64,000 nucleotides of DNA from positions 26,826,270 to 26,890,269 of the forward strand of contig JAJLRJ010000006.1 of the NCBI GenBank assembly GCA_024195265.1. The letters are read 5' to 3'. The first letter of the stretch is position 1. Each line of letters starts with the position of its first letter. Below are positions 1 to 64,000 of the stretch, in pieces. A model generated the notes under the pieces. It was not told the DNA's origin. It saw only the letters and a list, made by a program, of their open reading frames with translations, and searched no databases. The position numbers were made by a program, and so were the translations under genes. The DNA is from Dendrophyllia cribrosa. Taxonomy: Eukaryota > Cnidaria > Anthozoa > Scleractinia > Dendrophylliidae.

Positions 1-268
1 TGGTCGTGAGAAAAGCGTATGTCTGTTTGGGCGATAAAACGCTGTGCCGATTGCGTGAAAGATAAGGCGTCAGATTGCACATATGGCATCTTATAGTTAG
101 TCAATGGGGTTACTATAATAACATTTTCAGCTTTTTTTTCTCGTGAGAAAGTGCCGAATCCATATATTGTTAAAAGATTTAAGGTTTTACTTTAGTATTT
201 GGTTTTTGGTATCCAAGAGAGACATTCTTTATGGTGTTTGAACAGCACTTTTTCGTGCGATTGCCCGT
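1..268. other. unassigned sequence
   Basis: No gene, RNA or clear repeat seen before the G-run at 269. Confidence 0.4.

Positions 269-302
<34 letters not shown>
269..302. repeat. poly-G run, 34 bp
   Basis: An uninterrupted run of about 34 G. It sits at the left edge of an inverted-repeat element and could fold as a G-quadruplex. Its exact length is likely to be unreliable in any assembly. Confidence 0.9.
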
Positions 303-303
<1 letters not shown>

Positions 304-690
304 ACTCAACAAAGTTTTGTACGGGGATGCTCCGCCCTGAAGTCCAAACGATTACCCTTTCATATACCGTTTTTGACAGAAAAGGTACCCCTTTCATATA
401 CCTTTCATTGAAAATGGTACCCCTTTCATGTACCTTTTATTGAAAATGGTACCCCTTTCATATAGCCTTTACGTGCGTCTGTTTGATATATTTTGAAAGG
501 CCCTTTTTATAATACTTAAATGACAGTTTTCCCTACCTTTTTTATACTTCAACTCGTGTTTTCGCTACCATTTCCTATTCTTCGTGAAATCCCGACCCTT
601 TCATATACCTCCAGTCTCAAAAAGGTACCCCTTTCGGGCGGAGCATCCCCGTATAGCCCATTATAGGGAGTACCCCCCGGGTGCGATTGT
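300..690. mobile_element. foldback/MITE-like element
   Basis: An 18-bp sequence at 320-337 (tacggggatgctccgccc) recurs as its exact reverse complement at 636-653. Both ends also carry a GGTACT/AGTACC and G/C-run context. No transposase is present. Related C/G-run plus 'ctcccat' motifs occur at 13878-15239 and 61978-62072, so this belongs to a dispersed non-autonomous family. Confidence 0.6.
352..475. repeat. 32-33-bp tandem repeat, about 3.5 units
   Basis: Units begin with GTACCCCTTTCATATACC followed by a variable TTTTATTGAAAATG-like tail. Starts are near 352, 384, 417 and 449, and a single related unit lies at 596-634. It is internal to the foldback element. Confidence 0.75.
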
Positions 691-2009
691 CGATGAATTT
701 GTCTAATAATTAGATTTACAGCTTGCACCGAAAAAGAAGTGATTACTCTCTTTTGTTTTTCAACTGAAAAGGTGTAAATCGTTTTAAGTAAGAACATTGT
801 ACTCCTATGGGCTATTTTGTGTTGAGGGAAATCATCGTGTTTTGATGGCGACTGATAGCTTTTTTTATGTTTTGCTGAGATACTTTTATGTTTTGATTGA
901 CGTGTTTGATAAGACAATCCCTAAGTCTGTGTTTTCATAAGGATAACTTTAAATTGGTATGTTGAAACAAAATGAAGACGAATTACAATTTAAAGAGACT
1001 GGTTGTCGGAAATAGCGTTTAAATGTAAGGGTTGGCGACATTGAAAAATTGTTTAAGATTGGTCTGTTAAATGTTGTTTGATGTTTGATGTTTTCTTGTA
1101 ACTTTTTCAGTTGTGGGTGGACTGAAATATCTATGTTTTCTGGTTTTTGATTAGCGGTACGTCTGTTAGTGTTAAATGGGCTAATTACGTAGTTGTCAAT
1201 TCTTGTTAAAGGGGAGATTTGACGCAGTTGTATCTTGTTATCGATATCCATGTGATTTTTTTTGGAAAGTGAAGCGGAAATTGATTTTTCTTATGTTGAG
1301 AGTTAAAAAATAAATGGTTGCATAAGTTAATGTTATAAATGGGTTATTTGCGAATACATAGTAGTTCTGACTTTTTTATTTGAAAGTCGAGAGTTTTCTA
1401 TTTCCGGTATCATGTGTTTGGTAACTATCAGGGATTAAATGGATGTTTTTGAGTTTAAGAAATCAAGTGGTTTGTATTTGATTGCTATTTGAAGTTAATT
1501 TTTGGAAAAACTGTTGATATTTTTTTGGTTTTAGGAGTGTATTGTCCGTTACGAATAAAGTTGCGTGTTTTCGAATTCTTATTCTTGTAGATTTTATCTG
1601 TGGTTGAAACCACAGAAACAATACTGAAATCCTAGATAAGAAACAATCTGTCAGGCGATGAGGTCATAGCTCTAAACGAGTTGAAAAACAACTCTACTAT
1701 AAACCCTCAAAAAGGCGGACAAAGATACAACAACAGTCATGATGAATAAGACAGAAACAATAAAAGAGGCCCAACTGCAACTCGACAGGTTGTTAAAATG
1801 CTTGCTTTGTCATTCAATTCAGAACAACAAAATTTTACTTGTATACGAATAGAACTGTAGAGAGAATTGCAGCAAACAAAAAATAGTTTGACTAAATCTG
1901 CAAAATCACGAGGTTCCTTGCATAATATTGCATAATCAAAGCGCAACTTTTATCACCGTCAATACATTCTACCATGTACCTAAATCTATTAATGGCAATG
2001 ACTCACTAT
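691..2009. other. no gene recognised
   Basis: AT-rich sequence with short open frames on both strands. None has a recognisable domain or splice context. Confidence 0.4.
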
Positions 2010-2620
2010 TCCAAAATAAACAAAAGGCAAAGTCCATACCGCCTTTTCGTTCGCGTGATCGGTAATTTAAGATCAAAAGTTCATCAAATGATAACATACC
2101 AGGCTCAAAGCCATTCATTTCATAAATTGAACTTACTAATTACTGCTTCCCTAAAGAATTGCGACAAAATTATCAACAAAAACAAAGAAACTTTAGATAA
2201 CTTAAACGGACACTTCCACTTAAAAACAAATTTGAAAGATTATTGATACCGTAGGTAACGTGAGATATCGAAACTAAATAAGAACTTTAGTACCTTTTTG
2301 GTGACGTGGCGTGAGATAATCATGGCAAGTTCATGACATCCCAATACACTAGGGAAATTAACAATAGGTCCGGGGGTGCTCCCAAAAAAATTTAGTGGCG
2401 GTATGTGACGACCTTCTTGAAATCCCAATCGGTTTTACCAATCATATCTTCAATGCCCTAATATAGCTTCTAAAAAGAAGAAACAACCAACCCCCCGGAC
2501 AAATGTTAACAAAGTTAACATTAAACCTTGGTTAACAACTTTTGTCCCTTTTTTGTATTGATTCCTAAATCTCGTTTATGCGCATGCGCATTAACGAGAT
2601 AAAAAGGACACCATATTCGC
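2010..2620. repeat. dispersed repeat, copy A
   Basis: The first part (about 2010-2215, containing cgttcgcgtgatcggtaatt) recurs in direct orientation at about 59153-59360. The second part (about 2215-2620, containing aacaataggtccgggggt) recurs at about 61665-61975. It ends in a palindrome around TGCGCATGCGCA at about 2570-2601. The later copy is split by several kb of other insertions. Confidence 0.75.
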
Positions 2621-3130
2621 ATTCAATATTACAGTCAAAACTCCTTGCATAACGATTTTCCTCGGACCGAACAAAGCGGAAAATTTAGCTTTAGAAGAAC
2701 TGTGGTCAATGATCGAACTGCGCGCCACGAGTCGGCAATGTGGTTTATCGATCTAGGTCTTTCTATAGAAAGGGGCCATAGAATTGGTCAGCATCTGTGT
2801 TGTTACCATTCTCTATTGAATCGTTTATTTTCGTAACCACTGAATAGATTTGCACTTTATTTCTCTTATCGCAACTGTCGAAAACTGAGGCTTTGTCATT
2901 GCGTGATTTTCACTGGCATTCGATCACCCATGTGCTTTGTCAAAATTACTACCTATTCCATTAAAAACCAATTAGTGATTGTGACATTAAGGACATCTAT
3001 AACAGATACCAGTGGAAATAACGCGAAAACGGAAAGATTGTTTTCTGATATATAAGTGATACAATTATCTATTAGATTATTACAATGGAATTCAATTCGT
3101 TCTATACGTGTCAAAACATTTACTGAAGGG
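2621..3130. other. no gene recognised
   Basis: Nothing identifiable; this is the left flank of the Gypsy insertion and ends in the target duplicate AAGGG (3126-3130). Confidence 0.4.
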
Positions 3131-3329
3131 CATAACGTTAAGTGAAGTCGACTACATACGAGATTATGGAGACGAACCGCCGATTTAATACATGTCAGCC
3201 ATTACAAGATCAGCGAGCACACGCGAGCACATCCGGGATAAATGTATATCTTAACATACTGCGCAAGTCCACACTTGATTTGTCACACGTGATATGCGTG
3301 ACAATGATACGCGTGACAATATCGTTACA
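3131..3329 (-). repeat. 3' LTR of Gypsy element
   Basis: 199 bp, matching 7896-8094 except for the first base and one C/T difference. Read on the minus strand it begins TGTAACG. Confidence 0.95.
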
Positions 3330-3342
3330 TCTCCCTTCGTTT
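3330..3342 (-). other. polypurine tract
   Basis: On the minus strand the bases immediately upstream of the 3' LTR read AACGAAGGGAGA. This purine-rich tract has the expected place and composition for the plus-strand primer of an LTR element. Confidence 0.7.
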
Positions 3343-3572
3343 AAATGAAATGAAAAAAAAAAAAAAAAAAAACGAACACCAATAGCCAAAGGAAGCTTTA
3401 GCAGGAACTATCTATGAAGTTCAATGTTCACTGTTGTGTAACAAACAAGCCAAAAAGGAAACTTGGGAATGGTACAGAAACTAGCTATAATGTTCACTGT
3501 TCAAAACTGGTCGATAACCGATCAATGTCCTTTCTTCATCGTTCACTGTTCAATGGCCTCTGTGAAGTCACA

Positions 3573-6524
3573 CTAGACACAGAAGTCTTTCAGATAAGCA
3601 GGTTTTCTAACAATTCTGCCACTTCTAGTCGTAATCGGAGCAGGATCAGTAGCTTCCCTTGGTTGGGCATCCGTTGGCAGACCATTGGCAGGAGGTTGTA
3701 CATCTGAAACATGAGGCATCCGTGGTGTAGGAGATACAGAAGGCAACTGCAATACAGGAGATGCCGAAGGCAACTGACATGCACCCTCAGGATGTTCCGG
3801 CGTAGACAACTTAGGTAGCACCAGCTCTTCATCATGGTTTGGTTGGTACCTCTCAGGAACCTTGTAGAGATGGGAACGGTTGCGGCGATAGAGTCGACCA
3901 TCTTCAGTGCGAACATTGTAGGAGCGTACATCTACGTGCTGATCAACTTGCGCCTTGAACCATTTCGACCGACGATTAAGGGGTCGGACCCGCACCACAT
4001 CTCCTTCTTGTAGAGGCTGTAGTACCTTGGCTCCTCTGTTGTAATACAAGGCTTGTTTCAATTTTCTCTCTTGTAACTTGTCGCCCACATCAGGCACCAA
4101 CTGTGGCTGCAGCAACTGACTAGCTATGGGTAGGGAAGTTCGGGTTCTGCGTGAGAAGAGACGTTGTGCAGGGGAGCTGTCCATCCCTTCCGATGGTGTG
4201 TTCCTAAAGTCCAGTAGCGACAACTGTGGGTCACGTCCCGCGTCAAAAGCTTTCTTTAGGATTTGCTTTGCTGTTTTAACACTATTCTCTGCCTTGCCGT
4301 TGGACTGGGGGTACCGCGGCGAGGTCCTAATGTGTTCAAACTGGTACTGCTCTGCAAACTGCTGGAACTCTCTGCAGTCAAACTGTGGTCCATTGTCTGT
4401 GGTAATTTGGTCTGGAAGCCCGTATCTAGCCAGATGGGGCTTAAGTTTATCAATAACTTCTTTAGAAGTCTTAGACGTCAGCACATCCACTTCGAAGAAG
4501 TTGGAATAACGGTCAGTGGTAACCAGGTAGTCAAGGCCGTGGAGCTCAAACAGGTCAACCGAGATGCTTTGCCAAGGCCTTGACGGTATTTCATAGCACA
4601 CTAAGGGCTCCTTCTGCTGGTCTGATTTGTAACTGTTACAGATACTGCACTTTGAGATAAACTCGGTGATTTGCTTGCTCATGTCAGGCCAGAAGAAAGC
4701 GTCTCGAGCTCTTCTAAGACATCCCTGAATGCCCAGGTGACTAGCATGAACTTTGTCGATAACGCAATCTCGCAAGGTAGGTGGAACCACAATTCGTTCA
4801 CCCTTGAATACAACTCCGTTCTGTAAAGACAACTCTTCTCTAAAAGGGAAATAGTTCTGCAACTTGGGGGGCACATTTGTCTTGCTATCTGGCCAGCCTT
4901 GTTTGATTATAGTGGCTAATGCACTCAGATCAGCGTCCAGCTCAGTTTCAGACTTGATGTCACATAGGGTCGTTTGTCGAATGGGCACAAATTCAGCCAT
5001 GTTCACATACTCAGTCTCGATCTCTGTTGGTGATCTTTCATCAGCAACATTCCACACATCTTCCTTGGTGTCTTCCTCTTGCTTGACCAGTGGGAGATAC
5101 GCCCGACTAAGGGGATCTGCGATGTACATCTCGATGCCCTTTCTGTAGGTGACTTCGGGGTAAAATTTCTGAAGACGTAACAACATCCTCTGCAGACGCT
5201 TAGGTGCACTCAGCAAACCCTTCTTCATAATAGATTCCGGAGGTTTTTGGTCAGTATCAACGAAGACCTTTCTACCATAAACGTAACTCTCAAACCGTTC
5301 CACACCGAAGACAATAGACAGCAACTCTTTCTCTATCTGAGCATAGTTAGTCTCAGCTGGAGTTAGGGCCCTGAACGCGTACGCGATGGGGTGTCCATCC
5401 TGTAATAGACATGCTCCAAGACCGCTCATGGAGGCATCACATTGCAGTACTGTCTTCTTTTGTGGATCAAAAAACTTGAGTACTGGCGCTTGCGTTAGAA
5501 CCCGCTTTACATCCTCCAGGCACTTTCCATGGACTTCTTCCTCCCAAAGAAACTCATTATCTTTCTTCACAAGATCTCGAAGGGGCTTAGCCACATCTGC
5601 CAGGTTTGGTGCAAACTTCTGTACATAGTTCACCATTCCTAGAATTCTCTGGACACCATGCTTGTCAGTGGGGGGTGGCATTTCGTTGATGGACTTCAGT
5701 TTGTCTGGATCCACTCCAAGACCCTCTGATGATATCACATGACCCATGTAGGTCACTTGCTTTTGTCTGAACTGCATCTTATCAGCATTCAGCTTGATGC
5801 CCTTCTGCTGGCACCGGTTGAACACCTCCTTCAGGTGACGATCATGATCCCTATAAGCTTCTTCATCTGTGTCTCCCGATCCAAACACCAGTATGTCATC
5901 AGCAATGGCCTTCTGGCCGGGTAGACCTTCAAGAGCGATATCAATTCTCCTCTGAAACTCCTCTGGAGCAGGAGAAAGTCCAAATGGCATTCGAAGCCAC
6001 CGGTATCTACCCCATGGTGTTCCAAAGGTGGTCGCATAGCTGCTTGGCTCATCTAGTTGTATGTGCCAAAACCCGTTTTTCGCATCAAGCACTGTAAACA
6101 CACGGGCCTTGGATAGCAGTGGGAGCACGTCATCTATTGTGGGCAAGGGGTATTGATTCCTGTGTAGGGCCTCATTCAGTGGTTTGGGATCAATACACAG
6201 TCTTACTTTGCCATTTTTCTTTGTTGTGACCACTACTGCTGAGATCCACTCAGTAGGTGTATCGACCTTCAGGATCATTCCAATGTTTGACAGTCTGTCC
6301 AACTCTTGTTTTAAAGGCTCTTTAAGGGCAATTGGCACCCTCCGAGTGGGTAGCTGAACTGGATGGACATTCCTGTCAATTTCCAGGTGTAGTTGGCCTT
6401 CAAGTTTGCCTTCCCCAGAGAACACATCTTTGTACAGCGAAATGTAGTCTTCTTTCTTGAGATTGACAGGGTCTTCATCATTTGAATCCACAGCAAGGAT
6501 GTTTTGTTCATTGATTGTTAGCAA
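3573..6524 (-). CDS. pol: Gypsy Pol polyprotein (RT, RNase H, integrase)
   Basis: A 983-residue frame carrying the enzymes of retrotransposition. Roughly residues 60-240 are reverse transcriptase, with TVLDAKNGFWHIQ and an active site reading AIADDILVFG (IADD rather than the usual YVDD). RNase H follows with VLQCDASMSGLGACLLQDG. A zinc-binding H2C2 domain (HASHLGIQG ... CSICNSYK) leads into an integrase core with TTDNGPQF and an E in NGKAENSV. The frame is open upstream of the first Met and would start in the protease region near 6600. Gag-Pro ends one frame away at 6595, so a +1 shift or an indel separates the two. The DDE and RT catalytic residues look intact. The C-terminal tail is Pro-rich and no chromodomain is evident. 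Confidence 0.93.
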   Translation of the reverse strand: MLTINEQNILAVDSNDEDPVNLKKEDYISLYKDVFSGEGKLEGQLHLEIDRNVHPVQLPTRRVPIALKEPLKQELDRLSNIGMILKVDTPTEWISAVVVTTKKNGKVRLCIDPKPLNEALHRNQYPLPTIDDVLPLLSKARVFTVLDAKNGFWHIQLDEPSSYATTFGTPWGRYRWLRMPFGLSPAPEEFQRRIDIALEGLPGQKAIADDILVFGSGDTDEEAYRDHDRHLKEVFNRCQQKGIKLNADKMQFRQKQVTYMGHVISSEGLGVDPDKLKSINEMPPPTDKHGVQRILGMVNYVQKFAPNLADVAKPLRDLVKKDNEFLWEEEVHGKCLEDVKRVLTQAPVLKFFDPQKKTVLQCDASMSGLGACLLQDGHPIAYAFRALTPAETNYAQIEKELLSIVFGVERFESYVYGRKVFVDTDQKPPESIMKKGLLSAPKRLQRMLLRLQKFYPEVTYRKGIEMYIADPLSRAYLPLVKQEEDTKEDVWNVADERSPTEIETEYVNMAEFVPIRQTTLCDIKSETELDADLSALATIIKQGWPDSKTNVPPKLQNYFPFREELSLQNGVVFKGERIVVPPTLRDCVIDKVHASHLGIQGCLRRARDAFFWPDMSKQITEFISKCSICNSYKSDQQKEPLVCYEIPSRPWQSISVDLFELHGLDYLVTTDRYSNFFEVDVLTSKTSKEVIDKLKPHLARYGLPDQITTDNGPQFDCREFQQFAEQYQFEHIRTSPRYPQSNGKAENSVKTAKQILKKAFDAGRDPQLSLLDFRNTPSEGMDSSPAQRLFSRRTRTSLPIASQLLQPQLVPDVGDKLQERKLKQALYYNRGAKVLQPLQEGDVVRVRPLNRRSKWFKAQVDQHVDVRSYNVRTEDGRLYRRNRSHLYKVPERYQPNHDEELVLPKLSTPEHPEGACQLPSASPVLQLPSVSPTPRMPHVSDVQPPANGLPTDAQPREATDPAPITTRSGRIVRKPAYLKDFCV

Positions 6525-6594
6525 TTGAAGGTGTTTGCTGGCCCTTAAACCCAGGATAGACTTGCATGGACTTACTCCACCAACAATGTGGAAT

Positions 6595-7656
6595 TCAATA
6601 CTTCTTATTGTTCTTTGGGTTTGTCACCCGGAAGCGTTTCTCGCCCAGCGGTTTAACTTCAGACTGGTTGTACATTACCAGAGTCACAGATGTTTTGTCC
6701 AAGTCTTTTAGGCAGCCTATCCCACAGCGTCTCACCACTGTCTTAACCGACATGAGATTTACAGTTGAGCCGCTGTCAAGCTGGAACTTCTCCTCCCCAC
6801 CGTTGACAAGAAGGGTGGCAAAGATTTTGCTCGCGTGATTGCTGGGGGCTAGTGCATTGACTTGCTCTTTCACGTCAATCTCTGCTACATATTCGTCATC
6901 ATCGGATTCAAAATCCATAGAAAGCACCTTTTTCTTTGATTCTCTGCAACAGACTGCAAAGTGGTTTGGGAGGCCGCACTTCTTGCAAGTGGTTCCCCAA
7001 GCTGGACAGTTCTTCTTGGCGAAGGGATGCTGCCTAGCGCAAAATTTGCATGTCATTCTGGACTCTCGTGATTCAGTGCGGGGCCTGTTGTCCGATACTC
7101 CAGCCTTCTTTTTGCCTGCCAGTTTCATTTTTTCCTCCTTTACGAGACGGACATCCTCCTGATTCATAGTCTTCAGTTGCCGTGCTGAGGTCTCTGAAGA
7201 TCTACAAATGTCAATACATTGACTCAAGGTGAGTTTGCCTGCTTGTAGTAGTTTCTTTCGAGCTGAATTGTCATTAATGCCAACCACTATTCTATCACGG
7301 ATTAGTGAGTCTGCTAGTGTCCCATAATTGCAGGTCTTGGCTAATTTACGTAGAGCAGTAACATGGGCATCCACAGACTCATTAGACTCCTGATCCCTTC
7401 GGTTGAAGACATATCTTTCGTAGGTTTCATTGCATTCCCCAATGCAGTATTTTTCCATCTTCTCAAGTATCACGTCTGGCTCTTTAGGCTGGTCTTCGGA
7501 CTCAAACTCCATTGAGTCAATAACATCTAGCGCATCCGACCCGATGCAGGTGAGCAGGGTGGCCGTCCTTCGTTGCTTGTTCCTATCCGGATTTTCCGGG
7601 TCCTTGAGTTGAGCACCGATTTCGTAGTTCGACCACGCTCGACTGAATCGTTGCAA
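6595..7656 (-). CDS. gag: Gypsy Gag with zinc knuckles, plus protease start
   Basis: A 353-residue frame. The N-terminal part is helical, Mag/SURL-type capsid sequence. Residues about 200-240 carry paired cysteine knuckles (CKFCARQHPFAKKNC, then CKKCGLPNHFAVCC), the nucleic-acid-binding nucleocapsid. Near the C-terminus FQLDSGSTVNLMS is the D-S/T-G active site of an aspartic protease, whose second half lies in the +1 frame leading into pol. The true N-terminus is probably upstream: a Met at 7805 opens a short frame that must change frame near 7690 to join this one. That would be a second break in the copy. Confidence 0.9.
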   Translation of the reverse strand: MQRFSRAWSNYEIGAQLKDPENPDRNKQRRTATLLTCIGSDALDVIDSMEFESEDQPKEPDVILEKMEKYCIGECNETYERYVFNRRDQESNESVDAHVTALRKLAKTCNYGTLADSLIRDRIVVGINDNSARKKLLQAGKLTLSQCIDICRSSETSARQLKTMNQEDVRLVKEEKMKLAGKKKAGVSDNRPRTESRESRMTCKFCARQHPFAKKNCPAWGTTCKKCGLPNHFAVCCRESKKKVLSMDFESDDDEYVAEIDVKEQVNALAPSNHASKIFATLLVNGGEEKFQLDSGSTVNLMSVKTVVRRCGIGCLKDLDKTSVTLVMYNQSEVKPLGEKRFRVTNPKNNKKY

Positions 7657-7882
7657 TTTAACAGGAAGATTTCCGCCGCTTAAATCTAACTTTTCTGGTA
7701 GGGTATATTCACTGGAACTGTAATCACAGTATGATGTGTAGTCGATGAATTCGGAGCCGAACCGCCACCGCTTTCGCCAGTGTTGTCGCTCGGGGTTGTC
7801 GGCATATTGGAGCGATTATATTGGGGAAAGTACTCACAATTGTCTTCGACGGAGGCTACGAGCTGTAGTTGACGCCCAGTTT

Positions 7883-7895
7883 ACTTCTGACACCA
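7883..7895 (-). other. primer binding site
   Basis: Minus-strand TGGTGTCAGAAGT directly abuts the 5' LTR. It begins with the expected TGG and is complementary to a CCA-tailed tRNA 3' end; the sequence fits a tRNA-Leu acceptor (established pattern, recalled and not searched). Confidence 0.75.
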
Positions 7896-8094
7896 TATAA
7901 CGTTAAGTGAAGTCGACTACATACGAGATTATGGAGACGAACCGCCGATTTAATACATGTCAGTCATTACAAGATCAGCGAGCACACGCGAGCACATCCG
8001 GGATAAATGTATATCTTAACATACTGCGCAAGTCCACACTTGATTTGTCACACGTGATATGCGTGACAATGATACGCGTGACAATATCGTTACA
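7896..8094 (-). repeat. 5' LTR of Gypsy element
   Basis: 199 bp, about 99% identical to 3131-3329, followed by target duplicate AAGGG (8095-8099). The promoter for the minus-strand transcript should lie here; no clear TATA box was picked out. Confidence 0.95.
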
Positions 8095-8099
8095 AAGGG

Positions 8100-8730
8100 T
8101 GATGCTTGCAGTTGTTTCTCGCGATGAATTTGCCTATAAAGAGCTGTAAACCCTGCGCAGCTTTTTCTCGACAGCGACACTGAGCTTACTTTACCATTTT
8201 GTAAACAAGGCCAGACACACCACAAATGAACCTAGCACTGCTAAATGCACTGGTATTCTGAATTTCATTTTTACCGAAAGGCAATCAGCATTAAAAAACA
8301 AAAAGAAAAAACTCACGAGATAATAATGCCTTTTGTCGCAACATTTCACCCACGACTGAAAACCTTAAACAAATACTGATGCAAAAAATGGAGTTTCAAT
8401 CAAAACCAACCATTCCTGAAAACTATTTACAAAACGCCGCCTATAATATCATACAAGAGACGTAAATCACTTAACGACATCCTCATAAGAGCCAAACTTT
8501 GAAAGCTAATATAAATGCATCGCAACCGTAAAACCACATAGCGGAGTCAGTGTAAGCCTGTCATGAACCTCATTTCGATCTCAGAGAAACCAGAAAATTA
8601 ACCGCTAGGACGGGTGTCCTGTTCACCCGCTCCACACCCAATATTTTCAGCGTCCTATTTTTATCCATTCAGCTTATACTATAAACAAAGTATGTAATTT
8701 CATATCTTTCGCTTGTTATATATTCAACAC
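8100..8730. other. no gene recognised
   Basis: Nothing identifiable between the Gypsy element and the first GAGTTAA-type MITE. Confidence 0.4.
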
Positions 8731-8961
8731 ACAGTATTTTTCAAAGAGTTAAATTAACTCCTTGCACTGGAGTTAATTTCAACTCCAAAAAAGAGTTATT
8801 TCCGCCCTAAAAGCAGTTACCTTGCTGTATAGTAGAGTTAAATTAACTCCATTAGATTCGGAGTTAAATTTGGAGTTAAAATGACCCCCAAAAAGGGATT
8901 ATTTTGTACCTAAAATGTTTACTCCACTATTGGAGTTAAAATAACTCTTTGAAATTGCAGT
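8731..8961. mobile_element. GAGTTAA-rich MITE, copy 1
   Basis: Ends read CACAGTATTTTTCAAAGAGTTA on the left and, in reverse complement, CACTGCAATTTCAAAGAGTTA on the right. The body is a series of GGAGTTAAATTAACTCC-like palindromes. A second copy in the same orientation lies at about 11299-11553, sharing the internal string aaaagcagttaccttgctg. Confidence 0.7.
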
Positions 8962-10888
8962 GTATATACTAAATATACTAACTAAAATAATTTTCTCTTG
9001 TAGATAAAAAATATTACTCGTCATTAAACGGCGAGGATGTATGCAGGTCAATTATAAATTATTTTACTTGATTTTAATTGTGTAAAAGGTCTGAATGAAT
9101 TAATTAAGTCAGTTTTTTTTTTGCGTTACATGATTGCATGACATTCTCGCGTAGCACTGGGGCTGGCATTTGAAATCTTAGCGCATGCTCTTTCTGTGCC
9201 CTCTTTTGAACGATTCTGTACCAGTGGACATCGTTCGACTGAGCTGAGCAAATTGGGTAGATTCACGAAATCTGAGGCCGAATGATGGCGAGAAATTTAG
9301 TTTCCACTGTTTGCAAAGTGTCTGGGACATCATTAAGTCCAGGAAGACTCAATTGGGCGCTTTTTGCTCAACGAACCGAGCTTAAAGCTTGAACGAGTGA
9401 CCATCGATGTCACGTCGGTGTGTGCTTAACGACTTTGCCCAACTTTGCAAGCCGTGAAGAGTCTTGAGCGAGGAAACAAGTATATTTTTGTGAGTTTGGG
9501 CATGTAAAGAAATGGTCAGCAAAGTCTTGTGTTTGGATTTGTTCCCCACTGGAGACTTATAAAATGGTTTTATTACAGGAGATCGTTATGCTTCCGCGCG
9601 CCAATTTCACCTGTGATACCCAGAATGCATAGCGAGCACACCGAGGTTAGCTAATATTTAACCAAGTGCATTGTTCTGTTTGCAGATGTGCATGAAGCCA
9701 GCTAGCTGAACCATGCATGGAGAAGAAATGAGAACAGTACTACGATCGATCGCAGAAAGGTAACTCTTGACTTCAATTCCAGCTGCATCTTGCTGTGTTA
9801 ATTTGCTACAAAAGTCATTTTCAATTATATTTCCAACAATTTGTACCTTGCAGCGTGAAATCAATATCAAAACCACCAGAGTGTTGTTAAATCGAACTGG
9901 AACCAGACAACCTCAGAAGAACACGTATTATATATTGCTTGAATTGTGAGTAGAAACATGATATGCTTGTGATTGTTACATGTAGTTTCGTTTTTAAGGT
10001 ATTCAATATTGACTATTGACTGTGATTTGCTTGCATAACTTGTGTCATTTCTCGACCTTTCAATTCTGCTAAAGGTTCGTTGTACCTGAAGCAGGCTACA
10101 ACAGATCCAGTGATATAATTGCTTTAATCACAATTCTCGTAACGATTCGACTACATCAATATATCAGTTCTAGTTCGACTTGTCGCAGTTGCATACACAC
10201 ACGTGTCCTTTTAGTTAGTAACTTCATCAGTCTTATATTATATAATCCTGTCATATACATGTAATAATCACAACACAGTGATCACAGTGGGTCATTATCA
10301 CATTATATTTTGTGATATTCCGATTTACTTAGCTGATTTTCAAAAAAGTTCACACAATACAGTTTTATTCAGTGGCACGTTTAATGGTTTCCTGCCTTTC
10401 TGTGCCTTTAAATTTATCATTTTGTGCCCCAAAAAGTTTTAGTCATTGGAAGTTGCGTGCTTGCTTGCTTAAGCCCTTCAAATGTACTTCACGTTCTTGA
10501 TGTTCTTTATGTATCTGTTTTATTTTGCCAGAATGTACCTGTTTTATTTTGCCAGAATTATCAACACATTCTTAAAATAACTCAGCCTGACAGGGTTTTT
10601 CATTACTGATCTGACGAGAGCTGATGAGCTGTATATTACTTTTGTTGTTCATGGATACTAAATCTAATTTTTCGTTCTTTTTTTTTATAGGTATTTCTAG
10701 CAAGAAAGTGGTTTCACTGTATAACACTTGTATTAGGTAAAGCTAAAGTAAATTCTACAACCATTAGTGGACTTTAACCCTGAAATTTGGTTTCCAATTG
10801 ATCGATGAGCAGAAGCACAAGAAACCTTGTGCATAAACCAGCCTGAGTTGTGTACAGCACAGGGCTGATTTATTCGAATAAGTACCCT
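8962..10888. other. no gene recognised
   Basis: Short open frames only. No domain, no clear splice-bounded exon and no strong repeat was identified. Confidence 0.4.
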
Positions 10889-11127
10889 GGGCCGGGTTGT
10901 TCAAAACACGATTAAGCTAACCCAGGATTAGCGTCAATTTTGAATCCAGTTACACAACTGAACAAATGAAAATTTTCCAATCTTTTCTGCCCTTCAGTTT
11001 TGACTTAAACTTGTCTTCACTAATAGCTATAAATGACCTTTTGAAAACATTTTTAAACAGAGAAATGAAATCCTCGGTTAACTTTTAATCCAGGATTGGC
11101 GTTAATCGGCTTTCGAACAACCGGGCC
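10889..11127. mobile_element. GGGCCGG-TIR MITE
   Basis: The left end GGGCCGGGTTGTTC is matched by the inverted right end GAACAACCGGGCCC, 239 bp in total. Subterminal inverted similarity continues (aggattagcg / ggattggcg). It has no coding capacity. Confidence 0.7.
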
Positions 11128-11298
11128 CTGGGCGCTTATTTAATTTTCAAGGGTGTAGCATCATATTACAACAATTACAAACTTTTTGTGGCTAAACAAG
11201 CATTTTACACTGTGTATTGAACTGTAATAAAGCATTTTTCACTGACAGAGCATCTCTTTGTTTTCTTTTGTTTCAAAATTAAAATCGATGTATATACA

Positions 11299-11553
11299 CA
11301 GTAGTTTTAAGTTAAAATAACTCCTAAAGTGAAGTTAAATTAACGCCTTGCACTGGAGTTATTTCCCCCCCAAAAGCAGTTACCTTGCTGTATAGTGGAG
11401 TTAAATTAACTCCATTAGTGGTTGCAGTTATTTTAACCCCAGATTCGGAGTTAAATTTGGAGTTAAAATGACCTCCAAAAAGGAATTATTTTGTACCTAA
11501 AATTTTTACTCCACTTTTGGAGTTAAAATAACTCTTTGAGAAATTGCAGTGCA
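11299..11553. mobile_element. GAGTTAA-rich MITE, copy 2
   Basis: Direct-orientation relative of 8731-8961 with the same internal segments and the same right end (GAGTTAAAATAACTCTTTGA then GCAGTG). Confidence 0.7.
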
Positions 11554-11637
11554 TTCTTCTTTTTTTTATTAACCTCACGTTCTAACGCATTAACGAGATG
11601 GCTTTAAGAGCCCTTTGATTTTGTTTCACTTCAAGTA

Positions 11638-12864
11638 TTAAGAGTAGTTCTCTGAGAAAGTGGTGCAAAGTTGGAAATGAAAATTTTTAACCCCCCACCC
11701 CCTTCATTTTTTGTGTGGAGGTAGGTTACCTGGGGGGATGAACAAAAACAACCATATTAGGGTCAGCAGATGTATCGTTGCCATGGTAACCGCGATTGAT
11801 CATGCCATCCTCAGGCCCATGTTTTGATCAAAAATTTCACTCTCAAGTAGGAAATTTTTTGGAGTCTCGTTCTCGGGTGCGTGGAAACTAATTCAAATGA
11901 AATTCCATCAGAGAGTAGAGCCATCCTACTAGTTTATCAAAGTTGCTGTTAACATATTTTGTTTTATATTAAGAAGGAGAAAATGGTCGCTCTACAATGT
12001 TACATGTCAGCCATTTTGACAAACAACAAAATCAAGGACAACTATTTTCGCAATTTCTCTCAAAGTGCTCTTTTCCCTGAGACCAAATTAGCAGCAGAGC
12101 TTACAAACATGTTGGAGTTTCTAAATATCATAAAATCTTTTTGGGGAAAACTATTCTATCGCCATGGGAGGTGAACACATTTGAGGCAAATTTGACAAAA
12201 CTACAAAATTGGCCATTTTGAAGCTTAATTATTCAGCGAATTATTTCGCCCAAAACGACTTTAGAGAGACCGTTTAAGCGCCAAAAGTATTTATTACTAT
12301 CTTGTCTGCTAACTATGTTTGATAAATGAGGTTTCGGCCACTAAATTTATTGAATTTTAAATTGATACAAAGCCTACCTTGTAAGGTTTGGTAATTTCTA
12401 CAGTGTGCTTTTATCCCTCGGACGGTCGCTCCGTTTTCTTGGCCAAATCTAGCACAGACTCTAGCAGACAGGTCACAACCGTTTCCCCCATCGAACATTC
12501 ACTTCAGAGACAGACGATGGATCGTTAGTCCGCATATAATCTGATATATAATGGAAGAAGAATTCACTCTGTCAAGACACAGTCGCGCTTTTCATGGTTT
12601 CTGCCATCCATGGAATAAAATTAATCAGTTCAATCCATTCAGAGAGTAAAATAAATGCATCACTAACACTGCACTAAGCAAATACTAATCAGTAACCAAT
12701 CCAGAATAAAATAATCGGCTTAAATCGACTCGTGGATCGACTTTAGTTGAGAGGCCAGGGAGTTGTTGTCGAGTAAACGTGCAGACCGGAAATACAAAGA
12801 GCAATTTATTACTGCTGACCGGATGTAACGCAACCTTTAAATGTCGACTTTCGATCTGGCGTTA
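11638..12864 (+). repeat. large inverted repeat, left arm
   Basis: 1,227 bp, reverse complement of 15247-16483 at high identity by eye. Differences include a 9-bp gap (the right arm has an extra CTTGCGCGA-like segment near 15708) and scattered substitutions. Short open frames in the two arms mirror each other and have no known domain, so they look like passengers of the duplication. Confidence 0.9.
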
Positions 12865-13084
12865 AGATCTCTTGTTTTAATATTTATGAATCTGGTATTC
12901 CCTGATTTGAGGGTAGATAAAAAAGTGCATCACTCTGAGGATGAAAGCTTTGAAAAGAAATCGGCCTATATACGCCGAATATAACAGGCAAAAAAAATTG
13001 GTACGGTGCAGTCTAACAATTATGTTGCTCATTTATTGATCTGTATTTTGTTATAGGCTAATCATGTTACAATATTACCGTGTA

Positions 13085-13589
13085 CCTTATTATAGGAAAT
13101 TAACGCTTCAAGAAATTAAAGCGAATTCTCAAAATTCGCGTTAATTTAAGTCGCGTTAATTTTTGTGAGCGTTAATTTCCGCGACATTATTTAAGTGGAG
13201 CGTTCATTTCCGAGACCTTAATTTCACCCCAAATTCTGGATACTGTCCGAACACATATAGCAACTAGGAAACAATAACCTTCTCTTTTCTGCACACTATT
13301 TTTTAATCTTTTACAATGTAATAGCCTTAAAGATATGTCATCTGTAATATTTCCAGTTCATTCTCGCTTTCAGAAGAGCGGTTCTTCCGTTTTTTTTTTT
13401 TGTACTACAGCCAAAATATCTTTAGAGACATCAATAATCGCGTTAATTTTTTTCATTTTGAAAACGTGCCCCCTCTCTCGCGTTAATTTCCTTTATTCGA
13501 AATAAATTTTCCCTCCAATTCGCGTTAATTTAAGTCGCTTTGATTTCAAAGACCTTAATTTACAGGAGCGTTAATTTCCTATAATAAGG
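13085..13589. mobile_element. Tc1/mariner-like MITE (TA duplication)
   Basis: TIRs start CCTTATTATAGGAAATTAAC, are inverted at the two ends and are flanked by TA on both sides (13083-13084, 13590-13591). The 505-bp body has many GCGTTAATTT sub-repeats and no transposase. Confidence 0.8.
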
Positions 13590-13877
13590 TAATCATGTAA
13601 ATAATGCTACTCAATCACGGTCTGACAGTAGTGTTATAAACACTGGCTTTACAAGACTAGGGTAAAGTTATTTTTTTCGGAAGGTCACGGGCTTACAAAC
13701 GTATTTAGTTTTCCGTTAACATCAAATACTCTACAGGCTTTTACGAGAACAAGAGCTTTCGATAGCTATAATTGAAAAGTACGCGTTTCCAAAACTACAG
13801 TTTCGTCAAGGACTCGAGGACTGGGGTTTGAATTATCTCGGTGTATTCACTGAAATGCAGTCATACCAAAAACCGAA

Positions 13878-15239
13878 TACCTCGGGCGGGGGTGGGGGGG
13901 AAACTCCCATGTAAAAATGAGGGGGGGGGGGGGGGGGTGCTTGTCGGAAATTTTCGAAAAATATCCTAAAAGGTACCAGAATCATGTTTGATGGGTGTGG
14001 CTCACAGATATGTTACCCCTAAGAGGTATTAATTCTAAAACAACACATCTCACATTCTGCCATATATTTCGGCTCAATAAACCAAAAGGTAACATGATAA
14101 TTCTAACGGAGGTCATTTTAGATTTTAGCATTCTAAGCGGTACCAATCTACAAATTTTGACCCCTAAAAGGTACGACGAGTACCCCCGTTATTTTAGTCC
14201 ACACCCCGAGCCGAATCCACGTTCACGTAAATACGGGCTCCTTTAGAATCAACACAACATTGACAGGCGCCCTCTGTGAACGATAAGGATAAATTCTACT
14301 GTCTGAAGCTCGTCTCTGTTCATGCGGCACAAAGTTATCCTCTTGTACGTGTAACAGCTCCTTCCACTTCCGGCATTGTGGCTCGTCTAGCTGTGATTTC
14401 AGAAGTTGCTTCTTGGAGCATTATTCCTCTTTCCTCTGTCTCTAGCTCCGCCTCTGAGATATCCTTTCGCTTGCAATTGGCAGCCATACGTGAAACGCAT
14501 GAGGATATTTGCTGTGGCGTTAAGAATTCCTAAACGGCAAATAATCGTTCGCCATCTTGTCTACGTACTCCCTTATACAGGTGTATGATCTATACGGGGA
14601 AGTGCCGCTGGACAGGGTATGGTTTTTGGCATTTTTGTCCTGAACAGGGTATACAATTTAACGTGAGTCTGTCCTAAACAGGGTCTGAATCTGTCCTAAA
14701 CATAGTATGGTACCAGTTAACTTATAGCTTGTGGTGACTCACTTGTCGTGATTAGTATATTCATGCGAAGGCGAAGTCGTATTCTTTTCAACGGATCCAT
14801 CTACCATTTTTTTAAAGGCTAAGGTCAATGACCACGCACCAGCTGTGTCCTAGACAGGGTCCTAAAATAGAGGGTGTTGTCCTACACAGGGTAGGTATTT
14901 TCGTTTATTTTTGTCCTAAACAGGATCAGGGTCTCAGACCTTCAGCGGCACCCTTATACCCAAATATTGGTCAAGTATCCCCCCCCCCGGGCTACGTGCT
15001 CGCCTCATCTCTCTGGCTACTTCGTCGCCGTTGCTTTTCTTCCCAGTCTGTTCACCGATTTATATTACTGATCCAGAAAAGTTTTCTGTTGCTCTGTGAA
15101 CCGGACTTTTAATTTCTTGCACTGAATTTCAGCGCCCAGCCCATTTGGCATGTGTTTGAAACAGTCTCCTTTCTTGGTACGCCGCAATTTCCGACAAACA
15201 ACCCCATTATTTTTATATGGGAGTCCCCCGCCCGAGGTA
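13878..15239. mobile_element. 1.36-kb TIR element in the inverted-repeat spacer
   Basis: The left end TACCTCGGGCGGGGG is followed by 'actcccat.taaaaat'. Its inverted counterpart ends at 15239. Outwardly it almost touches the right arm of the large inverted repeat. It contains G-runs (13923-13937) and GTCCTAAACAGGGT repeats. No transposase recognised, so it is probably non-autonomous. Confidence 0.6.
14609..14935 (+). repeat. interspersed GTCCTAAACAGGGT motif
   Basis: At least six imperfect copies of GTCCTAAACAGGGT lie at irregular spacing (for example 14673, 14693, 14848, 14879 and 14917 regions), inside the 13878-15239 element. Confidence 0.6.
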
Positions 15240-15246
15240 CGGGTTT

Positions 15247-16483
15247 TAACGCCAGATCGAAAGTCGACATTTAAAGGTTGCGTTACATCCGGTCAGCAGT
15301 AGTAAATTGCTCCTTGTATTTCCGGTCTGCGCGATTACTCGACAACAACTTCCTGGCTTCTCAACTAACTTCGATCCGGGATCCACGAGTCGATTTAAGC
15401 CGATTATTTTATTCTGGATTGGTTACAGACTAGTACTTGCTTACTGCAGTGAATGGTGATGCATTTATTTTACTCTATGGATGGATTGAACTGATTAATT
15501 TTATTCCATGGATGGCAGAAACCACGAAAAGCGCGACTGTGTCTTGACTGAGTGAATTCTTCTTCCATTATATATCAGATTATATGCGGACTAACGATCC
15601 ATCGTCTGTCTCTGAAGTGAATGTTCGATGGGGGAAACGGTTGTGACCTGTCTGCTAGAGTCTGTGCTAGATTTGGCCAAGAAAACGGAGCGACCGTCCG
15701 AGGGACTTGCGCGATAAAAGCACACTGTAGAAATTACCAAACCTTACAAGGTAGGCTTTGTATCAATTTAAAATTCAATAAATTTAGTGGCCGAAACCTC
15801 ATTTATCAAACATAGTTAGCAGACAAGACAGTAATAAATACTTTTGGCGCTTAAACGGTCTCTCTAAAGTCTTTTTGGGCGAAATAATTCGCTGAATAAT
15901 TAAGCTTCAAAATGGCCAATTTTGTAGTTTTGTCAAATTTGCCTCAAATGTGTTCACCTCCCATGGCGATAGAATAGTTTTCCCCAAAAAGATTTTATGA
16001 TATTTAGAAACTCCAACATGTTTGTAAGCTCTGCTGCTAATTTGGTCTCAGGGAAAAGAGCACTTTGAGAGAAATTGCGAAAATAGTTGTCCCTGATTTT
16101 GTTGTTTGTCAAAATGGCTGACATGTAACATTGTAGAGCGACCATTTTCTCCTTCTTAATATAAAACAAAATATGTTAACAGCAACTTTGATAAACTAGT
16201 AGGATGGCTCTACTCTCTGATGGAATTTCATTTGAATTAGTTTCCACGCACCCGAGAACGAGACTCCAAAAAATTTCCTACTTAAGAGTGAAATTTTTGA
16301 TCAAAACATGGACCTGAGGATGGCATGATCAATCGCGGTTACCATGGCAACGATACATCTGCTGACCCTAATATGGTTGTTTTTGTTCATCCCCCCAGGT
16401 AACCTACCTCCACACAAAAACTAAAGGGGGGTTAAAAATTTTCATTCCAACTTTGCACCACTTTCTCAGAGAACTACTCTTAA
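15247..16483 (-). repeat. large inverted repeat, right arm
   Basis: Reverse complement of 11638-12864. It ends exactly at the TAA that precedes the GGACGGTGCC element at 16484. Confidence 0.9.
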
Positions 16484-18589
16484 GGACGGTGCCACCTAAT
16501 GGCAAGATATTTTGCCAGATTTTTGACTTTGCGGGAAAAGTAGATCTTAGCAGGGGCTATTGGAATCCAAATAGAAAATCAGGGGTAACCACGCATTTTT
16601 CGGAGATAATTAAGCTTCAATATGCAAAAAATGCTGACATCAGCATTTTTTCGAAAAAAAGGAAAAATAGATCTTTCTTCGCGGAATTCCTTAGAATTCG
16701 CCTTTAAATACACAAAAGCAACAATAATTCTAAAAATCTCTAAAACACATAACGAATGGTAACATAACAACTACTTTTTATGTGTTTTAAGTTACAAGAT
16801 CATCACAACGGAGCCCGGCATTATCGGCCCTGACAGCTTTCCTACGTTCGCCAAAAATACAGTCTAAATAACTTTTGCCCACAACAAAAAAATAATTGTG
16901 TGCTTAATATGCTTACCACTTCCATCTTATAAGATCAAAAGTAGGTGTCCCCACGCTTTTATAAGTTATATTTAGATGTTTTCAACTTTCGGGGTCCGCG
17001 ACATTTTTTCTATTACCTCCCTAGTAAGTTAAATATTGTGCGTGTCTCTTTGTGTGGCATGCTGGGATTTTCACTCGACGGCTTACCGTTCAAAACTTTC
17101 ACTTTCAGGCACAATAAAAAGACAAACATTATAGAATTCAAAGTTAATTCTACTTGTAGCTGTAAGTTGCCCTTTTGAGAAACGATTTACGGGGATTTCA
17201 AGGTCAATTCAAGCAGCACAGTAATGGAGTAAAAACGCAAAAATCGGTTTTAATTACTTCCATTGATCTACAGTAGATCTGCGGATTTATGTTCCTTCCG
17301 GCACAAGAACTTTACATTCAGCGTGAATCTTCTTTCCGATCCATTATCAACTTGAAAACATCAGTTCTATATCGAAGTGACTGGTCAGCTGCCGAAAATG
17401 TCTAGATTGGCAGGTTAGAAATATTTTTCGAAAAGTGCTTGTATGAGTTTTGTGATTTAATTCATTTGACCGCGTGTTTATTTTCGATTCTTGAGAAGCT
17501 GCTGTAGTTTTCATGAAATCTCTGATAACTTTGGAAAAAATTAGTACACTTTAAATTTCAAAAGAATCGTGAATTAATAAAACACCTTTTTTTCCGAAGT
17601 CTACTTCTTTATTTGATCTAAAAAGATACGATTTCTTTTCAGTTTATCATGGCACATTTTTCGCCTATCAAAATTTGTTCTAATGCCGCAAAGAAGTTGA
17701 AAACTCAGATACGATGCGACTTTGAAAAACGTCACTTGCCTATAATGGAGAATAAAGGAAATCAATTGTACCTAAATACACAAATGCGTTTACGAAAGAT
17801 TACACTAAAAGCCCGATGCTTGCCAGCAATTGAGGGAGGGAAGACTTTAGTCGGATGCTTCCCGGCTTTGGGGCGGCCGGCGTGTTTTCTTTAGTTGCTG
17901 GCTTCAGCCTTTATTCAGTTTTTATATCTTTATCAATTGTCAAAATCGGTCTTTATTCTCCTTTTCGATGTTTGTTTGATTTAACTGGAACAGATGTTTT
18001 TCTGCTTTTGTTATAGACTGTTTTTTTAATTCGCAAAAATGGCCACTGACAAATGATTTTCACGGGTAAACAAAAATTTCAAACAACGCGAGTTTGGCCG
18101 CCAAAACAAATACTTGTACTAATTAGAAATATAAACTTGCCGGCCTTTCCCTGAATTTCATGCCTAGATAATGCTTGTTTTTATGCAAAAAAAAAAAGAC
18201 ACTAGTCTTGTTTGACTTGAAGTTATGTTGAAATTTTGAAAGGAGAAAAGGAGCTAATGTAAACAATCTTCCTAAAAAGGGCATCGCGTAATTAAGCTTA
18301 AAATATTTTCATCGAAGCTCTGTCGTTTGCAAAATAGAGAAATAATTTAGCACTTTTAGGCTGCAGAAGGTCTATAAACACATTTTCATAGATTTTTGAG
18401 AACTTAATTTATCTCGTAAGTTTAGAAACTGAGCCAGGGAGTTGACAATTTGACATCATGAAAAAGTGGACGGTACTTAGCCTTTATACATATGCCTCGC
18501 GCGTTCGCGTTTAAAAAATAACCAGTGTCTCTCGCGACTTTTACGCAATGCGCAGAACGTATTCGTAATAACAATAGGTGGCACCGTCC
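16484..18589. mobile_element. GGACGGTGCCACCTA TIR element
   Basis: Perfect 15-bp terminal inverted repeats (16484-16498 and 18575-18589), with TAA immediately outside both ends (16481-16483, 18590-18592). This is compatible with a 3-bp PIF/Harbinger-type duplication. The 2.1-kb interior has no recognised transposase, so it is a non-autonomous or degenerate copy. Confidence 0.65.
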
Positions 18590-20335
18590 TAATACTGATC
18601 TAGGTCTGGAAACTCAGATCCGGTCATTCTCAACGGTTTGCTGCAGTGATCGTGCATTCTATGTTTCTTTTTATACTACTTACATGCTCCAGGACACGAA
18701 AAGTTCATTTTTGACCAACTTTGGACGTCGAGAAAAAAAATTCTTTTCGTTGCTTGACCATAACTTTAATTGGAAAATTATGAATCAGTTAAACATGCAT
18801 TGACTTCAATTTTTTAGTATAAAAACGGGTCGAAATTTTTTTGATAGGCACTTTAACGTGAATGATAATACATAGTTACACTTGATCAACTATTAGAACA
18901 GTTGAATTTTAAAATCACTAAGAAGAACGAACAGGAACGAAGGAAAAAAGTGGAAAAGAATGAAGGAACGATGAAGAGATGAATAATTTCCAGCGTAACT
19001 TCGCAATTAGTTTGTCGATAATAAGCTGTAAGGGAGCAAGTGTCTTAGAATTTATGAAAAAGAAAAAAGCTTTCGCGATAGAGTATTTTTTCTTAATTAC
19101 TCATCCAGCTTGCGCTTAATAGGATAGCTTAAATAGAAGTACAAACCGTGCGCCCAGCTGTTTTCAGGCACGCGCCAAAACGCAGACAACTGAAGCTGAG
19201 TTACTTACTATATGTTCCTGGCCTTACTACTTTTGGTGTCAATAAGACTAAGAGTGTGTTTTCATCTAAGGTTATTTTTCGCCTGGGTATCAAAACAGTT
19301 TCTTTACCTTTAGCTTAGGATATACAGATGTCCGATTTATAGGCCTTAGCACCAATGTTACGAAACTTATTTGCATTTCACATTTGAAAGTAACGTGGGC
19401 AAACACTGATCAGGGGAATAAGACAAAATACCGCACTCAACTTTTCAAAACAGTTAACATCTCCAATTTGCATAATGAAAAAAAAATTAGGCTTGTTTAA
19501 ACATGGAGAGGACAACTTCAGAAAAAACTTGAGGAGAAAAACACAGAACTCTGGCGAAAAGTTTATTTAAATAAACATAACTTTGCTTTGATTAAAAGTA
19601 AAATGTGTAAACCTTTTATTTTTTCGCTCGAAACCACGCATTCAAGCTGGACATGTGACCACATTTATTTTGTAAACGGCAGATGTTTACAAAAACTACT
19701 ACATTGCAAAGTTAAAAAGGAATATTTCAATGGAATAATTTCGTAAATCCACAATGAAAAATATGATTTACCTTATCGCGATGCATGAGGCTAGGAATGA
19801 TTGAAAAATCCCAAGACAATCCGTCGCTCGGTTGTAAGAATAACATTTTTTTTAGTTCTTTAAACGGTTTTAGTCTTCGTAAAAACCGAACTCGATAGAC
19901 GATTTCGTCCCTTTCATGTTTTCCAGGGTACACTCTATCAACAGTTGAGTATTCTTTAAAGTATTTGTTCTTCATTTTGATTTCTAGAAAGGTATGTTTT
20001 CACTCGAAGAAATAAAAGTTTTGAAACAAACAAGGCTGACAAAAACTTTGAAACGTCCGTGCAACAAATCAGTCTAAGCGCAAGCGATCTGTGCCGCTTG
20101 GCGTGGGACAGAAAATCAACTCGCATAGATTTTCTATAACTGTGATTCTCCGCTGTAGCTTTCTTCGGCCACGTGGTATCTGCGCGAAGGAGCTCCACCG
20201 ATAACGTTAATTGGAAAGTATATGTGGTAAGTTTGTCATTGATTGAGTGATCCATGACAATCTTTTTATTTGTATGATTTCCAATTTTGGATACATTTTC
20301 ACCCATTCAAAGCTTTGTACTTGTAACATTCTTAC
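18590..20335. other. no gene recognised (possible intron of LamG gene)
   Basis: No domain seen. If the LamG exon's gene continues downstream on the minus strand, this is intronic or 3' sequence. Confidence 0.35.
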
Positions 20336-20959
20336 CTGCAACTTGACTCCGTATTTCCTGTATTTGCTCCTGTGTCAAGACTTCGTTGTAGATTTGCATC
20401 TGGGTTATCCTGCCTTTCAGGTACCTACTATCACCAATCATTGCTCCCATTCTAACGTCACCCTGCGTGGCCAATTCAAGACCTGCTCCAATGTTTAATG
20501 TCTGAACTGTGAGTCCATTAACCCATAACTTGGCTTCGCCTGATGTTTGGTCGTAAGATGCACCAACAAACTTCCAAATGGTGCCTAAACTGGAAGTCTG
20601 CAAATAATTAACATTGGAGTAGTCTCTTTGGTTGAAGCGGACAAACAGTTTTGCCGATGCTGCCCAAAAGTGCACTCCCCAATCACCACCACTGGACTTG
20701 TAGTTAAAAATAGGCCCGTCCTGGCCTTCATATTTCAGCCAGCACAAAATAGTAATCGAGTTACGTATGTCCAATTTTCCTCCGTCTGTGTTTGAGAACT
20801 CGATGTAGCTATTCGAAGTTCCAGAAAATTGATAAGAGCCGTCATTTTGATCATGAGGTCCAGTTGCCAAAATAACCCCACTGGAGATCCCTCGATGAAC
20901 TCCACCTTTGATTTCCTCAGTACCGTAGGTTCCATTGAGAGGAAAATGTGCAACGGGAT
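20336..20959 (-). CDS. LamG/concanavalin-type lectin exon of a host gene
   Basis: A 624-bp open exon on the minus strand encoding one laminin-G-like (Laminin_G_3) beta-sandwich. The domain pattern runs from PVAHFPLNGTYGTEEI through SNSYIEFSNTDGGKLDIRNS, SITILCWLKYE, WKFVGASYDQTSGEAKLWVNG to LKGRITQMQIYNEVLTQEQI. A pyrimidine-rich acceptor ending TTCCAG lies upstream and a GTAAGA donor follows. Both introns are phase 1 and the length is a multiple of three, the symmetrical 1-1 type typical of shuffled extracellular modules. Such domains bind carbohydrate or protein ligands in secreted or cell-surface proteins. The remaining exons of the gene were not found; mobile DNA dominates both sides. The Met inside the exon is not a start codon. 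Confidence 0.8.
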
Positions 20960-21168
20960 CTGGAACTTGATGAAAAAAATATTATCTTGACTGCAGTTGT
21001 AACAGTTAGTGAAGCAACTAAAATTGTAACTGGCAAGTGCGCGCATGGATGGATGTAATGAAAACAATAACTCGGAAGTTTTAAAGCTTGTAGGTGCGTA
21101 AAAATTTAGAATTACAACATGCATATTGGAATATAGATTAAGCAGCCATTCTCGTCGGTCATTCATTT

Positions 21169-21302
21169 GGTTTTGTCCTGGAGTACCGGTACACAAAGAC
21201 AACAAAAAACGACAAAACAATAGACTACGCGGACACAATACCTTAAAAACAAAGGAAATACAATGTGAAATACGTTGTGAACCGGTACACCAGGACAGAA
21301 CC
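21169..21302. mobile_element. short TIR MITE in presumed intron
   Basis: GGTTTTGTCCTGG at 21169-21181 is mirrored by CCAGGACAGAACC at 21290-21302, with similarity extending into taccggtacac. 134 bp, non-coding. Confidence 0.65.
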
Positions 21303-21923
21303 ATTCAGTTGATTCCTCCCTTGCTTTAGATATGCTTCATATTCTATTTATGGGAAGATTCGTAATCGTATTTATTTGTTTCTGCTTTTAGCCGGAACAA
21401 TCGATGTAATTAGGTGAAATGCGCACTTTTCGTCATTATAGGGATGATATCTGTTTACAAACATTCTTTTTGTTATTCAAATGTACCAACCACTGGAACA
21501 AAAGAACCCTTTGTTTCGGCAACCAATAAGGCTCTGGTTGGCACATTAATAACAATTGGTGACGTCATTGATATCTTCTCTATACGTTAAAACAGTTCCA
21601 TTTAACGCTGCAAGATTTGTAGTTTTGTGCTTATACCCAATTACAAGCAGTGATTGCCGGTAGATCAAGTATTATTTCCTAAGTGCACTAGCTATGGTTT
21701 ACCTGCTGAAATATGGTGAAAGTTAGACAAAGATTGCCGTTTGAAGCCGTTCGAAGTTTGGCCACTTCGAAAAATACCATAATACTCTTTGAAGTGCAGG
21801 TTTGAGTGGTGTTTGATGTAAGCCTAATTTTTCCAATTTCTTTTGTTGTCAACACGAACTGTACGTGTTATACTTCAACTTCTTGGAAAATTGCATACGG
21901 TGCACATTTGTATACGAACACAC
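21303..21923. other. no gene recognised
   Basis: No domain or repeat identified. Confidence 0.4.
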
Positions 21924-23062
21924 AATGGCTGCGGCCGTACTTGGTGAGTTAACTGGGTTATTTGTTTTAGTAACCCGGTTAAAATAACCCGATTAAAATA
22001 ACTCGGTGAAAAGTGAAATAACGGAGTTTATTTTTCTGAGCGGCCGCACTTCAGAAGGTTGAACTTTGAACGTGAGAGACCATGTTATCATTTGCTAGCG
22101 AGAGCTGCGCAAAACAATACGATTAATGAGCGAAAACAATGCCTCTGCACGTGCATTTTACATATTGTTACTCCCTGCAAAATAACATCGTCAAATGATC
22201 AAATTATAGGTTAGGTATGTTTTCCTTTCTCTATTTGAAATTGAAAGTCGTCCCTACGAAGGTCTACAAATTAAACAGGAAGCCAAAAATTACCGCTTAA
22301 GCGAAGATGATTGACAGATCGGGAAAGTTAACCTGCACTAAACCACCTAGCGAGGTGGTTTAAATAAACCTAACCCAGTTAAAAAAATCTATTGTTCTTT
22401 AATTCATTTCCATGGGAACCGCTAACACGGTTAAAATTCGGTGAACGCAAAAAATACGTGGCCGCATTAGGGATGTCCGATTTAGTGGTAGTGGTTTGCC
22501 ATGTGCCAGATTCTTAATAGATTGAGAACAATGGTCATGTTAACTTATTGTTACTAACGCCGGTGCGTTATCGTTTATTGAATTTACTGTTGTTTTCCCA
22601 AAAAATCCTAACCCGATAAACCATGTTTGAGAAATACAGAAACTTTATTTTTTTGGTGATTTTTTCATGAGGTACGCAAATCATTGTTTTTTGGCAGTGA
22701 GCATATCGCACATTTTAGCCTGTACATTCTTTATTTTTTGGGGGTTTTACGAGGTACGCAAATGCGTTTTGCGTTTTAGCTACGCGCCTGTATTGTAATC
22801 TTACTGCATGCAAAATGCAGAGCGATTTCAAGGTGCAGAGAGAGTCGGAGACTGAGATCAGTGAAAGAGATGATGATATTTGGTTTATTTGTTGAGAAAA
22901 CTTAGCCCAGAAAACACCTAGCCTCCTAGGAACCGGCCCGTCCCCCATACTCATCTCATTTGCCTCAGATTATTGTCAAAGTAAAAGTCTTTGGTTGACT
23001 TTTTGACCAGCTAGAATGCGCCGAAAAGTTATAAAAACGGGACTTTTTCATTTCCTCTCAAA

Positions 23063-23823
23063 ATGCCGAGACGTTTTGTCCCCCCGCCATTCCCGGTTGT
23101 GTTTGCAAACTTCATTGGATTCTTATTGGCAATTCCTCCAATTGTACTAGCTCCGAATAATATTCCACCGCCATTTTCAATCTGGGTACTAGAGTTTTTG
23201 ACAGTGATCTTGATTTACATTAACCTTCATGGACCATTCCTCGAGCGACTATTTCCTGGATTCCGACCACTGAGAAACACCGGAAAGGACTTGTACAGCT
23301 ATATGATACTTAACCCGTGGCTTTTCTGGTACGCAACTGGGGAAACAGTGGAGAAATTTGAGGAAATAGTACGGACCATTGGTTTGCAAGTTAGCTCCCC
23401 TCGAAGCACCTACCGCCCGCCCAGAACAGATAGAAGGAGAAGATGCCTGCTTGACGTAAACAACAGGATTCTACTTGCAATCATGTGGCTCAAAGTTTAC
23501 TCTACGTATCGCGTCTTAGCGTCCCTTTTTGCTATAAGCAAAACAACTGTTTATGAAGACATATACCACATCATCCTTATACTGTTTGTTTCGTACAGAC
23601 ATTTTGTGACCTGGCCCAACATTGTACGCTGGAGAAATTTCCCCAACACATGGCCAGATTTTCCTACTGTCGTCGGGTGTATAGATGGTACGGTTCATCG
23701 GATACAAAGGCCAACGGGAGGAAGATTACAGCGGGAATTTTACCGGCGCGATAAAAAATTCCATTTTATGTCTTCACAAGTTATTATCGACGCCAATGGT
23801 AGGATAGTCCTGGTTGTGTCTGG
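23063..23823 (+). CDS. Harbinger transposase, exon 1
   Basis: Encodes the N-terminal part and first catalytic block of a DDE_Tnp_4 nuclease. Residues about 205-212 read VVGCIDGTVH, where D is the first catalytic Asp. RRDKKFHFMSSQVIIDANG follows, the usual tail of that block. The N-terminus has a hydrophobic stretch and an HTH-like segment (IMWLKVYSTYRVLASLFAISKTTVY), as expected for Harbinger. The exon runs into GTAAGA at 23824; reading through gives an immediate stop. The start ATG follows AAA and no better upstream Met exists in frame. Confidence 0.85.
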
Positions 23824-23897
23824 GTAAGAAAAAACTCACTACGCAATATGAAAATGAAAATGAAATTAATGAAAGTGTTTTCTAATTTGAATTTCAG
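23824..23897 (+). other. 74-bp intron of transposase gene
   Basis: Begins GTAAGAAAAA and ends TTTGAATTTCAG, an AT-rich GT-AG intron between two coding blocks of the same protein family. Confidence 0.7.
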
Positions 23898-24242
23898 ATT
23901 CCGGGTCATCTGAATGACGCACAAACATACCAAAATATCCCTTCAGTTGGAGCAAACGGAGTCCTTCGCCTTCCCAGACGAGCTCGACTAGCCGCAGATG
24001 GAGGATATGCGGCGCGTGACCCGCTTTTGAAGCCGCTTAGGATAGCAAGGAACAGAATAGAAAGAAGAGCAAATAGACGACTTAGGCGGATTCGGGTTTC
24101 AGTAGAGCATGCTATTGGACGACTAAAATTTTATCGCTCTTCTTCCTCAACTTTTCGTCATAGAAGGCCATTTCTCCCAGTTGTTGTTGCCACTTGTGCT
24201 TATCTGACAAATAGGAGGCAAACACTACTGAGACGACTTTAA
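23898..24242 (+). pseudogene. Harbinger transposase, exon 2, frame-disrupted
   Basis: Carries the second and third catalytic blocks: GHLNDAQTYQ (second Asp) and VSVEHAIGRLKF (catalytic Glu), then a C-terminal Arg-rich tail ending at 24242. All three DDE residues are present across the two exons. The frame set by the splice site and the frame of these blocks differ by one base just after the acceptor, so a 1-nt loss or an assembly error is likely. From about 24027 onward the frame is open from a Met, but that would lack the first two acidic residues. Confidence 0.75.
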
Positions 24243-35530: not shown

Positions 35531-36970
35531 AGTGTCATTGGATGAGAAAGTGTTCCAGAAGTTGGAAATGGGGGTTAACCGATTTTGATAAAACTTGCTG
35601 CTGAAGTTGACTTTGGTAAGATATTCCAAAAGCCAAAGTGGTTTTTGTTTTCTGTCTTTTAGTTCAGAAGTTTCAGGGGGGGGGGGGGGGGGTACCATTT
35701 GAGGCCAGTGGATCATGGAAAATCACGTTTTACAGGGGGTAACTTTGGAATAGCATAAAAACAAACAAACAAATCCTATTAACTAATTAATTGCATGGTG
35801 TGTTTCTATTACAAAGGGTCTTTCTAATCATATGTGAAGATTTGGCAGAGAAGGTTCTGGCAGTGTGGAGGCTGGCACAAGTTTTGGCCAAATTTTGAAG
35901 AAAAAAACACCATCCAGAATTGCCTAATTTTAAAAGTTTATATTTCTTAACTGCCTAGTTAGCTCAGATTGATACTTATATCAGGAGATACCTCAATGTT
36001 AGTAAAATGAAAATCAATAGAGAAAAAATTGGCCCATTTAACTTTCAGGTGCTTTCAAGACCCATTTCGAAGCACACCGTCAACAAATTTGCATATTGTT
36101 AAAAGCAATAATTTGACACACATTCTAGCTCTATTTAGTTTTAAACACTTCAGTTTGCTTTAGTGAATCTAAATCTCTATACGAAACCTGTGATAATCAG
36201 TAAATGTGACAGTAAACACTACCTTAGAATCTTAAGTTGCCTAAGAACAAGAAAATAAGATCAGTACTCACAAAACCAAGTGTTGCACTTTATTTAAGAG
36301 ATTGTCTCTTAAAACCGACTGATGATTTTGGTTCGAAAAATAAATTTCTGTCACTCTCATATGGGGTTATGTAAAAGCCTTAACCATGGCAGTCATGAAA
36401 ATACAATTCGTTTGATCCAAAATAATATTTTATTTTTGTACGATTTATTGAAGTTTGACGTGGTAGGTACAGTATAACTAGTTTTATGCCGCTGAGACAC
36501 GAATACATCGCACACATTTCCGTCGCTGTTAAAAAATAAAAATTCACTCACGAGGCCCAATTACTTGTTCAATCCACAGATACATCATTGTAGTTTGCTC
36601 AGCTTTATCTCAGATCTAGATTAATTTCTTATTTTAAAAGTAATCAACGGGTTATTTTACACAAATAATCGGCTTCCGAGCGATACACGAAAATAGCTCA
36701 CCTTTAAGGCGAAATTTTATAAATGTGGCACCTGATTTAAACTCATTCTACATATAAACAGAAACTATAAATGACCCTAAATCCTAAGTAAGAATAATAT
36801 TTCTGTGCACTCCACGTTTCCAAGATTTACAACCGTTTGAATTTCATGAAAATTCTAAAACATGCCATATATAACAACTTGCCTTTAGCAGGATGCTCGG
36901 GCGAGCTTAATTTCTAGAATCTCTTTCTTTGCTTCAAGTTAAGAGTTTTGGCAGCAACTGTTTCTGGGTA
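35531..36970. other. no gene recognised
   Basis: Contains a G-run near 35675-35692 and otherwise AT-rich sequence without domain or repeat. Confidence 0.4.
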
Positions 36971-37244
36971 GGACACCGAGACGTATAGAAACACAATTCC
37001 AAACAAAAAGTAGGAGCCTCTATTACCCTATCTATAGTGTCCTAGCCCCCCTTCAAGTTTTCTTAAAGTAGTCGTTTAATACCTTATCTAATGTGTCAAC
37101 TCATAAGTTACCAACCCATTCAAAAGTTGCGTGTTTTATTTTATTTAATATTTCTGTATTTATTATTTATTTTTTGTTATTGTTTGTTGCTTTTGTTATT
37201 CCTTTATTTGCTGTATAATTTAATAAAATAAAGGTTGTAAAAAA
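36971..37244 (+). mobile_element. short retroposed insert with 16-bp target duplication
   Basis: CAACTGTTTCTGGGTA occurs at 36955-36970 and again at 37245-37260, exactly flanking 274 bp. The insert ends in aataaaataaaggttgtaaaaaa, a polyadenylation-like tail. This is the signature of a 5'-truncated LINE or SINE-like retroposition. Confidence 0.75.
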
Positions 37245-37267
37245 CAACTGTTTCTGGGTAAAAAAAA

Positions 37268-37441
37268 ATGGCGCCCAAGAAGAAGGTCACTGAGCAGCAC
37301 TCTCATGAGGACGATTTACCTTCCTTAAATTCATCAGACGGCATTCTGTCTAATGGCATTCCGTCTGTGACGAGTTTCCCGTCTTCTAATATGAATTCGG
37401 CCAGTAACTATGCTCCCCTACAGTGTTGTGGGTATTACCCC
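37268..37441 (+). pseudogene. open frame interrupted by the Polinton
   Basis: Starts MAPKKKVTEQHSHEDDLPSL in a good initiation context and is Ser/Asn-rich. It runs straight into the Polinton left end after CCGYYP. Beyond the element, the frame meets a stop within a few codons. It could be a first exon of a host or retroelement gene whose remainder is not visible. Product unknown. Confidence 0.4.
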
Positions 37442-37632
37442 AGTAGTATAGGACTTGGCGGTACCAGATCAGTTTTGCAAAACTGATCTGATACCAAGCC
37501 AAGTCTATACTACTGCCAGCTGATGGAACGATCATATAACACAATCAGATAGAAATATTAAATGAAACTATATATTAAAAAAAACAAAGTGCGTTTATTT
37601 CATTGCGTGATACAATTCTCGGAAACACAGGA
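37442..37632 (+). repeat. Polinton left terminal inverted repeat
   Basis: 191 bp matching the reverse complement of 54250-54467 with few substitutions. Relative to the right copy it lacks about 27 bp between two GCGTGA direct repeats. The outer 73 bp (37442-37514) is self-complementary around TTTTGCAAAA. Confidence 0.95.
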
Positions 37633-37682
37633 TGTAATACCCAGAAACAGAGAACGGGGAATCCCCCGCTTACAAGTCTGAA

Positions 37683-37978
37683 CATGTTTTGATAAAAAGG
37701 AAATGAGTCATCACTAATAGTTATTGTTTCAGATCACGAGACGGTCGTGTGATATTTTTAACCAATCAGAGGCTTCACACTTTGATTCACAATTGTGAAC
37801 TTTTTCAGTGAAAAAGTTCACAATTGTGAAGTTGCTTGTGAAGTTAAGATGCCTTACTCACATAACTGAATGATGCATCATCCACCTTCTGATTGGTTGA
37901 AAAAATCATACGACTGACTCATGATCTGAAACAATAGCTATTAATGATGACTCATTTCCTGTTATTAAAACATGTTCG
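37683..37978. mobile_element. MITE-like foldback inside the Polinton left end
   Basis: About 95-bp arms pair (gaacatgtttt ... aaaacatgttc, with caatcagagg / cttctgattgg internally) around a central hairpin TTCACAATTGTGAA. It resembles the host-type MITEs outside the element more than Polinton coding DNA, so it is probably a secondary insertion. Confidence 0.6.
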
Positions 37979-38059
37979 CTATTTTTGTTTTCTGGGAATT
38001 TAGACCCGCACCGCTTATAGCTATTGTTTTAAAAATATAATCTCATATAATAGTATAGA

Positions 38060-38767
38060 ATGAATTGTAATTTGGAAATTCATGATGAATTTGAGAAGAT
38101 GGGAGAGTTGACCTGTCCCTTTTGTGACCAACGATTAGCAGATGTTGGTAGAAATACGGAAATGATGAGTATTGGTGAGTTGACCTGTCCCTTTTGTGAC
38201 CGACGATTAGCAGATGTTGGTAGAAATACGGAAATGATGAGTATTGGTGAGTTGATATGTCCCCTTTATGATATGAAATTATTAGAAGTTGATAGTAGTG
38301 CTAGATTGGTTGAGTTATGTTGTTGTGAACAAGATATAAATAGTATAGATGGTATGAGCGTCTGTCTAAATTGCGGTTCCGTCCATGGTTATGATTATGT
38401 TAAAGAGTACGTTGATTTTTATGAGAATATGTATAGAATAAGGACGAAGAGTGTGTATGTAAGAAAATATCATATCGAAAATATAATCAATAAATATAAT
38501 AAAGAAATTCATTTGAGTTATCAAGACCGTAACAAAATATATAAGATTTTTGGATTAATAAACAACGTGTTACCAGAAGTCAATAAGAACCGGAAACGGA
38601 TGATTAGTGTAACCTATGTTTTGAGAAGATTATTAAAAATTTTAGGATTACCTTATGATAAAATAAAAATAACTTCTTCTAAAAAGACATTAAAATTTTA
38701 TGAACAATGGTGGGATGATGTTTATAAATTAATAAAGAATGATGTCAACAAAATTATTAAAAGGTGA
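38060..38767 (+). CDS. probable VLTF3-like late transcription factor with zinc ribbons
   Basis: 235 residues. The N-terminus holds two exact-style 24-residue repeats (GELTCPFCDQRLADVGRNTE and its copy; 72-bp DNA units at 38105-38176 and 38177-38248) and a third degraded unit that has lost one Cys. A zinc-ribbon half (CCCEQ ... CLNCGS) follows. The C-terminal domain (VYVRKYHIENII ... RKRMISVTYVLRRLLKILGL ... SSKKTLKFYEQWWDDV) has the spacing of the viral late transcription factor 3 family of large DNA viruses. That would make it an element-encoded activator of late genes. The family call rests on pattern memory and was not searched. It is preceded by a TATAATAGTATAGA box at the ATG. Confidence 0.55.
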   Translation: MNCNLEIHDEFEKMGELTCPFCDQRLADVGRNTEMMSIGELTCPFCDRRLADVGRNTEMMSIGELICPLYDMKLLEVDSSARLVELCCCEQDINSIDGMSVCLNCGSVHGYDYVKEYVDFYENMYRIRTKSVYVRKYHIENIINKYNKEIHLSYQDRNKIYKIFGLINNVLPEVNKNRKRMISVTYVLRRLLKILGLPYDKIKITSSKKTLKFYEQWWDDVYKLIKNDVNKIIKR

Positions 38768-38888
38768 CCTGTTGCATGATTCTCAGAAAAATAGGAAGTC
38801 ATACGTCATGCAAAGGGGGTTTTCCCTATGAATGAGTTATTGAATAAAGTTTGTTAGTAAAGTTTATCGTAAAATTTACTATAAAAGT

Positions 38889-39377
38889 TTACTTGGAAGT
38901 GAATTTTTTATCATATTGTTTCTCGAATTTATCGGCAAGAGGACAAATATCGATGATTATTTCGTCTAACTGTCTCATTTCATTGATGAATATATTGTGG
39001 TTGAATTGATTTCCTCTAAGACAAGACCGTAAAAAAACTAATACTTTTTCATATGTCGTATAAGCAAATTCAGACATTTCGATTTTCTTTTTATAATTCT
39101 TGATTTCACTTACTGTTTTTAGCACTAAACCAGCTCCAGAAATAGAAGCTAGTATAGCAGGATTTAATGTGATACTACCAGTTACAGTACCAATAACTAT
39201 TAAGCCTGTTGAAGTTACATTAATAGCTAAATTCAATCTCTTGAAATATTTGAAAGCATTCTTATAGCACCAAAATCGTTTATGATAAAATCGATACAAT
39301 GCTTTGATTTCAGATAATTTTTCTTGGCTGATGTTTTTATCAATATGATTGAAATTGAATATATCTGTTTTAGTCAT
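38889..39377 (-). CDS. two-TM membrane protein of unknown function
   Basis: 162 residues. The N-terminus is a basic aromatic helix (LYRFYHKRFWCYKNAFKYF). A hydrophobic hairpin follows (NVTSTGLIVIGTVTGSITL and AILASISGAGLVLKTV), then a charged helical tail. The layout resembles small 2TM SLATT-like proteins, but this is only an architectural likeness. It converges with the zinc-ribbon gene and is preceded on its own strand by ATATATAATATA at the ATG. No function can be assigned. Confidence 0.6.
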   Translation of the reverse strand: MTKTDIFNFNHIDKNISQEKLSEIKALYRFYHKRFWCYKNAFKYFKRLNLAINVTSTGLIVIGTVTGSITLNPAILASISGAGLVLKTVSEIKNYKKKIEMSEFAYTTYEKVLVFLRSCLRGNQFNHNIFINEMRQLDEIIIDICPLADKFEKQYDKKFTSK

Positions 39378-39397
39378 TATATTATATATTTGGATAA

Positions 39398-39799
39398 TTA
39401 TATTTTAGGATTTGAAAGAAGACAATATAATACACCACTTATTTGGCCCATTATTGGAGATCTTTTTATTTTCTTCGGTATTGAAAGGAAGCAATATGTG
39501 TATCCAGGCCCCTTTTCATAGTCATTGTAAAATCTTCCAAATGCATCATGAAAAATAGCATGTTTAATTAAAAATTGGTATTTGGTATTTAGAGTACAAG
39601 AACCTGGTCCTATTAATCCAATGTCAGAGTGTTTTTCTAATATTTGGTTAAATGATATTGGCTTATTCAAATAGTTAACGTACAAAAATTGATATATTAA
39701 AGCCGATTTTAATATTTCATCTTTAGTATTAGGATGTAGGTTTTTTTGGGTTGTGAAAAATTTATTACAAAAATTAATTGACTGTGCAAGAATTGACAT
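39398..39799 (-). CDS. conserved-looking hypothetical protein
   Basis: 133 residues with a helical N-terminus and a C-terminal block HAIFHDAFGRFYNDYEKGPG followed by YTYC, which looks like a structured motif. No signal peptide or TM segment. It lies 20 bp upstream of the 2TM gene and is preceded by GATATATATAA at the ATG. I do not recognise the family; a link to phospholipase A2 through the HD pair is not supported by the rest of the sequence. Confidence 0.6.
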   Translation of the reverse strand: MSILAQSINFCNKFFTTQKNLHPNTKDEILKSALIYQFLYVNYLNKPISFNQILEKHSDIGLIGPGSCTLNTKYQFLIKHAIFHDAFGRFYNDYEKGPGYTYCFLSIPKKIKRSPIMGQISGVLYCLLSNPKI

Positions 39800-39831
39800 T
39801 TATATATATCAATATATTAGATAATTATATA

Positions 39832-42015
39832 TTAAAACTCTTCAAAAAGTACACTGATATGGCAATTATAAGGTGCATATGTAATATGATCAATTGATAT
39901 TAATTTGATTCGTACAACTGTATCTTCATTGAAATTGATAATTGATGTTGATATATTGAAAGTGTATAAAATTTTATTTGATGTTTTATTCCAATTTTGG
40001 GGTGCAAATGAAGTGTTACCGATTAATATAACCATTTTTTTGTATCCTTCAGGCGGTTTATTATCCCATATAATTAACCATAATTTTACTATTTTCATAT
40101 TAATTAATGCAATAAATGATGATGAACCGTTGAATATGATATCATTAGTGTTCTTATTTTTCATATAATTGCCCAAAAATATGAATTTTTGTTTCTTTAT
40201 AGGTAAACCAATTATGTTTCTACCATTTAAATCAATATCTGTCTCCATTGTCATTTTTCCATTTTCAATTGTATAAATAGAATCATATACATCTGAATCA
40301 ACACTCGAGATATGTCCTTGAACACCATAAACGATTAGATGTGCTTTATTTGTATTTCCTTTTGTTATACTACCATGAAGATCTATCATTATATATTCAG
40401 GAGGAGAAACCTGCCATTTGTGTAAATGAACAATACTTTTCGTATATCCTTCAGTGTTAAATATCTTTGTTGTTTGCTGCTCAATATTGATAACTGTTGA
40501 TACAACACTGACAGTTGTCGAACTAATATAAGCTTTATCTGGAACGAAAAACTCAATCACCATAGTGTACTCACCTTGAGGAAGATTTAGTGCATTTAAA
40601 CCTATCCTTGACGCGAAGTCATTGTCATTGTCTATCGTAAGAGTTATATCATAGGCTTTCTTGTTAATTTTATGCGGCGATCCATCAAAATCAATGATCC
40701 CATTGACAACAATATTACTCTCCGATGAGCTCTGATTAACATCTTCCATCATGTATCTGAAAACGTCTTTTTTAGCTGAGGAAGATATATGTGACTTGTT
40801 TACATAACTCTTATAATCGTCTGTTATTCGTGTGTACATGTTCGAATTAGAATCGTTGAGTTCGGAGTTGAAAAACGAAACATTGACGGCAGCACCATTC
40901 TCATTTGGTTTAGGTGTTGCTAAATTAGTAATTTTATTACTTTGCATATCAAGATCGCTGGAAATCGTTTTGTCTAATTTTTCGTTTAAATGTGTATCAA
41001 CATATGTTTTTGTCGCAGCTTCTCCTCCATATTGCGGGTCTTTAAGATTTGTGATGCTGTGATGATTCATGTTAAGTTGAACCTCCATTGGAAATTCTTC
41101 TTTCCGACTGAGAAACATTCTCCGGTTATCTTCGTGACTTGCAATACTATCGTAGTGAGTCTGATAGTAGCTGAAATCTCGTTGTTTACTATTGATAATA
41201 TTGTATTTATGCTCCAAATCAATGTCCTCTGTTATTTCATATTTCTGTGGAGGGGGATTAGAATGGTAATTTTTTAGTGTTCTCATATTAACAGTTGACG
41301 AATCATTATCTTCATCTGTGACGACATTTATTATTTTCTTATTTTTAGCATCATAATTGCTGCCTTCTAGATTTAAAAAGTGTGTTTTTCCATGATAGAA
41401 AGGGAATGCATCATTGTCTCCAGCTGCTTGTACATTCTCTATAACATGATAATTAGCATCTAAATGGTCATTCAGCACTATTTTTTCATTTTTCATATAT
41501 GCATCTGTAATATTAGCTTTTTTATTATTATAATTTTTAAGAGTTATCATATTAGTTGCACAAAGATCATTGTCTTCATCCGTGTCCAGATTTGTGATTA
41601 ATTTTCTATCCATATTGATTTCTCCAGGTAGAATTAATTTATTTCCTCGCATATCAAGATCCCCCACCATATGAGTTGTTCCATCTAATTTTAAATAATG
41701 CGTGTCTCCATACTCTTTATTAACAGCATCTTTTTCTGAAATTGGTGTTTTTAAATTTCTTATATTATTGTTTTTCATATCAAGATTTGCTGTAACTAAT
41801 GGTAAATGCTTACTAACAAATGTATTTCTAATAAATTTGAAATCAACTACATCATTCAAACCAGTAACTGTTCCTATATTTACTATTTTTTTATTTTGCA
41901 TATCATAATTACCATCATCTGTCAATTTGAAGCCAACGCCTGGCGGGCCTGGTGGTCCTTGTGATGTTGTTGTTGTTGTTGTTGTTGATGGTAGTAATCC
42001 GTTTGAATAACTCAT
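39832..42015 (-). CDS. fibre-like protein with collagen stub and tail-fibre repeats
   Basis: 727 residues from the Met at 42015, chosen because the TATATA box abuts it and an earlier in-frame Met would overlap the ATPase gene. A Thr run and a short collagen-like GPPGPPGVG lie near the N-terminus. About eight repeats of the form 'DLDMxNNKIxNLxxPxxxxDAxxxxY' follow (for example NLDMKNNNIRNLKTPISEKD and DLDMQSNKITNLATPK), the trimeric beta-prism style of phage tail fibres. The C-terminal 300 residues look like beta-sandwich head domains. Inferred role: receptor-binding spike or fibre of the virion. Confidence 0.8.
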   Translation of the reverse strand: MSYSNGLLPSTTTTTTTSQGPPGPPGVGFKLTDDGNYDMQNKKIVNIGTVTGLNDVVDFKFIRNTFVSKHLPLVTANLDMKNNNIRNLKTPISEKDAVNKEYGDTHYLKLDGTTHMVGDLDMRGNKLILPGEINMDRKLITNLDTDEDNDLCATNMITLKNYNNKKANITDAYMKNEKIVLNDHLDANYHVIENVQAAGDNDAFPFYHGKTHFLNLEGSNYDAKNKKIINVVTDEDNDSSTVNMRTLKNYHSNPPPQKYEITEDIDLEHKYNIINSKQRDFSYYQTHYDSIASHEDNRRMFLSRKEEFPMEVQLNMNHHSITNLKDPQYGGEAATKTYVDTHLNEKLDKTISSDLDMQSNKITNLATPKPNENGAAVNVSFFNSELNDSNSNMYTRITDDYKSYVNKSHISSSAKKDVFRYMMEDVNQSSSESNIVVNGIIDFDGSPHKINKKAYDITLTIDNDNDFASRIGLNALNLPQGEYTMVIEFFVPDKAYISSTTVSVVSTVINIEQQTTKIFNTEGYTKSIVHLHKWQVSPPEYIMIDLHGSITKGNTNKAHLIVYGVQGHISSVDSDVYDSIYTIENGKMTMETDIDLNGRNIIGLPIKKQKFIFLGNYMKNKNTNDIIFNGSSSFIALINMKIVKLWLIIWDNKPPEGYKKMVILIGNTSFAPQNWNKTSNKILYTFNISTSIINFNEDTVVRIKLISIDHITYAPYNCHISVLFEEF

Positions 42016-42034
42016 TATATATAATATGAGTATA

Positions 42035-42676
42035 TTATATTTTTTCATTGAAATTCTTGGTTGTGAATTTCCTTGGTTTATCAATATATATGAAGCAATA
42101 TGAATCATTAGTGGCTTTTTCATAGTCAGATTTTTTTATACCAAGCTCTCTACTAATCCTGTTTTGTTCGTTTGGAGAAGGAAATTCAAAAATGCAGTAA
42201 TGTGTAGAGTTAAGACGGATACATTTGTCAGTGTCATAAAACGATTGATTAAGATATATGCAACTGCAATTTTTGTTTCTTGAGTTAGTGTAGTAGTTTC
42301 TTATTTCTGCATCATTTTTACTACCAGTATTAAGATAGTCATCAAAAATAACCAACTTTTGGTTATCACAATTTAATTCGGACAAAGGCAATATTTGATC
42401 ATTACTTGCTTCAATAATTGGGTAACCCACCTCTTCACTGATTGGTTTCAATGTTTCCAGTAAATGTTGATATTTTGATTGTTCCAAGTTTTTAGCATAT
42501 AGATAAATTTTATCGAAATAGAGTAGCCTATAGATCATGTCTAGCAGAACGTTTGTTTTTCCTGACCCAGATGGGCCGCAAATTAGCATCCGGAAGCATC
42601 GGTCAGGCATGAAAGGATATAACTGTTTATAATTTGAAGTTACATCATCATCGGCATCGTAATTTGGTATTATCAT
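42035..42676 (-). CDS. DNA-packaging ATPase (A32/FtsK-HerA type)
   Basis: 213 residues. The Walker A motif GPSGSGKT is at 34-41 and the Walker B motif LVIFDD at 108-113, with a polar NSRNKNCSCIYLNQS segment after it (sensor region). This family pumps genome DNA into icosahedral capsids and is a Polinton hallmark. It is divergent to the PPxY structural gene, sharing the 135-bp intergenic region 42677-42811. It starts at a CATATAATATAA box and appears intact. Confidence 0.93.
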   Translation of the reverse strand: MIIPNYDADDDVTSNYKQLYPFMPDRCFRMLICGPSGSGKTNVLLDMIYRLLYFDKIYLYAKNLEQSKYQHLLETLKPISEEVGYPIIEASNDQILPLSELNCDNQKLVIFDDYLNTGSKNDAEIRNYYTNSRNKNCSCIYLNQSFYDTDKCIRLNSTHYCIFEFPSPNEQNRISRELGIKKSDYEKATNDSYCFIYIDKPRKFTTKNFNEKI

Positions 42677-42811
42677 TTATATTATATGGGTATATTATTT
42701 CAATATAACATGGTGTATAACACGGTGTACAACACAGTGTACAACACGGTGTAAAATGCTCTTTTTTATATATGATTTCCAAATTTTATGTAACCTAATA
42801 ATATAATAAAA
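42677..42811. promoter_or_regulatory. divergent promoter region
   Basis: The only head-to-head gene pair in the element. It contains AT-rich boxes next to both ATGs and, between them, a four-fold 12-bp tandem repeat (42709-42756). Confidence 0.6.
42709..42756. repeat. four 12-bp tandem repeats (CACGGTGTACAA)
   Basis: CATGGTGTATAA, CACGGTGTACAA, CACAGTGTACAA and CACGGTGTAAAA lie head to tail. The core TGTACA is palindromic, as expected of a protein-binding operator array. Confidence 0.9.
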
Positions 42812-43828
42812 ATGAGTTTACTTAAATGGAAAGAACTTGCAAAGAGTAAATCTCTATTAGGTAATAAGATTAATCTTGTACATGATGCAATCACAAAACA
42901 TAATCTTCGTCATAAGATAAGTCAAGAGTCATTGGCTAAGGTATTCAAACCTGTGACTAGTAAATTAGATGATGTTATCGACAGTAATGTAGATTTAAGG
43001 GTACCCATAAGAAAGAAAAGAGCACCTAAAAAAGCTGATCAAGGTATTGATTATATGCCTGAAGTTGACCCTTTCGAAGACATGCAAGTTGATGATTTAT
43101 TTGGTGATTATGTCCCACCAAATCAAAATAAACAAATTGTACCTAAACCACCTACTTATGAAGAATCTTTACAAGATCTTATGGAAGGAAATAAGAATAT
43201 TTATGTTGATCCTCAGTACTTTGGTGATGAACCTGATGAATTACCACCAGAATATGATGACGACGATGAGATCGATTATGGATTAGATAATGAAGATATA
43301 AGTAATGAGATTTTGAATGATATTGGTATTACGGATTATGAAAATGTGGAAATGAGGTTAAATCAACCAGAAATGACACATAAAAAGACTAAGGCCTATC
43401 TTAATAAGATTATAAATGATGCAAAATCCAAAAGGAGTCAATTAAGTGGTTATAAGTCACATGTTACAAAACAGTTCAAAAGTGGGGCTATATCAGAAGC
43501 TGAGAGACAAATGCGAAACAAAAGAATAGACAATGCAAGAGTTACTTTAAATGAATACATAAAACATTATAATACTAAATTGGAAACAATAAAAGGTTCT
43601 GGAATCCAGAGTCGGGGAAAAAAACAGAGAGGTGGAAATATTATGTTTTTTAATGATGTAAAGCAGCTTTTAAAAAAACTGGAATTGATTATTGGTGAAA
43701 GATTGGCAGGGAATACCAGCATTGAGATGCGAAATATGGGAGTTACTATATTGGACACATTATTGAAAATGTCGAAAATCAATAGGTCACAATATAGTAA
43801 ATTGTATAGTCAATATTTCAAAATATAA
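42812..43828 (+). CDS. structural protein with two PPxY late domains
   Basis: 338 residues. A basic patch (RVPIRKKRAPKK) is followed by an acidic, Pro-rich centre with PPTY at 113-116 (KPPTYEESL) and PPEY at 145-148. PPxY motifs recruit NEDD4-family ubiquitin ligases and are used by adenovirus protein VI and enveloped viruses for intracellular transport or exit. Near residue 270, IKGSG fits the adenain cleavage pattern [MIL]xGx-G, suggesting precursor processing. The C-terminus is helical. It lies just downstream of the divergent promoter and 22 bp upstream of the minor capsid gene. The role is inferred from motifs. Confidence 0.75.
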   Translation: MSLLKWKELAKSKSLLGNKINLVHDAITKHNLRHKISQESLAKVFKPVTSKLDDVIDSNVDLRVPIRKKRAPKKADQGIDYMPEVDPFEDMQVDDLFGDYVPPNQNKQIVPKPPTYEESLQDLMEGNKNIYVDPQYFGDEPDELPPEYDDDDEIDYGLDNEDISNEILNDIGITDYENVEMRLNQPEMTHKKTKAYLNKIINDAKSKRSQLSGYKSHVTKQFKSGAISEAERQMRNKRIDNARVTLNEYIKHYNTKLETIKGSGIQSRGKKQRGGNIMFFNDVKQLLKKLELIIGERLAGNTSIEMRNMGVTILDTLLKMSKINRSQYSKLYSQYFKI

Positions 43829-43850
43829 TTTATGTAACTTTATTATATAA

Positions 43851-44597
43851 ATGGAACGAGAGATAGTTTTATCATCTTATAGTGTAAAAAATCAAGGGAA
43901 TAATAAACCTGAAGATTTCACAACAAAATTTACTAGACCAATGATATTGGATAGTAATTCTCAATATGTGATCGGCCTTAACCGAATTATCAATATGAGT
44001 TTTACATGGTTTAATGTTAATGCTGGATACAATAATCAATTAATTAAATTTAGCTCTGATAGTGGTTCAACATTTAACAACATCACCTTTCCAGCCGGAG
44101 TATGGAATTATACAGACTTCAATACATATATCAAGGATATAACGAAGACTGGTGATACGTATCCTATCACTCTTGAATTCGATAATACAACATTTAGGGT
44201 TACGATTACATTGACTCAGAATTATCAGCTTGATTTGACGCATTCCAATTTTAATGATCTAATCGGGTTTGATAAGACAGTATTATCTAATGAAACAAAT
44301 ATAGGGCCGAAAGTGCCCAATCTCAGTCAAGACACAGATATCCTGAATATCCATTGTAACCTAATAAACGACAGTCTTGTCGACGGTCAAGATACAGACA
44401 TCATTTATTCCTTCTCGACCAGTGTACTCCAACCTAGTTACTCCTTTACCCTCGAACCACGAAGAGTCACATTCAATCCAGTCAATAAGAATAATATTAG
44501 TAGTATCAGGGTATACATTACTGATGGAAAAAGAAGATTAGTTGACCTGAATGGAGCAGATACATCTTTCTCACTAATTCTGAAAAGTATAGAATAA
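43851..44597 (+). CDS. minor capsid (penton-like) protein
   Basis: 248 residues beginning MEREIVLSSYSVKNQGNNKP. It is beta-rich throughout, with the FPAGVWNYTDFNTYIKDI segment and a C-terminal PSYSFTLEPRRVTFNPVNKN strand region typical of the single-jelly-roll minor capsid protein of Polintons. It would occupy the five-fold vertices. No break seen. A TTATTATATAA box abuts the ATG. Confidence 0.8.
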   Translation: MEREIVLSSYSVKNQGNNKPEDFTTKFTRPMILDSNSQYVIGLNRIINMSFTWFNVNAGYNNQLIKFSSDSGSTFNNITFPAGVWNYTDFNTYIKDITKTGDTYPITLEFDNTTFRVTITLTQNYQLDLTHSNFNDLIGFDKTVLSNETNIGPKVPNLSQDTDILNIHCNLINDSLVDGQDTDIIYSFSTSVLQPSYSFTLEPRRVTFNPVNKNNISSIRVYITDGKRRLVDLNGADTSFSLILKSIE

Positions 44598-44614
44598 TAT
44601 AACATAATAGTATA

Positions 44615-45034
44615 ATGAAACCGTATGAATTCAGAAGATTTTACCATCCAAAACTTGGTAAATTTGTATACAGACACAAAGGATCGGGAATTATCGTTGA
44701 TAATATTTTCAAACCGTTGAAGAGTGTTGCATCATCTGTTTTCAAGAAATTTGCTAAGCCAATAGCAAAGAAGGCGTTAGAATCGGGGATATCCCATGCA
44801 GGTGAGCGACTGGGTAAGGCGGTATCTCAAAAATCTGGTGATTTGATAATGAAAAGATTGACAAATTTGAGAAAAGGAGCTACAAGACAAACAGCAATTG
44901 TTCCATCCTCACCCATTAAACAGCTGCAGCAACATTATCAGCCAAAACTAGATCAAGAAAGTACTGATATGATACTGAATAGACTCATTTCTGGAGATGG
45001 TTTGAGGAGAAGACGTAGAGTTAGATTTGTATAG
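44615..45034 (+). CDS. basic core/cement-like protein with protease-site motifs
   Basis: 139 residues, strongly basic. The sequence opens YEFRRFYHPKLGKFVYRHKG and continues with an amphipathic helical region (KPIAKKALESGISHAGERLG). It ends with ISGDGLRRRRRVRF: ISGDG fits the adenain [MIL]xGx-G site, leaving an Arg-rich peptide, much as adenovirus core precursors are cut. Inferred role: DNA-condensing or membrane-active internal virion protein. A TATA box abuts the ATG. Confidence 0.65.
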   Translation: MKPYEFRRFYHPKLGKFVYRHKGSGIIVDNIFKPLKSVASSVFKKFAKPIAKKALESGISHAGERLGKAVSQKSGDLIMKRLTNLRKGATRQTAIVPSSPIKQLQQHYQPKLDQESTDMILNRLISGDGLRRRRRVRFV

Positions 45035-45084
45035 AATCAATGAATATATTTTTTAATTGTTAAAATTATATAACATAATAATAT

Positions 45085-45834
45085 ATGTCTTTTAGAACAG
45101 ATAATTTTCTACAAAGAAATGAGTTGGTGCGATTCCAACTCGATGATGTAATCAGGTCTCCAGCTAACGGTCAACACCAAACGAAAAATGGTTATAAATT
45201 TACAATTAATGATCGATCGAGTTTCTACGATTGGTACAATGCCTATATTGAAGTCCAATTCCAACTACAGAAATTAGCAGACGGAGCAGGATATGCTGCT
45301 GCTGATCGAATAACGGTAATTAATGGAGGGCATTCCTTAATTGACCACATAATGATTAAATCTGCAGGAAAAATAGTTTATGACACTGACAATCTCCATA
45401 AAGTCACTTTTGTTAAAAACCTGCTAGAGTATTCTGATGATTATAGCAGATCAGTCGCTAAAAACAGTTTCTGGTATTTGGACACGAATGCTACAACAGC
45501 CAACACGAATACAGGATTTGAAGCTCGCAGGTTGCAAACTCAAGCACTTCGAGACAATGGGACTGGTGGTGCTAAAAACATTAATGTGATTATACCATTG
45601 AACAGGTTCTCATTTTTTGAAGAACTTGAAGATAAGATGCTTGTACCAATGCAAATACAATTTAACATTGAGCTACAAAACGATGGTGAACTCATTCACA
45701 TGGCTAATGGAACTGATGCTGGAAGAATTGTTGTTAATAGGTTTTTGCTATGGGTGCCAAAACTAACCCCAAAGGATTCATTGTATGACAATTTCGTTAG
45801 TTCATTTCTTAAAGAAACTCAGTGGAATATTTAA
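45085..45834 (+). pseudogene. major capsid protein, N-terminal part (frame break at 3' end)
   Basis: 249 residues covering the first jelly roll and part of the second of the Polinton double-jelly-roll capsid protein: RNELVRFQLDDVIRSPANGQ, FYDWYNAYIEVQFQL, GGHSLIDHIMIKSAGKIVYD. Capsomers of this trimeric protein form the shell. The frame meets TAA at 45832 although similarity should continue; the continuation is one frame away from about 45822. The break is therefore a small indel near 45822-45834, with no homopolymer there. Confidence 0.88.
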
Positions 45835-46370
45835 GGGAAATGTACGAAGCATCAGCTCCTACACAATCATCAGGATTTTTCCAGATTTCAAGCAGTATTG
45901 ACAATGTCAAACACATTTTTGTTTACTTGAAAAGAACAAACCCGCCTAATGATGCAGTTGAAGAAGACAGTCCTTATCTAATGAACACTTTTAAACTTAA
46001 TGCTGCTGATAATAACTCTTCCCTTTTAAACTGTAGACTAGAATATGGAAATGGAGTCTTTTATCCAGAAACAGAGTATGATACAGAATCAAAAGTGAGA
46101 ATCTTTAACGATTTGATGTCATATACTATGCGGAAAAATGACTATAACAGCGGAACTCAGCTGAACTTAGCAAACTATAGTTCTCTGTATGGGTTGATTT
46201 ACTTTAATCTTACGTATCAAACTGAAAAAATAACAAGAGATCCGAAACAGCTAATCTTTAGGTATAGACTAAGCCAGAATGCAGTTGCAAACTTCAATGT
46301 TCATGCTGTAGTCCTATATGAAGAATCTGTTGTCATTGACAAGGTGGGTAATGAATTGGTTATAGTGTAA
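45822..46370 (+). pseudogene. major capsid protein, C-terminal part
   Basis: 182 residues of the second jelly roll, with the typical end segment (SSLYGLIYFNLTYQTEKITR, FNVHAVVLYEESVVID). It opens without an ATG and overlaps the end of the upstream frame by 13 bp, so it is not an independent gene. Confidence 0.88.
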
Positions 46371-46434
46371 AATAAATATCCTTATTTCATATATATTATG
46401 TGAAATTTTATATAATATATATTATATATAAGAA

Positions 46435-46542
46435 ATGACTCAGCTTTTTGAAATCAAAGTAAATTTGTCTGACAATCAAAAGAAGAATCTTAGCAATGCT
46501 TTCAAAAAAAAGGGAAACTATTGTTCTCAGACTATCAAATAA
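46435..46542 (+). CDS. short N-terminal frame of the pX-like structural protein
   Basis: 35 codons starting MTQLFEIKVNLSDNQKKN at a TATATAAGAA box. Its content matches the expected start of the following structural protein. The downstream frame takes over after an A8 run at 46504-46511, so a homopolymer indel probably split one gene. Confidence 0.6.
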   Translation: MTQLFEIKVNLSDNQKKNLSNAFKKKGNYCSQTIK

Positions 46543-47716
46543 ATCTCTTCATGGCAATGACGTTTTATATGTATCATCGATGGTGAAGAAGAGATTGGAG
46601 AAGAATCGTATGATGAATAAGGGTATGAATATCAAACTTGTTAAAAGTAATATCAGAAAACAGGTTGGAGGTAGTCTACTAACTTCTATCTTAAGTATTG
46701 GAAAGACGCTAGCACCAACTATAGGCAAAACCCTTGGGCTATCAGCTCTTGCTGGATTGGCTTCAGAAGGTGCTTCTCAGATTGTGAAATCAATATCTGG
46801 CAAAGGCGTACAGTCGGGTGGTTTTCTCGTACCACAAGACAAAATTAATAAGCTGATAGAATATAAGCATCTTTTATCTGCGAAACAAAAACAGGATATA
46901 TTGAAAGCCCTTCAATCAGGTTCAGGTGTTCATGTGAAACCAACAAAAACACAATCAGGTGGATTTTTAGGCACTCTGTTGGCAAGCATTGGTGTTCCAC
47001 TCCTTCTAAATGCTTTGACTGGTAAAACTGGTAGTGGGGCTCCACGAATGGGAACTAGTAAGAAAAAGGGTATGGGAGCTCCAAGAATTGGTGTATATAG
47101 ACCACCTCCATTTTATGGGAGTTGGCCCGATAATACGATAGGTATGGGGATTAAAAAAAAAACAACCAAAAAAAAAGACAACCAAAAGGGGCGAAGGCTT
47201 GCTATTAGGGAAAAGCAGCCCTTTCAATGGTATTCCTCTTCTCGGAGCAATACTGTAAAACCGAAATTCCACAAAGACATCCCGTTAAGTAATCATGATC
47301 TAATAAAATGGTGCAGATATTTAAACATCCCAATCAGTGATGTTCTGTCAAGGGATGAAAGAGTTCCACATAATCATAGCCAAGCATTATTTATTTACAA
47401 TCTGGAACCTAGTTATATGGCAGGATCTCATTGGGTTACAACTTATGTAAAAGACAACGTGATAAATTATTTTGACAGTTTTGGTATGCCTCCATTTCAA
47501 GAGATCGTAAATCATGCGAAAAGAAGGAATATGACACTGCTTCACCAAAACAACCAAATCCAAAACATAACAACGTCTACATGTGGCTACTTCTGTTTAT
47601 ACTTTCTGAACGAAATGAATAAGGGGAATTCGTATTATAATTTATTGCAAGTATTTGACATATATGATACAATGAAGAATGAGAGATTCCTCGAACATTA
47701 TTTTAGAAATATCTAA
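46496..47716 (+). CDS. structural precursor apparently fused to adenain-type cysteine protease
   Basis: 406 residues. Residues 1-240 are a Gly/Lys-rich, hydrophobic-patch precursor (LLTSILSIGKTLAPTIGKTL) with several protease-like sites (ISGKG, QSGG, GSG). Residues about 250-406 are an adenain-type maturation protease: H312 in AGSHWVTT, D327 in YFDSFG, Q near 354-356 and C363 in TSTCGYFCLYFL. It would cleave capsid precursors. The fusion is probably not natural. Two A-runs (47153-47162, 47168-47176) lie at the joint. Another frame continues the precursor to a plausible hydrophobic C-terminus with stop at 47256-47258. The protease would then start by overlap, without its own TATA box. Confidence 0.8.
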   Translation: MLSKKRETIVLRLSNKSLHGNDVLYVSSMVKKRLEKNRMMNKGMNIKLVKSNIRKQVGGSLLTSILSIGKTLAPTIGKTLGLSALAGLASEGASQIVKSISGKGVQSGGFLVPQDKINKLIEYKHLLSAKQKQDILKALQSGSGVHVKPTKTQSGGFLGTLLASIGVPLLLNALTGKTGSGAPRMGTSKKKGMGAPRIGVYRPPPFYGSWPDNTIGMGIKKKTTKKKDNQKGRRLAIREKQPFQWYSSSRSNTVKPKFHKDIPLSNHDLIKWCRYLNIPISDVLSRDERVPHNHSQALFIYNLEPSYMAGSHWVTTYVKDNVINYFDSFGMPPFQEIVNHAKRRNMTLLHQNNQIQNITTSTCGYFCLYFLNEMNKGNSYYNLLQVFDIYDTMKNERFLEHYFRNI

Positions 47717-47728
47717 CTTATATATATA

Positions 47729-47890
47729 ATGGTAAAATCATATTGTGTTAGACAGAAGAAAGTCACTGAATGTGTTCCAGGAAGCGAACGATATGTGAAA
47801 ACTAAAAATGGTCGAACTATGTTGAAATGCACTTGCGCTGAATGTGGTATAACAAAAACCAAATTTATAAAACAAAAACAGGGAAACTAA
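47729..47890 (+). CDS. small zinc-ribbon protein, DUF5679-like
   Basis: 53 residues. KTKNGRTMLKCTCAECG and the initial SYCVRQKKVTEC follow the DUF5679 layout, except that the second Cys of the first pair is shifted. It starts right at a TATATATA box. Its 3' end overlaps the next gene in another frame. A frame change near 47868 would make it the N-terminal domain of the phospholipase protein, which lacks a TATA box of its own. Confidence 0.6.
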   Translation: MVKSYCVRQKKVTECVPGSERYVKTKNGRTMLKCTCAECGITKTKFIKQKQGN

Positions 47891-48516
47891 TTGAGCCCTC
47901 ACAAGATGGGGGCTTTTTAAATATAGAAGGTAGTCACAGTCTTGGTGAAATAGCAGCTAAAAGCGCTTTAAAAGGTTTGTATAATTTAGGTAGAATCGGA
48001 GCATCAAAGGCAATTAAATCTGGTTATGCTAAACAAAAAATAAAAGGAATGGCTGATAAATATTTGGATCAAGCCTTAGATAGTTTAACTTCAGATATTA
48101 GTAAGAAACTAGATCCATTGCATAAAGGTAGTGGGATTGATATTCATAAGGCCATTGGGAAGCTTCCGAAACCAAAAGGCGGTTGGACATTACCCGGCCA
48201 TAAATATACTGGCCCATATAATGATTTAAAGAGTCAAGTGAAATATGACCCAACAACTGGCCAAATATTAGAAATATATGACCAACCTACAGGAAGAACT
48301 GATGAAATAGCAATGCAACATGATGTCGATTATTCAGTCTGCAAGGATGATAGGAAATGTAAAAATAAGGCAGACCGAAAAATGGTTCAAGCTTTAGACA
48401 ACGTACCGTATAATGAAAGACAATGGGGGCATTGGTTGGCTAGAAACACGATTGATGTAAAACAAAAACTTGGATTAGGTGTTAAAAGGAAGTCAAAAAA
48501 CGTAAAAAGGAGTTGA
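47842..48516 (+). CDS. virion phospholipase A2 domain protein
   Basis: 224 residues. A Gly-rich helical region (IAAKSALKGLYNLGRIGASK) leads to a parvovirus-VP1-type PLA2 domain. The Ca-binding loop YTGPYN is at 122-127 and the catalytic HD at 160-161, within DEIAMQHDVDYS, with Y164. In parvoviruses this enzyme, exposed from the capsid, hydrolyses endosomal membrane lipid during entry. KGSGI upstream of the domain resembles the other protease-site motifs of this element. The C-terminus is basic. The 4-bp overlap with the integrase and the upstream overlap with the zinc-ribbon frame suggest one transcript. Confidence 0.8.
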   Translation: MWYNKNQIYKTKTGKLIEPSQDGGFLNIEGSHSLGEIAAKSALKGLYNLGRIGASKAIKSGYAKQKIKGMADKYLDQALDSLTSDISKKLDPLHKGSGIDIHKAIGKLPKPKGGWTLPGHKYTGPYNDLKSQVKYDPTTGQILEIYDQPTGRTDEIAMQHDVDYSVCKDDRKCKNKADRKMVQALDNVPYNERQWGHWLARNTIDVKQKLGLGVKRKSKNVKRS

Positions 48517-49457
48517 GTAATGATTGGGCTGAACTCCTTGCAAATGAACTACATAAACCAATCAAACGGAAATTTCAAAAGAGACGTGTTATTGTTAATG
48601 GAATAGATGATATTTGGAGCGCTGACCTTGTAGAAATGCAGAAGTTTTCAAAATGGAATAAAGGATATAGATATTTGTTAAACATCATTGATGTGTTTTC
48701 AAAATTTGCTTGGAGCATTCCCATTAAAAATAAAACCGGTAATACAATTACTGAATCATTTGATGATGTTATTAAAAAGTATAAAAGAAAACCGAAATAT
48801 TTATGGGTAGATCAAGGATCTGAATTCTATAATAAAACTTTCAAAGACTGGCTAAAGAAAAATAATATTGAGATGTATTCTACTTTCAATGAAGGTAAAG
48901 CTGTTGTTATTGAGAGATTTAACAGAACATTAAAATCTAAAATGTGGAAACAATTTACAGCTCAAAATACAACACAATATTTAGACATGTTACCAAAACT
49001 ATTAAATGAATACAACAGTACAAAGCATTCAAGTATTAAAATGAAACCTATTGAAGCATCTATGAAAAAGAATGAAGGAACTGTTTATTTCAATCTATAT
49101 GATACGGAACTATTATCATATAAACCAAAATTTAAAGTTGGTGATAAGGTTAGAATTTCAAAGTATAAACGGAATGTGTTCGACAAGGGTTATACACCAA
49201 ACTGGACTGAAGAAGTGTTTACAGTCGATAAGATACAATACACAAACCCTATTACATATAAGTTAAAGGATCTTAATAATGAATCAATAGAAGGGTCATT
49301 TTATGAACCTGAATTACAATTAGCAAAACAGGATGTATTCAGAATTGGCAAAGTCATTAGGAGGGATTACAAGAAAAAACAAGCTTTGGTATCATGGTCT
49401 GGTTATCCAAAAGAATTTAATTCATGGATACCGTTAAAAGATGTCAAAAATATCTAA
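48513..49457 (+). CDS. RVE integrase with C-terminal chromodomain
   Basis: 314 residues. The retroviral-type DDE core has D38 (WSADLVEMQ), D100 (LWVDQGSEF) and E134 (VVIERFNRTLK), so the spacing is normal. A GDKVRISKYK SH3-like segment follows, then a chromodomain (FRIGKVIRRDYKKKQALVSW ... YPKEFNSWIP) that may bias integration by histone-tail binding. The enzyme makes the 6-bp staggered cut. There is no in-frame ATG before the catalytic core. The frame begins at TTG (48513), overlapping the upstream stop, and this may be a mutated ATG. It carries no TATA box at its start. Confidence 0.93.
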   Translation: MSNDWAELLANELHKPIKRKFQKRRVIVNGIDDIWSADLVEMQKFSKWNKGYRYLLNIIDVFSKFAWSIPIKNKTGNTITESFDDVIKKYKRKPKYLWVDQGSEFYNKTFKDWLKKNNIEMYSTFNEGKAVVIERFNRTLKSKMWKQFTAQNTTQYLDMLPKLLNEYNSTKHSSIKMKPIEASMKKNEGTVYFNLYDTELLSYKPKFKVGDKVRISKYKRNVFDKGYTPNWTEEVFTVDKIQYTNPITYKLKDLNNESIEGSFYEPELQLAKQDVFRIGKVIRRDYKKKQALVSWSGYPKEFNSWIPLKDVKNI

Positions 49458-49471
49458 TGTTTATATATATC

Positions 49472-49780
49472 ATGAGTGGTATTAAGAAATATATTGAAAA
49501 AATAAATGTTCAAATTAATGAATGTGAAGATGAATCAGACAATCTTCGTGATAAAATATACGATAATGAGCGTAGATTGGATATGTTACAATATAAAAAG
49601 AAATTATTGAAACTTTATCATAAAAAAATACATGAAATGGATGAAGATATAACATTGAAACAGTTATTGAATATTATCTGCAATGAGATAGAAAACAATA
49701 AATACGATGAGGAATGTAATGTGTTGAAACAAACAAAAGTTGATAATATAGCTGAATTGAAAACTGAAATGAATATCTGA
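49472..49780 (+). CDS. small coiled-coil protein
   Basis: 102 residues from the Met next to the TTATATATATC box. It is almost entirely charged helix (INVQINECEDESDNLRDKIY ... NERRLDMLQYKKKLLKLY), probably a dimeric coiled coil. No enzyme motif. Function unknown. Confidence 0.65.
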   Translation: MSGIKKYIEKINVQINECEDESDNLRDKIYDNERRLDMLQYKKKLLKLYHKKIHEMDEDITLKQLLNIICNEIENNKYDEECNVLKQTKVDNIAELKTEMNI

Positions 49781-49828
49781 ATATAGTTTAAAAGATTCAT
49801 AACTGGATCATTTGAATTCTCAACCATA

Positions 49829-49871
49829 TTTAAACGCATATAAAGATAAAATAATATATAGTAATAATATA
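49829..49871 (+). promoter_or_regulatory. early-type promoter candidate
   Basis: TTTAAACGCATATAAAG about 40 bp before the ATG, preceded by ggatcatttgaattct, which also precedes the next gene. Confidence 0.5.
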
Positions 49872-50120
49872 ATGGAAAAAGAAGTAATAATAAAAAGAGG
49901 TAGGGGGCGACCGCCTATATACCAAACCCAAGAAGCCAAAAAAGAAGCTATTAAAAGATCCAAAACTCGTTATATGTTAAATAAAGAGTGGTATTGCCGT
50001 GCATGTAATAACAATATCAACTACTCACTTGCTGGAAAATTCTGTCATTTGAAAACTAATAAACATATGGATAATATTAATAGGCAGATCCGTGAATTCG
50101 TTCATTTAAACACACAATAA
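49872..50120 (+). CDS. AT-hook plus C2H2 zinc-finger mini-protein 1
   Basis: 82 residues from the Met at 49872. KRGRGRPP is an AT-hook core. A U1-like C2H2 finger follows (WYCRACNNN ... FCHLKTNKHM). The start was chosen because the AT-rich box ends there; an upstream Met is less likely. It would bind AT-rich DNA, possibly the element's own termini or promoters. Paralogous in layout to the next gene. Confidence 0.7.
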   Translation: MEKEVIIKRGRGRPPIYQTQEAKKEAIKRSKTRYMLNKEWYCRACNNNINYSLAGKFCHLKTNKHMDNINRQIREFVHLNTQ

Positions 50121-50152
50121 AAACTAAGAAATATATAGTTTAATGGATCCAT

Positions 50153-50226
50153 TATTGGATCACTTAAATTCTTGATAAAGGTTAAACGCACTAAAATGAC
50201 TTAAAAAATAATCGTACTATATAGTA
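50153..50226 (+). promoter_or_regulatory. early-type promoter candidate
   Basis: GGATCACTTAAATTCTTGA, then GTTAAACGCACTAAAATG, then ACTATATAGTA directly before the ATG. The first two blocks repeat those upstream of 49872. Confidence 0.55.
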
Positions 50227-50439
50227 ATGGTAAAACAATCAAGGGGAAGACCGAAAAAGTATATGACCGATGAAGAAAAACGTATTATGGGACGTCTTTA
50301 TTGTAAGAAGTATAATGACAATCCAGATAATAAATATCATTGCATTGAATGTAATAAATATTTTCATCATGCAAGTAAATATAAACACAATAAAACTATG
50401 ATGCATCAATTGAATTCACAAAAATACAACAACGAATAA
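50227..50439 (+). CDS. AT-hook plus C2H2 zinc-finger mini-protein 2
   Basis: 70 residues. SRGRPKKY is an AT-hook. The finger reads YHCIECNKYFHHASKYKHNK then TMMH. Similar order and length to 49872-50120, so the two look like an old tandem duplication. Likely DNA-binding regulator or replication accessory (inference). Confidence 0.7.
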   Translation: MVKQSRGRPKKYMTDEEKRIMGRLYCKKYNDNPDNKYHCIECNKYFHHASKYKHNKTMMHQLNSQKYNNE

Positions 50440-50520
50440 CGCAAGGCGATCATAAAAAGATAATCATATATGACCAATCATATATAACTATCTCAAATTA
50501 TTTCAAAAATGATTCCAAAA

Positions 50521-50577
50521 ATAAACGCACTATAAAAGGACTTAAAGAAATATTATATAATTATATATATATAGATA
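50521..50577 (+). promoter_or_regulatory. polB promoter candidate
   Basis: ATAAACGCACTATAAAAGG 57 bp before the polymerase ATG, then a TATATATATATAGATA stretch abutting it. Confidence 0.55.
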
Positions 50578-53559
50578 ATGGAAAAATCAGACTTAACAAA
50601 ATTGAGTAAGTCTCAACTAATCCAAATGCTATTAAAGCAACAGAAGAAAAAACCTGAAATTATTGTGGTAGATGATACCAAACCAGTTCCAACACCAAGG
50701 ACTGTCAAACCAATCCCAGCACCTCGTAAGAGTGTAAATCAAATGGTTCAAGATTATGAAAACAATATAATTTTTCCACCAGTGCCAGCACCAAGAACTA
50801 AAAAACCAGTCCCATTACCAAGGACTAAGATAGAGCAAACAGATAAAGCTCTGAAAGGCTATACAAAGTCTTTTGAAATAAGTATCAAAAATAACAAAGA
50901 CCCACTAGTGCAACTACAAAACACAAGAGAGGCTATAGCATATCATATTATAAGTACACTAAAATCCATGAAAGGACTGAAATTTGTTGAAACGCTTAAG
51001 GTAACATTCACAAAAATATCAGATGGAGAAATAGTGTATAAGACCGCATATTTCAACAGTGTAGCTCAAACAATTATAAATAATCTAGAAATTACTAAAT
51101 CACTACAATTGTCAAAACAGCAAATCTTAAATAAAATAGCTCAATGGATATCTGAAGGGTCTGGTTGGACTGTTAAATCAGTTGAAAACCATTATCTTAA
51201 TGTTGTAAAATATCAACCAATGAGAGGCTCTTCATATATTAAACTACCCCAAGAACTCAGAAACAGTGCGAAGGGATTGATCAACATGAAAAATGAGGAT
51301 AATGAATGCTATAGGTGGTGTCACATTAGACATTTGAATCCTCAAGACAAATACCCACAGAGAATTAAAAAAGTTGACAAGCAATTCATTAAAAATTTAG
51401 ATTATTCGGGGATTGAATTCCCAGTAACCACCAAACAGTACAACAAGATTGAAAAACAAAATAATATCAACATAAATGTTTTCGGTTATGAAGATCAACA
51501 ACCATTTCCTATTTACATATCCCAAGAAAAATTTGAAGATCAAATGCATTTATTATTGATAACAGAAGGCGAAAACAAACATTATGTATTAATAAAAGAC
51601 TTCAATAAATTTATGTACAATCAAACAAAACATGAACATAGAAAGCATTTTTGTATGTATTGTTTACAATGTTTCAGTAGTGAAAGAGTATTATTAAATC
51701 ATAAAGAAAATTGCATCATCATAAATGGAAAACAAGCCATAAAAATGCCGTCAAAGGATAATAACATATTGAAATTCAACAACTTTCATAAGCAGTTGCC
51801 TGTACCATTTGTCATCTATGCAGATTTTGAAGCTATTGTAGAAAAAATAGAAGGATGCAGGCCAAACAATGACAAATCATATACAGAAGCCTATCAAATA
51901 TACAGAGGTGAAAAAGCCGTATACAAATTTATGGAAGCTATGCTAGAAGAAGTTAAGTATTGTAAAAATATTATGAAAAAGGAATTTAACAAACCATTAA
52001 AAATGACAAAAGATGATGAAGAGGAATTTCAAAAAGCTAAAAAATGTCATATTTGTAATAAAAAATATACTGATAAGGACATTCGAGTTCGAGACCATTG
52101 CCATATTATAGGCAAATACAGAGGCTCTGCTCATCAAGATTGCAACCTGAAACTCAAAATAAAACCAGAAGAAATAAAAATACCTGTTATATTTCACAAT
52201 CTCCGTGGGTATGACAGTCATTTTATAATGCAAGAGATTGGTGAAATAGTCAAGAAGCATACATATACAAATAAGAAAGGTGAAAAGTGTCAAATGAATA
52301 TCAATGCCATACCTAACAACATGGAGAAGTATATGGCTTTCATGTTGGGTAATCATCTTACCTTTATTGATAGTTTCCAATTTATGAGCTCAAGTTTGGA
52401 AAAACTAGTGAGCAATCTACCAAAAAAATTGTTGAAATACACCTCTCAAAAATTCAAAGGTGAAAAACTTGATTTAATGTCACAAAAAGGAGTATACCCT
52501 TACGACTACATGGACAGTTATAATAAATTCGATGAAAAGCTACCACCGAAAGAAGAATTTTACAGCATATTAAATGATGAACATATATCAGACGAAGACT
52601 ATAAACATGCCCAAAATGTGTGGAATACATTCTCTCTTAAAAATATGGGTGAGTACCATGACTTATACCTTAAATCTGACATCATTCTGTTAGCTGATGT
52701 ATTCGAAAACTTCAGGAAAACATGCCTAGAATACTATAAACTTGATCCATGTCATTATTTCACATCTCCCGGTTTGTCATGGGATGCTATGCTAAAAATG
52801 ACTGACATTAAATTAGAGCTTATGGTCGATATTGATATGTTTCAATTTATTGAAAAGGGCATGCGTGGCGGAATCAGCTATATAGCCAACCGCTATGGAA
52901 AAGCAAACAATAAATACATGAAAACATATGATGAGAAGGCGCCCTCAAAGTATATCATGTATCTTGACGCCAATAATCTGTATGGCTGGGCAATGAGTCA
53001 ATACCTTCCAACAGGCGGATTCAGATGGATGACACAAAAACAGATCGATAAGATAGACCTAGCCAAGTATAAAGAAGATAGTGAGAAGGGTTTGATACTG
53101 GAAGTAGATTTAGAGTATCCTGAAGGGTTACACAATCTTCATAATGACTACCCGCTAGGACCGGAAAAGGTTAAAGTAACTGAGAGTATGTTGTCTGGGT
53201 ATTGTAAAAACATCGCGAAGAAATATAAAATATCAACTGGTTTAGTTCATAAATTGATACCAACCTTGAAGAACAAAGAAAAATACGTGCTCCATTATAG
53301 GAACCTTCAATTATACACTGATCTTGGTTTGAAAATAACTAAAGTCCATCGAGTACTAGAGTTTGATCAATCTCCTTGGTTAAAACAGTATATCGACTTT
53401 AATACAGAAAAAAGGAAGAACGCAAAAAATGCTTTTGAAAAAGACTTCTTTAAACTTATGAATAACTCTGTATTTGGTAAAACGATGGAAAATATTAGAA
53501 AGCGAGTAGATGTAAGACTAATCACCGATGAAAAAAAAACTATTGAAATATGCCAGTAA
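50578..53559 (+). pseudogene. polB: protein-primed DNA polymerase B, main part
   Basis: 993 residues. The N-terminus has four PxPxPR-like SH3-ligand motifs (PVPTPRTVKPIPAPRKS, PPVPAPRTKKPVPLPR). The Polinton N-terminal region follows, then a 3'-5' exonuclease (YADFEAI; NLRGYDSHF; YLKSDIILLAD). An endonuclease-VII-like zinc HNH insert (CHICNKKY ... RDHCHIIGKYRG) lies between the exonuclease motifs. Polymerase motif A is YLDANNLYGWAMSQY and motif B is FFKLMNNSVFGKTMEN. It replicates the linear element from a protein primer at the termini. The frame breaks at an A9 run (53531-53539), so motif C lies in the next frame. Confidence 0.95.
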
Positions 53560-54235
53560 ACCAACGTATGTTAGCAGTAAGATCTTCAACGAAAATCTAG
53601 TAGCTGTGCATAAGATCAAAGAAACACTTACCCTAAACAGGCCGGCTTATGTGGGTATGTGCATCTTAGATTTAAGCAAGACGTTAATGTACGATTTCCA
53701 TTATAACTACATTAAAAAGAAATATGAAGACAAAGCCAAGTTACTCTTCACAGACACAGACAGCTTGACCTATGAAATCGAAGCTGAAGATGTATACCAA
53801 GACTTTTGGAATGATAAAAATAAATTCGATAACAGCGACTACCCTGAAAGCTCCCCGTATTTTGATAAGACAAATAAAAAAGTTATTGGTAAATTCAAAG
53901 ATAAAGCCGCAGGAGTTCCTATTTGTGAATTTGTTGGGTTGCGATCCAAAATGTATAGTTACATAAAAGATAACCAAAAAGGAGGAAAGACAGCCAAGGG
54001 AATCAAAAAGAATATTATCAAAAATAATATCAAGCATCAAGATTATAAAGAAACGTTATTAGGAAATAAACAGATGCATCACACTATGAAAACAATAAGA
54101 AGTCAAAACCATAAATTAGGAAGTTATGAAATCAATAAAGTATCACTCAGCTGTTTCGATGACAAAAGGTATATATCAGATGATGGCATAAATTCATATG
54201 CTTATGGACATTATAAAATAACTTTCCTTAATTAA
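53528..54235 (+). pseudogene. polB: DNA polymerase B, C-terminal part
   Basis: 235 residues in another frame from the A9 run. It carries motif C (LLFTDTDSLTYEI) and the C-terminal thumb (FKDKAAGVPICEFVGLRSKM). Normal order with the upstream part, so a single-base change in the A-run explains the split. The Met at its start is in the run and is not a genuine start. Confidence 0.95.
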
Positions 54236-54249
54236 ATCCTGTGTAGACT

Positions 54250-54467
54250 TCCTATGTTTCCGAGAATTGTGTCACGCAAAGGATTCTATTATGCTGGATC
54301 ACGCAATGTAATAAACGCACTTTGTTTTTTTTAATATATAGTTTCATTTAATATTTCTATCTGATTGTGTTATATGATTGTTCCATCAGCTGGCAGTAGT
54401 ATAGACTTGGCTTGGTATCAGATCAGTTTTGCAAAACTGATCTGGTACCGCCAAGTCCTATACTACT
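54250..54467 (-). repeat. Polinton right terminal inverted repeat
   Basis: 218 bp, inverse of 37442-37632 plus about 27 bp. The outer 73 bp (54395-54467) folds as a hairpin. It contains ATAAACGCAC at 54311-54320, the motif seen upstream of polB. Confidence 0.95.
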
Positions 54468-54473
54468 TACCCC

Positions 54474-54982
54474 ACCCCCTACTTTTCTATTTGAAAAGCT
54501 GTGGACGACATGTCAAGAGTTATGGTTAAACGTCACCGACCAAGAACGCAATCATCAAAACTGAAAACGCAACACGTGTTCAGCACATTCAACTAAATTA
54601 TTTCGTTCATTGAAAGATCGTAAAGGTGATCCGGTCTCTTGATGGTCAGCATTCGGTGGTTTTTATTTCTTCACCTTAGTAAACATGTTATCTCAACATC
54701 ATTTGATGTACCGCCACATTTATTTTGCTAACTATGTTTATCTTCTATAAAAGGGATCTTTAATATATCAACGTTTTTCCCCCACCGATATCTTTGAATG
54801 GAAGGTCTTAATTATAATTTGTTTGAATTCTTTTTTTACAAAACGCTGTTATTTTTCACAAGGGCTTCGTAAGATTGGTAAACAGAATTCAAACAGGTCA
54901 AGTATCAGTCAAATCGTTTAAACAATAACCAGTAACCATTTGAGTTTTTTTTTGTTTTGTTATTTTATGTGAATTCGATATA
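54474..54982. other. no gene recognised
   Basis: Right flank of the Polinton; short frames only. Confidence 0.4.
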
Positions 54983-55335
54983 CCATGTGGCATGAAATTT
55001 TCGAGGGAATTTAATTTCGCGGATTGCCTATTTTATGGCGTTTCGTGGGAACAAATGTTCGCGAATTCGGATTTCAGCCTTCACCGCTGGGAACAAATTT
55101 TCCCGGATCTCGGTTTTTCACGAACGGTACTTCGTACTTGCATATAGCAGCAAAAAAATATTATGTTTTCTTGTTTATTTTACTCGTTTCACGAGAGGCT
55201 TCGATTACAATTCGTGATCAACGACTGCGGTAATGCCGGTGTGATTTCGTATGCCATCTGGACCGGGCAAAACACGAAAAATACTAGTACTGAATTGAAA
55301 TTCATTAATCTATGAAATAAATAGAGTAGAATGTC

Positions 55336-55381
<46 letters not shown>

Positions 55382-55499
55382 GGGTTTTTTTTTTTATCGC
55401 TGGAGTTTATTATCGTGGGATCTTATTACCGCGGATCATTAAAAAAAACCCCGATAAATTCGAGAAAATTAAATCCCGTGAAAATTTCACGCCACACGG
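54983..55499. mobile_element. Tc1/mariner-like MITE (TA duplication)
   Basis: The left end reads CCATGTGGCATGAAATTTTC and its inverse (one or two changes) ends at 55499, with TA on both sides. It contains a (TA)n run at about 55338-55377. Confidence 0.75.
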
Positions 55500-55888
55500 T
55501 AGTCGTATATTTACATTACTTTAATAGTCCACGAAAGTTTCGGCTACTTTTGAGATTCGAAAGACATTTTAGATCATGTCCAGCACTAATCAAGTTCAGT
55601 TTTGTAGGTACCTACATCACTTGAATAATATGTCTCAGGATTGATTCACTTTGATTATAAATTACCCCCTGACAATTATAGAGAAAAATATTTTGGTGGC
55701 AAAAATAATGCGACAAAGAAGATAAAAAATAATGTTGTACTTCAATAATGGTTTTGTATTCTGGTCCATTCCTTGGTGGATTATTATTCAAGTTAAAATG
55801 TTTAAAATTTAATGTGTTCATTCATTCATTTAAATTGAATTTTATTGATTTATTTATAGTGTTCTGGTGCATTCTTTACTGAGTTATG

Positions 55889-56466
55889 TTAAAGGGGCTA
55901 TGTCGCGAGGTTTCGCCTAATTTTAGTAACTTTAATTTACACTTTTGTCTGTCAAAATTCTTTTGTTCGATGATACGAAACAGGACTCTAAACGGAAACA
56001 TGGTCACATACATAAGAGCTATTGCTTGTTTTGATTTAAGTCCAACAATTTCATCGCTCTTTTCTCAAGCGAAACAAAATCAGAAAAATGTTAGGTTTGT
56101 CGGTGACGGTAAAGAATTACAAAGCAAAGACTCTGGTACCATGTTAATATGCTAAATGTACTATATTTCGTCAACAGAGAAGAAGAATCTTCGTCCATGA
56201 CATTCCATGGTCAACTGATTTCGATCGCTGCTCGTACATATTGAGAAATTTAGCCGTACGATTTCAGAATCGGAAAAATATCCGGGCCAAAATCAAGACA
56301 AATAGATTATTTACATATGTGAAAAATCTGAGACCATTTGGTGAACACAGCACTGCAGGATTGAATGGATTCGACGATGGTGGCGTAAACTTGAAAAACA
56401 GTCACCGGACGTTTTTCAAGATTGTACATGTAGCTTGCGTGACACCTCGCGACATAGCCCCTTTAA
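55889..56466. mobile_element. TTAA-flanked piggyBac-like MITE
   Basis: TTAAAGGGGCTATGTCGCGA at 55889 and its inverse ending in TTAA at 56466. Internal open frames are short and unrecognised. Confidence 0.8.
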
Positions 56467-56720
56467 TTTTCTTAATCAGGCGCACCCAACGAGCTTTGGG
56501 ATAATGCATGGAATGGCGTTTTCCTGTTTTTCCATATCATTTTAGTGCCTTTAAAGGAAACTGTTTGAGTGGTAGTAGAGTTTGAGCTTCTAGATTGTTT
56601 TAGCTAATTATTTCAGCGGCAGAAAATTTTAGGAAAATATATCTTATCCCCTGAATTAACCAGCTGCCTCCTTTTGTCTTAGCTGACCGTATTTCGTAGG
56701 CAAACCTGTGGCATTTTTCA

Positions 56721-57272
56721 CCCCTCCGAAAACAAAAGGCGTTAAATTTTCCGATGTTACGAAACTTTGAGGCGACATTTTACTAAAGAAAGCCGAACAG
56801 TTTCCGAACATCTTCCGAACATTTTCCGAACATTTTTTACCCCTCCGAAAACAAAAGGCGTTAAATTTTCCGATGTTACGAAACTTTGAGGCGACATTTT
56901 ACTAAAGAAAGCCGAACAGCTTCCGAACATCTTCCGAACATTTTCCGAACATTTTTTACCCCTCCGAAAACAAAAGGCGTTAAATTTTCCGATGTTCACG
57001 GCGAAACTTTGAGGCGACATTTTACTAAAGAAAGCCGAACAGCTTCCGAACATCTTCAGAACATTTTCCGAACATTTTTTACCCCTCCGAAAACAAAAGG
57101 CGTTAAATTTTCCGATGTTCACGGCGAAACTTTGAGGCGACATTTTACTAAAGAAAGCCGAACAGCTTCCGAACATCTACAGAACATTTTCCAAACATTT
57201 TTTACCCCTCCGAAAACAAAAGGCGTTAAATTTTCCGATGTTCACGGCGAAACTTTGAGGCGACATTTTGCT
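56721..57272. repeat. 119-123-bp tandem array, 4.6 units
   Basis: Units start CCCCTCCGAAAACAAAAGGC at 56721, 56840, 56959, 57082 and 57205. The first two are 119 bp and lack CACG-type bases present in the 123-bp units. Each 123-bp unit is 41 codons, so long open frames exist on both strands; these are likely by-products of the array. Confidence 0.95.
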
Positions 57273-57679
57273 TAAGAGCGCCTGTCCGTAAAAAAATCAG
57301 ACAATTTTGGAATTTTTTGGCAAGTAATAAAAATTCGATTTCTTTTATATTTTAAAGTTAGAAAGGTTAAGGTATAACAAAAATCACTGGATACTTTTTA
57401 CGGCCAAAAATCGCCATTTGAGGTGGAAAAATTATTACACAACTTTGACAGTCTCGCTTGCAAAACAAGTAATGCTACGCCATTAAAAACATGAAAGTCG
57501 TTTTTTGCAATCTTTAAATATTTAGTCGAGTGATTTGTGGAATTATTATGCTGTTCTTTGCGTGCAAAATAGTTTTATTTCGAAGACATACATTTTACTT
57601 CTTTAAAAGTTTCTTGAGTGGAGTTTCTTTTGGTTAATATTTGTTAAGATGATCTTAAGATTGCCGTAAAAAAATAATA
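57273..57679. other. no gene recognised
   Basis: Nothing identifiable. Confidence 0.4.
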
Positions 57680-58953
57680 ATATATATAGTTAGGCTTAGC
57701 CTAACAGCGGCGCCCTCTGAAGACCCTCTGAACAAGCTTAACTAAGATGAAACTTAACTAATAGGTGAAAGGTCGGAAGCACAAGAATTAAGATTAATAT
57801 TGACGACCGGGCTATTTTTCAATTTTAGCAATTCTCAAAAACAGTATTACCCGACCGTCTGCACAGTACATTTAGACCGTACAAAAGTTCACAAAAACAA
57901 CTTTTTCTCCGTCTAGAATAACTATTACGACTACTGTTAAAAAATACAGTTGTAGCTTGTCAAAAAATGCCTGAGAAACTGATTTGGAAATCAAAATTGC
58001 CAAAAATACAAACATATTTGTATACGGCCACGCGAGTGAAGTTAGAACTATAATAAACTTAAAGTCTTGTTTTGTTTACATAAAATCGCTTTTCAACCTA
58101 TGTAATGAATGAACAAACACATAAAAATGGACAACACAATCTTCTTTCGATAAATTTTATTCAAATCTCCATTAGTTTATGTTGAAAAGCAAAACGGAAA
58201 ACGCGCATCGAGGCCGAGCCGTGTCTTCGATGAAATTCAAGAAATTAATACAACTGAATTTAAGCTACACGTTTAAAAACAATTCTCCAAAACTAACGAG
58301 AACACATTAACAAAAAGTCAATCACAGATTGATATCTAGATAAATTTCCATCGAAAAATGTAATTTGTTTTACCTTTAAGTCCCTCCGGCGACTACTGTG
58401 CTTTGAAATTCTTTAAATCTCCGCTTTGGTGCTGAAATCCGTAAAACGAACCCATCTCTCGCATTGCTAAAAACGTATATAGTTCCTCGAAGCAAGATTT
58501 TATCCCTGAAAGCTCTTCTTTTTCCACTAAAGCGGCTCCTGAGTATCTCTTAATTAGCATCCCTGTCTTGAGTAGCAAACCACGAAAAAATGCAGGAAAA
58601 TAACGACTTTAATTTAAACCGTTTTCTCCGCTCAGTAAACACAGCAAAACATCAAAGTGTCTTCCCAGCTGACGTGACATTCGGCCGTGTAACTGCGCGA
58701 TAAAAAAAGCCTCGCTTTGGTTTCAACATGACGTCGTACGCGCATATTTTGCGACGTCATACGCGCCCGCGAGCTAGTCCTCCGCTAAGATCCCGGATGT
58801 TGTGTGGCGTCATACGCGCATGCGCGCTAGCCTTGCGCGACACACATCTCCGACACACATGTTTTTGTTGCAGACAGCGCCCGCGAAACATTCCGCTAGC
58901 CATGACCATGAAAAATGAGGGCATAGGTTCTATGAGTATGGGGCTCTCCGCTA
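57680..58953. repeat. 1.27-kb dispersed repeat, copy 2
   Basis: Direct copy of 28586-29821. It has extra aacacagcaaaacatca near 58637 and a longer variable segment with tcatacgcgcatgcgcgc near 58800-58870. The 61-codon minus frame is at 58393-58578. Confidence 0.85.
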
Positions 58954-59152
58954 TAATCATACATGTAATCAAAGGGCTCCTCTTAAATCAGTGATGTTCT
59001 GATAAGAAAATGGGAAAAAAATTTCGATATCGATTTTTCTTCTCTGCGTTGTAGCCGTCTAAAAACGTGAAATTTCACTTCCGGTGTGTTACAAAACCGC
59101 GCAAGAAAAAAGACTGGAAATAGTTCGCTGTGACGTCAATACCGATTCCAAA

Positions 59153-59360
59153 ATATAATAAAAGGCAAAGTCCGCCTTTTCGTTCGCGTGATCGGTAATT
59201 TAAGATCAAAAGTTCATCAAATGATAATATACCATGAGAACTCAAAGCCATTCATTTCATAAATTGAAATTACAAAGACTGCTTCCCTAAGAATCGCGAC
59301 AAAACTGTCAACAAAAACAAAGAAACTTTAGACAACTTAGACATTCGCGTGATCGCTAAG
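59153..59360. repeat. dispersed repeat, copy B (first part)
   Basis: Matches about 2010-2215, including cgttcgcgtgatcggtaatt and tcaacaaaaacaaagaaact. A second, weaker tandem version follows to about 59500. Confidence 0.7.
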
Positions 59361-59672
59361 AGAAAATAAAAAAATCATCAAATGACAACATGAAATGACA
59401 GTTCAAAGCCATTCATTTCATAAGTTTAACTTACTAATTACTCCTTTCGTCAAAAACTGCGATGAAATTGTCAACAAAAACAAACAAACTTTACATAAAC
59501 TACATACCTACATGTGTACATACGATTTTCTAATCTGTTTCTGCAGATCGGCTATCAGTTTACACTGTTTTTCTTTACAATGTTACTCCCGAATACTTTA
59601 GACAGTCAACACTTCAACAAAAGATAAAAAATTTCGTTATTTCGCTGAATTGATTATGGCTCAATTTGTATA

Positions 59673-59797
59673 GGTAATCACATGATTTCGAGTGCGATTT
59701 GGAATAAATGAGCACGCGGCGAGTGCAATTTGTAGTCTTTGAAAAATTTACGAGTGCTCATTTATCCCAAATTGCACGAGAATAATCATGTGATTAC
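59673..59797. repeat. 125-bp foldback
   Basis: GTAATCACATGATT at the left and AATCATGTGATTAC at the right, with paired gagtgc.attt / aaattgcac arms. Confidence 0.75.
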
Positions 59798-59800
59798 TTG

Positions 59801-60361
59801 TTAAAGTGCTACTGCGATCAAATTTTTGATTTCCTTTTTTTACATCTTCGTGTACAATTATACTTTCTTACTCGTCTTGCCAAATTTCAATCCATTACGA
59901 ACATCAGAAGTCATTTTATTTAAACATTTATGTCCGAGAATTTACGGCCGCCATTAATCAACCGTGTTCCATGCTTGGTTGCGAAAGGGATAAAGTGACG
60001 TCAAAGGCTCAAACATACCTCACGGGTTGAAATTATAATAACAATAAGTATTGAAAATCACGCGAAAACGCAACAAAAACATTGGACTTGTTCTTCGTGC
60101 AATTTTCTATGCTCATTGTTATTATAATTTAAACCCGTGAGGTATGTTTGAGCCTTTGACGTCACTTTATCCTATTCGCAACCAGGCCTTGGAACAAGGT
60201 TGATTAATGGCGGCCGTAAATTCTCGGACATAAATGTTTAAATAAAATGACTTCTGATGTTCGTAATGGATTGAAATTTGGCAAGATAAGTAAGAAAGTC
60301 TAATTGTACACGAAGATGTAAAAATATGAAAATCAAAAATTTGATCGCAGTAGCACTTTAA
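59801..60361. mobile_element. 561-bp foldback element with TTAA ends
   Basis: TTAAAGTGCTACTGCGATCA at the left; the inverse ends in TTAA at 60361. About 230-bp arms pair over their length (ggctcaaacatacctcacggg / cccgtgaggtatgtttgagcc internally), around a short centre at 60040-60115. Confidence 0.85.
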
Positions 60362-61654
60362 TAATATACATGCAAAAATTTCTGTCACGCTGCGATGGTT
60401 TTCGTTACAAAAATTTACTTTGCCACGCTTCGATTACTCCACTTCAGATTGGTCGAAATTTTGATAGGTGAATTCATGCGTGAATATTCATGCACTCTCT
60501 ACAAGAACTGCATCACAAGTTTTTCGTCTTTCTTCGCCACTGTTAGAAACTTTGTAAAAGAACGAAGCAAAACATAGACGTCCGGCCATGGTTTTGTTCT
60601 TATCCGCAGGCTGGTATTGTTGAAAGGTTTCGACGTACGCTGCCGCCGTTTTAATTTTATTCAGTTATTTACGCCGCCGGGATCGGAAAAGTCTTCAACG
60701 CTCTTGACGACTTTGAAAGCTAAAACAACGAGGTGAAAGCTTGCAAACGGTTTTTTGTCAACACAGGAGAATGTTTAATCACAGGTCTGAGTTCATTTGC
60801 TACACAGGACATTACCGAGGTTAGATTTAGACGCTTTTATGGCGCCTTTTTGCTTTCTTGTTGTAATGGGTGGACATTTCTTTTAAGCTAAAGGCCTTTA
60901 ATCCACTTTGGCAGCTCCTTAACTCCCGATACTTGAACAGTTTATTCTTTCTATTTTAAACGTAAACAGTTATTGTTTATTGTAATTATATTGTTTAATT
61001 ATATTCTTAGGTTAGCATTTGTTTTAACTCCAGCGTAAAATTCATCACGGGTTTTCGTAGGCGCCTCATTGATTCTCCGCTTCGTTTTCTTTGTTGACTT
61101 GTACACGTGTCCTTTTTTTCTCAAATCTCCTAGAATTTATCAGTAATTAGAACTTTTGTCTGTTTTCGTATTTTGAATCAGTTTTCTTTCAAGACTTTCT
61201 ATTAAAATTCCGTTATACTGTTTAAATCTTGTTTAATTTGTCCGCCATTTTGTTTCTGCATGGCTCGAAATCTGTTCAGCTATCCTAACTGTCAATCATT
61301 TTAATTTCAACTTTTTGCACTCAATTTCACCTTTTTGCATTCAAATTCAACTTTCTGCACTGTTTGGGATTAATTGACATTCTCTCAGCCAATCAGAATG
61401 CAGACATTTTTTGCATGTATATTATTAATTATATTATCGCTCATATGAAAACACAAGCTTTCCCGTGCCATTTAACTTCCTCAAAACGTCTCCCTCCATT
61501 CATTTTAAAAATACACCGTGAAATTCTCAGTCAAACTGCGTTTCCCAATAACACACATTTGACCTTTTTTGCCCTTCTAAACGAGCATCAATGGCTTTAC
61601 AACAAATGATTGACAAGGAAAACACAAATTTCTTGAACCTTTAAAAATCAATTA
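60362..61654. other. no gene recognised
   Basis: Nothing identifiable beyond AT-rich sequence and short frames. Confidence 0.4.
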
Positions 61655-61975
61655 AGCCGTCTCGGACACATCCACTTGAAAACAAATTTGAAAGATTGAT
61701 AGGTAACGCGAGATATCGAAACTTAATGCCAATTCCCTAGGAAATTAACAATAGGTCCGGGGGTACTTCCCAAAAATTTTAGTGGCGGTATGCGACGCCC
61801 TTCTTGAAATCCTAACCGGTATTACCAACCATATCCTTAATGCCCTTATATAGCTTGTATAAAGAACTAACCCCCCGGACAAAAGTTAACAACTTTTAAC
61901 ATCCTTTTTTTACTACATCTATATACTCATCCCTATATCTCGTTTGCGCATGCGCGTATTGACGAGATAAAAATA
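61655..61975. repeat. dispersed repeat, copy B (second part)
   Basis: Matches about 2200-2620, including aacaataggtccgggggt and the gcgcatgcgc palindrome. Confidence 0.7.
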
Positions 61976-61977
61976 TG

Positions 61978-62072
61978 ATGGGGGTGCTCGTCGGATATTT
62001 TCAAAAAACACCTTAAAAGGTACTTGAATCTCGACGAGCACTGCTGTCATTTTTATATGGGAGTCCCCTCCG
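61978..62072. repeat. fragment related to 13878-15239 element
   Basis: Shares tgctcgtcgga.attttc.aaaa with 13939-13965 and atttttatatgggagtcccc with the inverted right end near 15210. Confidence 0.55.
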
Positions 62073-62320
62073 GGATTTTCAAGTGTTTTGGAAATAAATT
62101 AATAGGTGGCGTAGCAGACGCAAATGGGGATGGCTGTCGTTGATTCTTGCTGCGTAGGCTAATAAATTGGTTCAAAGGTTGTTTATGTAAAGGGTATTTG
62201 CTGTTTATAGTAATTTGATGGAATCATAAAACAATTTTTGAATTGATTAAGGGTTCTTGGCTTGCTTTTTATTGAACAAGAATCTGTACACAGCTTGAAC
62301 TGTGGCAGCTTTAACCCATT

Positions 62321-62388
62321 GATGGGGGAGGGGAAGGGGGGAGAGGGGAGGGGGGGAGGGGGGAGCGGGGAGGGGGGGGGGGGGGGGT
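62321..62388. repeat. polypurine G/A tract
   Basis: About 68 bp of almost pure G with A, ending in a G-run. It could form G-quadruplex or triplex structure. Confidence 0.85.
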
Positions 62389-62539
62389 CTGACCTTAACG
62401 TCTAGTGGACGATAAGCGGTGAACTTGTGAATATGCCGACGGCCCCTAAGCTTACCGCAATATTGCGTTACGCGTTAGCATTTCTATTCACGGGTTGGCT
62501 CTTAGAGCTCTTTATAGTGATGTCACTCTCAGTAAGACG

Positions 62540-62948
62540 AAAAAAGTAAAAGGCAGTTGTGATGTTTAAATCCCTCAACAAATTAGCCCCAGTGTACTTG
62601 CAGGACCTATTCAATACACGAAGCACAAATTACAATTTACGAAATTCGTGCGGTAAACTAACATTGCCCAAGCCACGCACCAATTATCTAAAGCGTAGCT
62701 TTAGCTATAGCGGGGCTCAGTTGTGGAACTCCTTACCACAAGATGTAAGGAATATCAAGTCAATAGGGCAATTTAAAAGGGAAATAAATCGACTATTTCA
62801 ATCATCGGTTTCCCACTCGGCAACCTTGTAAAACAGTAAGTGAAGTGTATATATATTTTTAATGATATAATTGTCACTTTTTATATACTGAATGATTTTA
62901 CCGAGTTTAAATAAAGTTATATGTATGTATGTATGTATGTATGTATAT
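62540..62948 (+). mobile_element. 5'-truncated non-LTR retrotransposon (LINE) 3' end
   Basis: C-terminal coding piece, short 3' UTR, and an ATGT microsatellite tail (62920-62948). Microsatellite-like tails are typical of CR1/L2/Rex-type LINEs. Confidence 0.75.
62559..62831 (+). pseudogene. LINE ORF2 C-terminal fragment
   Basis: About 90 codons. MFKSLNKLAPVYLQDLF, then TNYNLRNSCGKLTLPKPRTN and SFSYSGAQLWNSLPQDVRNI, is the conserved tail found after the reverse transcriptase in CR1/Jockey-superfamily LINEs. The RT and endonuclease are missing, so this is a dead 5'-truncated copy. Confidence 0.8.
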
Positions 62949-63357
62949 GTCGAGCCAGAGGAAACAGGGTTAGTAAACTTTCAGTCTTTGAATTTTATTA
63001 TAGCTGCTCATGTCCTTATCACTCTGTAACTTTAATACTTAGCCATCTTATTTTTTATTTGGTATCTAGATCAAAAGTTCTACAGGTCTGTTATCGATTA
63101 CATTTAGACAAAGGAATCGGAGTAAGAATGCAATTTACTGTCAGTAGCACTTCTTCCATTGTCTGTGTAACTTGAACATTGATCATACTATAATCACTTT
63201 TTTATAGAACAGTCCTTTATCCTCATTAGTACTTTGTAAACCAAAAAGTGAAATATACTTTATGCAACACATCATTCTTGAATAATTTCAAAACTCAAAG
63301 TTTAAAATAATTATTTTATAATTTTTTCGTTGTTGATGATATGATGGTCCTACAAGT
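62949..63357. other. no gene recognised
   Basis: Nothing identifiable. Confidence 0.4.
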
Positions 63358-63798
63358 ATGGAGGAGGCATTAGAATTAGAAACTGAACCAGTGGGTGTTG
63401 CTGTACCAGTGGGTTTTGATCAGGTTGCCTCTGGCCTAGATGATCATGGTCCAGTCTTTGGTCCACACCGTAAACTAAGCAGGGGCAAGGATCAATATGA
63501 GCTGAGAAAGGAGCTGCAACTTGTAACGGACAAAAAGTTTATTTGTTCTCAGGAGCTGTTCCAGGAGCTATTTTCAAAATTTGTAACAAGTTGCCAGACA
63601 CCTGGGTGCCTAAATACTCCACAGGTAAAGCATCACTTCGGGGAGGCAACTCTTGTTGTAAACAGCTTTTGTAAAGCTGGGCACAATTTCAGATTTTGTT
63701 CCTCTCATGATGTCAATGGGGTTTATGCCAACAATCTGCAGCGCTCAGCAGCAGTCCTTCTTTCAGGTAACAATTTTAAAAAAATTGAGAGAATATAA
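63358..63798 (+). pseudogene. N-terminal part of a transposase-like protein
   Basis: 146 codons starting MEEALELETEPVGVAVPVGF, with a Cys/His-containing central part (CQTPGCLNTP, FCKAGHNFRFCSSH, a possible zinc-binding region) and NNLQRSAAVLLSGNNFKKIE, which is typical of a widespread animal transposase-like family. The frame stops at 63796. The continuation is in another frame (next entry), apparently through an extra TA at about 63795. The original element probably has one open frame. Confidence 0.55.
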
Positions 63799-64000
63799 TG
63801 GCTCAATTTATGAGCCTTGCTTTTCCATCCAAAGCCACCTACTTTAGGATGGAGAAGTTGTATTTGTTCCCAGCTGTGGAAGAGTGGTGGCAGTGGACGA
63901 GAGGTGTGCTGGTTAATGAGTTTTCTGGTCAGGACATTGTTGTTGGCGGTGATGGCCAATATGATTCCCCGTGTTTTAGTGCTAAGAACTTGTGCTATTT
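63798..64000 (+). pseudogene. continuation of transposase-like protein, cut by window end
   Basis: Open to the window end, reading MAQFMSLAFPSKATYFRMEK and ending in GGDGQYDSPCFSAKNLCY. The latter resembles the D-x-[RQ]-x-D-S-P catalytic-type block of Kolobok-like DDE transposases (from memory, not searched). Partial at the right edge. Confidence 0.5.

What the first reader, a model, noticed from the sequence alone, without database searches (positions are those of the whole stretch)
37442..54467. Complete animal Polinton with an unusually full virus-like gene set
Exact 6-bp TACCCC duplication, matching termini and at least fourteen genes are visible. They include capsid, penton-like, protease, packaging ATPase, PLA2, fibre-like, PPxY and integrase-chromodomain proteins. 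The set implies that the element can form, or recently descended from something that formed, virions in its host lineage.
Basis: partly seen in the sequence, partly recalled or inferred. Interest (0 to 1): 0.9.

Follow-up and report, generated by a model that had tools for sequence, protein, structure and literature searches.

The report
Coral Polinton with a poxvirus-type gene
A 17-kb virus-like element sits with both ends intact, but with two broken genes, in what is probably a stony-coral chromosome; it belongs to a large, partly recent family that carries a gene resembling a late transcription factor of giant viruses and poxviruses, and its tips fold into a conserved hairpin.

Summary
The observation largely holds. 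A 17,026-bp element (37442-54467) has 173-nt inverted ends (98%) and an exact TACCCC duplication. In the same genome 14 of 14 sibling copies with both ends found (of 19 examined) have their own exact 6-bp duplication. It is a Polinton/adintovirus-type provirus with about 14 genes, complete at its ends but not intact: the capsid-candidate and polymerase frames are each split, while many siblings keep them open. Three further features: (1) the first gene is VLTF3-like (Pfam match 22.2 bits, under the 25-bit cut-off, but 19 of 29 aligned relatives match at E<=1e-3) and recurs upstream of the capsid candidate, with one to three zinc modules; (2) the outermost 73 nt of each end is a hairpin, found in 38 termini, with three compensated base pairs; (3) 309 such termini exist genome-wide, the nearest siblings 0.1-0.5% different. 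Virion formation is supported only indirectly. Capsid identity was confirmed by no profile or fold. Verdict: a real Polinton, new variant of a known kind.

The parts
37436..37441 (.). left copy of the 6-bp target site duplication TACCCC
   Evidence: 14 of 14 siblings with both ends found have own 6-bp duplications
54468..54473 (.). right copy of the target site duplication
37442..37614 (+). left terminal inverted repeat, 173 nt
   Evidence: 98% complementary; 3 differences of 173
54295..54467 (-). right terminal inverted repeat
37442..37514 (+). terminal 73-nt hairpin, AGTAGT...ACTACT
   Evidence: z -11.3
54395..54467 (-). terminal 73-nt hairpin, right end
37688..37970 (.). subterminal inverted repeat, 83-nt arms with a nested 35-nt inverted repeat; function unknown
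   Evidence: (I2, I5)
38060..38767 (+). VLTF3-like protein, 235 aa; tandem zinc modules 38099-38314
38889..39377 (-). 162-aa protein, very weak SLATT likeness (E 0.069, under cut-off)
39398..39799 (-). 133-aa protein, unknown
39832..42123 (-). 763-aa fibre-like protein: collagen-like start, phage-tail-fibre-type repeats
42035..42676 (-). A32/FtsK-type packaging ATPase
   Evidence: (Pox_A32 7.6e-11)
42812..43828 (+). 338-aa protein with two PPxY motifs
   Evidence: PPTY, PPEY seen in the translation
43851..44597 (+). penton candidate, by position only
   Evidence: position rule from PMC4028283 (passages); no meaningful hit
44615..45034 (+). 139-aa basic protein, core/minor capsid candidate (inference)
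45085..45834 (+). major capsid candidate, first piece (frame breaks here; 139 of 150 listed loci are open over 428-432 aa)
45840..46370 (+). major capsid candidate, second piece, other frame
46496..47716 (+). adenain/Ulp1-like cysteine protease candidate, C-terminal part
   Evidence: Peptidase_C5 E 0.046, under cut-off; no PDB match
47842..48516 (+). phospholipase A2
   Evidence: PF08398 2.7e-9
48486..49457 (+). RVE integrase with C-terminal chromodomain; no in-frame ATG before the catalytic core
49424..49780 (+). 118-aa protein, unknown
50578..53559 (+). family B polymerase of Polinton type, first piece, with an Endonuclease VII-like insert (E 5.8e-5, 23.4 bits, just under its 23.6 cut-off)
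53528..54235 (+). PolB, C-terminal piece, other frame (same frame as the first piece in 12 of 15 sibling ends carrying it)

Best explanation
The locus is one recent integration of a Polinton (adintovirus-type) provirus in what is most likely a stony-coral genome. Shown: defined ends, 6-bp target duplication, gene set, many sibling insertions, VLTF3-like gene as a recurrent cargo, conserved terminal hairpin. Inferred mechanism: the integrase joins linear DNA ending AGTAGT/ACTACT into 6-bp-staggered target cuts; the protein-primed polymerase starts strand-displacement synthesis at the ends, where the repeated AGT could allow adenovirus-style sliding back and the 73-nt hairpin serves as a recognition or end-protection structure; the VLTF3-like zinc-ribbon protein directs late transcription of the morphogenesis block (ATPase, penton, capsid, protease, PLA2, fibre candidates); particles spread the element between cells, which keeps the capsid gene under purifying selection. 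This copy itself cannot make full-length capsid candidate or polymerase by simple translation, so it is a defective member of an otherwise recently active family.
For: Ends and duplication. Gene calls. Family size: 309 outer-arm matches (up to 1 mismatch), 0 in the backward control; of the 100 listed, 86 form 43 convergent pairs and 14 are single; 37 pairs are under 20 kb, median 17,356 bp. Youth: the seven nearest of 19 siblings differ at 3-6 of 1,310-1,326 nt at the left; three differ at 1 of 868 nt at the right. VLTF3: 77 homologues, 40 of them with a precomputed PF04947 label; 286 by profile; PF04947 matched by 19 of 29 at E<=1e-3 and, among ten that I took from the labelled ones, by 10 of 10 at or above the gathering score; open frame in 40 of 40 loci read; dN/dS 0.11-0.54 in the 34 of 36 class-representative pairs that have a value. 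Linkage: 57 of 150 listed capsid-candidate loci have a listed VLTF3-like gene within 14 kb (1,000 random placements: mean 1.07, maximum 6); in 54 of the 57 pairs the strand is the same and the capsid candidate lies 6.1-9.9 kb downstream. Hairpin: 38 termini, each 73 nt, found with motifs that allowed 65-95 nt and 56-126 nt; three compensated pairs, 98.2% of cells paired against 19-39% when slid. Capsid candidate pN/pS 0.085 over 20 copies.
Against: No profile, PDB or structure evidence that 45085-46370 is a double-jelly-roll capsid (a fold job on natural homologues was not accepted). The window's own VLTF3-like protein is under Pfam's cut-off (22.2 of 25 bits); 10 of the 29 aligned members do not match at E<=1e-3, and the ten were taken from proteins already labelled PF04947. 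Structural matches of the VLTF3-like model are weak (best 4.0e-3; none at 1e-3). The 20 capsid-candidate genes came from the 150 best by protein score, so pN is biased low. Within VLTF3 classes pN/pS is 0.60-0.87, i.e. near neutral. Only 57 of 150 capsid-candidate loci are linked to a listed VLTF3 (both lists capped). For the hairpin, 114 of 500 shuffles reach three both-side pairs, though none the covariation score. No IMG/VR relatives. Hairpin function is not tested.
Confidence: 0.85

Rival explanations
1. An ordinary decayed Maverick transposon fossil: the genes are relics, the VLTF3-like frame is an incidental capture and the family no longer moves.
For: Two frame breaks and an unclear integrase start in this copy; within-class VLTF3 pN/pS near neutral; other siblings are older, about 2% different at the left and up to 16% at the right; Maverick sequence makes up 5.2% and 6.7% of two coral genomes in print (PMC12005156, passages).
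Against: Nearest siblings differ by 0.1-0.5%; 139 of 150 listed capsid-candidate loci are open over 428-432 aa (my count, a list of the best scores); 14 of 14 exact duplications; VLTF3-like frame open in 40 of 40 and dN/dS below 1 between classes.
Confidence: 0.1
2. The VLTF3-like gene is only a generic zinc-ribbon protein whose C-terminal helices resemble VLTF3 by chance; there is no link to nucleocytoviruses.
For: Window protein below cut-off; 10 of 29 members without a match at 1e-3; structure matches not significant at 1e-3; zinc-ribbon look-alikes also appear.
Against: The Pfam matches fall on the C-terminal VLTF3 region, not on the zinc ribbon, best 2.4e-8; 40 of 77 homologues carry a precomputed PF04947 label; the second structural match is a named VLTF3-like protein (E 0.65).
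Confidence: 0.15
3. The terminal hairpin is not a replication structure but a doubled integrase site (outer end plus inverted inner copy), or a by-product of snap-back copying.
For: Both hairpin ends carry the element-end motif AGTAGT/ACTACT; arms can be homogenised by copying, which would also yield compensated pairs.
Against: The same asymmetry and orientation are kept in the recovered termini, and the length stays 73 nt while the flanking TIR sequence is replaced (types a, b, c).
Confidence: 0.4

Closest known systems
Polintons/Mavericks, adintoviruses (vertebrate Mavericks, PMC8097293; Stylophora coral adintovirus named in PMC11071308; passages only)
   Same: RVE integrase with chromodomain, family B polymerase, A32/FtsK ATPase, (AGT)2//(ACT)2 ends, 6-bp duplication, length within the 15-20 kb given in PMC8715426 (passages)
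   Different: VLTF3-like gene with variable zinc modules; 73-nt terminal hairpin; two broken genes in this copy. PMC11071296 (passages) mentions a zinc-finger-regulator-like gene ('Ziftr') in some adintoviruses; whether it is the same gene was not tested
Adintovirus-like regions of Amoebidium (PMC11244446)
   Same: PolB closest to adintoviruses, capsid genes and a VLTF3 gene together (passages)
   Different: complete ones about 30 kb, unicellular holozoan, Dam methyltransferase; no zinc-module or hairpin description in the passages seen
Nucleocytoviricota / mriyaviruses (PMC11253617, passages)
   Same: VLTF3 family; A32-type ATPase
   Different: that paper states VLTF2/VLTF3 homologues were not detectable outside the phylum; here it is on a 17-kb integrating Polinton
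Tetraselmis viridis virus S1, a cultured Polinton-like virus (so called in PMC11071308)
   Same: its uncharacterised protein M4QPM5 is the best structural match of the VLTF3-like model (E 4.0e-3, probability 1.00)
   Different: algal virus; function of that protein not known; match weak
Streptomyces TP-capped palindromic telomeres (PMC4513846, start of abstract in the search listing)
   Same: palindromic ends in a terminal-protein linear replicon
   Different: bacterial chromosomes and plasmids; packed palindromes

Membership tests
Polinton/Maverick (adintovirus-type) | terminal inverted repeats with (AGT)2 or (AG)3 ends and 6-bp target duplication | tested here: met
   motif from PMC8097293 passages
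Polinton/Maverick (adintovirus-type) | RVE integrase, with chromodomain | tested here: met
   rve 47.4 bits, cut-off 32.6; chromo 22.4 bits, under its cut-off 25.1; foamy virus integrase 1.5e-10; chromodomain-type chains about 0.002
Polinton/Maverick (adintovirus-type) | family B polymerase of the protein-primed type | tested here: met
   DNA_pol_B_2 3.9e-17 on the first piece; protein priming itself not testable here
Polinton/Maverick (adintovirus-type) | A32/FtsK packaging ATPase | tested here: met
   42.4 bits against cut-off 22.8
[quoted passage not shown]
   428-aa family, 1402 homologue clusters, but no profile or PDB match; fold job not accepted
Polinton/Maverick (adintovirus-type) | penton (single jelly roll) near the capsid gene | tested here: inconclusive
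   one gene upstream of the capsid candidate; no meaningful profile or PDB match
Polinton/Maverick (adintovirus-type) | adenain-type protease | tested here: inconclusive
   Peptidase_C5 E 0.046; no PDB match
VLTF3 (PF04947) | match to the curated Pfam model | tested here: inconclusive
   window protein 22.2 bits, under cut-off 25; 19 of 29 relatives at E<=1e-3; 10 of 10 at or above cut-off, but all ten were taken from proteins already labelled PF04947
VLTF3 (PF04947) | VLTF3 fold | tested here: inconclusive
   C-terminal domain model pLDDT about 90, whole model 68.2; Edafosvirus VLTF3-like protein is second hit at E 0.65
VLTF3 (PF04947) | late-gene transcription activity | not testable with these tools
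   no expression data
Nucleocytoviricota | core genes such as D5 helicase and own RNA polymerase | tested here: not met
   no such Pfam match among the 16 element proteins scanned; 17-kb integrating element
Parvovirus-type hairpin telomere | flip/flop inversion of terminal hairpins | tested here: not met
   one orientation in the 38 termini recovered and in the 43 convergent pairs

The most novel reading that the evidence does not exclude
VLTF3, taken as a signature of nucleocytoviruses, is an old gene of the Polinton/PLV lineage: cnidarian Polintons keep a working late-transcription factor with fast-changing zinc modules (two apparently independent module expansions in one genome), and replicate through palindromic, terminal-protein hairpin ends. 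If so, the late-transcription switch predates giant viruses and Polintons run their own early/late programme.
Probability: 0.35. Interest if true: 0.8.

Novelty: new variant of a known kind. Interest (0 to 1): 0.6.

Why it matters
It puts a presumed giant-virus signature gene on a small integrating animal virus in many recent copies, so the question whether nucleocytoviruses inherited their late transcription from Polinton-like ancestors becomes testable by phylogeny and expression. The covarying 73-nt terminal hairpin gives a concrete handle on how Polinton ends are replicated or recognised.

Tried and rejected
Parvovirus-like flip/flop: rejected, one orientation only. EndoVII-like insert in PolB as hairpin resolvase: kept only as a thought, since polinton PolBs are reported to carry diverse homing-endonuclease inserts (PMC11071308, passages). 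SLATT effector label for 38889-39377: not accepted (E 0.069). Relatives in IMG/VR by VLTF3-like protein or alignment, capsid candidate or alignment, and PolB: none. PDB by sequence for the VLTF3-like, penton, capsid-candidate and protease proteins: nothing significant. VLTF3 tree with giant viruses: not done, no curated giant-virus VLTF3 sequences were at hand. Fibre diversity among copies, genome-wide PF04947 count, TIR search by DNA and empty-site search: not answered by the server. NCBIfam: nothing beyond transposase-type integrase and one match far below its cut-off.
Full report
What was checked. The element spans 37442-54467 and is bounded by 173-nt inverted repeats (98%, 3 of 173 differences) and TACCCC on both sides. 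Its G+C is 28-35% in 2-kb windows against 35-48% in the flanks. The window is C19:26826270-26890269 of a 627-Mb, 22-contig assembly; 14 large contigs hold about 625 Mb of it (lengths). Fourteen chromosomes fit stony corals (recalled), and the only named capsid-candidate relative among the 120 listed is an uncharacterised Montipora capricornis protein (P0148, 82% identity). The host is therefore probably a stony coral, not proven.

Siblings. Copies L010-L028, selected by VLTF3-like score, were examined at both ends. In 14 of 19 both ends were found, lengths 15.8-18.9 kb, and 14 of 14 have exact, mutually different 6-bp duplications; in 5 no right end lay in the fetched 5 kb. Genome-wide the outer-arm pattern (up to 1 mismatch) occurs 309 times, none in the backward control. 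Of the 100 places listed, 86 form 43 convergent pairs and 14 are single; 37 pairs lie under 20 kb, median 17,356 bp. At the left end the window copy differs from seven siblings at 3-6 of 1,310-1,326 nt and from the other twelve by 1.6-2.3%; at the right end it differs from three at 1 of 868 nt and from others by up to 16%; it has 2 private substitutions in 1,279 columns against seven close siblings. So the window's subfamily is young within an older family. That Mavericks fill 5.2% and 6.7% of two coral genomes is already in print (PMC12005156, passages), so abundance as such is not new.

Gene set. See parts. Profile support is good for ATPase, PLA2, integrase core and PolB, fair for the fibre-like protein, weak for the protease, absent for penton and capsid candidates. 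The capsid label rests on size, conservation (1,402 homologue clusters, best 120 listed), and place downstream of the penton candidate and upstream of the protease candidate. The window copy's capsid-candidate frame is 250 aa, while 139 of the 150 listed loci are open over 428-432 aa (my count of the table, which lists the best scores only). The two PolB pieces lie in the same frame in 12 of the 15 sibling right ends that carry the second piece (stops inside alignments were not counted). Copies without these breaks therefore exist; this one has them. An assembly error cannot be excluded for either break. PMC10120064 (passages) found that cnidarian capsid genes fall outside the main Maverick-Polinton cluster, so distance from reference capsids is expected.

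VLTF3-like gene. 38060-38767 encodes zinc-binding modules followed by a C-terminal domain. The window protein matches PF04947 at 1.3e-4, 22.2 bits, under the 25-bit cut-off. Relatives do better: 40 of 77 homologues carry a precomputed PF04947 label; 19 of 29 aligned members match at E<=1e-3, best 2.4e-8. Ten of ten scanned one by one reach the cut-off, but I had taken them from labelled ones, so this shows their scores and not a rate. Profile search gave 286 relatives, 120 listed. In this genome 185 matches were found, 150 listed. Of 150 listed VLTF3 and 150 listed capsid-candidate loci, 56 and 57 lie within 14 kb of one another, in 57 pairs; random placement gave a mean of 1.07 and a maximum of 6 linked capsid-candidate loci; 54 pairs are same-strand with the capsid candidate 6.1-9.9 kb downstream, 3 are not. 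Both lists are capped. In 40 of 40 loci read the frame is open and ends in a stop. The N-terminal module occurs once, twice or (with a degenerate last copy) three times, and L077/L078 show a different, apparently independent triplication; in L075 one cysteine-knuckle motif is altered. Between nine class representatives dN/dS is 0.11-0.54 (34 of 36 pairs with a value); within classes pN/pS is 0.60-0.87. This fits constraint during replication and drift after insertion. The AlphaFold model is confident only in the C-terminal helices (pLDDT about 90; overall 68.2). Its best viral match is an uncharacterised protein of the Polinton-like virus TvV-S1 (E 4.0e-3), then an Edafosvirus VLTF3-like protein (E 0.65) and, at rank 11, a Tupanvirus putative transcription factor (E 3.4); none reaches 1e-3. 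PDB matches were not significant; the first rows are chain M of RNA polymerase II initiation complexes (TFIIB by recall), E 1.5 and above.

Prior knowledge. PMC11253617 (passages) says VLTF2 and VLTF3 homologues were not detectable outside Nucleocytoviricota. PMC11244446 (passages) reports VLTF3 in adintovirus-like regions of Amoebidium, so the association is not wholly new. PMC11071296 (passages) mentions zinc-finger-regulator-like genes in some adintoviruses, which could be related. PMC5294986 (passages) lists a lone VLTF3 among metazoan genes in the anemone Exaiptasia, which may be a Polinton gene (my inference). My searches for VLTF3 or late transcription factor with Polinton, adintovirus, coral or cnidarian terms (listings, only some of the papers opened) showed no report of it in an animal Polinton. 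Most subscription papers are not in that library, and the adintovirus founding paper was not held.

Terminal hairpin. The outermost 73 nt of each end folds into a hairpin (-26 kcal/mol as DNA, z -11.3, 0 of 200 shuffles; two other types alike) whose own two ends carry the element-end motif. It was recovered in 38 termini: the window's 2, 19 of 19 sibling left ends, 14 of 19 sibling right ends, and 3 of 8 left-end stretches of other VLTF3 classes. All are 73 nt, found by motifs that required the AGTAGT/ACTACT ends but allowed other lengths. Of the other five stretches, two (L092, L094) stop short of a terminus that one search lists; three (L089, L093, L095) showed none in the fetched bases. Three TIR types differ outside the hairpin. 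Inside, three pairs change on both sides (columns 7/67, 8/66, 13/62), 98.2% of cells pair, and slid controls pair 19-39%; among shuffles 114 of 500 reach three both-side pairs, none the covariation score (11 termini, 7 distinct). Elements with different TIR types at their two ends exist (L017, L010), which suggests recombination between copies. No Polinton hairpin appeared in the listings or in the passages read of PMC4061559 and PMC6431247; the other listed papers were not opened for this.

Selection on the capsid candidate. Over the first 248 codons pN/pS is 0.026 in the ten best hits, 0.085 in ten others from the list and 0.085 over all 20. All come from the 150 best protein scores, so the ratio is biased low. 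Still, pS of 0.12-0.18 with so few replacements suggests that copies which spread had a functional product.

Conclusion. A genuine Polinton/adintovirus-type provirus in a partly recent, probably coral family; this copy is end-complete and gene-broken. The new points are the VLTF3-like gene with variable zinc modules on an animal Polinton and the covarying terminal hairpin.

Noticed in passing
window 3573-7815 (-): Gypsy-like retroelement: reverse transcriptase, RNase H and integrase in one long frame; the adjoining frame 6595-7815 has no Pfam match and looks gag-like by eye.
   Followed up: partly
window 23015-24239 (+): PIF/Harbinger-like DDE transposase pieces.
   Followed up: partly
window 56712-57277: 123-bp tandem repeat, 4.7 copies, 97% matches; four of the TACCCC matches lie in it.
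   Followed up: no
window 37262-37441: An open frame with an ATG near 37268 runs up to and into the left end of the element, so the insertion may interrupt a coding or repeat-derived frame.
   Followed up: no
L077, L078 (G000 C4 and C12): Apparently independent triplication of a larger zinc module in the VLTF3-like gene, 274 aa, in two loci.
   Followed up: partly
L010-L028: Two main distances between terminus and VLTF3-like gene (about 618 and 870 nt) among copies with near-identical VLTF3-like genes, with different subterminal sequence types.
   Followed up: partly
P0102, P0109: N-terminal zinc region gives weak matches, under cut-off, to DUF678 (PF05077; E 0.0058 and 0.0022); a poxvirus family by recall.
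   Followed up: no
window 42035-42123: Fibre-like and ATPase frames overlap by 89 nt on the minus strand.
   Followed up: no
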